From: Anaerocolumna cellulosilytica
GTDB taxonomy: Bacteria > Bacillota > Clostridia > Lachnospirales > Lachnospiraceae
DNA length: 64,000 bases
Assembly: GCF_014218335.1 (NCBI RefSeq)
Contig: NZ_AP023367.1
Location: forward strand, 4,521,501 to 4,585,500
Direction of reading: 5' to 3'
Below are positions 1 to 64,000 of this stretch, piece after piece; within the stretch, counting starts at the first letter, position 1, and the number at the start of each line of letters is the position of its first letter. The notes under the pieces were generated by a model, which had not been told where the DNA came from, searched no databases, and saw only the letters and a program-made list of their open reading frames with translations. Both the position numbers and the translations under genes were made by a program.

Positions 1-1440
1 CGCTACCAGATGATTAACAATACGCATTTTATAATCCACGTACGAACGTACATGTATCACATCCCTGTTACAAAGACGATCTTTATTAATCAACGGATGG
101 TTCATGCAATTTATATCACTGTAATATGAATTAATTTGTGGAGAATATAACTCGAATTTTACCTTATTGAAGGCGCCATAATTCCTTTCATAAATAAAGT
201 CCTCTCTGCCCCAAAGTTCCAATCGAAGCATTCGTTCTTTCATTTCCTCAGTATTAAATGAGGACTCAGTCATTTCACGCATTTTATCAAATCTGTATCC
301 TATATAGCCTGCAAAAAGCTCATCAGCCCCTTCTCCAGTAAGTACAACCTTAATATTTTCATTCCTAACCTTCTCTGACAATGCCATCGATGCACAATTG
401 TATGTTTCCTTCAAAGGTGTTTCAGAATAATAAATTGCTTTAGAAAGCCTTTGGCTTATATCCTGCATTGTAAACATAATTTCATGGTGATCAAATTGAA
501 GCTTATTTGCTAAAAAGCGCTGGTATTTTGATTCTGATAATTCTTTATCAAGAAAATCTATTGAAAATGATTTATAAGAATTCTGTGGTCTTAAAATTTG
601 CGCCTTGCTCGCTACAATGGATGAATCAAGCCCTCCGCTTACATACAAACCAACAGGTACATCAGCTCTAAGCCTCAATTTTATAGAATTAGTAATAAGT
701 TCATCCAACCGTTCAATGTAATACTCCTCTCCTTTGTCCTCTATCTCACTTACTCCTGTCTCAGGATAGACTAAGTCCCAGTATTCTACTTCGTTAATAT
801 TTTGGTCTCTAATCTCCAAATAATGACCGTTATCAAGACTCCTTATGTTTTTAAACATAGTGCGGGATCCTATTAATCCAGGAAATGTAAAGATTTGATC
901 AAGACCAATAAGGTCAACTTCCCTTTTGACAGCGGGATGTTGTAATATGGATTTTATCTCAGAACCAAAAATAAAAAAATCATCAACAACCGTATAAAAA
1001 AATGGAGCAATACCAAAGTGGTCCCTGCCACAAAGTAAACTCCTTGTTTTATAATCAAAAATTACAAAGGAAAACTGTCCATTCAGATAATTAAACATAT
1101 CTCTTCCTTTTTCCTCATAAAGATGGATTAGCGTCTCTACATCGGTATTGGTTCTGAAAACGTGCCCCTTACACTCTAACAGTTTTCGAAGCTCAATATA
1201 GTTAAAAATCTCTCCATTACATATCATTACAATTGAACGGTCTTCATTAAATATTGGTTGTATGCCTCCGGTGAGGTCAATTATGCCAAGCCTTGTAAAA
1301 CCAAATGATATACTGCCATCATAATAAAAGTTCTCTGCATCCGGTCCCCTATGCTGTAATATCTTCGTCATAGGATATATAAGGGATTCCTCAATTCTCT
1401 TTTTAAATTTTAGATCAACAATTCCACAAATGCCGCACAA
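1..1440 (-). CDS. asnB: Asparagine synthetase B-type glutamine amidotransferase (C-terminus beyond window)
   Basis: Uses glutamine-derived ammonia and ATP to amidate a carboxylate, normally aspartate. About 480 residues are visible of a family that is usually 600-630 long. The start is a TTG directly after the stop of the upstream PKS gene, giving MCGICGIVDL; cleavage after Met exposes the Cys2 nucleophile of class II glutaminases. The N-terminal domain has the family motifs QHRGPD and NGEIFNY. The synthetase domain has the PP-loop SGGLDSSIVASK near residue 265 and GEGADELFAGY near residue 370. There is no ATG and no gap to the upstream gene, so it is almost certainly translationally coupled. 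It could supply Asn to the Asn-loading NRPS at 37-42 kb, or form an amide on the product. Family assignment is firm; substrate is inference. Confidence 0.95.
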   Translation of the reverse strand, partial: MCGICGIVDLKFKKRIEESLIYPMTKILQHRGPDAENFYYDGSISFGFTRLGIIDLTGGIQPIFNEDRSIVMICNGEIFNYIELRKLLECKGHVFRTNTDVETLIHLYEEKGRDMFNYLNGQFSFVIFDYKTRSLLCGRDHFGIAPFFYTVVDDFFIFGSEIKSILQHPAVKREVDLIGLDQIFTFPGLIGSRTMFKNIRSLDNGHYLEIRDQNINEVEYWDLVYPETGVSEIEDKGEEYYIERLDELITNSIKLRLRADVPVGLYVSGGLDSSIVASKAQILRPQNSYKSFSIDFLDKELSESKYQRFLANKLQFDHHEIMFTMQDISQRLSKAIYYSETPLKETYNCASMALSEKVRNENIKVVLTGEGADELFAGYIGYRFDKMREMTESSFNTEEMKERMLRLELWGREDFIYERNYGAFNKVKFELYSPQINSYYSDINCMNHPLINKDRLCNRDVIHVRSYVDYKMRIVNHLVA

Positions 1441-4400
1441 TTACTCCACCTCCAAATCCTCATTAAAATCACCCAATATTTTGTCATAATTACTGTCCAT
1501 CCAGTTCAATATTTCTTCAATCTTATTCTCAGGATTTCTCACTGCGTTACGTGCTATATTAACAAAATATTCTGAGAAAATCTTAATTGTCTCCTCCTTG
1601 AACAGCTTTACGTTATATTCAATAATAAAATAAAGTTTATTATTCCTAAAAAATCCTTCAATATTAATATCAAGCTTGGATGCCCGGTTCTTGAAAGGGA
1701 ATTGTTTTATAATAAGGTTTGATATTTTAAAATCCGGAATATCTACATTTTGAAATATGAAAATCATATCATATAGAGGGTTTCTGTTTATATCCCGGGA
1801 TAATTTAAGTTTTTCAATTAAATCATCAAAGGGGTAATCCTGGTTTTCAAACGCATCCATTACTATTTTGTTAACCCCAATTAAGAAATCAATAAATCTT
1901 TCGCTTTGTGAAATACTTTTTTTCAAAGGAAGATAGTTCAAAAAAAGTCCTACGATATTTTCCATATCGCTATGAGTCCTACCAGCTACCGATGTACCTA
2001 TGACAATCTCTTCACTTCCACCAATTTTGTTCAAAAGTAAATAAAACAGTGATAACAGGTATGTAAATAGCGTGATATTATTTGCATCTGCCATATCTTT
2101 TAGGTACATCGTAGTTTCTTCATCAAGTTCAAAATATAACTGCTCACCTTCAAAAGAAGGTATTTTAGGTCTTTCAAAATCTGTGGGTATATTACTCAAC
2201 GGTACGCCTTTAGCAAATTCATTAAGCCAAAAGCTCTCCTGGTTACCATAGATATCCCAAGTATTCCCCCGCTGCTGCTGCCATTCAGAGTAATCCCTGT
2301 ATTGGAACTTAAGTTCGGGTAGCTCTTTTCCTTCATATAGAGCCATAAATTCATCCATCAGAATCTGGATAGAAACTCCATCCGAAATGATATGGTGAAT
2401 ATCTATCATTAAGTAATGGTCATTTTCCTCTATTTTCACAAGATTTGCCCGAATTAATGGTGAATTGCTCAAGTCAAAAGGCCTTATAAACCTATATATT
2501 TCATCATAAATCTTTCCTGTATTTTCATCGCCAGTAGTTATTTCAGAATATTCTAATTTAAAAGGTACATTCTCCACAATTTTTTGCACCGGTGTATTAT
2601 CAACTAAAACAAATGCAGTCCTTAGACTTTCATGACGCTTCACCAAAACTTGAAAGCAGGTCTCAATCCTGTCTTTATCTATTACGCCAATAAGTTGCAG
2701 TACAAAGGGTAAATTATAATTGGTACTTGTCGTATTTATATTACTTGATATGTACATCCTTTTCTGATTTGAGGACAATGGATAATACTCTTTTATTTCT
2801 GATGTCTTTACCGGCTCCCATAAACTCTGATTTTGATTATTCAGGAAGTCAGCCACCTGCCTAATCGTAGGATTTTTTAAAAATTGAGACAATCCTATTT
2901 TCTTATTAAAGGACTTATGTATGGCAGATATAACACTTATAGCCTTCAAGGAATTTCCACCAAGCTCAAAAAAATCATCATCTATACCTATACGTTCATA
3001 TTTCAAATACTTCTGCCAAATAAGGAATATCTCACCTTCAATATAATTCCTAGGAGATATATACGAATTTTTAAAATTAGGTCTAGATTGCAACACATCG
3101 AACATTACCTCATTTGAAGGAGCTGCTTTATTTTCATAATGTCTGTTTATTTGCCACTGTTTCTGTCTTGACTGTAATTCACCAGTCGATATAATAATAT
3201 GTTCTTCCCCCAACAGCAACGCTTTTTCAAAAACCCTAATCCCCTCTTCTATATTTATTTCCAGGTCAGAAATACTAGTTTCCCAAGCTATCATTTCCTT
3301 GCTGCCCAAATTCCAGCCGTCCCAGTTTATGCATATCCATTGGGTTTTGGAACTATAGTTTTGGTAGTGTACAAATGCATCCATAAATGCGTTTCCTGCA
3401 GCATAGGCTGACATCCCTAAGCCACCCAAAATAGAGGAAATGGAGGACATGAGTACACAGAAATCAAGTTTCCTGTTTTTAAGTATATTTTCCAATACAG
3501 CCAAGCTATACACTTTCGAAGCGAAATGCTTTTCACAGGCTTCAGGTTCTAGTGATTCAATAACTTCATGCTGTTCTGTGATACCTGCTGCATGAATAAC
3601 TCCATTTAAAAGGCCAAAAGCTTTTTCGGAGATACTAAGTACATTTGCCATCTCCTCTTTATTTGAACTATCAGCAGAAAAAATCAAGACCTCTGCTCCT
3701 GCTGCCTCAAAATCTCTTATCTTTTGTATTTTTTGAGTAATCCCATCCTTTTTCCCATATTTGTCTATCCAGATATCCCATTGGTCTCTTGCTGGAAATT
3801 GAGTTCTTCCAGTAAGTATTAATTTGGCTTTATAATTCCTAGCTAGATATTCTCCTAAGGCAATCCCAATCTTACCGAGCCCACCGGTGATAAGATAAAT
3901 CCCGTTTTGTTTTAGTTTGGTTGCTTTGATATTTTCTACTTTTTTGTCCATTACCAAAGATTCAAACACAGGAATCCAACGCTTTCTTCCACGATAGGCT
4001 GTAATAGCACTGCTGTATTGACTTGATATCTCCTGATATAAAGTATCATTAAGTGTTTTTCCACCAGGATATAATTCATAATCTATAGGTATATCTAAAC
4101 AACTGCAGGTAATATTGGGGTTTTCTTGCGGAGCGATACAGCAAATACCTTTTAAAGTAGCCTTTTCTGGGTGATACAAGTCTTCACCAACTACATCAAA
4201 CATATTGTTAGTAATAACTTTTATATCAAACTTGTCAGAAACTATTGTTTTCGCTAGTGCCTGTATAATATATAATAAGCTGTAGAAACCTGTAACCTGT
4301 GCTTTTTGTATCCTTTCTACGTTTACTTCATGTTTAACAGTATTGGAAAGGTTCCATAAGTGAATCGCTTTATCCGGAAGCAAGCCGTTCTCAGACAATT

Positions 4401-7077
4401 CCGTAAACAAAAGTTCATACTCATGTGGTGATTGAGGGTTAATATAGTACTTTCCATTCCCCTCCCGCAAAAAACCACTTCCGATATTTACTACAATTGT
4501 TCTATTTCCATTTGCCTGAAGTTTTTTAATTATCGCATCACCTATTCCCAGATTATCGCTGAAAACTATATAGTTTGACTTATTATTGTCAAAGGTAATG
4601 TTTAATTTCTCATTTTTCCATGCAACATAATAAAACCATTTTGAAATATCATTATTTTTTTTAATCTCACTGCATTCATCTGTTTTATGGTTAAACATCT
4701 CCAATGGACTCCCCTCAATCCAATAGGATTTTCGCTCAAACGGATATGCAGGAAGCGAGACTCTGTTTCTCTCCTGTCCTGCAGAAAATTGCTTCCAATT
4801 AATATAAAACCCGTTTAGCCACAGCCTGCCCACCCCATTAATAAATCGTTTATATTCCTCTCCTTTTTCATAAGATTGGGCGAATAAACTAATTGATATA
4901 TTTGTTTCGGTAAAATAGGAAAATTGTCCAGGCGCTACCTCAATGCATATATTACCTTCTGATTTAAGCAGTTCCTTTATATCTTCATCAAAATAAATTG
5001 ATGTATTCAATTGTTCAATCCAGTATTGGGGATTTGTAACAAGACCCGGAGAAACCCATGTACCACTCACTGATGAAATATAGGGTTTCTCAGGTTCCTG
5101 CAACTTCAATTTACAGGCATATTGTCTGAACTTGTCCGCATTGCTGCGATGTAAAGCCAAATATAATACTTCTTCCAGTGATATTACCCCTAATAAATGT
5201 GCTATTACATATTCCCCGATTCCAATGCCTAACATATGACAACCATGTATGTCCCATGAGTTTAGTAGTTTTGCGACGGAATATTCAAATGATAACAGTA
5301 CTGGATCAATATGCTCCTTATCTATTAATTCCAAGCTATTATCGGGAGCGTTGACAGGATATAGGATATGTTTATAATCCAAACCTGTTATTTCCCTTAG
5401 TATGGTAAAACATCTTTCCATCTCATTACGAAAAACTGGCTCTGTCCTGTATAAGTCTAAACCCATGTTAACATATTGTTCACCTTCACCAGGAAATATT
5501 GCGAAAAGACTGCCTTGATCAGCCTTTCTAAATACAACCGGTCCCCAAGCTTTATCAAGACTCCGAATTGAAGCTATCGCATCTTCACTATCACGACATA
5601 CCACCATATTCCTATAGGGCAGTTCTTTTCTCCCAACCTGTGTTGTATACGCCACATCTGAAATATCAATATCGTTTTTACTTTGAAGGAAACCAGATAA
5701 ATTTTGGGCAGTTTTGCAAACCGCTGCTTCACTGTTCCCTGAAAATAAGACCAGTTTATATGGTTTTGTAGAAGATACTTTGCGAGATAAACAAATTTCT
5801 TCCAGTACTACATAAGCATTCGTACCACCTATTCCCATGGAATTTACAGCAGCCCTGCGCAGATATAATCCTTTGCCCCACTGTGTAAGTTTGTTGTTTA
5901 TATAAAACGGACTGCTTTCAAAGTCTATATTGGGGTTAGGTTTTTCAAAATTCAAGCTAGGCGGTATACATTTATGGTTTAATGCTAGTACTGTTTTTAT
6001 AAAACCGGCGATACCTGCAGCTCTGTCCAAATGTCCCAGGTTTGTTTTTACCGATCCAATAGCACAATACCCCTTCTTCCCAGTATTAAAAGCCACTTTT
6101 AATGCCTCAATCTCTATCGGATCTCCCAGTCTAGTACCCGTTCCATGTGCTTCTATATAGGAAAGCGTCTCAGGATCAATATCAGCAAGGTGGTGCGCAA
6201 CTCTTATCACTTCCGCTTGTCCCTCAACACTTGGTGCTGTATAACCTACTTTTCTTGAGCCGTCATTATTTACTGCTGACGCTTTTATAACAGCATAAAC
6301 ATTGTCTCGATCTTTAAGAGCGTCATCCAAAGGTTTCAACAGAACTATTCCTGCTCCATTCCCTTCGACTGTACCGTTCGCATTGCCGTCAAATGTACGA
6401 CAATGGCCATCGGACGAAAGTATGAATCCCTCCTGGTACAAGTACCCTTGGTTTTGATTCAATGCGATTGTTGCCCCGCCAGCCAATGCCATATCACATT
6501 CTCCTCCAATTAAAGCTTGGCAAGCTTCATGGATGGTAACGAGGGATGTTGAACAAGCAGTATCAATAGTGTAGCTCGGTCCGCTCAAATTAAAATTATA
6601 GGATATTCTCGAAGCTATAAAATCTTTATCGTTCAATATGGATGCATTAAATTGGTCGGATCCTTGAGAACCAGCTACCTTAAAAGAAAGCATCCGCCAT
6701 AGTATATTACTTGCTGCCCCTACATAAAGCCCGATCCTATTCCTAGATTTCCCTGGGTAATATCCTCCGTCTTCTAGAGCCTCCCAACAAGTTTCGTGTA
6801 ATATACGTATTTGTGGGTCCATCAATATAGCTTCTTCACATGTGTAATTAAAAAAATCAGCGTCAAATTGATCGATTCCATCAATGCTTCCACAAGCCCC
6901 TACATAATTGGGGTTTTTCAACAACTCAACATCTACTCCCAGTTTTAACAAATCGTTATATCTGTAAAAGCGAATTAATTCAGCACCGTTTTTAATGTTT
7001 TTCCAAAACTCTCTAGTATTTTTTGAACCTGGAAAACGGCAACTCATTCCTATTATAGCTATGTCTAGCTCACTCAT
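1441..7077 (-). CDS. Hybrid PKS-NRPS protein: KS-AT(degenerate)-KR-ACP-C
   Basis: Third assembly-line protein, 1878 aa. KS: residues 1-430, active Cys near 175 (TACSTSL), histidines in EAHGTGT and KTNLGH. AT region about 515-760: the GHSxGE nucleophile motif reads GIGIGE (near 618), so Ser is Gly, and the part after it is shortened; it cannot self-acylate. KR about 1060-1250: ITGGLGKIG cofactor loop and the YAAGN catalytic block; the position of the B-type Asp is not Asp (GITEQ), suggesting A-type. ACP: GGNSL near 1374. Condensation domain: about 1430-1860, HHIISDG near 1563, intact. The protein ends there, so the chain must be passed to an NRPS module encoded to the left of the window. ATG is preceded by AAGGTGG. 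The extender is presumably supplied in trans by the free acyltransferase at 29.6-30.8 kb. Confidence 0.95.
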   Translation of the reverse strand: MSELDIAIIGMSCRFPGSKNTREFWKNIKNGAELIRFYRYNDLLKLGVDVELLKNPNYVGACGSIDGIDQFDADFFNYTCEEAILMDPQIRILHETCWEALEDGGYYPGKSRNRIGLYVGAASNILWRMLSFKVAGSQGSDQFNASILNDKDFIASRISYNFNLSGPSYTIDTACSTSLVTIHEACQALIGGECDMALAGGATIALNQNQGYLYQEGFILSSDGHCRTFDGNANGTVEGNGAGIVLLKPLDDALKDRDNVYAVIKASAVNNDGSRKVGYTAPSVEGQAEVIRVAHHLADIDPETLSYIEAHGTGTRLGDPIEIEALKVAFNTGKKGYCAIGSVKTNLGHLDRAAGIAGFIKTVLALNHKCIPPSLNFEKPNPNIDFESSPFYINNKLTQWGKGLYLRRAAVNSMGIGGTNAYVVLEEICLSRKVSSTKPYKLVLFSGNSEAAVCKTAQNLSGFLQSKNDIDISDVAYTTQVGRKELPYRNMVVCRDSEDAIASIRSLDKAWGPVVFRKADQGSLFAIFPGEGEQYVNMGLDLYRTEPVFRNEMERCFTILREITGLDYKHILYPVNAPDNSLELIDKEHIDPVLLSFEYSVAKLLNSWDIHGCHMLGIGIGEYVIAHLLGVISLEEVLYLALHRSNADKFRQYACKLKLQEPEKPYISSVSGTWVSPGLVTNPQYWIEQLNTSIYFDEDIKELLKSEGNICIEVAPGQFSYFTETNISISLFAQSYEKGEEYKRFINGVGRLWLNGFYINWKQFSAGQERNRVSLPAYPFERKSYWIEGSPLEMFNHKTDECSEIKKNNDISKWFYYVAWKNEKLNITFDNNKSNYIVFSDNLGIGDAIIKKLQANGNRTIVVNIGSGFLREGNGKYYINPQSPHEYELLFTELSENGLLPDKAIHLWNLSNTVKHEVNVERIQKAQVTGFYSLLYIIQALAKTIVSDKFDIKVITNNMFDVVGEDLYHPEKATLKGICCIAPQENPNITCSCLDIPIDYELYPGGKTLNDTLYQEISSQYSSAITAYRGRKRWIPVFESLVMDKKVENIKATKLKQNGIYLITGGLGKIGIALGEYLARNYKAKLILTGRTQFPARDQWDIWIDKYGKKDGITQKIQKIRDFEAAGAEVLIFSADSSNKEEMANVLSISEKAFGLLNGVIHAAGITEQHEVIESLEPEACEKHFASKVYSLAVLENILKNRKLDFCVLMSSISSILGGLGMSAYAAGNAFMDAFVHYQNYSSKTQWICINWDGWNLGSKEMIAWETSISDLEINIEEGIRVFEKALLLGEEHIIISTGELQSRQKQWQINRHYENKAAPSNEVMFDVLQSRPNFKNSYISPRNYIEGEIFLIWQKYLKYERIGIDDDFFELGGNSLKAISVISAIHKSFNKKIGLSQFLKNPTIRQVADFLNNQNQSLWEPVKTSEIKEYYPLSSNQKRMYISSNINTTSTNYNLPFVLQLIGVIDKDRIETCFQVLVKRHESLRTAFVLVDNTPVQKIVENVPFKLEYSEITTGDENTGKIYDEIYRFIRPFDLSNSPLIRANLVKIEENDHYLMIDIHHIISDGVSIQILMDEFMALYEGKELPELKFQYRDYSEWQQQRGNTWDIYGNQESFWLNEFAKGVPLSNIPTDFERPKIPSFEGEQLYFELDEETTMYLKDMADANNITLFTYLLSLFYLLLNKIGGSEEIVIGTSVAGRTHSDMENIVGLFLNYLPLKKSISQSERFIDFLIGVNKIVMDAFENQDYPFDDLIEKLKLSRDINRNPLYDMIFIFQNVDIPDFKISNLIIKQFPFKNRASKLDINIEGFFRNNKLYFIIEYNVKLFKEETIKIFSEYFVNIARNAVRNPENKIEEILNWMDSNYDKILGDFNEDLEVE

Positions 7078-7125
7078 TTCATACCACCTTAATCTAAGAG
7101 ATTATCCACCTAGTTTTTATAGTAT

Positions 7126-10100
7126 TTAAATGTCTTTATCTTTTATATACCTTCTTCTTTGTTTTAATCTTTCTCTTCCCTCTCCAGCCTTGCTCAGAAT
7201 AAGCTCATCATCTTTTTTCATCAGCTTTCCGTCTTGTTGCTCTGTAAGGTATACGGCAAGGCTCCTAATTGTTGTAAATCTGAACAAGACAGCCACCGGT
7301 ATGTCAATTTCTAATAAAGTTTTTAAGAGGTTGTTTACTAATATCAAATTAATAGAATTTCCACCTGCATCAAAGAAATTCTCTTCGACTCCAATCTTGT
7401 CAGTATGAAGGACTTCCATCCATACAGAAGCGATTTGGATTTCCAGATTATTTTCCGGTGCAGTATATTTTACGGTCCTTACAAGTTCCTTTCCTCTTTC
7501 TCGCAGCAATTTTCTGTCAATTTTACCACTTGAAGTGGTTGGAAACTCTCCTACTGTAAAATACTTTGACGGAATCATATAGTCTGGTAATGATTTTAAC
7601 AGGAATCGTCTTATCTCTTCTGATTTGAGTAACTGATGTGCTTTAAAATACATCAGTATCTCTGCATTATCGTTAATTCTTTCCACGCAGACAGCCGCTT
7701 CTTGAATATCAGGATGCTCCAGTATTTTTTTTTCAATCTCACCCAATTCTATACGGAAACCACGCACCTTTACCTGGTCATCATTACGTCCAATATATTC
7801 TATATTTCCATTTTCCAGCCATCGTCCGATATCCCCTGTACGGTACATTCTCTGTCCAGGGTTTAAGTGGTCTTCAAAAAAACAATTATTAGTCAATTCA
7901 GGGTTATTAATATATCCTCTTCCGACTTGTATGCCAGAAATATAGATATCGCCCATTACACCAATAGGCAGTAACCTTCTTTTTTCATCCATGATATACA
8001 ATTTTGTATTTGCAACTGGCTTTCCTATAGGAATACTGTAATCACTTTCGGATACTTTAAAATATGTGACATCTATTGCTGCTTCCGTAGGCCCATAAAG
8101 GTTATAGAACTCCACATGACTTCCCATTTTACTAAAAAACAGGTCCTTGTGTTTTTGAGTCAGTGCTTCTCCACTACAAATACACATTCTCAATTTATTG
8201 CCATCATTGTTGCCTGGGTGAGACTCAAGGAAAGCAGTAAGCATAGATGGAACGAAGTGAGTAACTGTAATCCCTTTTCCCCTAATAATCTCCCTGAGAT
8301 AATCAGGATCCTTTTCACCTCCCGGCTTAGCAAGAAAAACCTTTGCTCCAATAACCAAAGGTAATACGATTTCCCACACTGAAACATCAAATGTATAAGT
8401 TGTTTTTTGCAGGATTACATCATTTCCACTTATATTACACAATTCCGTCATCCATAATAGCCTGTTAACAAGGCTGTTTCTCTGAACCAATGTTCCCTTT
8501 GGTACACCGGTAGAACCTGATGTAAAAATTACATATGCGGCATCCGATGGGGTAATCCGTATAACTGGGTTTTGTGTGCTGTATTCTTCTACTTTACTAC
8601 TGTCAACAACAATTATCTCACTTTCAAATACTACTTTATCAAGACTCGCAGAATTAGTTAAAAGAATTTTTACCCCACAATCATGAAGCATTAACCTTTT
8701 TCTATCATCAGGACATTCGGGATCAATGGGAAGGTAAGCTCCACCGGCTTTTAATATGCCCCATATGCCAACAAGCATTTCTATACTACGGTTTGCAACT
8801 ATACCAACAATTACGTTCGCCCCAACACCACTCTTAATTAACAGATTAGCAACCTGGTTTGCTTTTTCGTTAAATTCTTTGAATGTAATACTTCTTTCTC
8901 CACACACAACAGCTACTTTATTAGCTTTCAATTCGGCATTTTCTTCAATATATGTGTTTAAATTCCCTTCAACTGAATAGTCTACATATGTATCGTTAAA
9001 CTTATATAATATCTTTGTCCGTTCCTCCATAGTCAATATATCAATATCTTCTAACGAATTGTCTGGCATTTTTATTACTTCATCTATAATTCTTTTAAAG
9101 TATTCCGCAAATCTACTAATTGTTTCAGTCTTGAAAAGTCTAGATGCAAACTCTATATCAAAATTAATGGTGCCTTCTTCACTTTCGTACCCGACAAAAC
9201 TTACATCAAACTTAGATACATTTTTTCTGTATTTATAGGCCTTTAAGTTTATCCCGTTAATAGCTATTTCGGGCATGTCCAAATTCTGCCATACGAACAT
9301 AATATCGAACAGTGGATTTCTGCTTGCGTCTCTGGTAATTGCCAATTTTTCAATTAATTCTTCAAACTGGTATTCTTGATTATTAAAAGCTCCCAGTACA
9401 CTTTCCTTTACTTCTTCTAAAAAAATATTAAATTTCTTTTCCTTTTTCGGATAATTTCTTATGGGAAGAGTATTGACGAACATACCCACAGTATTTTGTA
9501 GGTCGTCGCAGTTTCTACCAGAAACTACAGTCCCAATCACAATATCTTCATTCCCAGACAGCTTTTGAAGAAATACATTAAATGCTGCTATCAATAGCAT
9601 ATACAATGTAACTTTCTCACTTCTTGCCAATTTCCGTAGCATTTCACTTTGTGTTTTGTCTATAGTAAAGCTGTGTATTCCCCCTTCATAATCCAGAAAA
9701 GGTGGCCTTGGAAAATCACAAGGCATATTTAATACCGGAGCTTCGGTTTCGAATACTTTCAACCAATACTCCTCTTGTTCCCTTAATTGCCCGCTTTCCC
9801 TCATTTCATTTTGCCATTCACTAAAATCCTTATATTGAACGGTCAATCTGGGTAGACTTTTGCCCATATACAGTTCCATAAAATCTCTGGTTATAATTGT
9901 CTCTGATACCCCATCAGTTACTATGTGATGCATATCCAGTATGAGCAAGCTCTTATCTTCTCCCATATCAATGAATCCCAAGCGCATCAAAGGTGGTGCA
10001 CAAAGATCGAAGGGTTGTATAAAATCCTTTAACACTTGCTCAGCATTCTCTTCGCTACAATGGTAGTGCTTAGTACATACCTGTATATTATCATAAATAA

Positions 10101-13100
10101 TCTGAACTAGCACATTGTCCTTAAAATCAAAGCCTGTCCGTAAAATTTCATTCCTTGATACCATACGTTCAAATACTTGCTGCACTTTTTCCTTTTCTAT
10201 CTTTCCCTCAAGCCTTACTACTATCGGTTCATTGTATGCTGTAGTCTGCCCCTCCATCTGGTTCAATATATAAAGTCTTTTTTGAGCAGCGGATGCATTG
10301 TAATATTGTTTTTTTAATGCAGGTTTTATAATGTATCTTTGGTGAGTAGATGAATCACTAAACATTCCTGATATAGCTTTTATTGTAGGATTTTTAAAGA
10401 AGTCAGACAGTGGAATTTGAATACTAATCTCCTTACGTACGTTAGCAACCATATTTATTGCCTTTAATGAGTCACCTCCCAGTTCAAAGAAATCGTCCAT
10501 AATCCCTATTCCAGTAACTTTTAATGTTTTTTCCCAAATAGTAACCAGGGTTTTTTCTCTCAGACTACATGGTAGTACATAATCAGACAATAAATCCGGT
10601 CTTGGTTTTACACCATTACTTGCTATTTCCTCTTCTATATGTGGCTGCACCTCATCCAATTTCATCCACATATCCATTCTTTTTTGAAAGTTGCCAGACG
10701 ATATAAGTACTCTATTTACGTTAAGACAAGACATTATCCTATCAAAAGTATCAATTCCCTCTTCTACTTTCATTGAATACATTATTCTATTTATACCTAA
10801 ATTGGAATTGTTTTTCTGCTCCTTTTCGAAATACCACGTCTCCCAGTTTACACTAAGCCAGTAATGCTGCCCTTTATACCTTTGAGTTTGTACAAAATAA
10901 TCCATATATATATTGGCTGCTGCATAAGAAGTATCCCCCAAACCGCCAAGAATATTAGACAACGAGGATGCCAGCAGACAAAAATCCAATTGTCTTTTTC
11001 GAAAAACCTTTTCCAGCGCAATTAAGCCATAAACCTTTGCCTTAAATTGTTCTTCACAAATTTCTTTTGTTATATACTTTATTGCGGAAGCACTTTTTCC
11101 TACTATCCCTGCAGCATGAATAACTCCGTTAATGCTTCCAGTTTCCCTCTCAACCTCTGCTATGATAGCTGCTGTTTGGCCTGCATCAGATACATCACAG
11201 GGATAATACAATACTATACCACCCAGATTTTTAAGCTCTTTTAACCTTGCAAACTTATCAACTTCTCCGTCAATCCTAGCATTCCTATCTATAGATGACA
11301 AATCTGATCGACCTAATAATACAATTTTAGCATTATAAGTTTTAATGAGATGTTTCGCTAGATTGAACCCCAAATCCCCTAATCCACCTGTAATAAGATA
11401 CAATCCCTGTTGTTTTAAGTAGCTGCTATTTACATTTCGTTCTATCTTCACAGTCTCAAATACTTGAATCCAACGCTGCTTTCCTCTATAAGCTACTATC
11501 CTATCGCTTGCAGGTAAGCTGAACTCATCCTCTAGTATCCTCGAAAGCATCACCGCCTTTTTACCATTTTTGCTATCCTCATGGATATCTATACAACGGC
11601 AATTAATATGTAGATATTCCTGTGAAATAATCTTTGCAGTTGAAAGAAGTGTTGCATTTTCAGGAACAATCTGTTCCTCTCCAGTAATTTCATGCAAATC
11701 ACATGTTATTATGTTAATATCCGTTTTATTATCAATACTGCATTGCTCCATTGCCTTCACAATTTTTAAAATACTATAGAGGCCTAGTTCCTGTGCCTTT
11801 TTAAACCGCTCCACCAAATCCTCACCAAGTGAATCGTTTATTGGCCATAGGTCTATTATTTTGTCAGGAATAGTTTTCGTATTTTTAAGTGTTTCAAATA
11901 AATTAATGTAATCCTCATACTCGCTTGGATTAATAATAAAGTCTTCTCCATTGTTAAATGAAAAATAAGTACCAGGTATTACTGTCACAACTTTTTCGCC
12001 TCTGCTTCGCAGGCAATGCACAATTTCATTTTCCAAATCGTACTGCGAAGCATAAAAAATTAAATATGTATACTGAATCCTTGTATCTTTTCCAACTCTT
12101 AACAAGGGCAAATGTTTCCACGACGGAACGTAAAACCAGTCATCCAACGGCTCTTTGTATAATACTGGATTTTCGGCTGGCCGGTTTACCAAAGCATTTA
12201 TGGTATCACTTTCGGGCCAATAAGATTTACCTTCAAACGGGTACGTAGGAAGTGGGATTCGCCTTCTCTTTTCATCAACGTAGCAGTTATTCCAATCAAT
12301 TTTTATTCCTTCCTGCCAAAGCTTCCCAAGCCTGTTCAGTATAAAATATTCATCTGATATCTTGTTTCCTTGAATCCGGACTAAATCCACCGCAAATGCT
12401 CTTCTATTTTTATTGTCTAAGTTATTTATAAAAGAATTAACCAGTACAGTTAAATCGCGTCCTGGTCCTATCTCAATAAAAATACTGTCCTTGTCGTTTA
12501 ATAAGCCGTTAACACCCTTTGCAAACATCACAGTCTCTCTTAACTGTCTGACCCAGTAGGAAGGTTTTATTACCTCCCTATTATCCAGAAGCTTACCCGT
12601 TATACCTGATATCATAAGATATCTGGGTTCGTGAAAAGAAATCCCCTCTAATAACTGTAAAAACTCATCCAAAACAGGCTCCATAAGATGAGAATGCGCA
12701 CCGTGGGAACTATTTACCGGAATACATAATATGTTTTGATGCTTCATTTTATTATGATATGCTTGTATCGCTTCTTTTGTACCTGAAACAACGCAAGAAG
12801 CGCCATTGTCAATAGCCACGGTTATTCCATCCTCTGGCGCAATTAACTCTGCTTTTATTGGAATACTCAACATCATCCCATCTAACGTACTCCTCATAAG
12901 TTTTCCCCTGGTGTTTACAATTTTCAAAGTATCTTCAAGAGAAAAAACACCCGCTATACATGCCGCAGTCACTTCTCCAAGACTATAACCGACAAGTATA
13001 TCCGGCATAATACCCCAATGCAGCATAAGTTTTGATAGAGAATACTCTAAAATAAAAACAGCTAGCTGAATAACATCTATTTCATTTATTCTTCTTGAAG

Positions 13101-14892
13101 CACTTACATAATCCTCAGAAGGATACATAACGCTTTTCATATCTAGACCATACTGGGCATATAAAATATTAAAGCATCGATCCGCTTCCTCTCGAAATAC
13201 TCTATATGTTTTGTACAATTCTGATCCCATATTCACATACTGTGCCCCCTGGCCAGAAAACATAAATACAGTATTTATTTTTTTACTTGTAACATTGACT
13301 GCTCTTAAATCCCTTTCCCCAGATATGTCCGCTTTCAGAATTCTTATAGCTTCGTTTATTTCAGTAGCTGCGAAATACTTACGGTACGATAACGATCTCC
13401 TGCCAACCTTTAATGTATATGCAAAATCTGCAAAGTCTACATCGTTGTTTTCTCTTAAGAAATTATAGAAACATTCTGTCTGCGTTTTCAAGGCAGACTT
13501 CGTATTTGCAGATAGTACTATTAGTTGTGGACTATCTGATTTTTTACTAGACTGTTGTACCGGTGGTTCTTCAAGAACTATACTTGCGTTCGTACCTCCG
13601 GCTCCAAAGGAGTTTACCAAAGCTCTTATTGGATATATATTCTCCTCAAAATCCCTGAATCTATTGTTTACATAAAAACAACTGTTCTCAATTACAGGAT
13701 TTGGTTCTTCACAATGTAGTGAAGGAAAAAGTATTCTGTTCTTTAATGAAAGGATTGTTTTTATAATACCAGCTGTACCAGCTGCGCTATTCAAGTGACC
13801 AATATTTGTTTTTACAGATCCAATCGCAATTCCATCTTTCCTCTCAACATTCTTAAAAGCACTCTTCATGGCTTCTATTTCAATAGAATCTCCGACTTTT
13901 GTAGCACTTCCATGTCCTTCTATAAAAGCTATACTGTTAGGCTCAACCTCAGCTAACTGCATCGCTAACTTCATAACCTCAGCTTGTCCCTCAACTCCAG
14001 GCGCCATATATCCAATTCTATTGCTACCATCATTATTTACCGCAGATCCCCTTATAAGTGCATGGATTTCATCACCGTCTTCAATGGCATTTTCCAGCCT
14101 TTTCAGTACCAACAGGCCTATTCCGTCTCCAAAGACTGTTCCGTTTGCATTCTCGGAAAATGATCGGCAGTGTCCATCTGATGATACTATCATACCTTCT
14201 TCATAGAAATACCCTGCTCTTTTAGGAAAACTGATGCCTACACCACCAGCTACAGCTATGTCACATTCACCAGATAGAATCGATTGTACCGCTAAATGAA
14301 CAGATACCAAAGATGTAGAACACGATGTAAAGACAGTAAGTGCCGGACCTCTCAAATTGAGCTTATATGCCACCCTAGTTGACATTAAATCCTTATCGTG
14401 CAAAAGTGTTTTTGAGTATGCTTCTGAAACATTTCCTGCGTTATAAGCGTTCATAATTCCATTCTGGTCAGAAAACAATGTGCGAGCTTCCCAAAGCGGG
14501 TTTGGTGTGCCTCCCACAAATAGCCCTACCGTTCCTTTATATTGCTCTGTATCGTATCCGGCATGTTCCAAAGCCTCCCAGGTACATTCATGCAATAGGC
14601 GCATTTGTGGGTCCATTATTTCTGCTTCTTCATCTGAATATCCGAAAAAAGCTGCATCAAAGTAATCGGGATTTTTAAGACTGGCCCTTACCTTAACATA
14701 GCGCTCATCCTCCATGTATTTCTGCTCCACATTCAATTTTGCAAGTTCATCTGCTGTCAATATTTCTACTGACTCTATTCCATCCGTTAAATTTTTTAGA
14801 AATTCACTCATATTTTTTGCACCCGGTAGACGGGCCGCCATACCTATAACCGCTATTTCCAACCCTGGTCTGTAGTCACAAAATTTATCCAT
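7126..14892 (-). CDS. Hybrid PKS-NRPS protein: KS-AT-KR-ACP-C-A(Ser)-T
   Basis: Second assembly-line protein, about 2588 aa. KS Cys near 190 (TSCSTSL); its EAHGTGT motif reads EGHGSAT with the His kept. AT: intact, GYSLGE near 636, second motif HGAHS rather than the common HAFHS, so extender choice cannot be read. KR: ITGGLGDLG near 1169, YAAAN block, no B-type Asp (GIVGK). ACP: GGDSL near 1474. C domain: HHIVTDG near 1655. A domain: FTSGSTGVPKG near 2127; residues read by alignment to GrsA give D-V-W-H-I-S-L-I-D, a serine signature. T domain: GGNSI near 2512. A GTG five codons upstream (14907) is possible, but the ATG at 14892 is spaced properly behind GGTGGAG. This is the only PKS module in the window with its own working-looking acyltransferase. 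Confidence 0.95.
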   Translation of the reverse strand: MDKFCDYRPGLEIAVIGMAARLPGAKNMSEFLKNLTDGIESVEILTADELAKLNVEQKYMEDERYVKVRASLKNPDYFDAAFFGYSDEEAEIMDPQMRLLHECTWEALEHAGYDTEQYKGTVGLFVGGTPNPLWEARTLFSDQNGIMNAYNAGNVSEAYSKTLLHDKDLMSTRVAYKLNLRGPALTVFTSCSTSLVSVHLAVQSILSGECDIAVAGGVGISFPKRAGYFYEEGMIVSSDGHCRSFSENANGTVFGDGIGLLVLKRLENAIEDGDEIHALIRGSAVNNDGSNRIGYMAPGVEGQAEVMKLAMQLAEVEPNSIAFIEGHGSATKVGDSIEIEAMKSAFKNVERKDGIAIGSVKTNIGHLNSAAGTAGIIKTILSLKNRILFPSLHCEEPNPVIENSCFYVNNRFRDFEENIYPIRALVNSFGAGGTNASIVLEEPPVQQSSKKSDSPQLIVLSANTKSALKTQTECFYNFLRENNDVDFADFAYTLKVGRRSLSYRKYFAATEINEAIRILKADISGERDLRAVNVTSKKINTVFMFSGQGAQYVNMGSELYKTYRVFREEADRCFNILYAQYGLDMKSVMYPSEDYVSASRRINEIDVIQLAVFILEYSLSKLMLHWGIMPDILVGYSLGEVTAACIAGVFSLEDTLKIVNTRGKLMRSTLDGMMLSIPIKAELIAPEDGITVAIDNGASCVVSGTKEAIQAYHNKMKHQNILCIPVNSSHGAHSHLMEPVLDEFLQLLEGISFHEPRYLMISGITGKLLDNREVIKPSYWVRQLRETVMFAKGVNGLLNDKDSIFIEIGPGRDLTVLVNSFINNLDNKNRRAFAVDLVRIQGNKISDEYFILNRLGKLWQEGIKIDWNNCYVDEKRRRIPLPTYPFEGKSYWPESDTINALVNRPAENPVLYKEPLDDWFYVPSWKHLPLLRVGKDTRIQYTYLIFYASQYDLENEIVHCLRSRGEKVVTVIPGTYFSFNNGEDFIINPSEYEDYINLFETLKNTKTIPDKIIDLWPINDSLGEDLVERFKKAQELGLYSILKIVKAMEQCSIDNKTDINIITCDLHEITGEEQIVPENATLLSTAKIISQEYLHINCRCIDIHEDSKNGKKAVMLSRILEDEFSLPASDRIVAYRGKQRWIQVFETVKIERNVNSSYLKQQGLYLITGGLGDLGFNLAKHLIKTYNAKIVLLGRSDLSSIDRNARIDGEVDKFARLKELKNLGGIVLYYPCDVSDAGQTAAIIAEVERETGSINGVIHAAGIVGKSASAIKYITKEICEEQFKAKVYGLIALEKVFRKRQLDFCLLASSLSNILGGLGDTSYAAANIYMDYFVQTQRYKGQHYWLSVNWETWYFEKEQKNNSNLGINRIMYSMKVEEGIDTFDRIMSCLNVNRVLISSGNFQKRMDMWMKLDEVQPHIEEEIASNGVKPRPDLLSDYVLPCSLREKTLVTIWEKTLKVTGIGIMDDFFELGGDSLKAINMVANVRKEISIQIPLSDFFKNPTIKAISGMFSDSSTHQRYIIKPALKKQYYNASAAQKRLYILNQMEGQTTAYNEPIVVRLEGKIEKEKVQQVFERMVSRNEILRTGFDFKDNVLVQIIYDNIQVCTKHYHCSEENAEQVLKDFIQPFDLCAPPLMRLGFIDMGEDKSLLILDMHHIVTDGVSETIITRDFMELYMGKSLPRLTVQYKDFSEWQNEMRESGQLREQEEYWLKVFETEAPVLNMPCDFPRPPFLDYEGGIHSFTIDKTQSEMLRKLARSEKVTLYMLLIAAFNVFLQKLSGNEDIVIGTVVSGRNCDDLQNTVGMFVNTLPIRNYPKKEKKFNIFLEEVKESVLGAFNNQEYQFEELIEKLAITRDASRNPLFDIMFVWQNLDMPEIAINGINLKAYKYRKNVSKFDVSFVGYESEEGTINFDIEFASRLFKTETISRFAEYFKRIIDEVIKMPDNSLEDIDILTMEERTKILYKFNDTYVDYSVEGNLNTYIEENAELKANKVAVVCGERSITFKEFNEKANQVANLLIKSGVGANVIVGIVANRSIEMLVGIWGILKAGGAYLPIDPECPDDRKRLMLHDCGVKILLTNSASLDKVVFESEIIVVDSSKVEEYSTQNPVIRITPSDAAYVIFTSGSTGVPKGTLVQRNSLVNRLLWMTELCNISGNDVILQKTTYTFDVSVWEIVLPLVIGAKVFLAKPGGEKDPDYLREIIRGKGITVTHFVPSMLTAFLESHPGNNDGNKLRMCICSGEALTQKHKDLFFSKMGSHVEFYNLYGPTEAAIDVTYFKVSESDYSIPIGKPVANTKLYIMDEKRRLLPIGVMGDIYISGIQVGRGYINNPELTNNCFFEDHLNPGQRMYRTGDIGRWLENGNIEYIGRNDDQVKVRGFRIELGEIEKKILEHPDIQEAAVCVERINDNAEILMYFKAHQLLKSEEIRRFLLKSLPDYMIPSKYFTVGEFPTTSSGKIDRKLLRERGKELVRTVKYTAPENNLEIQIASVWMEVLHTDKIGVEENFFDAGGNSINLILVNNLLKTLLEIDIPVAVLFRFTTIRSLAVYLTEQQDGKLMKKDDELILSKAGEGRERLKQRRRYIKDKDI

Positions 14893-14989
14893 TTTATTCT
14901 CCACCACTTATTCCTTAAATTTGCAATCCTATATCAACTTGTTATTCACATAAAATATCAGATGTTTATAAGATATAATTATCAGAAAT

Positions 14990-17900
14990 CTACTTTTTTC
15001 TTAGGTTGTATCTGCGTTGGATACTATTTTTTCCCCTATTCAATTCATTAGTCCGATCTATATTTCTACTAGAAGTAGTATCCTCTTCATTATTTCCTGC
15101 TAGGTTTTGGGCAAGAGAGTGTATTGTTGGGAATGAAAACAGCTTTAGTATAGGTATATTCATATTTAACGCTTTTCTAAGATTCCCTGTAATCTGAATC
15201 ATATCTAAAGAGGACGCTCCGATGTCAAAAAAATTATCATGAATACTAATTTCCTTATATCCAAAAAAGTCTTGAAATACCTCAGCAATGTTTTCTTCCA
15301 TTTTATTTTCTGGAGAAACATATGAGGTTTTCAAGCCTTCCCTGTCTATTTTTGTTTGATAAGTTTTCTCTGCCCCTACGTCCTTACCTGCTGCACTAAG
15401 TTTTATCCAAGTGTTTATCCGGTCATCCATGTTTCCAGATGATACAAGAATTCTTTCAAATCCATGGTTATTTGTAACATATTTAAATACTTCTACACCT
15501 TCTTCTGGCTCCATAAACAATTCCCTCAATGAGAAGTTGAAGCTCATCTGTGTTCTTTCTACACTAAATTTCCACCCCTCCCAGTTAACACTTATCCAAT
15601 CCTTCCCGCTGGATCTATTAAATTCACTGATAAACGAATCCATGAATATGTTAGCCGCAGAATATGCGGCAAAACCCAAACCTCCAAGCGCCGATGATGT
15701 TGATGATGTTACTGTAAAGAAATCCAATTCCTTGTCACGGAACAAGCGATAAAGTACCATTGTCCCAAATATTTTAGACACAAACTGCTTTTCACAATCC
15801 TCTCTGTTGATTTCGTTCAGCGTTTTGTAAAGGGAATCTCTCATTGCCCCCGCGGCATGAATAACCCCGTTGATTTTACCTGTCTGGCGTTCAGCATCTT
15901 CTACTACGGAATATATAACACTGTAATCTGATATATCCCCTGAATATGTATATATTTCTGCACCTTGTTTTTCCAGTTCTATTACTCGTTTAACCTTTGA
16001 TGCAAGTGGGTCATGTTCTCCCTTATCTATCAGCCATTTTTCACGTTCACCTCTTTTAGGGAAAGCCGATCTGCCTATTAGTATCACCTTGGCATAATAG
16101 TTATTCGCAAGATAATCTGCTATTGAAAAACCTATATTTCCCATTCCTCCAGTAATAAAATAAACACCCTTTTCCTTAAACTTGGTATTATTTTTTGGTA
16201 ATACTGTCGGTGTATATTTCTGGATATATCGTATATTGTTTCTATAAGCAACTACTGTATCTATATCTGCTCCTTGCATCTCGCAAATCAGCTTTTGGAT
16301 AAGTTTATTTTGTATATACTGTTCTTCTGGTATTGATATATCAATGTTTCTACACCTGACAAAGCTCAACTCCTGTGGAATAACCTTACAAGGTCCGAGC
16401 ACCGCCGCCTTTGCAGGATTACTTCTATCAGAACCGTCCACATTATGCATATTACTTGTAACAACAATTATTCTTGTCTTATACGCCGAACTTTGATTAG
16501 CTAATGCTTTTGCAAGGTAAGTTATACTAAAGAAGCCCGAATCCAATTCTGTATAAATATTCTCTTGAGTCAGTTCTTCATAACCAATGCTATCAGAAAC
16601 ACTCCACAATGAAACAATACTCCCAGGCATTATACCTTTTACAGCAAGTTCATCCAATAGAAGCGCATAGCTATTTTCCTCTTTAAAATTAATGTGATAT
16701 TCATTCTCTCCCGACTTTCCAAAACCGATTCCTTTTCTAACCTTTATCACTGTACCAACTCTTGCCTCAAGTTCATTTACCAGACTTGTATGAAATTGTG
16801 TATCATCCATAAATACCATCCACCCAAAGTTTTCCTGAGAGTCACTATCAGAAATAACACTCATGAGGGATTGTTCCCATAAAGGTACATAGAACCAGTC
16901 GGAAATGTCCTGCTTCTTTACAAGTGCTTCACTCCCCTTAATAGGTGTCATTTTGAATGGATTTCCGTTAATCCAGTATCTCTGCCGTTCGAATGGATAT
17001 GTTGGTAGCGAAACCCGTTTTCTCTTTTCTTTACTATAAAGTTTCTCCCAATCTATTGCCACACCCGACATCCATAATTGGCCAAGCTTTTCGAATAATT
17101 GATTCGATATACATAATCGTTCGGAAGGATCTATGACAAATTGGATAACTTTCCCATTATCTGTAGTTTCTATATCATTATCATTCTTTCCAAATTCAAT
17201 ATATATACATGACTTGGTATCAGAGAGTTCCTCTGACTCAAGCCCACAGCATGTGCTTCCAGGGTTCTGCTCAATATATTTAAGCTTTGATACAATTGAA
17301 CTTGATATCTCTTCAAAACGTGCTGTATTGGACAAAGCTATTTTAATTGCCTCTTCCATTCCATCCCCTTTAATATTGTCTGGTCTTATTCCCCATGAAA
17401 TCAATGTTTTAGCAAAGGCATATTGTATGCAGAAAAGAATAAAAGGATTTTCTTTCACCGCAGAAATATCTTCATACCGCAATGTCACCTGGTTGTCAAT
17501 AGCACTAATAAACCAAGGTTCAATATACGGTGATAAGGCTGTAAGGCACTCGTCTATTTCTTTCTTAAAAATAGATTCCGTCTTATACAGCTCCATCCAC
17601 TTGATTATGTTTTTTATACCTGAGGAAAGAAAGACAAAAACAATATTAATATCCATATTTCCCGTACAATTTGTAATTGCTAGACCAGTATTTAAATATT
17701 CTATCGCTTTTACCCTATCCTCAATAGCAAAGGCCATCCTATAAGCAAAATGGGTTCTCCCTGTCTGAAGTGTGTATGCCAAGTCGGCCATATTAATTTG
17801 GGGGTGATTATCTAAATGCTCCGATAACTGCTTTATTTGTTTATTAAGTTCAAACTCAGTCCTTGCTGAGAGTAGAATAAGTTTATAAATCCTTACACTT

Positions 17901-20900
17901 TCTTGGTCCTCCAAAACTGGTGGTTCCTCAATGATAACATGTGCATTCGTTCCTCCTAATCCAAGCGAACTTATTCCTGCTCTCAAGGGAATATCACTGT
18001 TTTTCCATTCAGTGGGCTCTGTAACCAGGTAAAATGGACTATCAATCAAATTTAATTTAGGATTAGCTACTGTTACATTTAGTGTAGGCGGAATTAACCT
18101 GTGTTTTATAGCTAATACTGTCTTAATAAGCCCCGCTACGCCAGAAGTACAGTCTAGATGTCCTATATTGCTTTTTACTGAACCTATACCACAGAAATTC
18201 CTCAAATTAGTATTAAATACCTGTTTCAATGCTTCTATTTCAACTGTATCCCCCAAAGGAGTGGCAGTTCCATGTGCTTCAATATATTGTATAGATTCTG
18301 AAGGTATACAAGCTTTCTTCAAAGCACTTTGTATTACATTCTTCTGTCCATCTACACTTGGAGCAGTGTACCCAAGCTTATTGCTGCCGTCATTATTTAT
18401 TTCTGTTGCTTTGATAACTGCATAAATATTATCTCTGTCTTCTATTGCCTTTGAAAGTTTCTTAAGGACTACTGCCCCAGCACCAGTACCTTGAACAAAT
18501 CCATCTGCATTAATATCAAAAGTGCGACAATGTCCATCCGATGATTTAACCATACCATCTTGAAACAGATATCCTGTTTTGTCAGGTAATGGACTTATTG
18601 TGGATGACCCTGCAATAGCTATATCACAATCATTTTTCAACAATGACTCACAAGCAACATGAACAGCAACTAATGAAGACGAACATGCCGTATAAAGTGA
18701 AACAGACGGTCCTGTAAGGTTTAGCTTATATGATATTCTTGTACTCATATAGTCTTTATTAAATAACTGTTCAGATGCAAGTTCCCCCAAAATCTGGGTT
18801 TTCCCTGAAAGAGCAACTAGTGCTTCCCAATATAAATTGGGCGAAGCACTTGAGAATAGACCTATCGGTATATGAGATTGTTTGGATGAATATCCACTAT
18901 CCTCCAAAGCCTCCCAAACTATTTCATGAAATACTCTTATTTGAGGATCCATTATTTCAGCCTCTCGCGGAGAATATTTAAAAAACTCTGCGTCAAAGTA
19001 CTCTGGATTTGGCATAACTCCCTGCGCTTTCACATAACTTGGGTTATTTACTAAGTCTGGACTTACACCTATATCTAAGAGTTCCTCATCATTAAAATAA
19101 GTGATACATTCGATTCCATTCTTTAACTTATTCCAAAATTCCTCAACATTGTTAGCATCCGGAAATCTGCAAGCCATACCAATAATAGCTATTTCAGAAT
19201 CATTTTCTATAACTGATTTTGAACTTTCACTATATTGAGTTGCGATTTCATCTTTTGATAGTAATGATATATTATGCTCACTATGACCCAAGTAACTTAC
19301 AAGCGACTGGACTGTGGGGTATTGGAACAGGGTTGTGATTGATACATCTTCCCTAGCAACTTCTTTAAGTTTATTGACTACTCTAATTAGCTTTAGTGAA
19401 TTTCCACCAATATCGAAGAAATTATCAAATATGCTGATTTTATCTACCTGTAATACTTCTTTCCAAATTTCTGCGACTTTCCTTTCCATGTCAGTTTTTG
19501 GAGGTTCATAATGATTTCGAGTTATCTTAGGCATTGGTAGTGCATTTCGATCAATCTTACCATTGGGATTTAAAGGTATTTCTTTTAACTGGGTAAAATA
19601 TGAGGGAATCATATAATGTGGCAGCTTTTTTGCTATACCTTCCTTCAAATCCCCTATTAGCATATCCTCCTGTCCTGTAAAGTAAGCAAATAACTCCTGG
19701 GATTCATTCACTTCTCTTGAAATCACCACGGCTTCTTCAACCCCAACTATTCCCATCATCACCGTTTCTATCTCACCTAATTCAATACGGTATCCTCTAA
19801 CCTTTACCTGATTATCCATACGACCAAGGAACTCAATATTTCCATCTGTTTTCCACCTTGCCAGATCACCAGTTCGATACAGCCGTTCTCCCTTTTTAAA
19901 AGGATTCATAACAAAACGTTCTTTTGTTAACGCAGGTCGGTTTAAATATCCACGAGCCAAACTCTCTCCTGCTATGCACAACTCTCCAACAACTCCAAGA
20001 GGCTGAAGATTACGACATTCCTTAGACATTATATAGACTTGGTTATTAGCTATAGGCTTTCCGATATCTAGTGCTTCTTCTCCTGAAATGTCCTTCATCG
20101 TTGACCAGATTGTGGTCTCTGTCGGACCATACATATTGTAGATTTTTCCTTTAAAAATCTTCTTAAGCTTTTTCATTAAAGATACTGGAAATGCCTCTCC
20201 TCCTACTAATAGGACCTTTAATCCTCCAAGGGCAGTACAGAATTTCTTATCTTCCATTAGAATTTGCAATCTAGAGGGGGTTGTCTGAAATATACTAATC
20301 TGTTCTTTTGATAACACTACACTTGCTTTCTCTCCATTTACTTGTTCTTCCCTATTTCCCAAAATCACCTTACTTCCACAAACTAACGGCAGTAGTGTCT
20401 CTAATGCAAATATGTCAAAGGATACCGTCGTCAAAGACAAGATTTTATCATTATTATCAAATGAAATCTGTTCTGTTATTCCAGTTATAAAGTTTACAAC
20501 AGAATGATTCTCTATCATAACTCCTTTGGGACGACCTGTTGAACCAGAGGTGTAGATCACATATGCCAAGTCTTCTGATTCAGCAAGTACGGGAGGGTTT
20601 TCTAAGTTCAAATCTAATCTAACTGATTTTCTTAAATCCACAGACATTTCTTTGTAGATATTATAATACTTTTCAACATTTGTTAAAATAAGATCCGCTT
20701 TACTGTCTTCTACTATATAATCTATTCTTTCTACCGGATATTCTGAATCTACCGGAATGTATGCTCCTCCTGCCTTCAAAATTCCTATTAACCCAGCAAT
20801 CATTTCAAAAGAACGTTCCACAATCAAGCAGACAATTGAGCCTTTATTAACACCCCTTTTTTGAAGCTCCGTTGCTACACAATTTGCTGCCCCATTGAGT

Positions 20901-23900
20901 TCAGCATAACTGTGTTCCTTTCCATTCCAAACTACTGCTGTTTTTTCTGAATATTTAGACACGCAAGTTTCAAATAATTTTTGTATACTACCAGTTCTGT
21001 CATATTCCCGTCTGGTATTGTTAAAACTATTATCAAGTAGAATCTTTTCTTCCTCTGAAATCAATTCTATCTCTCCAATTGTCATATCCACCCCCTCATT
21101 CAAAAAGGTGTTTATGAGTCTAAGGAAATAGTTCTTGTACCTTTCAACTGTTTTAGAAGAAAATAATGCTACACAGTATTCAAGTGTAAAACAATATCGA
21201 TCTTCTACTTCAGACCCATGAAACGATAAATCAAATTTGGCTATTTGATTTTCATATTCAAAAGGCTTTGACTTTATTCCTGGGATTTTCACTTCCTTAA
21301 CATCCATATTATGTAAGCTAAACCACACATCAAACAAAGGATTCCTACTCATATCTCTTTTTATATCTACTTTGTCAACAAGATCTTCAAAAGGGTAATC
21401 CTGATTCTTAAAACACTCTACTGTACGAGTCTTCAATTCCTTTAAAAAGTTTTCTACACGCTTCTCCGCAGCTGGAGTATTTCTTAGTGCTAATGTATTT
21501 ACGAATAACCCTACAATTGGTTCCATATCACTGTGGGTTCGTCCGGCTACTGGGGTTCCTATAATAATATCTTCCTGTCCAGATAATTTTGAAATCAAGA
21601 TGTTTATTATCCCTAATAGCATCATGTATGGTGTTAATCCCAAGGCCATCCCCAGCCTCTTTAGACCTTCACTTTGCTCAGGACTTAAATCGAATTTGAT
21701 ACTTGCTCCCTGAAAGCTCTGTCTCACCGGACGTGGACTGTCCTGAGGTAAGTTCAATACTGGTAGTTCCCCTGAAAACTCCTTTAACCAAAACTCTTGT
21801 GCTAATTTAAAATTCTCTTTCTTCTTTTCACTATCTTGCCATTCAGAAAAGTCTTTATACTGAATTTTCATCTTGTCCAATTCCTGTGCACTATACAGAG
21901 CCACGAACTCTTCTAGTAGAATTAGATGAGACATTCCATCTGCAATTATGTGATGCATATCTATCATTAGAAGATATCTTTCTGGAGATGTTTTTGCTAT
22001 TCCCGCTCTTATCAAATGAGGAGATGTTAAATCAAAAGGCCGTACAAATGCATGTACCAACTCTTCTTCTTTATCCCTATTTCCTTCTACATATTCTAGT
22101 TTAAAAGTGATTTCTTCATTGATTTTTTGCTGGGGCTCACCATCTATTATCATAAAGGAAGTTCTCAAAATTTCATGGCGTTTTATCAATTCTATAAGGA
22201 CATCTTCTACCCTTTTTTTATCCAAATATCCTTCCAAAACCGTTATTTGAGCCATGTTATAGGATATTGATTCCTTGTCTAACAAATGGAGCATAAACAA
22301 TCTTTTTTGAGCATGAGAAAGAATATAATAATCTTTCTTTTCTGCTTTAGGAATCTTTACAAATGAGCTCTTGACTTGTTGTTCTAGAAACATTCCTAAC
22401 TCTCTAATAGTGGGTTTATTAAAGATATCTGACAGTGTTACCTCCTGATTCATCTCCTTATGTATTCGTAATATTAACCTTGTGGCTAGCAGTGAATGAC
22501 CTCCAATATGAAAAAAGTCACTGTTTGCACCGATTTTGTCCAAATCAATCTCCAAAACTTCCGACCAAATTTCTATTAATTTCTTTTCCAGATCAGTGTT
22601 TGGCGGTTCATAATTTTTGTGAGTTAGCTCGGGCATCGGTAATGCTTTTCGATTAATCTTGCCATTTGAATTAAGAGGAAATTCTTTCAACCGGACAAAA
22701 TACGACGGAATCATATAATGGGGCAAAGACTCAGATAAATAATTAATTATCTCGTTATCAGTAACTTTAGACGTTGCGGTATAATAAGCGCATAAATAAG
22801 CGCTTCCCTCTGGGCTTATTTGGGGAGTTACAATTGCCGCAGAAATTTTTTCATAGTTAAAAAGTTTATATTCTATCTCTTCAATTTCAATTCTAAATCC
22901 TCGTATCTTTATCTGGAAATCATTCCTTCCAAGATATTCAATATTTCCATCCGGCATCCAACGTGCCAAATCACCTGTTCTATATATTTTTTCGTAAGAA
23001 GCGTCATAACTTATGTTAGCTTTATTCTCTAATTCTTTTATAAAAAGGTTTGAAACAAATTTCTCCTTTGTAAGTTGTTCTCTATTTACATATCCCCTAG
23101 AAATCCCTACACCGCTTAAGCAAAGTTCACCTGGAACGCCAATAGGTTGAAGCCTGTTATGCCTATCTACAATATAAGTGTGTAAATTTGACATCGGTTT
23201 ACCTATTGGTACAATAGCTCCGCCATTAAAATCCTTTAAGGAGTAATGCGTTGCATAGATGGTCGCTTCTGTTGGACCGTATAAATTCTCTAAAGAAATA
23301 TTACTATGCAACTTTTTAAATTGGTTTACCAAATCGGCTGGCAATGCTTCTCCCGCAGATATTATATATTTCAGGCTGCTTATTCTCTTTACAGCTTTCT
23401 TATTTTGCTCAATATATTCGAGAAAGTATTTAAACATTGATGGCACAATATTTATGTGCGTTACATTATATGCTTCAATTGCATCAATTATCTTAATGGG
23501 ATCTTTTTCGTGACCACTCTCCAGAACAGCCAGTCTTCCTCTTCCCATAAACCAACCCATTATTTCTGTAACCGAAACATCAAAGGTATAAGTGGTTTTT
23601 AATAAATATGTATCATTTTCTAGAACAGGATATCTATTTTCCAAATCCAACAATATATTAACTACACTTTTATGTTCTATCATTACTCCTTTCGGATGAC
23701 CAGTAGAACCAGAGGTATAGATAATATATGCAAGATTATTCGCTGCAGAAGTTCTCCCAAGATTCTGCCCACTTTCCCCTGTTACCTCCCCATCTATATA
23801 TAATACATCCCCATCCCAATAATCTATTTTAGTAATATCCGAGGATATTAATAGCATGGTTGCATCAGAATCTTGAAGTATGTATGCATTCCTATCTGCA

Positions 23901-25564
23901 GGGCTACCTGGGTCAATCGGAACATAAGCCCCGCCAGCTTTTAGTACCGCCAATATTCCTATTATCATTTCCATTGACGGAAAAGTTATAATCCCAATAG
24001 AAGTATCAGGAGTAATACTGTTTTTACGCAATATTAGCCTTGCTAATTGATTGGCTCTTTCATTCAACTCATGGTAAGTAAAAGCTCTTGTTCCATCTAT
24101 GACGGCAATTTTATCTGGATGTTCGACTACCCTTTTCTCAAAATACTCATGAACACAAATACCACTTTCAAAGTTACATTCGGTATTATTAAATTCCAGA
24201 AGAATTTCATCTTTTTCTCTTTGGCTCAACATATTTAACGAGCTCAAAGTGTTTCCAGACTTTGCAATGAGTTCCTCAAATATAATCTTATAATGCTTTG
24301 CCATCTTCTCAACAAAAGATTCTTTAAACAAAAAGCTGTTATATTGTATTTCCAAACTAATAATATTATCAAAAGTCTTAGCAATTACTGTAATGTCATA
24401 ATGTGACCTTCCAAAGTTTGTGAAACTCTCAACATTTAGTATGCCATCCTGATTAAATATGCTAGAACTTAATGGGTAATTTTCGATTACAAATATAGAC
24501 TGAAAAAGCTCATCACCACTTTTGATTCCCTTAAAAGTCATGATATCCGTTAACGGTGTAACTTCATACTCCTTGCGTTCTTGAAGAGAGCTATTTATTT
24601 TACTTAGAAAGTCTAATATGTTTTCGCTTCCGTCTGCCTTCATCCTCAAAGGAACTGTATTAATACACAACCCTACAACATTTTCAATCCCACTAATATC
24701 TGATGGTCTTACCGATACTGTTGTTCCAAATGTAACATCATTTTCATTGCCATATTGTAAAAGAAGAACTCCCCACGCACTATACAAAAATGAAGCAATT
24801 GTAATATCATTGAACCTTGCAAAGTTGTTCACAGTATTAACAAGCTCTGCCGTAAAATCAAACATGTAACTAGAAATTTTTTTATTATCCATACCTTCTT
24901 TTGATATACTGCGCTCCCAAATCTTTTTTGGCTCAAAATCTTTAAGATATTCCTTCCAATAATCTCTCTGCTCATTCTTATTAATGTTGCCTATCCACTT
25001 AATATATTCATGAAACTTTGTCTTTAAAACTGGTACAACACTCTTTTGATTTACCAACGCATTGTAGGTCTCAAAGAATTCTTTCATTATTATACCATTG
25101 CTCCATCCGTCATAAAGGATATGGTGGTTCGTAATTATTACCCTATGTGAACTATCATTCAATTTACATAGCGTAATCCTAAATGGTACTTCAATCAAAT
25201 CAAATAATTCTTTTCTATCCATTTCAACTATATCTATTACAGCATTCTCTAGATTCTGATATTCTGAAATATCTTTAAATAATACTTTTACCTTATGACT
25301 TTTCAAAACGACCTGAATTGGTTTGCTAAGATTCTCCCACCTAAAAACAGTCCTCAGCACTTCATTTGTTTGAACCACTATATTCCAAGCCTTCTCAAAA
25401 AGTTCAACATTCATCTTTCCTGTAACTTCTATTTGCAACTGCTCCATGTAACAGTCCAATTCTTTATTTAGGAGATAATAAAATAACATTCCTTCTTGCA
25501 TTGGCGATAAAGAAAGGATATTCTCAATGTTATTCTTATTAAGTTTTTCATTGCTTTTTCCCAT
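14990..25564 (-). CDS. Giant NRPS-PKS protein: C-A-T-C-A(Gly)-T-KS-AT(degenerate)-KR-ACP
   Basis: First core assembly-line protein, 3524 aa, start behind a perfect AGGAGG. The N-terminal C domain (SPMQEGMLF, HHILYDGWS) resembles DCL domains such as that of TycB, fitting uptake of a D-configured donor from the Asn NRPS. A1 near 470-960 (YTSGSTGHPKG near 616): signature D-V-T-N-I-A-L-I-Y, which I cannot assign. T1: GGHSL near 1021. C2: HHIIADG near 1206. A2 (YTSGSTGRPKG near 1675): signature D-I-L-Q-L-G-M-I-W, glycine-like. T2: GGNSL near 2055. KS: Cys in TACSSSL near 2291. AT remnant about 2640-2830: nucleophile motif reads GDGMEE, hence dead and shortened. KR: ITGGMGNIG near 3138, YSAAN near 3303, Asp at the B-type position (AMRD). 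ACP: GASSL near 3451. Its extender must come from a separate acyltransferase. Confidence 0.95.
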   Translation of the reverse strand: MGKSNEKLNKNNIENILSLSPMQEGMLFYYLLNKELDCYMEQLQIEVTGKMNVELFEKAWNIVVQTNEVLRTVFRWENLSKPIQVVLKSHKVKVLFKDISEYQNLENAVIDIVEMDRKELFDLIEVPFRITLCKLNDSSHRVIITNHHILYDGWSNGIIMKEFFETYNALVNQKSVVPVLKTKFHEYIKWIGNINKNEQRDYWKEYLKDFEPKKIWERSISKEGMDNKKISSYMFDFTAELVNTVNNFARFNDITIASFLYSAWGVLLLQYGNENDVTFGTTVSVRPSDISGIENVVGLCINTVPLRMKADGSENILDFLSKINSSLQERKEYEVTPLTDIMTFKGIKSGDELFQSIFVIENYPLSSSIFNQDGILNVESFTNFGRSHYDITVIAKTFDNIISLEIQYNSFLFKESFVEKMAKHYKIIFEELIAKSGNTLSSLNMLSQREKDEILLEFNNTECNFESGICVHEYFEKRVVEHPDKIAVIDGTRAFTYHELNERANQLARLILRKNSITPDTSIGIITFPSMEMIIGILAVLKAGGAYVPIDPGSPADRNAYILQDSDATMLLISSDITKIDYWDGDVLYIDGEVTGESGQNLGRTSAANNLAYIIYTSGSTGHPKGVMIEHKSVVNILLDLENRYPVLENDTYLLKTTYTFDVSVTEIMGWFMGRGRLAVLESGHEKDPIKIIDAIEAYNVTHINIVPSMFKYFLEYIEQNKKAVKRISSLKYIISAGEALPADLVNQFKKLHSNISLENLYGPTEATIYATHYSLKDFNGGAIVPIGKPMSNLHTYIVDRHNRLQPIGVPGELCLSGVGISRGYVNREQLTKEKFVSNLFIKELENKANISYDASYEKIYRTGDLARWMPDGNIEYLGRNDFQIKIRGFRIEIEEIEYKLFNYEKISAAIVTPQISPEGSAYLCAYYTATSKVTDNEIINYLSESLPHYMIPSYFVRLKEFPLNSNGKINRKALPMPELTHKNYEPPNTDLEKKLIEIWSEVLEIDLDKIGANSDFFHIGGHSLLATRLILRIHKEMNQEVTLSDIFNKPTIRELGMFLEQQVKSSFVKIPKAEKKDYYILSHAQKRLFMLHLLDKESISYNMAQITVLEGYLDKKRVEDVLIELIKRHEILRTSFMIIDGEPQQKINEEITFKLEYVEGNRDKEEELVHAFVRPFDLTSPHLIRAGIAKTSPERYLLMIDMHHIIADGMSHLILLEEFVALYSAQELDKMKIQYKDFSEWQDSEKKKENFKLAQEFWLKEFSGELPVLNLPQDSPRPVRQSFQGASIKFDLSPEQSEGLKRLGMALGLTPYMMLLGIINILISKLSGQEDIIIGTPVAGRTHSDMEPIVGLFVNTLALRNTPAAEKRVENFLKELKTRTVECFKNQDYPFEDLVDKVDIKRDMSRNPLFDVWFSLHNMDVKEVKIPGIKSKPFEYENQIAKFDLSFHGSEVEDRYCFTLEYCVALFSSKTVERYKNYFLRLINTFLNEGVDMTIGEIELISEEEKILLDNSFNNTRREYDRTGSIQKLFETCVSKYSEKTAVVWNGKEHSYAELNGAANCVATELQKRGVNKGSIVCLIVERSFEMIAGLIGILKAGGAYIPVDSEYPVERIDYIVEDSKADLILTNVEKYYNIYKEMSVDLRKSVRLDLNLENPPVLAESEDLAYVIYTSGSTGRPKGVMIENHSVVNFITGITEQISFDNNDKILSLTTVSFDIFALETLLPLVCGSKVILGNREEQVNGEKASVVLSKEQISIFQTTPSRLQILMEDKKFCTALGGLKVLLVGGEAFPVSLMKKLKKIFKGKIYNMYGPTETTIWSTMKDISGEEALDIGKPIANNQVYIMSKECRNLQPLGVVGELCIAGESLARGYLNRPALTKERFVMNPFKKGERLYRTGDLARWKTDGNIEFLGRMDNQVKVRGYRIELGEIETVMMGIVGVEEAVVISREVNESQELFAYFTGQEDMLIGDLKEGIAKKLPHYMIPSYFTQLKEIPLNPNGKIDRNALPMPKITRNHYEPPKTDMERKVAEIWKEVLQVDKISIFDNFFDIGGNSLKLIRVVNKLKEVAREDVSITTLFQYPTVQSLVSYLGHSEHNISLLSKDEIATQYSESSKSVIENDSEIAIIGMACRFPDANNVEEFWNKLKNGIECITYFNDEELLDIGVSPDLVNNPSYVKAQGVMPNPEYFDAEFFKYSPREAEIMDPQIRVFHEIVWEALEDSGYSSKQSHIPIGLFSSASPNLYWEALVALSGKTQILGELASEQLFNKDYMSTRISYKLNLTGPSVSLYTACSSSLVAVHVACESLLKNDCDIAIAGSSTISPLPDKTGYLFQDGMVKSSDGHCRTFDINADGFVQGTGAGAVVLKKLSKAIEDRDNIYAVIKATEINNDGSNKLGYTAPSVDGQKNVIQSALKKACIPSESIQYIEAHGTATPLGDTVEIEALKQVFNTNLRNFCGIGSVKSNIGHLDCTSGVAGLIKTVLAIKHRLIPPTLNVTVANPKLNLIDSPFYLVTEPTEWKNSDIPLRAGISSLGLGGTNAHVIIEEPPVLEDQESVRIYKLILLSARTEFELNKQIKQLSEHLDNHPQINMADLAYTLQTGRTHFAYRMAFAIEDRVKAIEYLNTGLAITNCTGNMDINIVFVFLSSGIKNIIKWMELYKTESIFKKEIDECLTALSPYIEPWFISAIDNQVTLRYEDISAVKENPFILFCIQYAFAKTLISWGIRPDNIKGDGMEEAIKIALSNTARFEEISSSIVSKLKYIEQNPGSTCCGLESEELSDTKSCIYIEFGKNDNDIETTDNGKVIQFVIDPSERLCISNQLFEKLGQLWMSGVAIDWEKLYSKEKRKRVSLPTYPFERQRYWINGNPFKMTPIKGSEALVKKQDISDWFYVPLWEQSLMSVISDSDSQENFGWMVFMDDTQFHTSLVNELEARVGTVIKVRKGIGFGKSGENEYHINFKEENSYALLLDELAVKGIMPGSIVSLWSVSDSIGYEELTQENIYTELDSGFFSITYLAKALANQSSAYKTRIIVVTSNMHNVDGSDRSNPAKAAVLGPCKVIPQELSFVRCRNIDISIPEEQYIQNKLIQKLICEMQGADIDTVVAYRNNIRYIQKYTPTVLPKNNTKFKEKGVYFITGGMGNIGFSIADYLANNYYAKVILIGRSAFPKRGEREKWLIDKGEHDPLASKVKRVIELEKQGAEIYTYSGDISDYSVIYSVVEDAERQTGKINGVIHAAGAMRDSLYKTLNEINREDCEKQFVSKIFGTMVLYRLFRDKELDFFTVTSSTSSALGGLGFAAYSAANIFMDSFISEFNRSSGKDWISVNWEGWKFSVERTQMSFNFSLRELFMEPEEGVEVFKYVTNNHGFERILVSSGNMDDRINTWIKLSAAGKDVGAEKTYQTKIDREGLKTSYVSPENKMEENIAEVFQDFFGYKEISIHDNFFDIGASSLDMIQITGNLRKALNMNIPILKLFSFPTIHSLAQNLAGNNEEDTTSSRNIDRTNELNRGKNSIQRRYNLRKK

Positions 25565-25618
25565 TTAGATAATCCTCCTTTTTTATGTTTTTCATAAACA
25601 TAATGAACCACTTTGGAA

Positions 25619-26740
25619 CTAACAAGTTATTTTCGTAAGTAGACTGTTCCATTTACCGTTTCCCCTCAAGCTAAATAATCTTTCATCCGTTTCTAGCATT
25701 TTTACATTTTTCCAGCCCTCTTCAACCGCTTTTTCAAGATTTGTAAATGCAAGTTCAGATTTCCCAGCAAGCGCCCAAGAACACGCAGCATTATAATAAC
25801 ACCATTTTATATTATCTATTTCAGAAAAAATTTTAGAATTTATAACGCTGATAGCATTGATTTCTTTCATGTCGAATGCTTTCTGATAAAATTGTCCACT
25901 TTTTTTGTAATCCTTTGTCTCAGATAAATAATATTGACCATTTACGAGATAATTATCAAAACTATTAAACCAAGCATGATATGTACTATAGGTGAGTATT
26001 TTCTTGAAATTCAGTTTTTCAACAATTTTATACGATCCCATATTATTATTGCGGCAATGCCACGCTACCACCTTTATGCCTCTCGACTTACAGTAATTAA
26101 CCGCTTGTGAGACAGTAATCGTTCCATATCCTTTTCTCCTAAATCTATCATCTGTTTCTATACCAATTTCACATTCATCATTAAATACATTTTCAGATAA
26201 AGACCAACTCACAATCGTATTACCTATAATTAAACAAATTCCAAATCCATTCTCAAGAAAAAATTCCTTAGAAATCCAATTTTCATATATCCAATTTATT
26301 ATCTTATCAACATTTTCTAGTTCTGAACGCATTAAAAGATTGGAATCAACTCTAGCCTATAGTACCGCCGCTTGGTTTCCATCAAAGGGTTATAACAAGA
26401 TACATTTCTTACAGATTTATTCCAGTCACAAGATAATAATTCAATTTCAAAATCTAGAAGATTGTTCTTATTCATAGCCTATTGAAAAATTTCGTGATAT
26501 ATCACTTTTTGAAGTTCATTGTTAAAGTAATTATTATTTGCATCACCCAGCAAGAACATATCATGATAATAGCTCATAAAAAAGCTGTTTTAGGTTTTTC
26601 AATGGAATCAACGTATATTTTCCCAGGAAATTTTCGATTAATTATAGACTTTAAAATTAGTCTATGTTCATAACCAGCTAATAAGCATTCTACACTACTA
26701 AATTTTTCCTGATTTAATTCATAAAACAGAATAATCTCCC
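25619..26740 (-). pseudogene. Decayed copy of the neighbouring GNAT/ZmaR-like acetyltransferase
   Basis: The longest open piece (25619-26332, 237 codons) matches residues from about 170 to the end of the intact 402-aa acetyltransferase at 27.1-28.3 kb: the motif IGIETDDRFRRKGYGT, then YHAWFN and a TPR-like tail. Upstream, the missing N-terminal half is still recognisable but broken. FYELNQEKF...VDSIEKPKTAF corresponds to VYELNKKDY...VDSEVDPKTVF and ends at TGA. YYHDMFLLGD continues in another frame. A TAG interrupts EIFQ*AMNKNNLLDF (intact copy: DIFKQAKEKEDLLDF). After METKRRYYRLEL, an out-of-frame deletion of roughly 20 codons joins to the open piece. At least three lesions are therefore visible. 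The 237-codon piece has an ATG sharing bases with an upstream TAA, so a GNAT fragment could still be made, but no function should be assumed. Confidence 0.85.
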
Positions 26741-26813
26741 CTTTTTAAGCTTAACGCTAGTTTATTTTTCATCTTATTTTTAATCTGCTTAGACCTAATA
26801 TACATTCTAATGT

Positions 26814-27062
26814 TTAATTCGTATTCACATAGACAATTTTTAATTCTTCTTTTATCTTATTTATTTCTATAGAACTATGAATCCCCAGAGATATTCGAAT
26901 AATTTGTCTTTCATTATCTATGAAAAATAAGTCACAAGACATTTCATTAAATCCATAACTTGATCGCAAATACTGGAATTCCCTGTGTATGTAGCCTTTC
27001 TTGGATTAAATATGCCTAAACTCGAGTATACTATTATCTTCACCAACTAAATGTTTCTTCAT
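26814..27062 (-). pseudogene. Remnant of an unidentified gene
   Basis: Between the intact and broken acetyltransferase copies, a frame starting MKKHLVGEDNSILEFRHI stops at TAA. A neighbouring frame then carries on without stops for about 64 codons (beginning SKKGYIHREFQYLRSSYGF, containing SCDLFFIDNERQ) to a stop at 26814. The composition of both pieces looks like real protein, which suggests one frameshifted gene of about 85 codons or a fragment of a larger one. I do not recognise the family. The rest of the 26740-27117 stretch shows nothing else. Confidence 0.4.
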
Positions 27063-27117
27063 GTTATCATTCGTAATCAAATCACTTTTTTTTGCAAAAT
27101 TGTACACATATTCTATC

Positions 27118-28326
27118 TTATCGTAAGACATTCAACATCTCTGCCCATCTACTATCAACTTTCAAACTTTGTAACCTTTCATCTTTTTCAAGCATATTTG
27201 CATCGTTCCATCCCGCCTCAACAGCTTTTTCAAGATTAGAAAATGCATCTTCATGCTCGCCTGCCAATGCCCATGCGCATGCTGTATTATAATAACACCA
27301 TTTTATATTAGCATCCTGTGAAAATATGCTGGAATCATGAAAATAACTATCGTTGCTATTTTTCATTTCAAATGCTTTTTCATAACACTCAGCAGCCTTT
27401 CGATAGTCTTGAGTTTGTGTCAGAAAATATTGACCATTTACCAAAAAATTATCAAATACATTAAACCAAGCATGATATGAATAGTAAATATTCATATCTT
27501 TAAAACCAACTTTTTCAGCTACTTTATATGAACCTATATTATTATCTCGGCAATGCCATCCTATTTTTACAAACCCCTTCTGTTTACAATAATTTACTAC
27601 TTCAGTTACAAGAATAGTCGCATATCCCTTATTTCTATATCTCTCATCTGTTTCTATTCCTATTTCACATTCAACATCTATTCGGTAATCAGAGATACAC
27701 CAACTAACAATACTCTCATCAACAACCAAGCAGAATCCAAATCCCTCTTGAAGAAAAAGCTCCTCAGATATCCAGCTATCCTCAATCCAATTGGTAATTT
27801 CATCAAAATTCTCAAGCTGTGTTCTTGTAAGAAAAAGTTTATCAATAAATTCAATTTTAGCATTATCAATATCTATATTTTGGGGCCTTTTTATATTGTA
27901 TTCAGAGAGTTCTAGCGAATAGTGTCTTCTTTTATGAAGCATTAATGAATTATTTTTAAATAAATCATCAATTATCTTTTTATTTTTATCATTGGTATCC
28001 AAATTACTATAAAATGGTCTTACATAGAAATCTAACAAATCTTCTTTTTCCTTTGCTTGCTTAAAAATATCCCCATATATTTTTTCTCTTAAGTTTTCAC
28101 AATATTCTTTGTTACCTTTTTCACCTAAAATAAAAAAATCATGACACTTATCCCATATAAAGACAGTTTTTGGATCCACCTCCGAATCTACAAGTACAAT
28201 CCCCGGAGTATGATTGCATAGTACTGATTTAACCGCAAGAGTACATTTATCTAAATTGAAATTCTGTAAAATAAGACCATAATCCTTTTTATTTAATTCA
28301 TAAACAGGTATCTTATCCACTTTCAT
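27118..28326 (-). CDS. GNAT N-acetyltransferase, ZmaR-like; candidate self-resistance
   Basis: 402 aa. The N-terminal half (1-165) has no clear motif but contains KTVFIWDKCHDFFILGE. A GNAT domain at about 170-290 has the acetyl-CoA loop region IGIETDERYRNKGYATI followed by GSYKVAEKVGF and YHAWFN. The last 100 residues look TPR-like (YYNTACAWALAGEHEDAFSNLEKAV). This layout fits the GNAT_acetyltran group that includes ZmaR, the enzyme that acetylates and inactivates zwittermicin A in its producer. Given the zwittermicin-like cluster around it, acetylation of an amino group on the product is the likely role; that is inference. GGAGG lies only one base before this ATG, so the GTG at 28320 (third codon) has better spacing and may be the true start. 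A decayed second copy lies just downstream. Confidence 0.85.
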   Translation of the reverse strand: MKVDKIPVYELNKKDYGLILQNFNLDKCTLAVKSVLCNHTPGIVLVDSEVDPKTVFIWDKCHDFFILGEKGNKEYCENLREKIYGDIFKQAKEKEDLLDFYVRPFYSNLDTNDKNKKIIDDLFKNNSLMLHKRRHYSLELSEYNIKRPQNIDIDNAKIEFIDKLFLTRTQLENFDEITNWIEDSWISEELFLQEGFGFCLVVDESIVSWCISDYRIDVECEIGIETDERYRNKGYATILVTEVVNYCKQKGFVKIGWHCRDNNIGSYKVAEKVGFKDMNIYYSYHAWFNVFDNFLVNGQYFLTQTQDYRKAAECYEKAFEMKNSNDSYFHDSSIFSQDANIKWCYYNTACAWALAGEHEDAFSNLEKAVEAGWNDANMLEKDERLQSLKVDSRWAEMLNVLR

Positions 28327-28369
28327 ACCTCCAAAAATTAATTATTTATTGTATTAAATGAAATATATA

Positions 28370-29446
28370 TTAAAACTTGTTTCTTTTCATCATTTTATTC
28401 CTATAAAGCTCCAATTGTTTTTTTCTTTTATCTAACAATTTTAATTCAAAAAATTGTTTCTTATAGCTCTCATATCTCTCGTAACTTAAAGAGCCTTCTT
28501 CTATAGCTTTAATAATTGCACATCCTGGTTCGTTATGATGCTGACAATCGTTATACTTACATTTGTAAGACAGCTCAATAATGTCCTGAAAGCTCTCGTC
28601 CAGACAATCCGTAGTCCCCCAGAGCTGCAATTCTCTGGACCCTGGAGTATCGATAAGCATACACCCTGAGTCATGCATTATGAGTTCAGAATATGTGGTG
28701 GTATGTCTCCCCTTACCAGTAGATTCACTTATTAATTTTGTTTGCTGGCGATTCTCACCAAACAAACAATTAATGATTGTTGACTTTCCTACCCCGGAAG
28801 ATCCTAGAAATACTACTGTTTTTCCAGGCTGCATATACTGAGTAAAAACATCCATGGATATACTTTTTAGAGCACTTACAATATAAACTGGTATTTTAAT
28901 TGCAACTTCCTCTACAAGCCGTAAGAAATCCTCAGGATTTGGACACTTATCTGCCTTATTCAGTATAACTACTGGTTTTACTCTGCTATTATATACTAAG
29001 GTAATGTAACGTTCTATTCTGCGTAAATCAAAATTGTTGTCAAGCCCGCATACAATAAAGGCAATGTCTATATTGGAAGCCATAACCTGTTCTTCTGTAG
29101 AGCCACCCTGTATTACCCCTTTTTTGATTTTTCTACCACCAGATATAGGCATTTTTCGTGAGAATTGACTTTTTCTAGGCAATATCCCATGTATTATTGC
29201 TTCATCTGATCCAATAATTTGAATTGCAACCCAGTCACCTATAGTAGGAATATCCTTGTTTGATTTTGCTACGTAGCAAAGCTTTCCAGATGGCTTTGCA
29301 GTAAATATACCGCTTTCACATACTACCTTATAAAAACCTTTCTGTCGTATAATTACACGTGCTTGAAAATAATTTTTATGTGCGTATTCCTTAAACCCTT
29401 CCTCAAAAAAAATATCCCAACCATATTGAATTATATTATAAATAAT
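28370..29446 (-). CDS. rsgA: RsgA-type circularly permuted GTPase, probable extra copy, non-standard start
   Basis: RsgA checks 30S subunit maturation using GTP. The circularly permuted order is visible: NKAD (G4) first, then SALK, the P-loop GSSGVGKST, the GKGRHTTT switch and DTPGSRE (G3). A C-terminal zinc-binding cluster follows (CKYNDCQHHNEPGCAI). The first ATG (29182, MPRKSQF) would remove the OB-fold, yet the same frame runs upstream through GDWVAIQIIG and YGWDIFFEEGF, a normal RsgA N-terminus. No ATG, GTG or TTG exists in that upstream part; an ATT near 29446 sits behind GGAAGGGG. Full length would be about 358 aa, normal for the family. The location inside an antibiotic cluster suggests ribosome protection or a bystander role; neither is shown. 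Confidence 0.8.
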   Translation of the reverse strand: MIYNIIQYGWDIFFEEGFKEYAHKNYFQARVIIRQKGFYKVVCESGIFTAKPSGKLCYVAKSNKDIPTIGDWVAIQIIGSDEAIIHGILPRKSQFSRKMPISGGRKIKKGVIQGGSTEEQVMASNIDIAFIVCGLDNNFDLRRIERYITLVYNSRVKPVVILNKADKCPNPEDFLRLVEEVAIKIPVYIVSALKSISMDVFTQYMQPGKTVVFLGSSGVGKSTIINCLFGENRQQTKLISESTGKGRHTTTYSELIMHDSGCMLIDTPGSRELQLWGTTDCLDESFQDIIELSYKCKYNDCQHHNEPGCAIIKAIEEGSLSYERYESYKKQFFELKLLDKRKKQLELYRNKMMKRNKF

Positions 29447-29525
29447 TCCAACCCCTTCCGTTAGCTTTCACAATATTTTTTATTACATTTCATGTTTCCG
29501 TTAAAACCTAAACAATTGGTATATT

Positions 29526-29556
29526 AGTATAATTCCTCGTTTTGAAAGAGTAACAA
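29526..29556 (-). promoter_or_regulatory. Possible internal promoter before the rsgA/acetyltransferase pair
   Basis: TTGTTA (29551-29556) and TATACT (29526-29531) are separated by 19 bp in the gap between the acyltransferase gene and rsgA. The spacing is long and the boxes imperfect. If real, it would allow resistance genes to be expressed apart from the long operon. Confidence 0.25.
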
Positions 29557-29589
29557 ATACACTATTTATAAGAAATCACGTATTCATTT

Positions 29590-30828
29590 CTAAAGACTTA
29601 TAAATTTGCCATCTAAAACATGTCTTAGCTTTTCATGTGTGAATTCTATTGGTGCTTTTTTTGCTTCCATAATTGATATAACCATATTAATTGCTTGTAA
29701 TATCTGACTCTCTGAAGGTTCACTTCTACTTGTTAGTATCTCCATATACATTGCTTCTATAACTTTATATGGAATGACTACACCTTTTTGATACTCTTCA
29801 TAATTGAAATTGTAATTTCTTGTACTTGTTGCTACCTTCAAACACCTTTCAATAACCGGCAAGTATTCATTCTTCCTTATAAACAGCATATTTTTTAGTT
29901 CGTCGCACCGTTCGTAATTATTAAAAGAATATGGCGTAAGTTTTGATGTGATTTTTTTAATTAAAAATTTCAAGACATCTTTAGGACCTATTTCTATTAC
30001 ATATTTGACATTATTGTCAACCAGATAAGTGACAGATTCCTGCCACTTAATGGGAGATATAAGCTGTTTAGATAAATTATCTATGACCGATTCTGCACCG
30101 ACATAAGGAAGCGTACTGTAATTGGATAACACCTCATAAATAGGAGGATTGTAGCTGTATTCCCGTAATACAGCTTTCATTTCATCTGCTGCTCTAATCA
30201 TTAAAGGTGAGTGAAACGGTCCTGACATTTTTAGCGGATAAACAATTGCTCCTCTGCTTTCCAAACATTGCGTCAATTTCTTTATAGAATTATTGTCCCC
30301 CGAAACTGAGCACTGCGTTGGAGAATCATATGCAGAAATGTATACTTCACTGCCGCTTTCAGAGAACTCTTTGCATATCTCCTCTACTGTTATACTATCA
30401 ATGTTTATTGCCCATATCATTGTTCCATCGCATGAGGAAATTGTTTCTTTGATTATTCTACCTCTTTGTTTTACAATTTGAAGAGTATCTGAAAACTCTA
30501 TTACTCCACTTGCACACAAAGCTGAATATTCACCAAGGCTGTGCCCAAGACAGTACGATGGACTTAAACCTATTTCTTTCTGAAAAACCCTATATATTGC
30601 AATACTAGCAGTAACCAACGCTAATTGTGAAATATCTATTTCATTTAATTTATCAGCAGAATCTTTTGAAAAACAAATTTTTTCCATATTCACTTTTAAT
30701 ATATCACTTGCTTCCTCAAAGGTTTCTCTAGCCACTGGGGAGTTATCGTAAAAACTCTTGGCCATTGCCGTATGCTGTGATCCAACCCCTGGGAAAACAA
30801 GTGCAATTTTGGGATTTATTCTCCTCAT
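29590..30828 (-). CDS. Free-standing (trans-acting) acyltransferase
   Basis: 412 aa, FabD-like malonyl-CoA:ACP transacylase fold. Motifs: GVGSQ near residue 15, the nucleophile GHSLGEYSA near 95, QRGR with its Arg about 25 residues later, and GPFHSPLM with the catalytic His near 200. About 100 C-terminal residues extend beyond the usual FabD core. Two of the three PKS modules in this window have dead AT domains, so this protein is the obvious supplier of their extender units. Free-standing ATs with this job are known from trans-AT PKSs, and ZmaF of the zwittermicin cluster is a free AT reported to handle aminomalonyl-ACP. Its place next to the extender-unit cassette supports use of an ACP-bound rather than CoA-bound substrate. 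Which unit it takes cannot be read from sequence. Confidence 0.93.
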   Translation of the reverse strand: MRRINPKIALVFPGVGSQHTAMAKSFYDNSPVARETFEEASDILKVNMEKICFSKDSADKLNEIDISQLALVTASIAIYRVFQKEIGLSPSYCLGHSLGEYSALCASGVIEFSDTLQIVKQRGRIIKETISSCDGTMIWAINIDSITVEEICKEFSESGSEVYISAYDSPTQCSVSGDNNSIKKLTQCLESRGAIVYPLKMSGPFHSPLMIRAADEMKAVLREYSYNPPIYEVLSNYSTLPYVGAESVIDNLSKQLISPIKWQESVTYLVDNNVKYVIEIGPKDVLKFLIKKITSKLTPYSFNNYERCDELKNMLFIRKNEYLPVIERCLKVATSTRNYNFNYEEYQKGVVIPYKVIEAMYMEILTSRSEPSESQILQAINMVISIMEAKKAPIEFTHEKLRHVLDGKFISL

Positions 30829-30912
30829 ATAACGCCTCTGTTCCTTTGATATTTTTTATTCTTGCTTAAATGTCACACTTAAACGGGATATTTGCATAAC
30901 ATTTGATAACAG

Positions 30913-32493
30913 TTACAATAATACTAACGCCTTACGATCAACCTTCCCATTCATTGTTATTGGGAAATCCTTCATCAATACAAAATCATTGGGAATCATA
31001 TAATCAGGCAGATATGTTCTTAAAAATTTTTTCAGTTTCTGAACTGCCAGTTCACTATCTGTAGTAAGTATATATGCTTTTAACACAGGGTTGATGCTGT
31101 CTGCATTTATTAATGCAACAATACATTGACTAACTGATTCGTACTCACAAATTTTTGCTTCTATTTCCCCAAGTTCAATTCGAAGTCCCCTGATTTTTAC
31201 CTGATTGTCCATTCTTCCCAAATAATCAATATTCCCATCATGCATAAGGCATGCATAATCCCCAGTCCTGTAAACCATTTCTCCTCTACCTCCCAAACCA
31301 TCTACAAATTTTTCATTTGTCAGTTCAGGTTGATTTAAATACCCTCTAGCTAATCCAACACCAGCGATGCAGAGCTCTCCTTTTTCCCCAGGAGACAAAA
31401 GACAAGCTTCTCCCAAAATGTACATCGCTGTATTATCAATAGGTTTTCCAATAGGTACCTTGCTTATTTCATCATCAAAGGGACAATCATAATATGTTAC
31501 ATCGACCGTTGCTTCCGTAGGTCCATATAGATTAGTCAATCTTGTTCCGTTGATTTGTCCTAATAATGTATTAAATTTTTTAACATGAATAGGGGTTAGT
31601 GCCTCACCACTGCAAAAAATATGTTTCAATGTTAACAGCTTTGTACTATAATCCTCATTACATATATAATTAAGAAAAGAATTGAACATAGAAGGTACAA
31701 AATGTATAATGGTTATTTTGTTTTTCTCAACCTCTTCAATTATACCTTGAGGAAATCTTTCAAATCCTGGCTTTAGCATACTTACTTTTGCACCTGTTAT
31801 AGACCACCAAAATAGCTCCCATACAGATACGTCAAATACAAACGATGTTTTTTGTAATATTGTATCATAGTGTGTAATCGGATACCTTTTTTGCATCCAG
31901 TTCAACCTATTAACAACCGAGTGTTGCTCAACCATAACACCTTTTGGATTACCAGTTGAACCTGATGTATATATAATATACATTAAATCATTAGGTCTCA
32001 CCGTATCTGCATAACTGCATTCTGGCAGTTCATAATTAGATTCATCATCCAGGTTTATACAGATTTTATCAAACCCGCTTATTCTGTGTATTGTCTTGCT
32101 CTGCCCTATAAAGCAGCTTGGATTACTATCAGAGACTATATAATCGATTCTTTTTTGGGGATACTCAGGTGAAATAGGCAAGTAAGACGCCCCATATTTT
32201 AATATGCCGTAAATACCAATTATCATCTCCAAAGAACGTTCAACCATAATACCGATTATCCCATTCTTTTCAACTCCACTTAAATGAAGAGCATATGCCA
32301 GTTGCCCTGCCTTTTTGTTCAACTCTCTGTAGGTAAGTTCCTCTTCACCAAAGATGACTGCTTTTGCGTCAGGTGTTTTTTCAGCTTGTGCTTCAAATAA
32401 CTGGCATATCGTTTTATCCTTCGGATAAGAATGTGTTGTGTCATTTAACTTCTTATATATACTATCTATGTCCTGCTTTTCACATATATTCAT
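30913..32493 (-). CDS. Free-standing serine adenylation enzyme
   Basis: 526 aa, a lone A domain without carrier domain. Core motifs: LTYREL near 50, YTSGSTGNPKG near 175, NLYGPTEATVD near 325, YRTGDYA near 410, and the C-terminal lysine motif MNGKVDRKAL at the end. The binding-pocket residues read D-V-W-H-F-S-L-V-D, the known serine signature of EntF. It sits directly after an acyl-CoA dehydrogenase and a carrier protein. The same arrangement is known for ZmaJ, which loads Ser onto a carrier protein for oxidation to aminomalonyl-ACP. The likely partner is the carrier protein at 33692-33946. Confidence 0.93.
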   Translation of the reverse strand: MNICEKQDIDSIYKKLNDTTHSYPKDKTICQLFEAQAEKTPDAKAVIFGEEELTYRELNKKAGQLAYALHLSGVEKNGIIGIMVERSLEMIIGIYGILKYGASYLPISPEYPQKRIDYIVSDSNPSCFIGQSKTIHRISGFDKICINLDDESNYELPECSYADTVRPNDLMYIIYTSGSTGNPKGVMVEQHSVVNRLNWMQKRYPITHYDTILQKTSFVFDVSVWELFWWSITGAKVSMLKPGFERFPQGIIEEVEKNKITIIHFVPSMFNSFLNYICNEDYSTKLLTLKHIFCSGEALTPIHVKKFNTLLGQINGTRLTNLYGPTEATVDVTYYDCPFDDEISKVPIGKPIDNTAMYILGEACLLSPGEKGELCIAGVGLARGYLNQPELTNEKFVDGLGGRGEMVYRTGDYACLMHDGNIDYLGRMDNQVKIRGLRIELGEIEAKICEYESVSQCIVALINADSINPVLKAYILTTDSELAVQKLKKFLRTYLPDYMIPNDFVLMKDFPITMNGKVDRKALVLL

Positions 32494-32522
32494 ACTACAA
32501 ATACTCCCAAAAGCCTACAAAA

Positions 32523-33695
32523 TTACATTTTAACGGCTTTTCTCTCTGAGTTTCTATACTTTCTCACAAAACTGTTTCCTAGTATCATTTCTATAATCTG
32601 ATTACTTCCTTCAATTATTTCAAGTACTTTAGTATCCCTGTAATACCTTGCCACAGGATGAGATTCATTACAACCTACAGCCCCATGAATCTGTACAGCA
32701 TTATCTGCATGTTGCCGTGCCGCCCTAGTAGCAAAATATTTGGCTATTATAACATTTTCAGCCGAACTAGGATTATGAATATCCTTAGCATGGCATGAGT
32801 GTATGCATAAATGGCTAGCTGCTTCGTAATCCACTCCCATTTTTGTAATCATTTCTTTTATTGTACTCTGAGATATTAATTTTTCCCCAAACGTTTTTCT
32901 TTTTAGAACATGGCTGCCACAATATTCAAGGCATCCCCTTATAATACCCAGTGCCGTGAATGCAACACTAATACGTCCGTATTCTAACGCATACGGAGCT
33001 ATATGTGAAAATGCAAAGCTCGGTTTAGCTAGTATGTTTTCCTTGTTAATTTCACAATTATTGAATTCCAACACTGCTAATGCACCGGCTCTAAAGCCAA
33101 TCATGTTTTTAATTTGGATCACATTGAATCCAGGTGTATTCTTTTCTACTATTATAGCGGTTGCTTTTTCATCTTCGCCGTTTATTTTACCAAAAACAAT
33201 GAATACATCTGCCAGACCTCCAAACGTTATCCACCTTTTGGTTCCATTAATGATAATCTTATCTCCTGCCTCAGTAAATGTAGTAGTGATGCCCTTGATA
33301 TCACTACCTGCTTCTGGCTCAGTTAACGAAAAAGCTCCAAGTACTTTACCCTGTGTCATGGAAGGCAGCCATTTTAGTTTCTGCTCTTCGGTTCCCCATT
33401 TAAGTATTGATCTCATAACCATGGTATGTACATTAAATAAACCGACTAAAGATGTACTAGCTTTAGCTACAGCCTCAGTAAAAATACCATATGTCAGATG
33501 ATCCCAGCCCAGCCCGCCAAACTCTTCCGGCATTATTCCGCCAATGTATCCCGCTTCTACGCATTTATCTATAGTTTCTCTTGGTATAGACTCATTCATT
33601 TCCCATTCACATGCAAAAGGCTGAACATTAGATTCAACAAATTTTCTGAATTCTAAATATTTTTCCTTATGCTCTTTTGAAAGCAATTCTATCAT
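32523..33695 (-). CDS. Acyl-CoA dehydrogenase-type flavoprotein of extender-unit synthesis
   Basis: 390 aa, full-length acyl-CoA dehydrogenase fold. Visible family features: GAFSLTEPEAGSDI near 135, KRWITFGG near 165, and the C-terminal HGAVGCNESHPVARYYRD with a nearby EGSNQI. It overlaps the upstream carrier-protein gene by four bases (ATGA), so the two are translationally coupled. FkbI, ZmaE and ZmaI are relatives that oxidise a carrier-bound glyceryl or seryl aldehyde to the malonate-level thioester. Here it would complete oxidation of the hydroxy- or amino-substituted C3 unit on ACP. Only one such gene is present although two carrier proteins are, so it may serve both. Confidence 0.92.
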   Translation of the reverse strand: MIELLSKEHKEKYLEFRKFVESNVQPFACEWEMNESIPRETIDKCVEAGYIGGIMPEEFGGLGWDHLTYGIFTEAVAKASTSLVGLFNVHTMVMRSILKWGTEEQKLKWLPSMTQGKVLGAFSLTEPEAGSDIKGITTTFTEAGDKIIINGTKRWITFGGLADVFIVFGKINGEDEKATAIIVEKNTPGFNVIQIKNMIGFRAGALAVLEFNNCEINKENILAKPSFAFSHIAPYALEYGRISVAFTALGIIRGCLEYCGSHVLKRKTFGEKLISQSTIKEMITKMGVDYEAASHLCIHSCHAKDIHNPSSAENVIIAKYFATRAARQHADNAVQIHGAVGCNESHPVARYYRDTKVLEIIEGSNQIIEMILGNSFVRKYRNSERKAVKM

Positions 33696-33946
33696 CGATT
33701 GTCGTCACCTTTCTTTTCACATACAAACTCTGTAATATTGTTAATACACCTATAATTGTCCATATCTAAATCACTTGTAGTTATTTTAATTTCAAAGTTT
33801 TTTTCAAGAAATGTCATCAATTCTATTGCAAATAAGGAACTTACCAATCCCTCTTCAAAAATGTCCATATCATTATCTATACTATCTATGTTTACACTAT
33901 CTAAGACATATTTCTTAATTATTTCAGCAACTGCATTGTACTCCAT
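33692..33946 (-). CDS. Free acyl carrier protein for an extender unit (copy 2)
   Basis: 84 aa from the ATG at 33946, which has GGGAGG at good spacing; an in-frame TTG at 33964 would overlap that site. The phosphopantetheine site is the Ser of GLVSSLFAIEL, the FkbJ/ZmaH-type pattern. It lies between the hydroxyacyl dehydrogenase and the acyl-CoA dehydrogenase and overlaps the latter by four bases. Position next to the serine adenylation gene suggests it carries the seryl/aminomalonyl unit; that division from the other carrier protein is inference. Confidence 0.9.
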   Translation of the reverse strand: MEYNAVAEIIKKYVLDSVNIDSIDNDMDIFEEGLVSSLFAIELMTFLEKNFEIKITTSDLDMDNYRCINNITEFVCEKKGDDNR

Positions 33947-33983
33947 AATAATAAAACCTCCCAAATCTATTGAATTATATTAT

Positions 33984-34835
33984 TTAATAATTATAAAAGC
34001 CCTTACCAGTCTTCCTTCCAAGCAAGTTCGCATCAACCATCTTTCTTAGCATTGGGCAGCACCGGAATTTAGTATCCTGATAACTGTCATACAGTACATC
34101 CAAGGAATTAACAACCGTATCCAATCCAATCAAATCTGCGGTCTCTAAAGGTCCCATTTTATGTCCATAACATTTTTTGAAAATCTCATCTACCTGCATT
34201 GGTGTTGCCACACTGTCCTGCACTACGAAAGCAGCCTCATTCATAAACAAGTGGGAAATCCTGTTTGTAACAAATCCCGGCAAATCATTTACAAGAACCA
34301 CTTCTTTTTTCATTTGAGCAAGCAATGCTTTTGCATTATCTATACACTCTTCTGAGGTGTGGTATCCTCTGATTGCCTCTACACAACTTTTTAAATAGGA
34401 AGGATTCATAAAGTGTATTCCTATTACTTTATCCGGACGATCTGTAACGTTTGCCACCTTTGTAACAGAGATACAAGAAGTATTAACCGCATAGTTAACT
34501 TCTGGTTTGCACACTTTAGTCAATGCCCGATAGACGCTCTCCTTCACTTCCCATTTTTCTGGTACATTTTCTATAATAAATTCAGCAATACTTACATCTT
34601 CAATTTTATTGGTAAATGTAATCCTACTTACCACATCATCTACATTCAACTTTGGTAATGAAGCATTTGCTAGTGGACCAAAGCGAATTATACGGATTAT
34701 TTCAGTTTTTGCCCTTTCAAGTGCTTCTGGAGAACTATCTACAAGTATACAGTCCATTTCATGAAACAGCAGATCTGCAGCTATTCCTATGCCCATAGTC
34801 CCTGCACCAATAATACCGATTTTATTATATTTCAT
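33984..34835 (-). CDS. 3-hydroxyacyl-CoA dehydrogenase-type enzyme of extender-unit synthesis
   Basis: 283 aa. N-terminal Rossmann loop GIIGAGTMGIGIA, followed by ENVPE and NTSCISVT in the middle, HFMNPSY with the catalytic His, and NRISHLFMNEA plus GPLETADLIGLD in the helical C-terminal domain. This is the FkbK/ZmaG family: it oxidises the primary alcohol of a carrier-bound glyceryl or seryl unit to the aldehyde. Start ATG follows AGGAG. It sits between two carrier-protein genes, which suggests it may act on both. Length and motifs are normal for the family. Confidence 0.92.
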   Translation of the reverse strand: MKYNKIGIIGAGTMGIGIAADLLFHEMDCILVDSSPEALERAKTEIIRIIRFGPLANASLPKLNVDDVVSRITFTNKIEDVSIAEFIIENVPEKWEVKESVYRALTKVCKPEVNYAVNTSCISVTKVANVTDRPDKVIGIHFMNPSYLKSCVEAIRGYHTSEECIDNAKALLAQMKKEVVLVNDLPGFVTNRISHLFMNEAAFVVQDSVATPMQVDEIFKKCYGHKMGPLETADLIGLDTVVNSLDVLYDSYQDTKFRCCPMLRKMVDANLLGRKTGKGFYNY

Positions 34836-34906
34836 GATTTATCTCCTTCTCCCTTATTACTTTGATTTTTCACTTACTTAGCCATAACACAACACTGCCT
34901 TAAGAC

Positions 34907-35158
34907 TTATTTACACTTTTCCTTGTTCTTCAAATACCTAACTATACTATTGACCGAGGTGAAGTTTGACAATTCCATTTCATCACTTTCAACAGTGATA
35001 CAAAACTCACTCTCCATATAATTCAATAATTTCATCGCAAAAAGCGAGTTTACAAAGCCCATTGAGAAAATGTTGTCTTCATCTGAAAAGTTGATTTCCT
35101 CATCATATTTAATTAAATTATCTTCAATAAATTTTCTAACTTTTACTTTACTATCCAT
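34907..35158 (-). CDS. Free acyl carrier protein for an extender unit (copy 1)
   Basis: 83 aa, phosphopantetheine Ser in GFVNSLFAMKLLNYME, start ATG behind GGGAG. It is clearly related to the other carrier protein at 33.7 kb (same V-x-S-L-F-A pattern) but differs at most other positions. It follows directly after the FkbH-like gene, so it probably receives the glyceryl unit that becomes hydroxymalonyl-ACP. Confidence 0.9.
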   Translation of the reverse strand: MDSKVKVRKFIEDNLIKYDEEINFSDEDNIFSMGFVNSLFAMKLLNYMESEFCITVESDEMELSNFTSVNSIVRYLKNKEKCK

Positions 35159-35192
35159 AAAAGCTCCCTCTTCTTTATTCTAGCCAGATCTA

Positions 35193-36221
35193 CTATTTAT
35201 TTTCTACCCTTACATACGATGGGTAATTTTGAATAATCGACAAATCATTACTAAGAACAGTAATTCCTTCTTCATTTGTAGAAACTTCTTTAAAGTTTGC
35301 AAATTTGTAAGTTACATACATCATTTTGTTTCTATCCGTCTTTTTAAAATCAGCAAGCAAAATTTTATTGCTATATTTTGCCATTTTCATAATATATGAC
35401 AACAGTATAGTCCCCACTCCCCTTGACATTACCCTGCATGACATAAGAAGCAGTTTTAAATGGATGCTGAACTCGTTAATTTCCAGTAAAGCCAACCCTA
35501 TTTTCCCATAAGAACCATAACGGTCAATAAGTTCACATACCAATAGCCTATGATTGTCCGAGGATCTGTAATTATTTAATTCATCATAACTGTATGTATA
35601 ACCAGTGGCGTTAAGCTGATGTGTCCTTTCAGTCAATTCTATTGCTCTCATTAAATCTTCTTCCTGTGCCTCAGATATAACAAACGTCATATCTAAAGAT
35701 GCTAGAAAAGCCTCAGAGGTACCATTAAATGACTCTTCCTCTTTCTGTCTTTGTATATCCTCAACATACATAAGACGTCGCCTTTGTGCATCTTTTGTTA
35801 TATATTTGTGTTGCAGACGAGCATTGTTAAGTAATGAATCATATTCCAATGCATCAATACATGTAATCTCTGGGTGCACATACTTTACTTCTTCCCTTTC
35901 AAATAACTGGTCATCAATAAACACCATTGAGTCAATACCAATATTAATGTTTTTTTGAATATTTGATATCGATACAGATTTAGCATTCCAATTGATTTCA
36001 GGAAAAAGAAAATACTCTGCTAAACTAAACTCAAACAATTTTCGCATAGCATCGTCATAGTTATTTCTACTTGCTATGGATTGGAGGATTCCTCTCTTAT
36101 CTAATTGCTTTATAATCTCAATTATCCCAGGTTTTAATGAAACATTATTGTTTTCCAGTAAAATCCCATCCCATAATGTGTTATCTAAATCCCATATAAT
36201 ACACTTTATTTCTTTATTCAT
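35193..36221 (-). CDS. FkbH-like glyceryl transferase/phosphatase (HAD family)
   Basis: About 342 aa. The HAD signature DLDNTLWDGIL lies ten residues from the start, with FIDDQLFEREEV near 115, then a GNAT-like C-terminal half; this is the FkbH family layout. FkbH proteins take 1,3-bisphosphoglycerate, place the glyceryl group on a carrier protein and remove the phosphate. An ATG at 36233 is in frame, but GGGAG lies inside those first codons and points to the ATG at 36221 (MNKEIKCI), where homologues usually begin. No O-methyltransferase (FkbG) gene is present in the cassette, so hydroxymalonyl rather than methoxymalonyl is expected. Confidence 0.92.
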   Translation of the reverse strand: MNKEIKCIIWDLDNTLWDGILLENNNVSLKPGIIEIIKQLDKRGILQSIASRNNYDDAMRKLFEFSLAEYFLFPEINWNAKSVSISNIQKNINIGIDSMVFIDDQLFEREEVKYVHPEITCIDALEYDSLLNNARLQHKYITKDAQRRRLMYVEDIQRQKEEESFNGTSEAFLASLDMTFVISEAQEEDLMRAIELTERTHQLNATGYTYSYDELNNYRSSDNHRLLVCELIDRYGSYGKIGLALLEINEFSIHLKLLLMSCRVMSRGVGTILLSYIMKMAKYSNKILLADFKKTDRNKMMYVTYKFANFKEVSTNEEGITVLSNDLSIIQNYPSYVRVENK

Positions 36222-36222
36222 A

Positions 36223-36311
36223 CTAACTCCCATCTGTGTGCCTTAACACACATACAAATCAGGAGGTTGAAAAACTTCTTGTTTTTTCAACCTAACTCCC
36301 ATCTATATGCC
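36223..36311 (-). repeat. Duplicated start-site repeat flanking an 11-bp hairpin; possible 19-codon leader ORF
   Basis: A 20-bp near-identical repeat (ctaactcccatctgtgtgcc at 36223-36242; ctaactcccatctatatgcc at 36292-36311) holds the ribosome site and first codons of the FkbH-like gene. Between the copies is a perfect 11-bp inverted repeat (36264-36274 / 36283-36293, loop 8). The upstream copy opens a 19-codon frame, MGVRLKKQEVFQPPDLYVC, ending at 36243, just before the real gene. It could be a local duplication, an mRNA-stabilising stem between thioesterase and extender cassette, or a leader peptide. Confidence 0.55.
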
Positions 36312-36358
36312 CATTGCTAATAGCACTTGCACACGAATTACGCTCAATGTTTGTCGGG

Positions 36359-37072
36359 TTAGAAATCATAAGATAGTAATACTTTATTTATTAATTTAAC
36401 AGTATCTTCTGCTTTCTCATTAATAAAGAAATGTCCTCCATCAAATTTATAGATACTGCATTTACCCAAAGTACAATTCTTCCACGCCTCCAAATAGTTA
36501 TCATTTAAATCATTATCCTGCTTACCGCTTAAAACTGATATATCAAACTCAAATTTCGTATTTTTATGTACACAATCATATGTTTCTAATATCTTATAAT
36601 CCGCTCTTATAATTGGAATAAATGTTTCAATAAAATCATCGTTTTTCAATAATTCTTCAGGCGTTCCTCCAAGATTTCGTATTTCGTCAATTAAAACCTC
36701 CAAAGGCGCATCATGAAAGTTCGGTTTTTTCTTTTTTTCAAATGGAGGATGTAATCCGGAAAAAAAAACATGTTCCGGATTATGTAAACCTTCTTTTTTG
36801 AGTCTATGAATTAATTCATAGACAATAACACTCCCCATACTATGTCCGAAAACTGCATAATCTGAGTCTCGTATCAATGGACTTACCGTATTATAAACAT
36901 CATTAATAGCTTCTTCCATATTCTCATATTTTGGCTCCGAAAATCTTCTTCCCCTTCCAGAAAGTTCGACAGAATTAAGCTGTATGGAATTATTCAAATA
37001 TTTATCCCAGTTTCTATAAACCTGCATACTGCCACCTGCGTATGGTATGCAAATTAGTTTTATCTTCCTCAT
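36359..37072 (-). CDS. Type II (editing) thioesterase
   Basis: 237 aa alpha/beta hydrolase. Features: IPYAGGS near residue 10, the nucleophile motif GHSMGS near 80, the Asp in the SGKQDNDL segment, and the catalytic His in FDGGHFF near 213. These are the marks of GrsT/SrfAD-type enzymes that strip wrong or stalled acyl groups from carrier proteins. It lies just after the prodrug NRPS and before the extender-unit cassette, as expected for a helper of the assembly line. No chain-releasing type I thioesterase is present in the window. Confidence 0.93.
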   Translation of the reverse strand: MRKIKLICIPYAGGSMQVYRNWDKYLNNSIQLNSVELSGRGRRFSEPKYENMEEAINDVYNTVSPLIRDSDYAVFGHSMGSVIVYELIHRLKKEGLHNPEHVFFSGLHPPFEKKKKPNFHDAPLEVLIDEIRNLGGTPEELLKNDDFIETFIPIIRADYKILETYDCVHKNTKFEFDISVLSGKQDNDLNDNYLEAWKNCTLGKCSIYKFDGGHFFINEKAEDTVKLINKVLLSYDF

Positions 37073-37164
37073 CTAAAAGCCTTTCATTTAATTTTTATGT
37101 CGATTCTTGTTACAAGTGTTCTAGTTAAGAAGCACTGCTTTTATAGGGCCGAAAAAAGCTGTTA

Positions 37165-40100
37165 TCAAATAAAAAGACTATCTAGTTCCTCAGCAGTTAT
37201 ATCTAATGTATCAAAATCAGAAGGTGTAAACTCCATTGATTCACTATTACAGCAATGATTAATTATTGCTGTTAGTTCATTCATAAAGCTATCTAAATAT
37301 CTTTTCATAGTTTTTTCATAAAATTTATTTTTGCTGTATGTCAATAGTACATTCAACTCCCCCCCCACTATAAAGCAGTTAATCTCAAGAATATATGTTA
37401 ATTTATTTCTTTTATCATAATCACTCCCTATTTGATCTTTTAATAAATTCACAGGTCTATTCTTATCTTCAGCAGAAAAATCTCCGAGAAAATTGAATCG
37501 GACATATTTATTAATTTTTTCATCTTCATCAATTTCCTTTAATAAATATTTTAATACGCCAAAGCCAATTCCCTTATTTGGTATCTTTCTTATTTCTTCT
37601 TTAACCTCTTTAATCTGTTCTGATAAATTATCATTTTTAAGCTTAAAATAAAATGGATATAAGCTTGTAAACCACCCAATTGTTCTTGAAACATCTACAT
37701 TTTCAGATATATTATCTCTACCATGTCCTTCGAGTTCAACTACTATATCTTCACTTCCAGATAACTCTTTTATAGTTCTCAATAGAGCAACTATCAACAG
37801 ATCTTTTGTTTCTGTATTATATGGTATATTAGCTTTTGTCATTAAACACTCTGTCAATGCTTCATACATTTGTACTGATATTGTACAACTACTATCAACA
37901 GTGTCTTCCCCTAAATCATAATCTACAGGAAAACTGAATTCCTTACTTAAAACATGCTTCCAATAGCTTTGTTCTTCACCCATTTTATAAATGTAATAGT
38001 TTTCGATATCTTTGGCCCATTCTTGATAAGAATGTGTTTTAGATGAAAGCACAATTCTTTCTCCATTATTTATTTGCCTTACCATAGTGTTAATGTCTTC
38101 CAGAATAATCCGCCAAGAAACACCATCTACCACAAAATGATGGGCAGTAATAAGCATTATATTCTCAGATAGACCTAGATTGAATACACATGCTTTTATT
38201 AAAACTTCATTCTCGATATTAAAACTTGATTTTAGTTCATCTGCTAAAAATGTCATTTTATCAATCTGCATTGAATATGATAGGTTAGTCAAGTCATATT
38301 CCTGAATGTTATAGAATTTATCCAAGTGTTTATTGTTATAAAACAGTTCACCAACTAACGGGTTAAAATTAATTCTTAGCGAATCATGATGCTTTATTAA
38401 ATTATTCAGAATTATTTCAAGGTTTTTGATTTCAATACTCTGATTTAGCTCCAGCAATACACTTTGGTTATAATGATTAGAATTAGAATGATTATGTAAA
38501 AAAAACCAAGAAACTATCGCTGTAGGCCTAATGCTGCCTTCACAAGGCTCCTGATTAATAGCTAATCCTTTATTTTGTTCAATACACAATGCCATATCTT
38601 CAATTATTGGATTAGACAATATATCCTTAACATTTATCTTCCAACCTTTCTCGTTCAACTTTGAAGCAATCTGTATTGCTTTAATTGAATCTCCACCCAG
38701 ATGATAAAAGTTTTGTATAACACTTACTCTTTCCAAATTAAAAATATCACACATCGTTTTAATTAAACTTTTTTCTTTCTCATTTCTATATTCAATAAAT
38801 CCTGCATTTTCAATAGGTTCTACTACTGGTTTAGGTAATCGTTCTCTGTCCAATTTACCATTTCTAGTCAAAGGGATTTCAACTAGTTCAATGAAATATA
38901 ATGGAATCATATAATCTGGCAAACACGTTAGTAAAAAGTGCTTTAATTCATAAACAGTAACCTGGGCTTTTTTAACAATGTATGCACAAAGATATTTCAT
39001 GGAGTTTTTTTCTTCCATATCTACGACAAGACAGTCTTTTATCGCTTCATGATTCAATAGGTATTTTTCAATCTCGCCTAACTCAATACGATATCCACGA
39101 ATTTTAACCTGTTGGTCTGCCCTTCCAACATACTCAATTCTCCCATTATTTAAAAATTTAGCCAAATCACCTGTCTTATACATTCTTCCTTTTACAAAAT
39201 GATTATCAATAAACTTTTCCTGTGTCAATTTGGGACTATTTAAATACCCCCTTGCAATCCCATCACCTGATATATATATCTCTCCCACTGTATTTATAGG
39301 TACAGGTTTAAGATTCTTGTCCAAAACGTAAATTTGTACATTATCAGCAGGTACTCCTATTGGAACCGATATTCCATTATCACTTTCATAAGTGTACTTA
39401 TGTATCATACAACCTACAACTGTTTCCGTAGGACCGTATTCGTTGTATATATCAACTTTCCCATTGAAACTTTCATAAACATCTTTTGCAAGGTTTACCT
39501 TCAAATCCTCTCCGCCTACAATAAATCTTCTAACTGAGGAATTACTGTTATCCTTGTCCTTTAATAAAGAAAGATGAGATGGAGTAAGCTTTACTACTGT
39601 CGCTTTATTATCTTTCATTATTCTGAAGAGCACATATTCATCATTGCTATTATCATCATATACAGCGATAATGCTTCCACTTATCAAAGGAGTAAAAATT
39701 GACGTAACCGTTAAATCAAATGCCAAAGATGAATATAATGGAAATACCTCTGTCTCGTTTCTAATATACATCTTTTTTGCCCACCAGATATAATTGACCA
39801 AGCTCTGGTATTCAATCATTGAGCCCTTAGGTTTTCCCATTGAACCAGATGTATAGATTACATATACTAAGTCACTAGGTTTATTAATACACTCTAAATT
39901 TGATATATCACCAGTATATAAGTCTTGATTGTCAAGATTAATTATTTCACCACTAAAATCAATTCCTTCAGATAGCTCTATATCCGTAAGTAAAGCTTTA
40001 GAATCGGAATCTTTTAGCATGTAGTTTATCCTATCACTTGGATAATTACAATCAATCGGTAGATATGCTCCTCCCGCCTTTAGAATACCCAGTATGCCAA

Positions 40101-41679
40101 TAACCGTTTCTATGGAATGATTAGTCAGTAATCCAACAATAGTTTCTTTTCCTATGCCCTTTTTAACAAGATATCGTGCAAGCTGATTTGCTTTCTCATT
40201 TAATTTTCTGTAAGTTAATTCAATGTTGTTAAAATATATAGCAGTACTATCAGGAGTCTTTTCAACCTGCTGTTCAAACAATTGATATATTACCTTATCT
40301 TTCGGATATTCTGCTTCCGTCACATTAAAAGCATATAGCAATTTTTTTCTCTCATCATTGCACAATAGAGTTAAATTTCTTAATTTTTCAAAGGGATTCA
40401 TAATTATACTATCCGCTAAGTTTAGTAAGCGAGCATACATATCTTCAATCTGCTCATCTGAATAGTCATTAACTTTGTAGTCAAATTCCAATGTCAAATT
40501 CCCTGAATCTGACCACTCTTTTATAATCAATTGCATAGAATATATCTGGTGTCCATTATAAAATTCTACATTTTCTATCGGGAAGCTATTAAGTTTTGAA
40601 TTAAGTTTGGTATTATAATAATTTACACAAGTGTTAAATAAGTTGTCATAACCTTTTTTCTTAAGCTCTACGTCCTGTATAAGCAGATCATATGGATATT
40701 TTTGATTAAAGTAACATTCCTTAAGCTGCTTATTTACTTTTATTATTGTATCCATTACATTTAAATTATCATCTACGGTAAATCTGAACGGCATCGTGCT
40801 TGTAAACATACCGAACATGCTCTTTTCCTGTTTTCCTGATCTATTATATACAGGTGTTCCTATCACAATATCTTCCTGCTGTGTTGTTTTATAGAAATAT
40901 AGCAGATATAGCATTATAAAAAATGTATTCAAAGAATACTTATTATCTGCTGCAAATTTCTTTATCTTGGAAGATACCACAGGCTCAAGTTCAAATGTTT
41001 TTCTTTTTCCTTCTATCGTATCTGAGCTCATATTTAAAAACCCATTGGGAAGCACCTTAAATTTTTCATTCCAGAATAATTTATTCTTTAAAAACCTATC
41101 AGATAAAAGATATTTCTGTTCATTTGCTATGTAATCTATATAGGAGTGCTTTATACTACTCGTAATATCATCTCCTTTTAGCAGTTTCATATATGTATCA
41201 CATATAGATTCAGTCATTATATTTATTGACCATCCATCAGAAATAATATGATGAAACTTCACTAAATATCCATTATCCTTATTTGATATTTTAAATAATG
41301 CAAAATAAAAAAGCCTTTCATTTTCCATTGTAAATGGCAGTCTGGCTTCTTTTTTCACCCAACTATTAAATTCATCTTCAGGATTTTCATTATTTGAAAA
41401 ATCAATAAAGTCTAAATCAACTCTTTCATAGTAACTAATATATTGCTTTGCTTCTGCATTCTCTTCAAAAAATCTCAATCTTATTCCATCATTATTTTTT
41501 ATAAGTGCATTTATGGATTCCTCAAGTATACAAAAATCAATATCACCTTTTATTCTGACTGTCCCACCAATATTATATAAAGACGTGCCAGGGTATATTT
41601 TCTCAATATACCAAATCCGCTTTTGAGGATGTGTTAATGGATATAAAATTTTATTATCGTTATAATTAAGACTATTCAT
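37165..41679 (-). CDS. Prodrug-initiating NRPS: C(starter)-A(Asn)-T-E
   Basis: 1504 aa. The N-terminal condensation domain (PLTHPQKRIWYIEK, HHIISDGWS near 146) is of the starter type that N-acylates the first residue with a fatty acyl donor. The A domain's pocket reads D-L-T-K-I-G-E-V-G, an asparagine signature; its A3 motif is TSGSMGKPKG with Met in place of the usual Thr. T domain: GGDSIKA near 998, the form found before epimerases. Epimerase domain about 1050-1500: HHFVVDG near 1182, EGHGRD, and SRTIGWFTSLYP. The protein therefore should make N-acyl-D-Asn. ZmaO, XcnA and ClbN have this same job: their acyl-D-Asn cap keeps the antibiotic inactive until export. The neighbouring peptidase completes the pair. 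Confidence 0.95.
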   Translation of the reverse strand: MNSLNYNDNKILYPLTHPQKRIWYIEKIYPGTSLYNIGGTVRIKGDIDFCILEESINALIKNNDGIRLRFFEENAEAKQYISYYERVDLDFIDFSNNENPEDEFNSWVKKEARLPFTMENERLFYFALFKISNKDNGYLVKFHHIISDGWSINIMTESICDTYMKLLKGDDITSSIKHSYIDYIANEQKYLLSDRFLKNKLFWNEKFKVLPNGFLNMSSDTIEGKRKTFELEPVVSSKIKKFAADNKYSLNTFFIMLYLLYFYKTTQQEDIVIGTPVYNRSGKQEKSMFGMFTSTMPFRFTVDDNLNVMDTIIKVNKQLKECYFNQKYPYDLLIQDVELKKKGYDNLFNTCVNYYNTKLNSKLNSFPIENVEFYNGHQIYSMQLIIKEWSDSGNLTLEFDYKVNDYSDEQIEDMYARLLNLADSIIMNPFEKLRNLTLLCNDERKKLLYAFNVTEAEYPKDKVIYQLFEQQVEKTPDSTAIYFNNIELTYRKLNEKANQLARYLVKKGIGKETIVGLLTNHSIETVIGILGILKAGGAYLPIDCNYPSDRINYMLKDSDSKALLTDIELSEGIDFSGEIINLDNQDLYTGDISNLECINKPSDLVYVIYTSGSMGKPKGSMIEYQSLVNYIWWAKKMYIRNETEVFPLYSSLAFDLTVTSIFTPLISGSIIAVYDDNSNDEYVLFRIMKDNKATVVKLTPSHLSLLKDKDNSNSSVRRFIVGGEDLKVNLAKDVYESFNGKVDIYNEYGPTETVVGCMIHKYTYESDNGISVPIGVPADNVQIYVLDKNLKPVPINTVGEIYISGDGIARGYLNSPKLTQEKFIDNHFVKGRMYKTGDLAKFLNNGRIEYVGRADQQVKIRGYRIELGEIEKYLLNHEAIKDCLVVDMEEKNSMKYLCAYIVKKAQVTVYELKHFLLTCLPDYMIPLYFIELVEIPLTRNGKLDRERLPKPVVEPIENAGFIEYRNEKEKSLIKTMCDIFNLERVSVIQNFYHLGGDSIKAIQIASKLNEKGWKINVKDILSNPIIEDMALCIEQNKGLAINQEPCEGSIRPTAIVSWFFLHNHSNSNHYNQSVLLELNQSIEIKNLEIILNNLIKHHDSLRINFNPLVGELFYNNKHLDKFYNIQEYDLTNLSYSMQIDKMTFLADELKSSFNIENEVLIKACVFNLGLSENIMLITAHHFVVDGVSWRIILEDINTMVRQINNGERIVLSSKTHSYQEWAKDIENYYIYKMGEEQSYWKHVLSKEFSFPVDYDLGEDTVDSSCTISVQMYEALTECLMTKANIPYNTETKDLLIVALLRTIKELSGSEDIVVELEGHGRDNISENVDVSRTIGWFTSLYPFYFKLKNDNLSEQIKEVKEEIRKIPNKGIGFGVLKYLLKEIDEDEKINKYVRFNFLGDFSAEDKNRPVNLLKDQIGSDYDKRNKLTYILEINCFIVGGELNVLLTYSKNKFYEKTMKRYLDSFMNELTAIINHCCNSESMEFTPSDFDTLDITAEELDSLFI

Positions 41680-41759
41680 AATTCAAACCTCATCATACAG
41701 CATATGAAGAAACAAAATACATGTTATTCGGAATTTTATTTTTCTTGAATAATGTACTA

Positions 41760-42035
41760 TTATTCAGCCTGATTGAACTCAACACGATATGCTAGTTCAG
41801 AGAGTTTTTTTTCGGTATTATCTCTTTGCCTGAAATTATCATATCGTCCTAGCTGGCTCCAGATTTCAGTTAGCACTTCTTCCGAAACTGGTGATAAAAA
41901 AAAGATTGCAGCCGATCTTCTAGTTAGTAAATTTTCATACGGCAGCTCCCATTCGGTAATTAAACCGTCCTGCTTCATTCTCTCCAGATGTTCTTTAACT
42001 ACAATTATCTCTTCTACATTTCCTATTTGTGCCAT
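41760..42035 (-). CDS. Small protein of unknown function between prodrug NRPS and peptidase
   Basis: 91 aa with a strong AGGAGG site. No family recognised. It is not MbtH-like (the conserved Trp/Pro pattern is absent) and has no signal peptide or membrane segment. Charged at both ends, with a central LTRRSAAIFFLSPVSEE segment that could be a short strand-turn-helix. Tight spacing (about 25 bp from the peptidase gene and 80 bp from the NRPS gene) suggests a role tied to prodrug loading, cleavage or export. Confidence 0.75.
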   Translation of the reverse strand: MAQIGNVEEIIVVKEHLERMKQDGLITEWELPYENLLTRRSAAIFFLSPVSEEVLTEIWSQLGRYDNFRQRDNTEKKLSELAYRVEFNQAE

Positions 42036-42058
42036 TTTTTGCCTCCTATTATTATAAA

Positions 42059-45000
42059 TTAATAATTATCAATTACCCGCATTCCTCTTTCTAGTTTAAT
42101 TAGCCTATCAGCCTTATCAAAATATCGGTCATCATGGGATATAACGATAACTCCTTTACCTTGTTTCTTAAGCATTGGTAAAAGTTCGTCGTAAAAATAT
42201 TGCCGAAATTCGGGATCTTGTTCTGCTGCCCATTCATCAAAAATCATCATAGGCTTATCTTCTAAACAACTGACAATAAAAGCAAGTCTTTTTCGTTGTC
42301 CAGTAGATAAATTAATTGTTTTAAATTCCCCCTCACCATTAATTTCTACTTTATCATGTATTTTCATTAGTTCAAGATACTCTAGTATTTTTTCTTTCTT
42401 ACTCACATAATCAATACCGTATAACTTTTTAAACAGATTAAAGTCAGTATATACTGATGAAAACAACTCATTTTGTTCTTTGAGCGCAGCTACTTTTCCG
42501 TTAATACATATTCTGCCGCTTAAAGGAGAATAAAGGCCCGTTATGAGTTTTCCCAATGTAGATTTTCCACTTCCATTTCCTCCGGTAATAAACACAATTT
42601 CATTTGATTTAAATTCTGTTGTAATTGGGCCTAATGTAAAATCACCTTCTATTTTGATTCCTTCCTTATTCTTTGATATATATTTATAGGTAACTTCTTT
42701 AAATTGTATTGTAATGACTTTAGGATAAGATGTGTTAATTTCTTGCTCTATGGTTATATCGCCAGTAGATACCTCTTCCAAATCATCAATTAATTTATTT
42801 ATTCTTTTAACGTTAACATTTAATTGAGTAAGTTTAGGAATCGTACCTGCAATTGCCCCAAATGGACCAATCATATAAAAAACAATAAAAAGATTTTCCC
42901 TCAATTGATTCGTATTAATATCTAAAAACAAAATAGGAAAAAGAAACACAACTACTCCAAAAACAATATTATACATTAATGTGTTGTATAGATCAAAATT
43001 CAAAAATTTTATTGATGCCGTTTTATTTAATTCTGTTGATAAGCGCGAATACTTCTTCATATCGTTCCAGAATGCAAAACGTCTTAATCTATTCAAAGCT
43101 AACTCTTTAAAACCATTTACCAAATCCTGCATTTGCCCAAAATATGTATCTTGTATATTACGGTTTTCTTCCCAATATTTATATGCAATCCTGCTTGTTA
43201 TAAAACTGATAAATCCGTTTATTAATATAATGCCTAAAGATGCAACAAAGGCATATATACTCTTACTCAACAAATATAAAAGGCAAAAAATTATAGTAAG
43301 TAGATTAGAAGCAAATGAAACAGTGTAAGTTGGAACATGAGCTAATTCTGCACAATCGTTATTTAAACCTGAAAATATTCTCTCTCTTCCTATTCCTTCA
43401 ATAGCCTGATAGGAAGCGCGCATAATTTTATCAATCATATTCATTCGTTTTTCATAGGTGATTTCATTCGTTATAACAATCATGCGTCCTTGCAAAAGTT
43501 TAATCGTATATACAAAAAACAAAAGTGCAAAAACAAAATATAATAATAGTTCTTTGGAATACGCCAAGTCCCGGTTAAATGATTCATTGATAGTAAAAAT
43601 AATTAATGAACTGGCAATACCATTTATTAAACTTAATGGTATCAAAGCTACATAACCTTTTTCATTATCTTTTGGAAAATTAAAGGTCAGCAAAATATAT
43701 AGCATAAATATATTAAATGTAATATACCCTACTATGCAGCCTGCCATAATTGTTGAAGCTCCCCATACATTAACTGCATCCCAAGGTAATCTTTCCAACA
43801 AGATATTAGGCAGATAATATACGCAAAAGCCACAAAATACCATTAGGGGTATTGCTAATAACAGACCAGCTACTTTTGCACCTTTTAGTTTGCTTCTTAT
43901 GCGTTCTCCTTTTATAAGTTCTATAAATGCCTTTAGCAGCAGGAATACAAACAGCAGGCCAAGCATAACTGCTCCAACTATCACTATTGAAAAAACAGTA
44001 TCTAAGCTTTTATATAAATCCAATGTATACCTTGAAATATCCTTACCTTGAATAATATTTAATATATTGTTCGCCAGATAATTAACAGCATTTGAATTCA
44101 TATTTGTAAGGATGCAAATTCCTAATTTGTTTTCTGGTTGCATAAGTAATGTGGATGAATAGTTTGGATTATTCCCATCATGTAGAATATTTTTTCCCTT
44201 TAAATTAACTTCCCAACCGGCTGCATAATAATTGTTTCCCTGTGATGCTACTGTTGTATTTCCTATATGTGATTTTTCTATAATTTCTTCATATTGCACC
44301 GGCACATCGATGAGCCCCATTTGAATTCTCATCCACCGTTCCATATCTTTTGCACTGGAAATAATATATCCAGCAGGAGTATTCCCTCTATATCTTGGTG
44401 CATCATAAGGTTGCGGATCAAAAAATGTAATTTTGTATCCTTGTGCCAATAATCCGGATTTCCTTGCTTCTTTTTGAAATAAGTATGTATTGTCAAGACC
44501 TAATGGATCAATTACATGTTCCTGCATAAAATCTTCATATGTTTGTCCAGAAATAATTTGAATAATATATCCAAGTATATCATAATTGATTGTTGCGTAT
44601 TGATATCTATCTCCCGGATAAAAATCAAGCTGTGTATTCACTAACGTTTTTACTGTTGCTTGCAGCATGTTCTCTGATGTACCTTCTGGCAGGTAGCCAA
44701 TTGTTTTGAACGGAATTCCACTTGTATGATAAAGTAAATTAGCTATTGTAAGCTCAACTTCTTCGTCAATCCTTTCTCCGTCATATATACCTTTATAGCG
44801 GACAGAAAACCATGGGATATAATCTGTAACAAAATCATCAAGTGATAACTTGCCCTGGTCTTCCAATAATAATATTCCTAACGCTGTGAACGCTTTGCTC
44901 ATTGAGCCTAGTTCAAACAAGGTATTCTGAGTTGGAATTATTTCATTTTCTTTATCTGCATAACCATACGACAGATATTTTGTTTCCTCCCCATTAACCA

Positions 45001-45187
45001 AAACAACAGATGCTCCGGGAACTTTTGATTTTATCAAAACCTCATTCATTAATTCGTCTATCCGCTCTTGGTCTATCTTATTTAAATCAATTTCTTGAAA
45101 TGTACTTAAGGATTCAGCCGAAAAAACATTCTTTGAAGCTGATAACGACATAATTATTACTATAATAATGCAAATAATTTTCTTCAT
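42059..45187 (-). CDS. Prodrug-activating D-Asn peptidase fused to an ABC exporter (ZmaM/XcnG/ClbP type)
   Basis: 1042 aa. A signal peptide (about 1-24) leads into a class C beta-lactamase-like serine peptidase domain, about 30-380. The S-x-x-K pair in FELGSMSKAF falls at Ser95 and Lys98, the same numbers as in ClbP, with a Tyr in YQYATINYD near 197. Several membrane helices follow (about 395-560), then ABC exporter membrane helices (about 600-770). A SyrD-like nucleotide-binding domain ends the protein, with Walker A GGNGSGKST, signature LSTGQRKR and Walker B MMIFDEW. Family members cut the N-acyl-D-Asn cap from the prodrug on the outside of the membrane. Fusion to an exporter, as in ZmaM and XcnG, links cleavage with efflux. 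The partner NRPS lies just downstream. Confidence 0.95.
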   Translation of the reverse strand: MKKIICIIIVIIMSLSASKNVFSAESLSTFQEIDLNKIDQERIDELMNEVLIKSKVPGASVVLVNGEETKYLSYGYADKENEIIPTQNTLFELGSMSKAFTALGILLLEDQGKLSLDDFVTDYIPWFSVRYKGIYDGERIDEEVELTIANLLYHTSGIPFKTIGYLPEGTSENMLQATVKTLVNTQLDFYPGDRYQYATINYDILGYIIQIISGQTYEDFMQEHVIDPLGLDNTYLFQKEARKSGLLAQGYKITFFDPQPYDAPRYRGNTPAGYIISSAKDMERWMRIQMGLIDVPVQYEEIIEKSHIGNTTVASQGNNYYAAGWEVNLKGKNILHDGNNPNYSSTLLMQPENKLGICILTNMNSNAVNYLANNILNIIQGKDISRYTLDLYKSLDTVFSIVIVGAVMLGLLFVFLLLKAFIELIKGERIRSKLKGAKVAGLLLAIPLMVFCGFCVYYLPNILLERLPWDAVNVWGASTIMAGCIVGYITFNIFMLYILLTFNFPKDNEKGYVALIPLSLINGIASSLIIFTINESFNRDLAYSKELLLYFVFALLFFVYTIKLLQGRMIVITNEITYEKRMNMIDKIMRASYQAIEGIGRERIFSGLNNDCAELAHVPTYTVSFASNLLTIIFCLLYLLSKSIYAFVASLGIILINGFISFITSRIAYKYWEENRNIQDTYFGQMQDLVNGFKELALNRLRRFAFWNDMKKYSRLSTELNKTASIKFLNFDLYNTLMYNIVFGVVVFLFPILFLDINTNQLRENLFIVFYMIGPFGAIAGTIPKLTQLNVNVKRINKLIDDLEEVSTGDITIEQEINTSYPKVITIQFKEVTYKYISKNKEGIKIEGDFTLGPITTEFKSNEIVFITGGNGSGKSTLGKLITGLYSPLSGRICINGKVAALKEQNELFSSVYTDFNLFKKLYGIDYVSKKEKILEYLELMKIHDKVEINGEGEFKTINLSTGQRKRLAFIVSCLEDKPMMIFDEWAAEQDPEFRQYFYDELLPMLKKQGKGVIVISHDDRYFDKADRLIKLERGMRVIDNY

Positions 45188-45266
45188 ATGATTAATCCCT
45201 TCGAAATATATCTATAATGATTAGCGGGCAAATATAATCTCTTTTTTATTTCCATCGAATGGATAC

Positions 45267-45521
45267 TTAACTTTCGTTGTTCTTAATCTTCTCCTTTACA
45301 TATTCACATAAAAGGCTTAAGGAAGTAAATTTGTTGTAATCAAGATTTACATCATCAAACTCAAAACCAAATTTATTTTCTAATGTAATAACTAATTTTA
45401 TAAAAGATAGCGAATTCATACCCAGTTGTATCAAATTGTCATTTTCCTGCAAATACTCATATGCATTATCTACAAAACTATTTTCCGAAATTGCTTCAAT
45501 AATTAATTCTCTAACATTCAT
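45267..45521 (-). CDS. Free acyl carrier protein, first gene after the leader
   Basis: 84 aa from the ATG at 45521, eight bases behind AGGAG; a GTG two codons earlier overlaps that site. Phosphopantetheine Ser in GMNSLSFIKL. It is unlike the two extender-unit carrier proteins and closer to carrier proteins that hold starter acyl chains. It may deliver the fatty acyl group to the starter C domain of the prodrug NRPS, but no acyl-activating enzyme is adjacent. It is the first gene downstream of the terminator in the leader. Confidence 0.88.
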   Translation of the reverse strand: MNVRELIIEAISENSFVDNAYEYLQENDNLIQLGMNSLSFIKLVITLENKFGFEFDDVNLDYNKFTSLSLLCEYVKEKIKNNES

Positions 45522-45700
45522 AAACACTGCTCCTTGTAATGTACATTTTATGTTTTTTATCTGTATAAAAATTTATTCTATTGTAAGCAAATGAATTTTT
45601 CTGAATAATTTACTCTTAAGGATTAATAACAAATCAATTATCAATTAAGCTCTGTCATCTATTTATACATGTTATATGTTACATAGCATTATTATTTATC

Positions 45701-45764
45701 AAAAAAAATATAGCTCCGCCCAATCAACTATTCAATTGAATACTCTACAAGGACGTTGCTATAT
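45701..45764 (-). terminator. Intrinsic terminator inside the operon leader
   Basis: On the transcribed strand, AUAUAGC (45764-45758) pairs with GCUAUAU (45714-45708). After an AA/GA internal loop, CGUCC (45755-45751) pairs with GGGCG (45721-45717). A run of U (45708-45701) follows immediately. The long loop holds a 14-bp palindrome (tattcaattgaata). It lies between loaP and the rest of the operon, exactly where a LoaP antiterminator would be needed. Confidence 0.75.
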
Positions 45765-45778
45765 GTTCCTTATCATCT

Positions 45779-45804
45779 ATCAACGCGACCGCCCGACGAT
45801 TAAT
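45779..45804 (-). promoter_or_regulatory. Leader hairpin, candidate LoaP recognition element
   Basis: Just upstream of the leader terminator, AUUAAUCG pairs with CGCGUUGAU through eight pairs with one bulged C and two G-U wobbles, closing a GC-rich nine-base loop (UCGGGCGGU). LoaP proteins are known to bind a small hairpin in the leader of the operon they control. Position fits; identity as the LoaP site is inference. Confidence 0.5.
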
Positions 45805-45856
45805 TTTTGATAAGTGCTTACATCAATTTTTAAATGCAAACTCAGTTTAAATAGAA

Positions 45857-46384
45857 TTAAATCTTTTCTAATACTTCCAAAGCAACAGATAAACGCCTGT
45901 TGTCACCCATCATAAAAACTTCTATTATTGCCTCACGCTTATGTCTATTTATCTTTTTAATTTTACTTTCCATTCCCATTAATACTCCAGAAACGACCCT
46001 AATCTTATCCCCTTCAATATATCCAACAGAATGTTCAATACAATAATCTGAACCCATAATTTTATTTAAATATACCCGCTCTTCTTCTCTTAACCTTATA
46101 TCATATTTATTCTCGTAATGTAAGAACAAGTATACATCTTCTATACACTGCATAATTGGAAATACAAGTTTTATAAATTCATTCTCTTCATATTTAGACT
46201 GAATAAAAACATATCCTGGAAAGCAACTTTTTTTTTCTATATAAGTAATACCTTTTTGCTTAAATACAACTTTTTTCATAGGGATAAATGGCAAGAAATA
46301 TTCATTGTTAAGTCTCTTTTGAAGTATCTTCTGTATCTTTTCTTCACAACCCGTTCTTACATATAGTATATACCAATTCTTCAT
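45857..46384 (-). CDS. loaP: NusG paralogue, LoaP-type processive antiterminator
   Basis: 175 aa. An NGN domain opens with WYILYVRTGCEEKIQKIL, with CFPGYVFIQ near residue 65, and the C-terminal KOW domain reads EGDKIRVVSGVLMGMESKI. These are NusG family features, but this copy heads a secondary-metabolite operon instead of sitting with secE/rplK. LoaP of Bacillus velezensis lets RNA polymerase pass terminators in long polyketide operons. The terminator and hairpin just downstream fit that scheme. Start ATG follows GGGGGTGG. It has its own consensus promoter and would be the first gene of an operon at least 45 kb long. Confidence 0.93.
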   Translation of the reverse strand: MKNWYILYVRTGCEEKIQKILQKRLNNEYFLPFIPMKKVVFKQKGITYIEKKSCFPGYVFIQSKYEENEFIKLVFPIMQCIEDVYLFLHYENKYDIRLREEERVYLNKIMGSDYCIEHSVGYIEGDKIRVVSGVLMGMESKIKKINRHKREAIIEVFMMGDNRRLSVALEVLEKI

Positions 46385-46536
46385 ACCACCCCCAGCATAA
46401 CACTTCCTTACGAAACTTAAGAATATTAAATTAACTAACTGCAGATTATTTTGTTTTACTTATTAGCTTCAACAAAATCCAGAATTTAAAATTGAATCGT
46501 TAACGTTTTATTAAATTATTTTACATATTATAACAT

Positions 46537-46565
46537 AATATAACATATTATTCTTTTAATGTCAA
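46537..46565 (-). promoter_or_regulatory. Sigma-A promoter of loaP and the biosynthetic operon
   Basis: Perfect -35 TTGACA (46565-46560), 17-bp spacer and -10 TATATT (46542-46537), about 150 bp upstream of loaP. The rest of the 46385-46695 divergent gap is very AT-rich; I see no second convincing promoter there, though the rightward gene must have one. Confidence 0.75.
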
Positions 46566-46695
46566 TATATTACTTTCCACTTAGAGGATTACATACAGCA
46601 ATACCTATATATTTAGACAAATATATCTATAAATAGCAATATATATACATTATATTCTTTTTTATTTACTTTTTATTGACTAATTGGAGGACTAA

Positions 46696-46980
46696 ATGTA
46701 CAATTTTACTAAAGTACTGTATTTTAGTGACAAGTATATGACTAAAGATTTAGATGTGGAAATATCAGGAAACTGTTTCGATCAAAATGTAACAATAATA
46801 TTTATAAAAAATAACTATAAATATTATGTTTCTGCATTAGGAAGTCATTTCTATTGTTTTGTAGGGGGGTCACATAATGATAATTGTAAAATATTTCAAC
46901 AATTTTTTAGAAGAAATTTCACAAACCTCACAACACTATTTAATTTTGGGCGACAATATATTAGGAAAAAAAATATATGA
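46696..46980 (+). CDS. Short ORF overlapping the SGNH-ligase gene; possible frameshifted N-terminus
   Basis: 94 codons with an excellent ribosome site (TTGGAGGACTAA before ATG). The first 55 residues look like protein (MYNFTKVLYFSDKYMT, then VEISGNCFDQNVTIIFI). The last 35 run in a wrong frame over the start of the next gene. The crossing point is a run of six G at 46864-46869; losing one G, or a +1 ribosomal shift, would join residues 1-57 in frame to the 643-aa protein. It may be a real N-terminal extension, a separate small coupled gene, or a sequence error. Confidence 0.45.
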   Translation: MYNFTKVLYFSDKYMTKDLDVEISGNCFDQNVTIIFIKNNYKYYVSALGSHFYCFVGGSHNDNCKIFQQFFRRNFTNLTTLFNFGRQYIRKKNI

Positions 46981-48808
46981 ATTAAGCCTATTTGGTATTC
47001 CAGACTTCTTTATAGAATGTGTACCAGAAAAAATAGAGTTCCTAAATTCCTTTCTAATAAATAAAATTGGTAGTATATCAACTATTAATATACTCCTAAT
47101 CTTTCCTTTAGATTCCAACTTTGATGATATAATATCTTCCCTTCATAACACTCTTAAACTGGTTGTAAATTTATATATATTCAGCAATAATGATTTAAAT
47201 ACTTGGGGCGGAATATGCTATGAGGGGAAAAAATATATTTTTGATTTAAATAAATACATGTTTAGTGACCCACCGTTTATGAGAGAGGCCTTCAGCATGG
47301 TTCCCTACTATTCACCGGGATACTTAAAAGAATTAAAGAATGAACCCGGCTATATTGTTGTTAAAAATAAAGATACCATTGGTCTAGAGGATTACAAAAG
47401 CAGATACATAAATCACAGCAACGGTAAAAAAGTAACCGTCTATGAAAAAAGTCAATATGCCCATAAAATACATGTGTTTGGTGATTCCAGGGCTTATGCA
47501 ATATTAACAGAAGATAAATATACCTTTTGCAGTTTATTACAAGGCAAGCTTGATAAGGATGCTTTATCTTATCAAGTAATTAACTATGGAATACCTGGTA
47601 AAGATATTGAAAGAATGGTCTTTCAAATAAAACACGCGGACATTAAAAAAGGTGATCTTGTGTTTCTAACTACGGGAACTCCTGATTTCCAAGGTAATAT
47701 ACCTTTAAATATTGAAGTCCGAATGGAATATTTAACTGAAATTCAGGAGCTCTGTAATAACTTAAATGTAAAGTTTGTTTATATGAATATGCCCACTTTA
47801 ATAGAAATAAAGAATCCAACCGAACTGGAACGAAGCATGCAGCAAGAGTTTCAAAGTATTCATTTTTCAGACTATAATCCTAAAGTCATTCACGAAATAA
47901 ACGAACTTACTAAATTTAGATGTATGGACTTAGGTATTATTTATTATGACTTTACAGAAAAATTCCAAAGACCTCATGATTATGGACATCTCTTTCTTAA
48001 TTTTCGCCACTATGGACCAAATGGGAATTTATTAATAGCTGACGAATTATATAAAGCTGTGCAATGGTTAACTGCAACAAAGAATCACCTTATAACTGAG
48101 GCAAAAACTCTAAAAGAAAGCAAAGACTCGGACTTTTTAACGAAACTGGAAGATATATTTGTTAACAGAGACTTAACGGCCTATATTGAAGACATTAAAA
48201 AATTCAAAGTTAATAAAGAAAACATCGGAGCTGTTCTTATGAACTGCAATCCTTTCACGAAAGGACATAGATTTTTAATTGATTATGCAGCAAGTAGAGT
48301 AGATCATCTATATATCTTTATCTTACAAGAAGAAAATGGTGATTTTTCCTTTGCAGATCGTTTTTGCTTGGCAAAACAAAACACTCTAGATTTGTCAAAT
48401 GTTACCATTTTGCCCACCGGTAAAGTTATGGGGTCAAAAATTTTCAATTCCGAGTATTTTAAAAAAAGCGAATTTCAGACTGGTGTAGTTGATTTAAGTA
48501 AAGATGTAATACTATTCGCTTCAAAGATTGCTCCTATCCTTAATATTACAAAACGCTTTATCGGTGAGGAACCAAATTGCAACGTCACACGTCAATTTAA
48601 TGAACAAATTATTGAACTATCACCCAAGTATAACGTTGAAGTTGAATGCATCCCACGTAAAAATACTACTAATGGTAAATCCGTTATAAGTGCATCCATT
48701 GTGAGAACATTATTAAAAGAACAGAAATATGATGAGCTGAAGGAGCATGTAACACCTATTACTTATGAATTTTTAAAAAAGAAATATTTTGCTGATTATA
48801 TTTCTTAG
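46877..48808 (+). CDS. Fusion of SGNH-like domain and citrate-lyase-ligase-like nucleotidyltransferase
   Basis: 643 aa. Residues 1-90 resemble a nucleotide/sugar-binding start (YLILGDNILGKKIYEL). Residues about 195-395 form an SGNH-hydrolase-like domain with GDSRAYA as the nucleophile block, a TGTPD segment, and a C-terminal HYGPNG. Residues about 450-640 match the C-terminal domain of citrate lyase ligase (CitC): GAVLMNCNPFTKGHRFL contains the HxGH-like nucleotidyltransferase motif, with SASIVR near the end. CitC attaches acetate to the thiol of a carrier-protein cofactor using ATP. Nothing else of a citrate lyase operon is nearby. The gene is divergent from loaP, so a role with the cluster is possible (for example acylating a free carrier protein) but unproven. 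Start is behind GGGGGG; see the overlapping upstream ORF. Confidence 0.8.
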   Translation: MIIVKYFNNFLEEISQTSQHYLILGDNILGKKIYELSLFGIPDFFIECVPEKIEFLNSFLINKIGSISTINILLIFPLDSNFDDIISSLHNTLKLVVNLYIFSNNDLNTWGGICYEGKKYIFDLNKYMFSDPPFMREAFSMVPYYSPGYLKELKNEPGYIVVKNKDTIGLEDYKSRYINHSNGKKVTVYEKSQYAHKIHVFGDSRAYAILTEDKYTFCSLLQGKLDKDALSYQVINYGIPGKDIERMVFQIKHADIKKGDLVFLTTGTPDFQGNIPLNIEVRMEYLTEIQELCNNLNVKFVYMNMPTLIEIKNPTELERSMQQEFQSIHFSDYNPKVIHEINELTKFRCMDLGIIYYDFTEKFQRPHDYGHLFLNFRHYGPNGNLLIADELYKAVQWLTATKNHLITEAKTLKESKDSDFLTKLEDIFVNRDLTAYIEDIKKFKVNKENIGAVLMNCNPFTKGHRFLIDYAASRVDHLYIFILQEENGDFSFADRFCLAKQNTLDLSNVTILPTGKVMGSKIFNSEYFKKSEFQTGVVDLSKDVILFASKIAPILNITKRFIGEEPNCNVTRQFNEQIIELSPKYNVEVECIPRKNTTNGKSVISASIVRTLLKEQKYDELKEHVTPITYEFLKKKYFADYIS

Positions 48809-48847
48809 AGAAGTATATAAAAACTCTCTGCCATAACTCATAATATA

Positions 48848-48894
48848 AATCAGAGGTAAGCAAGAGGCAGAAACTGTCTTACTTACCTCTGATT
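48848..48894. terminator. Strong inverted repeat between convergent genes
   Basis: AATCAGAGGTAAG (48848-48860) and CTTACCTCTGATT (48882-48894) are exact inverted copies; pairing extends four more bases with one mismatch. It sits between the ends of convergent genes. There is no clear U tract on either side, so termination efficiency is uncertain. Confidence 0.65.
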
Positions 48895-48985
48895 AGAAAT
48901 AGTGATAGGTGTTTGCGAAACAACCTTTTTATTGAATTAACGAATCAAAACCACTAAAATAAGGGCGCTTTGAACTATCACCTAT

Positions 48986-50239
48986 CTATCTTAAGTACTC
49001 CCCTCCGGGATATAAGGTTGAGGCATACAATCTCTTTACCTGCGGTATGGGGTTCCCAGATGGTACATCCTCAAGATTATACTCCGTTCCCGAATAGATG
49101 TATGCCCATTTATCATCATATACAATAGCATCCTCTATCCCCCTGCCGAATAAATCTCCATGTATGACGTAACCATCCTGTGAAAAGGATACTATTTCTT
49201 CCATTTTTCCGTTATACAAAGTCGGCATTACACCGCCTCCTCTGCGGTAGGCAAGGATATAATCCTTTCCTTCTCCATTCCAGTTTCGATAAGTATCTAC
49301 AATGGTCAGCCAACCCTTTGTTTTCCTGTCTTCTTTCCAAAGCTCTTTTCCGTCACAGTCAATTAAGAACATTCCGTCTCTACCGTCCCATTGACCTTTA
49401 TAGCCATCACCTCTTACAATTCTGTCAAGCCCTGCTATCTGAAGTCCCGGCAGGTCTTCACAGAATCTACCCAGTGCTATATGCTGTGATTCAATAGAAC
49501 CAGTATAACGCCAAAGCTCTTTTCCATCTCTGTCATAGAGGCAGGTTACGCTTCCACCTACAGCAAACTCCGGTAATCCATCACCATTCACATCCCCTAC
49601 CCAGAGGCAGTCAGCATGGTCATCTAAATCTTTACAGGACCAGAGAACTTCTCCTTGATGATTTAATAAGTCATAACCTGCCATAATTTCATCAAAGCCA
49701 TCTCCGTTTATATCGTAAACCCATGGATAATGCCCTAAGTTACCGGAATGTTTCCACAGCTGTTTGAAATTATTATCCATAACCCACATATTCTCATAGC
49801 GGTCTTTTAATATAATATCCGTTGCTCTTTCATTGCCGGATACATTGGCAATTACTATACAATCATGGGCATTCTCACCCGGAAGTTCATAGGATTTTTT
49901 TACTTCTCCTGTTTTACCGTCAAGAATCAGAAAACGCTTATCCATGACGCAGAGGACTTCCAGACAGCCATCTCCATCAATATCATATACCTGAGCCGGA
50001 AAGTCAGAGCCAAATCCACCTGGTTTATCGGTTAATTCCCCCTTCTGCCATAACTGTTCCCCTAAGAGGCTATAGGCAGTAATGCAGGTGACCTGGTGAG
50101 GTACATAGCGGTCATCAATATTACCATCTGCCTGTACGATAAGTAATTCCATTCTACCGTCACCGTTAATATCTCCTAGCAGGGCTTTTCCCTTTCCTCC
50201 GCTTTCTATATTAATCTTTCCTAATAAATAGGGATCCAT
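48986..50239 (-). CDS. Cytoplasmic FG-GAP/VCBS-type beta-propeller protein, related to rhamnogalacturonan lyases
   Basis: 417 aa, no signal peptide, ATG behind AGGAG. At least four calcium-loop repeats of the type D-x-[ND]-G-D-G are visible (GDINGDGRMELL, YDIDGDGCLEVL, YDINGDGFDEIM, GDVNGDGLPEFA), which build a propeller as in PL11-like lyases. It lacks the N-terminal domain and several conserved blocks of the PL11 enzymes next door, so the activity is unclear. It is the last gene of the pectin-fragment operon, 77 bp after the lyase gene, and probably acts on imported oligosaccharides. Confidence 0.8.
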   Translation of the reverse strand: MDPYLLGKINIESGGKGKALLGDINGDGRMELLIVQADGNIDDRYVPHQVTCITAYSLLGEQLWQKGELTDKPGGFGSDFPAQVYDIDGDGCLEVLCVMDKRFLILDGKTGEVKKSYELPGENAHDCIVIANVSGNERATDIILKDRYENMWVMDNNFKQLWKHSGNLGHYPWVYDINGDGFDEIMAGYDLLNHQGEVLWSCKDLDDHADCLWVGDVNGDGLPEFAVGGSVTCLYDRDGKELWRYTGSIESQHIALGRFCEDLPGLQIAGLDRIVRGDGYKGQWDGRDGMFLIDCDGKELWKEDRKTKGWLTIVDTYRNWNGEGKDYILAYRRGGGVMPTLYNGKMEEIVSFSQDGYVIHGDLFGRGIEDAIVYDDKWAYIYSGTEYNLEDVPSGNPIPQVKRLYASTLYPGGEYLR

Positions 50240-50316
50240 TTTATTCTCCTTATACTAACTCGTTTCTATAATTTCTATTTAAGGTGTCCTATCATATAGG
50301 TACATTATTAATTGAT

Positions 50317-52743
50317 TTATGCAAGATAAGGTAATACATATTTCCATTCCATATCACTTGCATAATAAAATTTGGTATAACAGGGCTGATTATAACAATT
50401 ATTCTGCCATGCAATTCCGGTACGGTACTGGATATCATGCATTAGTGTAAACAATTTATGCTCCGTTACTTCTGCATTTATGAAGATACGAATAGCACTG
50501 TTATCTGCTTTGCGCAGCAGTAATTCTTCTCTGAAATCTCCAAATATATCAGCGACTAAACAAGGATTTCCTTTTGTACCATTATTCGTAGCCATTCCTT
50601 CTGGTTTTAACATAATTCCATGGGTATTATCCTGAATGGTTCCGCTGTGATTACCAAAGATATCATTGCTGTCTAAAATCTGCGTACTCATATCCCCTGC
50701 CCATCGAATACTCTGATTTGTCCCCAGTAGCTTATCAGGCAGCAGCTCTCCGGTACAAGAATAAACCTCTTTTACCCAGACCTGCAACCCTCTTACCTTT
50801 GGATTAATGTCACCAATCATACACCTTCCCAAATCAGTTTCTGCATATTCCCCAAAGAATACCTCTCCGGTTTCTGCATCCCTTAAAGCATATCCATAGG
50901 GGGCGGCCTTAGCACCTTCAAAAACATTAAATATCTCAAGTCCCGGGCGATCCGGATCTATACACGCAACATGCATGGCATCACCATGGCCGAATTTAGC
51001 ATAGGTTCCATCCGGAAGATATCCGTAGCTGCTGTAGAGAACAGTGCCGTCATGGTCTATAACTGCTCCGCCATATATAATTTCCTGAAAACCATCCCCA
51101 TCAACGTCAGCAGTGGAAAGACTGTGATTTCCCTGTCCTGCAAGTATTCCATATACTGGGTCAGTACCAATATCACCATGCGGATTATTTGCAAACGGAT
51201 TACTCATAGGAACAAAACCAGAATCTACAATAAAGTGTTCCTTAAAGGTATTATCAAAGAACTCATAAGCTGCAATGCAGGCTCTGGTATAATATCCTCT
51301 ACATATAATTAGATATGGGCGTTCTCCATCAAGATATGCAACACCGGATAAAAAGCGGTCAGAGCGGTTACAAGGTTCTATACGATTCATAGAATAATCT
51401 CCCCACATTAACCCGTCATCAACTCTTTCAAAAGGGAACTGTATCGTTTCTATTTCCTCACCTGCTCCAGAAAACATAGTTAAATATTCTGGGCCTGTCA
51501 TAATAAAGCCTTCAAATTCATCCATTTTATTTTTACTGCTTCTGCTTGGTGCATATACCGTGATAAAATAATCTGTTAGCTTTTCAGCATCTTCTGTACT
51601 TAAGGGATAATTGTATGTTGGCGGTATTCCAAAACACTCTTCTAAAGTCTTTGGCCATCTTCCTGCAATTACTTCTGGATGGTTATGCCATTCTGTAAAC
51701 ATTCGAATAAGATGTTTTTTATAGTCTTTTGCAGAATAAACATAATTATCCTCATGGGTATAGCCGTCTGCAACATCCTTAGATGGCATTGTTATTAATT
51801 TCTCAGATTTTATACTGCCATCCGTATTGTAAGTTGTTATTTTAGTTCCGGGAGCTGTTTTTACTGCCATTTCTGCACGCCCGTCATTATTAAAATCGTA
51901 AACCATAAACTGGGTATAATGTGCTCCCGCTCTGATATTCACGCCCATATCAAGTCGCCATAAAAGCTGTCCGCTTAATTTATAGCAGTCAATATAACAC
52001 TTTCCGGTATATCCTCTAATGGAAACATCATGAGAATTACTGGGATCCCATTTCACAAAGTACTCATACTCGCCATCTCCATCTATGTCACCTACACTCA
52101 TATCATTTGCATTGTAGGTATATGTTTCTCCAGCAGGTGTGATTCCCCCTTCTGGTATTTGTAACGGTATATCAATGTAATTTTCCCCAGACTTCCAAGG
52201 TTTTATTTCCTTAGAAGGGCAGTCTTCTACACCCTCTTTTAAGGCAGCAACCGAATATCCATCCTCTGCCGTACCATTCCTATCCAGATAGTTTGTACTG
52301 TTTGTAACTACAGAAAGCTTCACTCCGTTTTTATAAACTACATAGTCAGTTCCTGTCATACCGGTAGCATTGTACCCTGAAACTTCTTCTAAAAACATTC
52401 TCCAAGTAAGGAAGTTGCCTTCTTCTTTTCTTATAACGACTAAACCTCTGGACAGTTTTTCTAATTGTTCTTTAAATACTTTTTTTACAGAAGTTTTAAG
52501 GACATTACTTTGACTTTCTTCTACGTTATTCTTTACAGATACAATTTTTAAATAATGGGGTACATGGGTTGCTTTTCTTACGCAGAAGGTCGGTGCCAAA
52601 ACCTCCCCGATGCATTTATATTTCATAGTGGGAGTATCTTTATCAGCCCAATAAATCCGGTAGCTATCGGCTCCTTCTAAAATATCCCAGGAAATTTCTA
52701 TAAAATCTTCCTCTACTTTTATTGCTTTTAATCCGGTTATCAT
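50317..52743 (-). CDS. Cytoplasmic rhamnogalacturonan lyase, family PL11 (YesX-like)
   Basis: 808 aa, no signal peptide. Residues 1-90 form a fibronectin III-like domain; the PL11 start LEKLSRGLVVI follows, then a second Ig-like part, then the beta-propeller with GDIDGDGEYEYFVKWDPSN, NIRAGAHYTQFMVYDFNNDG and GQGNHSLSTADVDGDG, ending with DIQYRTGIAWQNN and NQPCYTKF. These blocks are shared with the secreted lyase at 60.3 kb, so both belong to one family. This copy has an insertion of about 150 residues after KTAPGTK (about 300-450). It would split rhamnose-galacturonate backbones of imported fragments by beta-elimination. Start behind AGGAGG. Probably co-transcribed with the ABC importer. Confidence 0.92.
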   Translation of the reverse strand: MITGLKAIKVEEDFIEISWDILEGADSYRIYWADKDTPTMKYKCIGEVLAPTFCVRKATHVPHYLKIVSVKNNVEESQSNVLKTSVKKVFKEQLEKLSRGLVVIRKEEGNFLTWRMFLEEVSGYNATGMTGTDYVVYKNGVKLSVVTNSTNYLDRNGTAEDGYSVAALKEGVEDCPSKEIKPWKSGENYIDIPLQIPEGGITPAGETYTYNANDMSVGDIDGDGEYEYFVKWDPSNSHDVSIRGYTGKCYIDCYKLSGQLLWRLDMGVNIRAGAHYTQFMVYDFNNDGRAEMAVKTAPGTKITTYNTDGSIKSEKLITMPSKDVADGYTHEDNYVYSAKDYKKHLIRMFTEWHNHPEVIAGRWPKTLEECFGIPPTYNYPLSTEDAEKLTDYFITVYAPSRSSKNKMDEFEGFIMTGPEYLTMFSGAGEEIETIQFPFERVDDGLMWGDYSMNRIEPCNRSDRFLSGVAYLDGERPYLIICRGYYTRACIAAYEFFDNTFKEHFIVDSGFVPMSNPFANNPHGDIGTDPVYGILAGQGNHSLSTADVDGDGFQEIIYGGAVIDHDGTVLYSSYGYLPDGTYAKFGHGDAMHVACIDPDRPGLEIFNVFEGAKAAPYGYALRDAETGEVFFGEYAETDLGRCMIGDINPKVRGLQVWVKEVYSCTGELLPDKLLGTNQSIRWAGDMSTQILDSNDIFGNHSGTIQDNTHGIMLKPEGMATNNGTKGNPCLVADIFGDFREELLLRKADNSAIRIFINAEVTEHKLFTLMHDIQYRTGIAWQNNCYNQPCYTKFYYASDMEWKYVLPYLA

Positions 52744-52845
52744 ATGATTACCCTCCTTATATATTCAATATCCCCAACGCAAAACAGTCTGCCTGCCCGC
52801 AACGGCATTTATTTTCCCATAAATTTGCTTATTAGATAATAAAAT

Positions 52846-52898
52846 CAGGGCCAAAAAACGCACCGCCTGAAACGACTGGGTTACGTTTTTCAGCCCTG
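52846..52898 (-). terminator. Stem-loop after the binding-protein gene
   Basis: On the transcribed strand, CAGGGCUGAAAAACG (52898-52884) pairs over its whole 15 bp, two of them wobbles, with CGUUUUUUGGCCCUG (52860-52846). The sequence AUUUUAUUAU follows. It may be a partial terminator or an RNA-processing stem that leaves more of the binding-protein mRNA than of the downstream lyase mRNA, a common arrangement in importer operons. Confidence 0.7.
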
Positions 52899-52925
52899 AA
52901 CTGGTACGGATATTTCCGTTACAAA

Positions 52926-54491
52926 TTAGTTAGCTGTATATTGTGCATTTACTTCCTCAATTACACTGGCACCACCTAAGTCTAACCATTGCTGCCATGC
53001 TTTTTTAAGACCTGCTTCATCAATTTCACCACAGATAAACTGTGTTCTGGTATCCATTAATAACTGATCTAATGTTGCTCCGCTTAAAGAGTAAGTCGCA
53101 GAGTTTACCAGATAAGCACTTGCAGGATTAAATACTGCCTTATCAATGTTTGCCTGCTTCACTGCTTCTTCCAAAATATTTCTTTCTGTTTTAGCAATCG
53201 ATACTTTAGTTGGTTTCATATTAGGGATAGATGCTACCGTCTGGTTTAATGCTGCATAAGCTTTAGATGCTACAGCATCTTCTGCATCAAGGTCAACTAA
53301 ATTGCCGTCTTCACCGATTTCCCAATGAATTCCTTCTAATCCATAAGAAGACAATATCATCATGTCATCATCACACATTTTGTCTAAATAATTTAAGCAA
53401 GCTGCCACTTTTTCTTCTGTGTCTGCTGCCTTGGTAATTACGAAGAAACCATTGTAACCGGAAGTTGCTAGTGTTCTATTGTTAATAGAACCTACTAAGT
53501 TCATAGACGCTGGCTGGCTGGCATCAACTACTGACGGTACATTGTTATTTACAAAGTAATCCCAGATTCTTCTGGAACCGTCCAGTACGTCGATAAACAT
53601 ACCACATTCTCCATTTTTAACACTGTCCTGCCAAGTTGCTGTATCTCTAACTGCCCAGTCCTTGTACACTAAACCGTCATCATACATCTTTTTCAACCAT
53701 TTTGCAGCTTCTAAGTATTCTTCTGTCTGATGAACCGGTACTAACTTTCCATCCTGTTCAACCCAGCCGTTACCTACACCAAACCAAGTCTGGATAATAT
53801 CAAAAGGTCCCGTGTATTTACTTAATGCCAGACCGTATGTATCATTCTTACCATTACCGTCAGGATCATTGTATGTAAAGGCATACATCATGTTATACAC
53901 ATCTTCAATTGTTTTAGGTTCTTCTAATCCTAATTTTTCAGCCCAGTCTGCACGATATCCCATACCGTTACGTCCGATATCTCTTGCTCTGTATATACCA
54001 ATTAACTGTCCATTAACGGTAAGACTCTTGTTAACATTTTCATTTGCCTGCGAAAGATTCGGATACTTTTCTGCATCAAACATAAATTCATTCAAATCCC
54101 AGAAAGCACCTGCTTCTGCGGCACCAGTAATAGCAGCAGTCATATTTCCAACAGCAATAATCATAGGCATATCATTTGCAGAGGCTAAGGTTAAGCTTAA
54201 TTTATCTTCGTAGTTATCACTAGGAACCCAACTAAAGTTAACTTTTGTATTTGTATAGTCTTCCATTTTTTTGATAACATCCTCTGAATGTTCACCAGAT
54301 ACAGGACTTCCTTCAAAGTCAAATGTCATCATGGATATGGTTGGTCTTTCTGCCGCACCCTCTGTTCCAGGCGTATTTGTTTCTTTTCCCCCATTGTTGC
54401 TTGATGTGTTACCGCAACCTGCAAGACTTCCAGCCGCCATTGCAGTAACTAAGAATAAGGCCAGTGCTTTTTTTACACTCCTTCTTTTCAT
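52926..54491 (-). CDS. Sugar ABC importer, substrate-binding lipoprotein (LplA/YtcQ type)
   Basis: 521 aa. Lipoprotein signal peptide with lipobox LAGC (Cys near 26) and a Ser/Asn/Gly-rich linker, then a family 1 extracellular binding domain of the large LplA/YesO class (MMTFDFEGSPVSGEH near 53; NDPDGNGKNDTYGLAL near 205). Start ATG follows AAGGAGG. It is the first part of a three-gene importer whose permeases lie just upstream in the operon, and the surrounding lyases point to unsaturated rhamnogalacturonan oligosaccharides as cargo. No ATPase gene is present; such importers usually share an MsmX-like ATPase encoded elsewhere. Confidence 0.94.
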   Translation of the reverse strand: MKRRSVKKALALFLVTAMAAGSLAGCGNTSSNNGGKETNTPGTEGAAERPTISMMTFDFEGSPVSGEHSEDVIKKMEDYTNTKVNFSWVPSDNYEDKLSLTLASANDMPMIIAVGNMTAAITGAAEAGAFWDLNEFMFDAEKYPNLSQANENVNKSLTVNGQLIGIYRARDIGRNGMGYRADWAEKLGLEEPKTIEDVYNMMYAFTYNDPDGNGKNDTYGLALSKYTGPFDIIQTWFGVGNGWVEQDGKLVPVHQTEEYLEAAKWLKKMYDDGLVYKDWAVRDTATWQDSVKNGECGMFIDVLDGSRRIWDYFVNNNVPSVVDASQPASMNLVGSINNRTLATSGYNGFFVITKAADTEEKVAACLNYLDKMCDDDMMILSSYGLEGIHWEIGEDGNLVDLDAEDAVASKAYAALNQTVASIPNMKPTKVSIAKTERNILEEAVKQANIDKAVFNPASAYLVNSATYSLSGATLDQLLMDTRTQFICGEIDEAGLKKAWQQWLDLGGASVIEEVNAQYTAN

Positions 54492-54540
54492 AAATACAAT
54501 CCTCCTTAAATGTAAGTGTTATTATTTATCAGTAAATGGT

Positions 54541-55443
54541 TTAGCCTTTAACGGCACCAACCATTACACCCTTAGTAAAAAATTTCTGTACAAAAGGATA
54601 TACAGCTAAAATCGGAATCGTTGCTACCACAGTAGCTGCCATCTTAACCGCTTTATCCGGTGGCGTACCCAAAATATCAAAATCAAACATATCCGTCTGA
54701 ATTCCGCCTGCTAGTAAAACAATTCGGCGAAGTACAATCTGAACTGTTTCTTTTTTAGGGTCCTGCAGATAAATCATAGCGCTAAAGTAATCATTCCAAT
54801 GTCCTACTGCATAGAACAGAGAAATAGATGCCAATACCGGTTTTGACAATGGTAAAATAATCTTAACAAAGATACCAAGGTCGTTACTTCCGTCAATTCT
54901 AGCGGCTTCTTTCAGCTCTGCCGGTATCTCCTGGAAGAAGTTTTTAATAATAATCATATTAAATGGGCTAACTGCTCCTAATAGTATTAAGGACCAGAAG
55001 CTGTTATACAATCCTAGATTTTTTACTACTAAGAAAGTAGGAATCATACCACCCGAGAATAACATGGTGACAATAACCAGATTGAGTACTACATTTCTTC
55101 CCTTAAAATCTTTTTGAGATAACGGATACGCAAAGGTAGTAGTAAAAAACATATTGGTAATGGTACCTACCACTGTCAGGAAGATAGAATTCTTAAGACC
55201 TCTAAAAATTTCTCCTGTACGTGTAATATAATTGTATGCGTTTAAGGATACCTCTGTTGGTATGATAAAAAAGGCCTTTTCCGTTAATTCCTTTTCTGTA
55301 GCAAAGGAACCTGCAATAATGTATAAAAAAGGTAACAGTGTTATTAGTCCAACCAGACCTACTATAACATAAATTGCTATTTGTACTGCTCTGTCAGCGG
55401 GGCTTGATTTAATCTTATTTTTATGCGCTTTCTTGAGTTTCAT
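54541..55443 (-). CDS. Sugar ABC importer permease (LplC/YtcP type)
   Basis: 300 aa, about six membrane helices beginning with IAIYVIVGLVGLITLLPFLY. The ATPase-contact EAA loop reads AARIDGSNDLGIFVKIILP near residue 185. The C-terminus QKFFTKGVMVGAVKG is typical of this permease class. It is separated by only 24 bp from the partner permease and 49 bp from the binding protein. Confidence 0.94.
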   Translation of the reverse strand: MKLKKAHKNKIKSSPADRAVQIAIYVIVGLVGLITLLPFLYIIAGSFATEKELTEKAFFIIPTEVSLNAYNYITRTGEIFRGLKNSIFLTVVGTITNMFFTTTFAYPLSQKDFKGRNVVLNLVIVTMLFSGGMIPTFLVVKNLGLYNSFWSLILLGAVSPFNMIIIKNFFQEIPAELKEAARIDGSNDLGIFVKIILPLSKPVLASISLFYAVGHWNDYFSAMIYLQDPKKETVQIVLRRIVLLAGGIQTDMFDFDILGTPPDKAVKMAATVVATIPILAVYPFVQKFFTKGVMVGAVKG

Positions 55444-55467
55444 TTATAAATTCTCCTTTCAATTCCC

Positions 55468-56424
55468 TTAATAAATACCGGACTCTCCAGCCTTCTTGGC
55501 AATCTTATTGGAACCTAAAACCATAATCATTCCAACTACGGATTTAAATAAACCTGCTGCCGTACTGTACGAATACTGAGCATTGGTTATACCTTTTTGA
55601 TAGATGTAAGTATCGAAAACCTCTGCTGTGGACATATTCAGAGAATTGCGCATTAAGAATATCTGCTCATAGCCTGTATTTAAAATAGAACCTACACGAA
55701 GAATTAACATAATAATAATGGTCGCCTTAATTGCAGGTAAGGTAATATGCCACATCAACCTCCAACGATTTGCACCATCTACTCTTGCAGCCTCATAAAG
55801 CTCCATATCTACGCCTGATAATGCGGCCAGGAAGATAATTGTTCCGTATCCTGTTTCTTTCCATATACTCTGTCCGATGATTAATCCTCTAAAGTAGGAG
55901 GGTGATCCAAGAATATTAATGGTGTCTCCTGATATCTGTTTGATAATCATATTAACGATACCGTCATTTATATTAAATAACTGGTATGTCAAACTGGCAA
56001 TAATAACCCAGGATATGAAATGGGGTATGTATATAAAGGTTTGTATGGTTCTTTTATAATTCTGATGCTTAATTTCATTTAACAATAACGCCAATATAAT
56101 CGGTGCTGGGAAATAGAATACCAGGCTTAATAATGAAATTGACAAGGTGTTTCTTAACAGCATCCAGAAATCTGCTCCTGTGAAGAAGTTTTTAAAATGC
56201 GTAAGTCCTACAAAAGGGCTTCCTTTGATTCCTAAAAAAGGACTATATTTCTGAAATGCAATTATAATTCCGCCCATTGGCATATAGCGGAAGATTAAGA
56301 AATAAAGTGCACCAGGCAAAAGCATTAAGTAAAGCCATTTGTGCTGTTTGAGGTATTTCAAAAAACCACCTGATTTTTTGCTACTGACAGGTTTGTTCTT
56401 CGAATAAGATAAACTTTTTCCCAT
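55468..56424 (-). CDS. Sugar ABC importer permease (LplB/YteP type)
   Basis: About 318 aa. The ATG at 56424 (MGKSLSYSKN) has AGGAG seven bases upstream; an ATG twelve codons earlier lacks one. Long N-terminal segment, then six helices starting at KWLYLMLLPGALYFLIF. EAA loop AARVDGANRWRLMWHITLP near residue 215. First gene of the leftward importer-lyase operon, behind a 350-bp regulatory gap. Confidence 0.93.
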   Translation of the reverse strand: MGKSLSYSKNKPVSSKKSGGFLKYLKQHKWLYLMLLPGALYFLIFRYMPMGGIIIAFQKYSPFLGIKGSPFVGLTHFKNFFTGADFWMLLRNTLSISLLSLVFYFPAPIILALLLNEIKHQNYKRTIQTFIYIPHFISWVIIASLTYQLFNINDGIVNMIIKQISGDTINILGSPSYFRGLIIGQSIWKETGYGTIIFLAALSGVDMELYEAARVDGANRWRLMWHITLPAIKATIIIMLILRVGSILNTGYEQIFLMRNSLNMSTAEVFDTYIYQKGITNAQYSYSTAAGLFKSVVGMIMVLGSNKIAKKAGESGIY

Positions 56425-56772
56425 TGGTAAATCTCCTATCTTAAAATTAGTGTGGAACATTAAGTTAATCCTATCTTACTAGGGATGTTGTCATAACGTC
56501 AATAATCATAATATCTACATCGATTTTCATTGTGCATATTATCCAAAACATTTCAATGCATCTATACAATTTAAACATAGGATAATCATTTTTTTGCCTG
56601 ATTACACACAAAAAAATAAAATGATTATATGTGCAATACACCGTAATTGTGCACTATACATATAACCATTTCATAGTAATCAGTCTATATAGTAAAACAT
56701 AACAACTAACACAAAACACAACTCGTCATAATAATCATTGCTGTCTAAAAATAAGAATATCCTTTGTGTACT
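56425..56772. promoter_or_regulatory. Importer operon control region with repeated ATAATCATT motifs
   Basis: This gap holds four copies of ATAATCAT(T/A) or its complement: 56501-56510, 56582-56590, 56620-56628 and 56731-56739. It also has several TGTGCA-type words, including gtgcaat and attgtgcac flanking acaccgta near 56631-56654. The same nine-base motif recurs twice in the divergent control region at 59.2 kb, so it is a candidate operator of the AraC-type regulator. A weak promoter candidate for the importer operon is TTGACG-N18-TAAGAT reading left near 56475-56505. Confidence 0.45.
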
Positions 56773-59100
56773 TTAGAATTCTTCCAGATTCTTATACTCC
56801 TGACGGTACTTACCAGGCGTCTTTCCTTCTAATTTATTAAAGAAACGGATAAAATTCTGAGAGTTTGTATAACGGAGCTGAGAAGCTATTTCTGATACGG
56901 TCATATTAGTCTGAACCAGTAACTTCTTCGCCTCTTCTAACCGGTACTCACTGACATAATTACTAAAAGTAGTATTTTTTTCAACTTTCATAACCTTCCA
57001 TATATATGTAGGATGATAATTTAACTTCTCAGCACATTCTGTCAATGTTACATCTCCCTTGGTACTTTCTATGAGCTCCTGTATATCTTTCATAATTTCT
57101 GAAGATTTACTTGTTCTAAATTCTTCTAAATTAGCTATAATCGGAACAATTACTTCATACTTTAAAAACCCGCTTATTTTATCCATATCATATATCTGAT
57201 TAAACCGAAGCAGTATATTGGACAAATCATTATCAAATATTTTATTCACACGCAGTCCTGCATCTATAGCTACCAAAATAATAGCAATCATACATCGTTG
57301 CAAACTAAGACTCATTTCATTATTTCGTACATTATTCGTTTTTAAAGAATCAAGAAACACATCCACCAGTTCAAACGCTTTTTCTTTCTCTCCTGTATCA
57401 ACCGCTTCTTTAAGTTCCCTCTCTAACATCCTATCATAAGTAAAACCACTTTCTTCTGTAGTGAAATCTGAATAGAACATCAAATCATTGTGTACTTCAT
57501 AGTCTTTTGACCTGCTAAATATTTCATTCCCTTTCAGTGCCTCAATACTTTCCTGATAGGCGTATCTAAATTCCTTTATATCTTCATAAGCTGAGCTGAT
57601 ACCCATACTAATATGTAGATTATACTTGTTCCTAACGAATATGTCCAACTCAGAAAAGCTATTCATTATCTTTTCATCTAATTCTTTTTTGTCATCTGCT
57701 GTCACAGCACAGGTAATAGTTCTGGCATTGCAAACCGGAGGCATAATAAAGTTACCGGTTATTTTATCCGGCATATTATCAATGGTATCAATACGCAAAG
57801 CATCCTGCCTGGCTTCATCATAGGCCTCCTCTGAACTTTGGGATTTTAGATTAATAGACATAACCATAAAGTATCTTCCTATACTTAAATTTAGTTTCTC
57901 CATATAGGAATGAATCTGTTCTTCCTTAATATCACCGCAAATCAGATGCAGCTGAAATAACTCCATAAGCTGAGGCTGCTGACTTATAACCAAGTTCTCT
58001 AGGGTTGTATTATTGTCTACCAGATTATCAATTCTTTTTGCAATCAAATCAAATTCATTGTTTATGGTGCCATTCTCTTTCGTAGGCGATAATCCTGTCA
58101 CATACTTTGCCAGTTGAAATACAGGGGAGTATAATTTATTGGTAAATAACCAAGAAAGAGCAAGTATGACTATCATCAATCCAAACATCAGGAAAGTTAT
58201 GGACAGGATGGCCTCACCACCATGATTGACACTATCCCAATCATAGCTTACTATATAGTACCAATCCATCGCGTCAGATTCCTTGACAGCTATACTGTAT
58301 TCCCTGCCTTCTTCGCCTTTTAACATAGTGTTACCAATTAGCTGCTTGTCAAAATCATGGTTTTCAATTTCTTTGATACAGTTCCTGGCAACCTCTAGAT
58401 TCGTAGAATAAATAAGATTTCCTTCTTTATCCAAAACAGTAATATCAGCACCAGCTAAATCTTCCTTTAGCACACTTTTCAATTTGCCCATGTTCAAATT
58501 TACTACCAGCATACCATTGGGATTCTTTTGTATCAGCGGAACATTAAGTATTAAAGATATGTTTCTTAAGTTCACAGCTTCTGTTGCCAGCGTTTCAGTA
58601 GAAGTTGTAAGCCTTGTAATCCAATAATTCCTTTTTAAGTTATCATCCATGAGATGAAAAACTTCCTCTACTTCTTCCTTATTCTTTACCACTTCATACT
58701 TGTACATACCACGATTACTAAGAACCCATTCTGTATGAAAATTGATAAAAGTGTATCCTTCTATATATTCTGTGTAATAGGTAGGTCCCCATAACGTCTT
58801 TCCCGCCTTTACCAGCTTTGTATAATCAGAGTACCAGATTTCATCCTCTAACAGCCATTTGATTTCTTCCTCTTCTACAGCTTCAATATAATTTTTACGA
58901 ATATTAAATAAAAGAGTATCCACACGATTTTTTACCTGGTTAACTGAGGCTGAACTGGAGGACTGGATTTTATCAGCCAGCTCTGTCACATAAGTATGGT
59001 AGGAGTAAAAACCGAGAAATATAATTGGTATCAAAGTGATTATTACTATGGAACAGAATATTCTGTATTTGTAGTTAATGTTTAGTCTTGATGATTTCAT
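56773..59100 (-). CDS. Membrane-bound AraC-family regulator (YesS-like)
   Basis: About 775 aa from the ATG at 59100, chosen over one ten codons upstream because a GGGTG lies before it. One membrane helix near 15-40 (IVIITLIPIIFLGFY), an extracellular sensor region of about 250 residues, a second helix near 300-325 (FLMFGLMIVILALSW), a middle domain with GGDEF-like remnants, and a C-terminal AraC DNA-binding domain with two HTH units (DVTLTECAEKLNYHPTYIW; MTVSEIASQLRY). Regulators of this form in Bacillus (YesS, YtdP) control rhamnogalacturonan genes. It lies between the two groups of target genes, with shared repeat motifs in both control regions. Confidence 0.92.
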   Translation of the reverse strand: MKSSRLNINYKYRIFCSIVIITLIPIIFLGFYSYHTYVTELADKIQSSSSASVNQVKNRVDTLLFNIRKNYIEAVEEEEIKWLLEDEIWYSDYTKLVKAGKTLWGPTYYTEYIEGYTFINFHTEWVLSNRGMYKYEVVKNKEEVEEVFHLMDDNLKRNYWITRLTTSTETLATEAVNLRNISLILNVPLIQKNPNGMLVVNLNMGKLKSVLKEDLAGADITVLDKEGNLIYSTNLEVARNCIKEIENHDFDKQLIGNTMLKGEEGREYSIAVKESDAMDWYYIVSYDWDSVNHGGEAILSITFLMFGLMIVILALSWLFTNKLYSPVFQLAKYVTGLSPTKENGTINNEFDLIAKRIDNLVDNNTTLENLVISQQPQLMELFQLHLICGDIKEEQIHSYMEKLNLSIGRYFMVMSINLKSQSSEEAYDEARQDALRIDTIDNMPDKITGNFIMPPVCNARTITCAVTADDKKELDEKIMNSFSELDIFVRNKYNLHISMGISSAYEDIKEFRYAYQESIEALKGNEIFSRSKDYEVHNDLMFYSDFTTEESGFTYDRMLERELKEAVDTGEKEKAFELVDVFLDSLKTNNVRNNEMSLSLQRCMIAIILVAIDAGLRVNKIFDNDLSNILLRFNQIYDMDKISGFLKYEVIVPIIANLEEFRTSKSSEIMKDIQELIESTKGDVTLTECAEKLNYHPTYIWKVMKVEKNTTFSNYVSEYRLEEAKKLLVQTNMTVSEIASQLRYTNSQNFIRFFNKLEGKTPGKYRQEYKNLEEF

Positions 59101-59382
59101 AATAGCACCCTTTGTGTAATCCACTTTCATTCTATAGTTTTATATATAAAGTATATCGGATTTTAGAAAAAAAATAAAGCAAAAACATTAATTTTTTGTG
59201 ATTATCCACTTTGTATTTGTGTATTTTATATAATTTACCCTAAATAATCATTTTATATACTGTTTATTATGAATAATATATAATGATTATTGCATTTGTA
59301 ACTATCTATACTTACAATAAAAACAAAAGAATTTCCATTCCAAAATATTACAACAAGGTTTAACGAAGAAAGGAAAACAAAA
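59101..59382. promoter_or_regulatory. Divergent control region between regulator and acetylesterase
   Basis: Very AT-rich gap with two copies of the operator-like motif in opposite orientation: AATAATCATT at 59243-59252 and TAATGATTAT at 59281-59290. These match the copies before the importer operon. No consensus promoter stands out. Confidence 0.4.
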
Positions 59383-60186
59383 ATGAAACAAAGCAAAACA
59401 AACATTTACCTAGTCTCTGATTCTACCGTCCAATCTTATGAAGATAACTTTTATCCTCAAACAGGTTGGGGACAAGTTTTTATTCAGTTTTTTAAAGACG
59501 GAGACAAATGCATCGAAGAAACTGTAGCAGATTGTCCATATCCTCAGGCAAGAATATATGAAACACCTGCTTTACATATTGAAAATAGAGCTATCGGAGG
59601 CAGAAGTTCCCGTTCTTTTATAGAAGAAGGAAAATGGGACAACCTCCTGCCCAAATTAAAGGAAGGTGACTTTGTCTTTTTACAATTTGGACATAATGAC
59701 GCAACTATTAACCGTCCTGAACGATATGTAGCACCAGAAGATTTTCCCAAATTCATTTATAAATATATCAATGACTGTAAAGAGAAGAAGGCAACCTGTA
59801 TTCTTGTAACTCCTGTTGCCAGAAGAAACTGTGAGGAAGACGGCAGGTTTCATATAAGTTTTCAGCCTTACAGGGAAGTAATGTTAAACATAAGCGAGGA
59901 AGAAAATATTCCTTTGCTGGATTTAGGCAGGTACAGTACTGACTTTTGCAATGCTTACGGAACAGAAGAAAGTAAAGAATTGTTCCTGTGGGTAAAAGCT
60001 GGTGCGTACAAAGACAGTGCATATGCAGAAGGGGTTAATGATAATACCCATCTGCAGGAAAAGGGAGCACTGGCCTTTGCAAATATTGTGGCAGCCCTTA
60101 TTGAAAAATATAATAAGGACAACCAGCTTGACCTGTTAAAAAGCCTGGTGGAGCCTAAATCCTTATCACCACTGGACTCACTGTAA
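59383..60186 (+). CDS. Rhamnogalacturonan acetylesterase (YesT/RhgT-like SGNH hydrolase)
   Basis: 267 aa, no signal peptide. SGNH blocks in order: block I VSDSTVQSY near residue 10 (nucleophile Ser), GWGQV, block II NRAIGGRSSRSF with its Gly, block III QFGHNDA with its Asn, and block V DNTHLQ with Asp and His near 225. This order and spacing are those of RG acetylesterases, which remove acetyl groups from galacturonate so lyases can work. Start ATG behind GAAAGGA. Lack of a signal peptide suggests action on imported fragments. Confidence 0.92.
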   Translation: MKQSKTNIYLVSDSTVQSYEDNFYPQTGWGQVFIQFFKDGDKCIEETVADCPYPQARIYETPALHIENRAIGGRSSRSFIEEGKWDNLLPKLKEGDFVFLQFGHNDATINRPERYVAPEDFPKFIYKYINDCKEKKATCILVTPVARRNCEEDGRFHISFQPYREVMLNISEEENIPLLDLGRYSTDFCNAYGTEESKELFLWVKAGAYKDSAYAEGVNDNTHLQEKGALAFANIVAALIEKYNKDNQLDLLKSLVEPKSLSPLDSL

Positions 60187-60204
60187 ATGACAACATAGAG
60201 CATC

Positions 60205-60250
60205 AAACCAAAGGTTACTTCCATAAAAACACTCATGTAGCTTTTGGTTT
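60205..60250 (+). terminator. Stem-loop after the acetylesterase gene
   Basis: AAACCAAAGGTTAC (60205-60218) pairs with GTAGCTTTTGGTTT (60237-60250), 14 bp with two wobbles. The tail is CATAAAA, with no U run, so it may be a weak terminator or a stabilising stem before the next gene. Confidence 0.5.
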
Positions 60251-60340
60251 CATAAAACAGCAAAAAAGGGGGGACAAACTGTTAAACGGCATTTATGTAT
60301 TGTGGGTTAATGTATAATTTATTTAATGAGGAGGTATATA

Positions 60341-62164
60341 ATGTTTAAAAAATCGTTAGCAGTATGTATTATTTTTTTACAGATTTTCTTATTATGTATT
60401 CCAATGCAGTCTTCCGAAGCTGCTTCTGCAAGGCAGATGGAAAAACTGGACCGTGGTGTCGTAGCCGTAAAGGTAAATAATGGTGTATTCATAAGCTGGC
60501 GTATCTTCGGTACAGAAGATACCAACGTTTCCTACAAGCTCTATCGAGGTTCTACCTTGGCAGCTACCATAACCGGTGCTAGTAATTATACCGATACTGC
60601 CGGTACTGCCAACTCAACCTATTCAGTAAGTGCTGTTATTAACGGGTCTGAACAGGCTAAATCAACACCTGTTACTGTATGGAGTAATAATTATCTTCAG
60701 ATTCCCATGCAGATTCCAGCCGGCGGTACTACACCCGATGGTGTCTCTTATACCTATAGTGCCAATGATTGTAGTGTAGGTGATTTAGATGGTGATGGTC
60801 AATATGAAATCATTGTTAAATGGGATCCGTCCAATTCTAAAGACAATTCACAAAGCGGTTATACCGGTAATGTATATCTAGATGCATATAAATTAAACGG
60901 TACACGCCTTTGGAGAATTGACTTAGGAAAAAATATACGCGCTGGTGCCCATTACACCCAGTTTATGGTCTATGACTTGGATGGAGACGGTAAAGCAGAA
61001 ATCGCTTGCAAAACAGCAGATGGCACCATTGATGGGATAGGTACAACTATCGGTAATTCCGGTGCTGATTACCGTAATTCTTCTGGTTACGTCTTATCAG
61101 GACCTGAGTATCTGACCATCTTCCAGGGACAGACAGGAAAGGCTTTATATACTACCAACTATGAGCCAGCCAGAGGAACTGTATCTAGTTGGGGCGATAA
61201 CTACGGTAATCGTGTTGACCGTTTTCTTGCTGCCATTGCATACCTGGATGGTTCTCGCCCAAGTCTGGTTATGTGTCGAGGCTATTATACCAGATCTGTA
61301 CTGGTTGCTTATGATTGGAACGGTTCTGCCTTGACCAAGCGCTGGACTTTTGATACAAATGCCAGCGGAAACTCAAGCTACGCCGGTCAGGGTAATCATA
61401 ATCTAAGTGTTGCCGATGTAGATGGAGATGGTAAAGATGAAATTATTTATGGTGCCTGCACAATTGATGATAATGGAAAGGGACTCTACAATTCAAATCT
61501 GTTTCATGGAGATGCAATGCATGTAGGTGATTTAAATCCTAACCGCCCCGGGCTTGAAATCTGGAGCTGCTTTGAATCAACAAAAACAAATGGTGGCGTC
61601 GGAGCTGCCATGAGAGATGCAAAAACCGGTGAGGTTTTATTTACCTTTTCAAGAAGCAGTGATACCGGAAGGGCTTTATCAGCTGATATAACACCGGATT
61701 ACCCCGGTGAAGAGGTTTGGGCTTCAGGCTCTCAATTGTACAACTCTACCGGACAGATTATTGGTTCTGCTCCTTCATCTGTTAATTTTGCAATCTGGTG
61801 GGATGGAGATGAATTAAGAGAGCTTTTAAATGATGTTACAATTACGAAGTACGGCGGCGGTACTTTACTAACTGCATCCGGCTGTGCTTCCAATAATGGT
61901 ACCAAAGCAACTCCCGGCTTACAGGCTGATATTTTAGGTGACTGGAGAGAAGAGGTTGTCTTTCGAACCACTGACAGCAAATATCTGCGTATTTACACCA
62001 CTACGGCACCTACTACAAGAAGAATCTATACACTGATGCATGATCCTGTATACCGTTTAGGTGTTGCCTGGCAGAATGTGGCTTACAACCAACCGCCACA
62101 TACAAGCTTTTTCCTTGGAAACGGCATGTCCAATCCACCGACTCCAACTATTTATCTTAAATAA
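60341..62164 (+). CDS. Secreted rhamnogalacturonan lyase, family PL11 (YesW-like)
   Basis: About 607 aa from the ATG at 60341, placed seven bases after AGGAGG; an earlier in-frame ATG at 60326 precedes that site. Signal peptide: KK, then hydrophobic VCIIFLQIFLLCIP, ending near AASA. PL11 start MEKLDRGVVAV, an Ig-like N-terminal part, then the eight-bladed propeller with DLDGDGQYEIIVKWDPSN, NIRAGAHYTQFMVYDLDGDG, GQGNHNLSVADVDGDG and the closing YRLGVAWQN...NQPPHTSFF. No extra carbohydrate-binding module. It would attack pectin backbone outside the cell and feed the importer. Confidence 0.95.
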   Translation: MFKKSLAVCIIFLQIFLLCIPMQSSEAASARQMEKLDRGVVAVKVNNGVFISWRIFGTEDTNVSYKLYRGSTLAATITGASNYTDTAGTANSTYSVSAVINGSEQAKSTPVTVWSNNYLQIPMQIPAGGTTPDGVSYTYSANDCSVGDLDGDGQYEIIVKWDPSNSKDNSQSGYTGNVYLDAYKLNGTRLWRIDLGKNIRAGAHYTQFMVYDLDGDGKAEIACKTADGTIDGIGTTIGNSGADYRNSSGYVLSGPEYLTIFQGQTGKALYTTNYEPARGTVSSWGDNYGNRVDRFLAAIAYLDGSRPSLVMCRGYYTRSVLVAYDWNGSALTKRWTFDTNASGNSSYAGQGNHNLSVADVDGDGKDEIIYGACTIDDNGKGLYNSNLFHGDAMHVGDLNPNRPGLEIWSCFESTKTNGGVGAAMRDAKTGEVLFTFSRSSDTGRALSADITPDYPGEEVWASGSQLYNSTGQIIGSAPSSVNFAIWWDGDELRELLNDVTITKYGGGTLLTASGCASNNGTKATPGLQADILGDWREEVVFRTTDSKYLRIYTTTAPTTRRIYTLMHDPVYRLGVAWQNVAYNQPPHTSFFLGNGMSNPPTPTIYLK

Positions 62165-62185
62165 TTCATTGTTATAAACTAGAAA

Positions 62186-62264
62186 CAAAAGAGGTAAACC
62201 TACTAAGAAAGGCAGACACAATTTAGTTTCTGTGTCTGCCACTTGGTACTGTTTACCCCTTTTG
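62186..62264. terminator. Nested bidirectional terminator between lyase and purA
   Basis: An inner perfect 10-bp stem (GGCAGACACA 62211-62220 / TGTGTCTGCC 62231-62240) sits within an outer pair (CAAAAGAGGTAAAC 62186-62199 / GTTTACCCCTTTTG 62251-62264) with one mismatch. A-rich and T-rich outer flanks serve both converging genes. Confidence 0.8.
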
Positions 62265-62272
62265 CTTAGGAA

Positions 62273-63553
62273 TTACTTGTTACGAAAAATAATCTCTTCT
62301 CTTCCAGGTCCATTGGAAATCATAGTAATAGGTACTTCCAGTTCTTTTTCGATAAATTCAATGTATTTTCTGCAATTTTTGGGAAGCTCTTCATACTTTG
62401 TAATTCCCCTGATTTCTTCCATCCAGCCTGGCAAGATTTCATAAACCGGTTTTGCCTTTGCCAATTTTACCGTGGTAGGGAAATCTTTTGTTATTACACC
62501 ATCTATTTCATAGCCTACGCAGATTGGAAGTTCTTTAAGATAACCTAAAACATCCAGAACAGTTAAAGCAACTTCTGTCGCACCCTGCATACGGCATCCG
62601 TATCTGGTTGCAACTGCATCAAACCAACCCATGCGTCTTGGTCTTCCAGTGGTTGCACCGAATTCGCCGCCATCACCGCCTCGTTTTCTTAGCTCGTCTG
62701 CTTCTTCACCAAATATTTCACTTACAAATTCTCCTGCACCCACTGCACTGGAATAGGCTTTGGCAACCGCTACCACCTTCTTAATTTCATAAGCAGGAAT
62801 ACCAGCACCAATTGCACCGTAGGAAGCAAGGGTTGATGAAGATGTAACCATTGGATAAATACCAAAATCAGGATCTTTTAAAGCACCTAGCTGGCCTTCT
62901 AATAAGATATTTTTGTCTTCTTGTAATGCCTGGTGAAGGTATGCTGCAACATCACATACATAAGGCTTAACCATATCCCTGTACTTTAAAAGTGTGTTAA
63001 ACAGCTCCACAGAATCGATTTTTGGCTTATGATACATGTGTTCTAATAATATATTTTTCATTTCACATACATGGTTAACCTTTTCTTTTAATACTTCTTC
63101 ATCAAAAAGTTCAGAAACCTGAAAACCAATTTTTGCATATTTATCTGAATAAAATGGAGCAATTCCGGATTTTGTAGAACCAAAGGACTTTCCTCCAAGT
63201 CGTTCCTCTTCATATTGATCAAATAGTATATGGTATGGCATCATAATTTGTGCCCTGTCAGATACTAAAATCTTAGGAGCGGGTACTCCTCTGTCTACAA
63301 TGGATTTAATTTCCTGAAATAAATAAGGTATATTCAGTGCTACTCCATTCCCTATAATACTGGTGGTGTGGTCATAAAAAACACCGGATGGCAGTAAATG
63401 AAGTGCAAACTTTCCATACTTGTTGATAATTGTATGTCCAGCATTACTTCCTCCCTGATATCTTACGATAATGTCTGCTTCCTGTCCAAGCATGTCCGTA
63501 ATCTTACCTTTACCTTCATCGCCCCAATTGGCGCCTACGATTGCTTTTACCAT
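62273..63553 (-). CDS. purA: Adenylosuccinate synthetase
   Basis: 426 aa, normal length. Joins IMP and aspartate using GTP, first step from IMP to AMP. The N-terminal GANWGDEGKGK holds the P-loop and catalytic Asp, followed by GGSNAGHTI with the catalytic His; also EGQLGALKDPDFGIYP, TSSSTLASYGAIGAG and GRPRRMGWFD. The usual LDIDHGTYP block is altered to KDPDFGIYP, as seen in the shorter PurA subgroup. Start ATG behind AGGAGG. Housekeeping gene unrelated to the neighbours. Confidence 0.96.
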   Translation of the reverse strand: MVKAIVGANWGDEGKGKITDMLGQEADIIVRYQGGSNAGHTIINKYGKFALHLLPSGVFYDHTTSIIGNGVALNIPYLFQEIKSIVDRGVPAPKILVSDRAQIMMPYHILFDQYEEERLGGKSFGSTKSGIAPFYSDKYAKIGFQVSELFDEEVLKEKVNHVCEMKNILLEHMYHKPKIDSVELFNTLLKYRDMVKPYVCDVAAYLHQALQEDKNILLEGQLGALKDPDFGIYPMVTSSSTLASYGAIGAGIPAYEIKKVVAVAKAYSSAVGAGEFVSEIFGEEADELRKRGGDGGEFGATTGRPRRMGWFDAVATRYGCRMQGATEVALTVLDVLGYLKELPICVGYEIDGVITKDFPTTVKLAKAKPVYEILPGWMEEIRGITKYEELPKNCRKYIEFIEKELEVPITMISNGPGREEIIFRNK

Positions 63554-63616
63554 ACCAAAAACCTCCTGTTTTTTGAATTGAACGAATAGTATTCATTCCT
63601 TTCTTTCGAAAAAAAT

Positions 63617-63642
63617 GGCATTGTAACAAATGCTACAATGCC
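63617..63642 (-). terminator. Intrinsic terminator after the DUF523 gene
   Basis: Perfect 9-bp stem GGCATTGTA / TACAATGCC with an 8-base loop, followed on the leftward strand by ATTTTTTT (63616-63609). It separates the DUF523 gene from purA, so purA needs its own promoter in the remaining 60 bp; I see none that is clear. Confidence 0.85.
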
Positions 63643-63750
63643 TTATTACTTATTTATTATAGTTTATATTAATCCATAAGTAAAATCAATATTATTTATA
63701 TACTACATAACTTTCACTTATGTTTTCAAAATGCAATCACACCTATTTAT

Positions 63751-64000
63751 TTATTTTAACCCAACTAATTCTTTTAATTCATGCTCCGTATAAACTTTAA
63801 TGCCATTCTCCTTTAATAGAGCCGCTGTTAATCCATTTCCCTCAATCAGCACTCCCTGAAAAGTTCCGTCATATATTTTAGCAGAGCCGCAGGATGGACT
63901 ATTACTCTTTAATATTGCCGCATCACATCGGTATAATCTGGCAAGCTTAAGTGTCTCTATCGCACCTTTTTGAAACTCCTCTGTTACATCCAGGCCTTCT
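63751..64000 (-). CDS. DUF523 family protein, C-terminal part only
   Basis: 82 codons at the right edge, 5' part outside the window. The visible end reads EGLDVTEEFQKGAIETL, then a conserved KSNSPSCGSAKIYDGTF block with a Cys, and ends ELKELVGLK. This is the family pattern of DUF523, short cytoplasmic proteins, one of which has been described as a thiouracil desulfurase. Stop TAA at 63751. Confidence 0.85.
   Translation of the reverse strand, partial: EGLDVTEEFQKGAIETLKLARLYRCDAAILKSNSPSCGSAKIYDGTFQGVLIEGNGLTAALLKENGIKVYTEHELKELVGLK

Follow-up and report, generated by a model that had tools for sequence, protein, structure and literature searches.

The window analysed here, a stretch of 64,000 nucleotides, carries part of a one-strand hybrid NRPS/PKS operon of 86,160 bp which, to judge from its sequence, probably directs the synthesis of an amino-polyol peptide-polyketide antibiotic built as an N-acyl-D-Asn prodrug, and which includes candidate self-protection genes (Table 1). 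The cluster type is not unique because two genomes of the same class, designated G343 and G383, carry cousins that combine this loading, peptidase and extender cassette with a different assembly line.

Table 1. Features of the operon within the window, in the direction of transcription
Feature	Position	Strand	Evidence
loaP, NusG-family antiterminator gene that opens the operon	45857..46384	(-)	NCBIfam NF033641 antiterm_LoaP 156.4 bits, cut-off 125
Terminator-like leader hairpin ending in a U run, after loaP and ahead of the first biosynthetic gene	45701..45771	(-)	RNA fold
Discrete acyl carrier protein	45267..45527	(-)	Pfam PF00550
ClbP/ZmaM-type D-Asn peptidase fused to ABC exporter, 1042 aa	42059..45187	(-)	Pfam Beta-lactamase and ABC_tran
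Small ORF, 91 aa	41760..42035	(-)	No Pfam or NCBIfam match
Loading NRPS C-A(Asn)-T-E, 1504 aa	37165..41679	(-)	Code DLTKIGEVGK; TIGR01720 138.5 bits, cut-off 74.2
Thioesterase, probably type II	36359..37072	(-)	Pfam PF00975, 1.9e-40
FkbH-like glyceryl-ACP loading enzyme (hydroxymalonyl branch)	35193..36233	(-)	TIGR01686 253.2 bits, cut-off 146.65
Discrete ACP	34907..35158	(-)	Pfam PF00550
3-Hydroxyacyl-CoA dehydrogenase-type oxidase, extender cassette	33984..34835	(-)	Pfam 3HCDH
Discrete ACP	33692..33964	(-)	Pfam PF00550
Acyl-CoA dehydrogenase-type oxidase, extender cassette	32523..33695	(-)	Pfam Acyl-CoA_dh
Free A domain, Ser code (aminomalonyl branch)	30913..32493	(-)	Domain search; code DVWHFSLVDK
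Free acyltransferase AT1, proposed aminomalonyl-ACP AT	29590..30828	(-)	Pfam PF00698; motifs GHSLG / GAIVY / GPFH
RsgA-type 30S GTPase paralogue	28370..29443	(-)	TIGR00157 150.6 bits, cut-off 100
GNAT acetyltransferase, 402 aa, candidate self-resistance	27118..28326	(-)	Pfam PF12746
Second GNAT copy, 5' half decayed (237-aa ORF 25619-26332 and scattered N-terminal pieces)	25619..26723	(-)	tblastn
NRPS/PKS, 3524 aa: C-A(DVTNIALIYK)-T-C-A(Gly)-T-KS-[dead AT]-KR-T	14990..25564	(-)	Domain search, A codes
PKS/NRPS, 2593 aa: KS-AT(hydroxymalonyl type)-KR-T-C-A(Ser)-T	7126..14907	(-)	Domain search, A codes, AT motifs
PKS/NRPS, 1878 aa: KS-[dead AT]-KR-T-C	1441..7077	(-)	Domain search, AT motifs
Asn-synthase-type amidotransferase, 623 aa, extending beyond the window at position 1	1..1440	(-)	TIGR01536 444.2 bits, cut-off 267.1

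Extent of the operon and order of the assembly line

The first-pass annotation of this region had proposed extending the contig to the left of position 1. Position 1 is no boundary, and the operon continues for about 40 kb beyond it, to G000:C1:4481725. A DUF5717 gene lies near this left end. Among plasmid-collection records, the GroEL of the host comes closest to that of Vescimonas fastidiosa (66.6%); both this species and DUF5717 are clostridial. The right end is formed by the LoaP-type antiterminator gene, which is followed by the leader hairpin; the fold of the leader (45697-45830) has a z-score of -3.10, with 1 of 200 shuffles equally good. A simple terminator scan reported no terminator at the leader, and no UNCG hairpin of six or more stem pairs was detected in it (shorter stems were not counted). 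The operon is probably under the control of LoaP.

All the parts that had been named in the first-pass annotation were recovered, each of them on the minus strand, and the three hybrid megasynthases that it described (1441-25564) are open frames of 1878, 2593 and 3524 aa with no internal stop codon. The domain order and the A-domain codes also reproduced the order that it had predicted, acyl-D-Asn / X / Gly / PK / PK / Ser / PK / next residue, given the amino acids that we take these codes to specify; for the codes DVTNIALIYK, DVRHLALLAK, DLSHIGFVWK and DIFHMGMIWK we know of no match. The first half of the line would assemble X-Gly-PK-PK-Ser-PK, and the chain would then be lengthened by four NRPS modules and a trans-AT half, the whole line comprising 10 A domains and 7 PKS modules by domain counts across the full operon.

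The second half, a trans-AT line, terminates in a BtrH-like domain. The BtrH_N Pfam score of this C-terminal domain is 27.3 bits, below the cut-off of 29.7, and no NCBIfam match was obtained for it; a profile of the domain matches BtrH_N structures at an E-value of 1.8e-4, and its Cys, Asp and His are invariant in 15 of 15 sequences. This Cys-His-Asp domain probably hands the chain to an amine.

Proposed prodrug loading and extender units

The acyl-D-Asn loading NRPS anticipated from the earlier reading is present as a C-A-T-E protein. Its code is presumably that for Asn, the TIGR01720 match is to a family that we take to be linked to E domains, and the first C domain carries HHIISDG. The protein would make acyl-D-Asn, its Asn code and E-type domain being observed and the acyl group presumed. 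The accompanying peptidase-exporter bears out the prodrug reading at the level of individual residues. The best PDB match of the peptidase is 7mdc (E 2.2e-63), and its catalytic residues in this alignment are S95, K98 and Y197, equivalent to S95, K98 and Y186 of ClbP, in which K98 and Y186 have catalytic roles. The transmembrane residues W460 and W466 of ClbP are kept as W469 and W475. The published D-Asn determinants of the ClbP family are N331, S/T188, H/N257 and E92 (PMC9889268); in the same alignment, the window peptidase has N340, T199, N269 and E92 at these positions. Two further positions differ from ClbP. Replacement of K235 by Leu (L247) counts against the assignment; K235 is described as forming a salt bridge that holds E92 in ClbP, a role not stated there to be family-wide. 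The other, F462, is Ala in the window peptidase, a change described as being without consequence in ClbP. The fused ABC exporter (TIGR01194, 311 bits against a cut-off of 286.2) is as in the ZmaM-like subset, the members of which have about 1,100 aa (PMC9889268). During export, the fusion protein would remove the acyl-D-Asn, which would leave the N-terminal amine free and the drug active.

The proposed aminomalonyl/hydroxymalonyl cassette corresponds to a run of FkbH, ACP, HCDH, ACP, ACAD and A-domain genes (30913-36233). It would produce hydroxymalonyl-ACP from a glyceryl unit by way of FkbH and, if the aminomalonyl assignment holds, aminomalonyl-ACP from Ser by way of the free A domain. Hydroxymalonyl-ACP would be accepted by the cis-AT of module 4: the best PDB match of this AT is ZmaA-AT (4qbu, E 7.7e-73; the next is CurL, 2.2e-49), and it combines GYSLG, with the Tyr of ZmaA-AT and ZmaF, with a hydrophobic ACP-contact motif, which supports a hydroxymalonyl-ACP type like ZmaA-AT.

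The free AT foreseen in the first-pass annotation, AT1, has GHSLG against the GYSLG of ZmaF. We infer that AT1 uses aminomalonyl-ACP and supplies the modules with a dead AT. As an alternative, these modules could load plain malonyl from a second free AT (AT2, GHSLG/APFH), which lies further downstream among the trans-AT modules, so that the product would have fewer amino and hydroxy groups; the top PDB matches of AT1 itself are FabD-type malonyl transferases. We regard this as rather unlikely because the AT1 gene is located in the cassette, right after the Ser A domain and the oxidases, both here and in G343 and G383, and because AT1 shares GPFH with ZmaF and has IVY at the hydrophobic contact site.

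Candidate self-protection genes

The acetyltransferase reported earlier as ZmaR-like is a GNAT family gene that would most likely protect the producer. G343 and G383 have a 34% identical gene in the equivalent place. The decayed second copy is 57% identical to the 402-aa GNAT, with tblastn pieces in 26204-26723.

The RsgA paralogue embedded in the operon shares the circularly permuted GTPase, OB and Zn parts of the RsgA/CpgA/YjeQ 30S-assembly GTPases, its role at the 30S subunit being putative. The frame is open through all three parts, with the GTPase and Zn motifs kept in the alignment; the aligned N-terminus has ATT and no ATG, GTG or TTG. Only 4 of 391 sampled genomes have an RsgA copy scoring above 500 bits, namely the three found with the cluster (755-793 bits) and G510 (509 bits, next 364), in which the gene adjoins one for an APH-family kinase. 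The window copy falls into one group with the remaining cluster copies and that of G510, apart from the two other copies of its own genome (28% and 36% identity). This distribution, confined to three cluster genomes and one copy beside an APH-family gene, suggests self-protection of the 30S subunit. It is possible, and we propose it only tentatively, that this prodrug amino-polyol pathway carries a dedicated RsgA-type GTPase that shields the 30S subunit of the producer. A limited literature search found no RsgA-type self-resistance mechanism.

Alternatively, the protein could be a metabolite-proofreading phosphatase, as reported for B. subtilis CpgA/RsgA with 4-phosphoerythronate as its substrate, or a passenger. 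In favour of this, the substrate of the FkbH of the operon is a phosphate compound of glycolysis, the G383 copy has genes for dehydroquinase II and a ROK kinase beside it, and the window copy lacks a usual start codon. Phosphatase activity of CpgA on erythrose-4-phosphate and 4-phosphoerythronate is reported (PMC6449344). Against this explanation, to which we give a limited chance, two lineages have the gene linked to the cluster, each in its own position, within the operon in the window and behind the BtrH-ended gene, at the 3' end, in G343 and G383; the best non-cluster copy lies next to the APH-family gene, as would be expected of a resistance cassette; and the gene is not general in the genus of G343 (2 of 11 genomes at 1e-110). 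Should RsgA protect the producer, the 30S decoding region would be the predicted drug target, named ahead of the compound, and rsgA beside biosynthetic genes could guide the search for antibiotics of anaerobes that act on the 30S subunit.

The irregular RsgA start, the broken second GNAT copy and the ATs of modules 3 and 6, in which the active Ser is absent, might be taken as signs of a decaying, silent pathway. This appears highly improbable given that every megasynthase frame of the whole operon is open, that Cys-His-His is kept in 7 of 7 KS and TGGxGxxG, SS and YxxxN in all seven KR, that G343 likewise has a dead AT in module 3, and that the catalytic and D-Asn-contact residues of the peptidase are intact.

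Comparison with relatives and with zwittermicin A

Identities to G343 and G383 are 65-66% for the loading NRPS, 58-71% for the cassette with AT1, 54% for the 2593-aa PKS/NRPS, 54-55% for RsgA and 42% for the peptidase. Both relatives have DVTNFAIIYK as the first X code, along with Ser and Tyr-type codes; the reading of the Asn code comes from G343 alone, as the loading NRPS sequence of G383 was incomplete there. In the G343 line, 8 A domains and 5 KS were counted, along with FkbH-like stretches. In the relatives the loading gene precedes that of the peptidase, whereas the order is reversed in the window; one A domain, rather than two, precedes the first PKS module, and the AT of the third PKS module is live and ZmaA-like rather than dead. 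Besides the 3' placement of RsgA, they feature an E-like domain following their second Ser and a U32-type gene, and in the stretches of them that were read no ORF best matched the Asn-synthase-type gene.

The D-Asn peptidase signature is common to the window peptidase and those of the ClbP (colibactin), XcnG, AmiB, EdeA and PamJ systems, the assembly lines of which differ from that of the window. More is shared with zwittermicin A (zma, Bacillus cereus), namely acyl-D-Asn loading, a ZmaM-type peptidase-ABC protein, a ZmaA-like AT, the FkbH/HCDH/ACAD/ACP/Ser-A cassette, a free AT and a GNAT; the window has one acyl-CoA-dehydrogenase gene and zma two. The loading, peptidase, cassette and AT held in common could indicate that the product is zwittermicin A or some other known compound. 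We consider this most improbable, and, as the first-pass annotation had anticipated, the order does not match: with its 10 A domains and 7 PKS modules, the line counts 17 units in all, as opposed to the nine units from which zwittermicin is assembled (PMC4207774). The limited literature search found no clostridial product of this kind and, together with what we know of such compounds, supports a new product. Compared with zwittermicin A, the line incorporates other residues, carries a dead AT in each of modules 3 and 6, and additionally has Gly and Tyr-type modules, a trans-AT half and a BtrH-like end, while the operon further includes an Asn-synthase-type gene, RsgA and LoaP. Prodrug formation through acyl-D-Asn and the rare amino- and hydroxymalonyl extender units would reach into probable Clostridia, where they are joined to a trans-AT line.

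Extent of the operon and its assembly line

In the single-contig, 5.43-Mb genome of Anaerocolumna cellulosilytica (G000), where the window is G000:C1:4521501-4585500, the minus-strand operon headed by loaP continues left of position 1, the side to which the first-pass annotation had proposed to extend the contig, and reaches a total length of 86,160 bp. Intergenic gaps are shorter than 150 bp in 24 of 26 cases; the two larger ones, of 785 and 329 bp, contain a decayed half of a GNAT gene and the leader, respectively. LoaP scores 156.4 bits (cut-off 125; three copies above it in G000), and the interval separating loaP from the gene after it contains a strong hairpin with a U-ending (z -3.10 for the folded stretch). 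For Bacillus velezensis, the part of the source consulted describes how LoaP reads through leader terminators of this type (PMC12691694); the leader contains no UNCG hairpin, as used in that system, with a stem of at least 6, and an Rfam search of the window gave no match. At one further LoaP gene of G000, an AT-like gene (FPGQGSQ start) is located about 7 kb downstream, and this locus is probably another PKS cluster. Just beyond the operon, two rhamnogalacturonan-lyase-type genes suggest a plant-polymer degrader.

Features of the cluster and of loci discussed in the text (window coordinates unless prefixed; genes named by protein length)
Feature	Coordinates	Strand	Content
Full cluster	G000:C1:4481725-4567884	-	operon
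loaP	from 46384	-	
Leader hairpin	45771-45701	-	
Peptidase-exporter	42059-45187	-	1042 aa
Cluster RsgA	28370-29443	-	
LOAD (loading NRPS)			C-A(DLTKIGEVGK)-T-E
Gene 3524			C-A(DVTNIALIYK)-T, C-A(DILQLGMIWK)-T, KS-deadAT-KR-T
Gene 2593			KS-AT-KR-T, C-A(DVWHISLIDK)-T
Gene 1878			KS-deadAT-KR-T, C; then Asn-synthase-type gene
Protein before gene 3157			A(DVRHLALLAK)-T-C
Gene 3157	G000:C1:4508341-4517814	-	half-C-A(DSELTAEVCK)-T, C-A(DLSHIGFVWK)-T, C-A(DILQMGMIWK)-T
After gene 3157			KS-DH-KR-T-C-A(DIFHMGMIWK)-T, free AT2, KS-KR-T
End of line			KS-DH-KR-T-C-A(DIFHMGMIWK)-T, KS-KR-T-BtrH-like
Asn-synthase-type gene adjoining A-T protein	1-1440		
Rhamnogalacturonan-lyase-type genes	48986-52743		
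Further LoaP locus (L058)	G000:C1:1785000-1804999		
Second prodrug cluster (L041-L044)	G000:C1:2025341-2081542		acyl-D-Asn type
Last G343 megasynthase (L115)	G343:C1:1043000-1062999		4261-codon frame

Domains were assigned with Pfam and with HMMs built in this analysis, and A-domain codes were read against the GrsA reference, verified on 1amu. The whole line comprises 10 A domains and 7 PKS modules, a module count on which we reject zwittermicin A as the product and which bears out the earlier claim that the line differs from that pathway. We take DLTKIGEVGK to specify Asn, DILQLGMIWK and DILQMGMIWK Gly, DVWHISLIDK Ser, and DSELTAEVCK a Tyr-like residue. The half C domain preceding the Tyr-like A domain recurs in the related clusters of genomes G343 and G383, and in these as in the window cluster the C domain closing the preceding protein carries HHxxxDA; half-C starts before other A codes occur in G279 and in the second G000 cluster, and HHxxxDA is also found ahead of a Gly module. 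In G434 (L119), too, an Asn-synthase-type gene (55% identity) adjoins an A-T protein, with the nearly identical code DPRHLALLAK vs DVRHLALLAK, and the two proteins probably form one functional pair.

Predicted prodrug cleavage, extender supply and chain release

The first-pass assignment of the peptidase-exporter to the ClbP/ZmaM type holds: the best PDB match is chain 7mdc (E 2.2e-63), entries titled ClbP peptidase (4e6x, 3o3v) rank 4 and 5, and E92, S95, K98, Y186, N331, W460 and W466 (ClbP numbering) are kept, with T at 188 and N at 257. Prodrug peptidases are described as having S/T at 188, H/N at 257 and a strictly conserved N331; K235, here Leu, stabilises E92 in ClbP, and replacement of F462 by Ala, the residue found here, is harmless there (passages of PMC9889268). 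The C-terminal domain of LOAD is TIGR01720 (138.5 bits; cut-off 74.2). The peptidase profile matched 8 of the 391 class-sample genomes at 1e-100 (G000 included), and full-length exporters were found in six genomes of that sample (G000, with two copies, G343, G383, G279, G505 and G341). Among 145 nearer relatives (G000 included), 12 match at 1e-30, but the other 11 do so only within the region of the peptidase and the TM part (residues 7-501). A scan of species genomes gave 10 loci, all weak (at most 33% identity over part of the protein), and none of 84 matches in plasmid records covers 80% of the protein. When the GroEL of G000 was compared with the plasmid collection, Vescimonas fastidiosa ranked first (66.6%), and a DUF5717 protein of G000 had no match there.

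The extender cassette consists of an FkbH protein (TIGR01686), HCDH, ACAD, two ACPs, a free A domain with a Ser code and the free acyltransferase AT1. For the AT of gene 2593, the best PDB match is ZmaA-AT (4qbu; E 7.7e-73; runner-up 2.2e-49); this AT combines GYSLG with a hydrophobic ACP-contact site, features that, in the portion of the source consulted, go with ACP-bound extender units (PMC4207774). Genes 3524 and 1878 encode ATs without the active Ser; the AT of the first PKS module in G343 is likewise dead, and that of the third module reads GYSFG in both G343 and G383. Because AT1 shows GHSLG/IVY/GPFH, whereas ZmaF has GYSLG/IAI/GPFH, and FabD types come first in its PDB search, it is from gene context that AT1 is predicted to transfer aminomalonyl.

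FkbH cassettes without a strong RsgA were found in G530, G279 and G532 (100, 20 and 20 kb read, respectively), but the neighbouring HCDH and ACAD genes (53-60% and 39-41% identical, respectively) belong to other clusters. No such cassette was seen at the peptidase loci of G341, where 20 of its 41 kb were covered, and G384, where coverage was 40 kb, G389 having been left out. On the Alkalihalophilus pseudofirmus plasmid NZ_CP117836.1 (L092), which has an FkbH match, a BtrH_N gene adjoins an ACP/HCDH/ACP/ACAD/FkbH/AT cassette, accompanied by a single large gene of PKS type, and this is another cluster type.

The final 343-383 residues of the line form a BtrH-like domain, which scores 27.3 bits in Pfam, under the cut-off of 29.7, and has no match in NCBIfam. 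A profile from 15 relatives retrieved BtrH_N structures at E 1.8e-4, and all 15 sequences share the same Cys, Asp and His residues. Of 391 sampled genomes, 13 have such matches, and the domain also closes megasynthases in G343 (4256 aa) and G434 (3718 aa). The enzyme that gave BtrH its name transfers to an amine, and by analogy the terminal domain would pass the chain to an amine. In the last G343 megasynthase, two FkbH-like stretches (about 30% identity) occupy, within one frame, places at which one would expect A domains.

An RsgA-type GTPase within the operon

The 365-codon frame between AT1 and GNAT encodes a complete RsgA, with ATT at the aligned start codon vs ATG in G343. We reject the reading that this is an ordinary chromosomal copy because G000 has two other RsgA genes above cut-off (36% and 28% identical to it) and NRPS/PKS domains were found at 0 of 10 control RsgA loci, taken from 8 of the 11 genomes with lower scores (G275, G467 and G519 left out) plus two loci from another search and spanning 3.7 to 20 kb each, the short ones saying little. 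A profile built from the window copy and that of G343, searched in 391 class genomes with five candidates scored per genome, matched 15 at 1e-90. G343 (793 bits), G383 (758), G000 (755) and G510 (509) lead, followed by 364 and lower, the scores of the two copies in the profile being raised by construction. Identity to the window RsgA is 55.4% for G343, 54.3% for G383 and 55.0% for G510, compared with 44.3% for G760 and at most 42.5% for the 12 other copies in the tree. G760, the best other genome in a phylum sample (n=299; 387 bits), has no NRPS/PKS in 20 kb at this locus.

In the genus of G343, an RsgA of this type was detected at 1e-110 in 2 of 11 genomes, and it was in these two that the FkbH cassette with LOAD and peptidase was found. 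In G343 the gene lies behind the BtrH-ended gene; in G383 it is close to the end of a contig, and the ORF forming that end has a BtrH-like domain. Since these two genomes are close kin, the linkage amounts to two lineages rather than three. G510 has no NRPS/PKS in 60 kb at its RsgA locus and lacks a full-length exporter genome-wide, but directly after its RsgA comes an APH-family kinase gene. The three cluster copies and that of G510 form one group (89/89, below the starred level), and the tree does not show the cluster copies as monophyletic, G510 falling among them.

Assembly factors of the 30S decoding centre include RsgA (in part of PMC9032327). According to sections of PMC6449344, CpgA is also a phosphatase, and cells that lose it become more sensitive to antibiotics acting on the ribosome or the wall; these points and the ATT start codon count against the proposed role of the cluster RsgA in self-protection. 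A literature search, mostly at title level, found no paper titled for RsgA as self-resistance, and rsgA has a single entry in a table that lists translation genes for screening producers (in the part consulted of PMC9290621).

Comparison with related prodrug clusters

Compared with the window cluster, those of G343 and G383 are 58-71% identical in the cassette block, 65-66% in LOAD, 42% in the peptidase and 34% in GNAT; G279 and G505 carry prodrug clusters of other kinds. The second G000 cluster additionally contains a standalone BtrH-like protein and B12-radical-SAM, U32 and AAT-type enzymes. The window peptidase is nearer to its copy there (57%) than to those of G343/G383 (42%), whereas LOAD shows the opposite (39% vs 66%), which suggests that genes have been exchanged inside the genome. 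Overall, the cluster is of a kind already known: among amino-polyol pathways that use an acyl-D-Asn prodrug, it is a large, apparently intact and new variant. A specialist would not expect its trans-AT extension or, still less, an RsgA linked to it.
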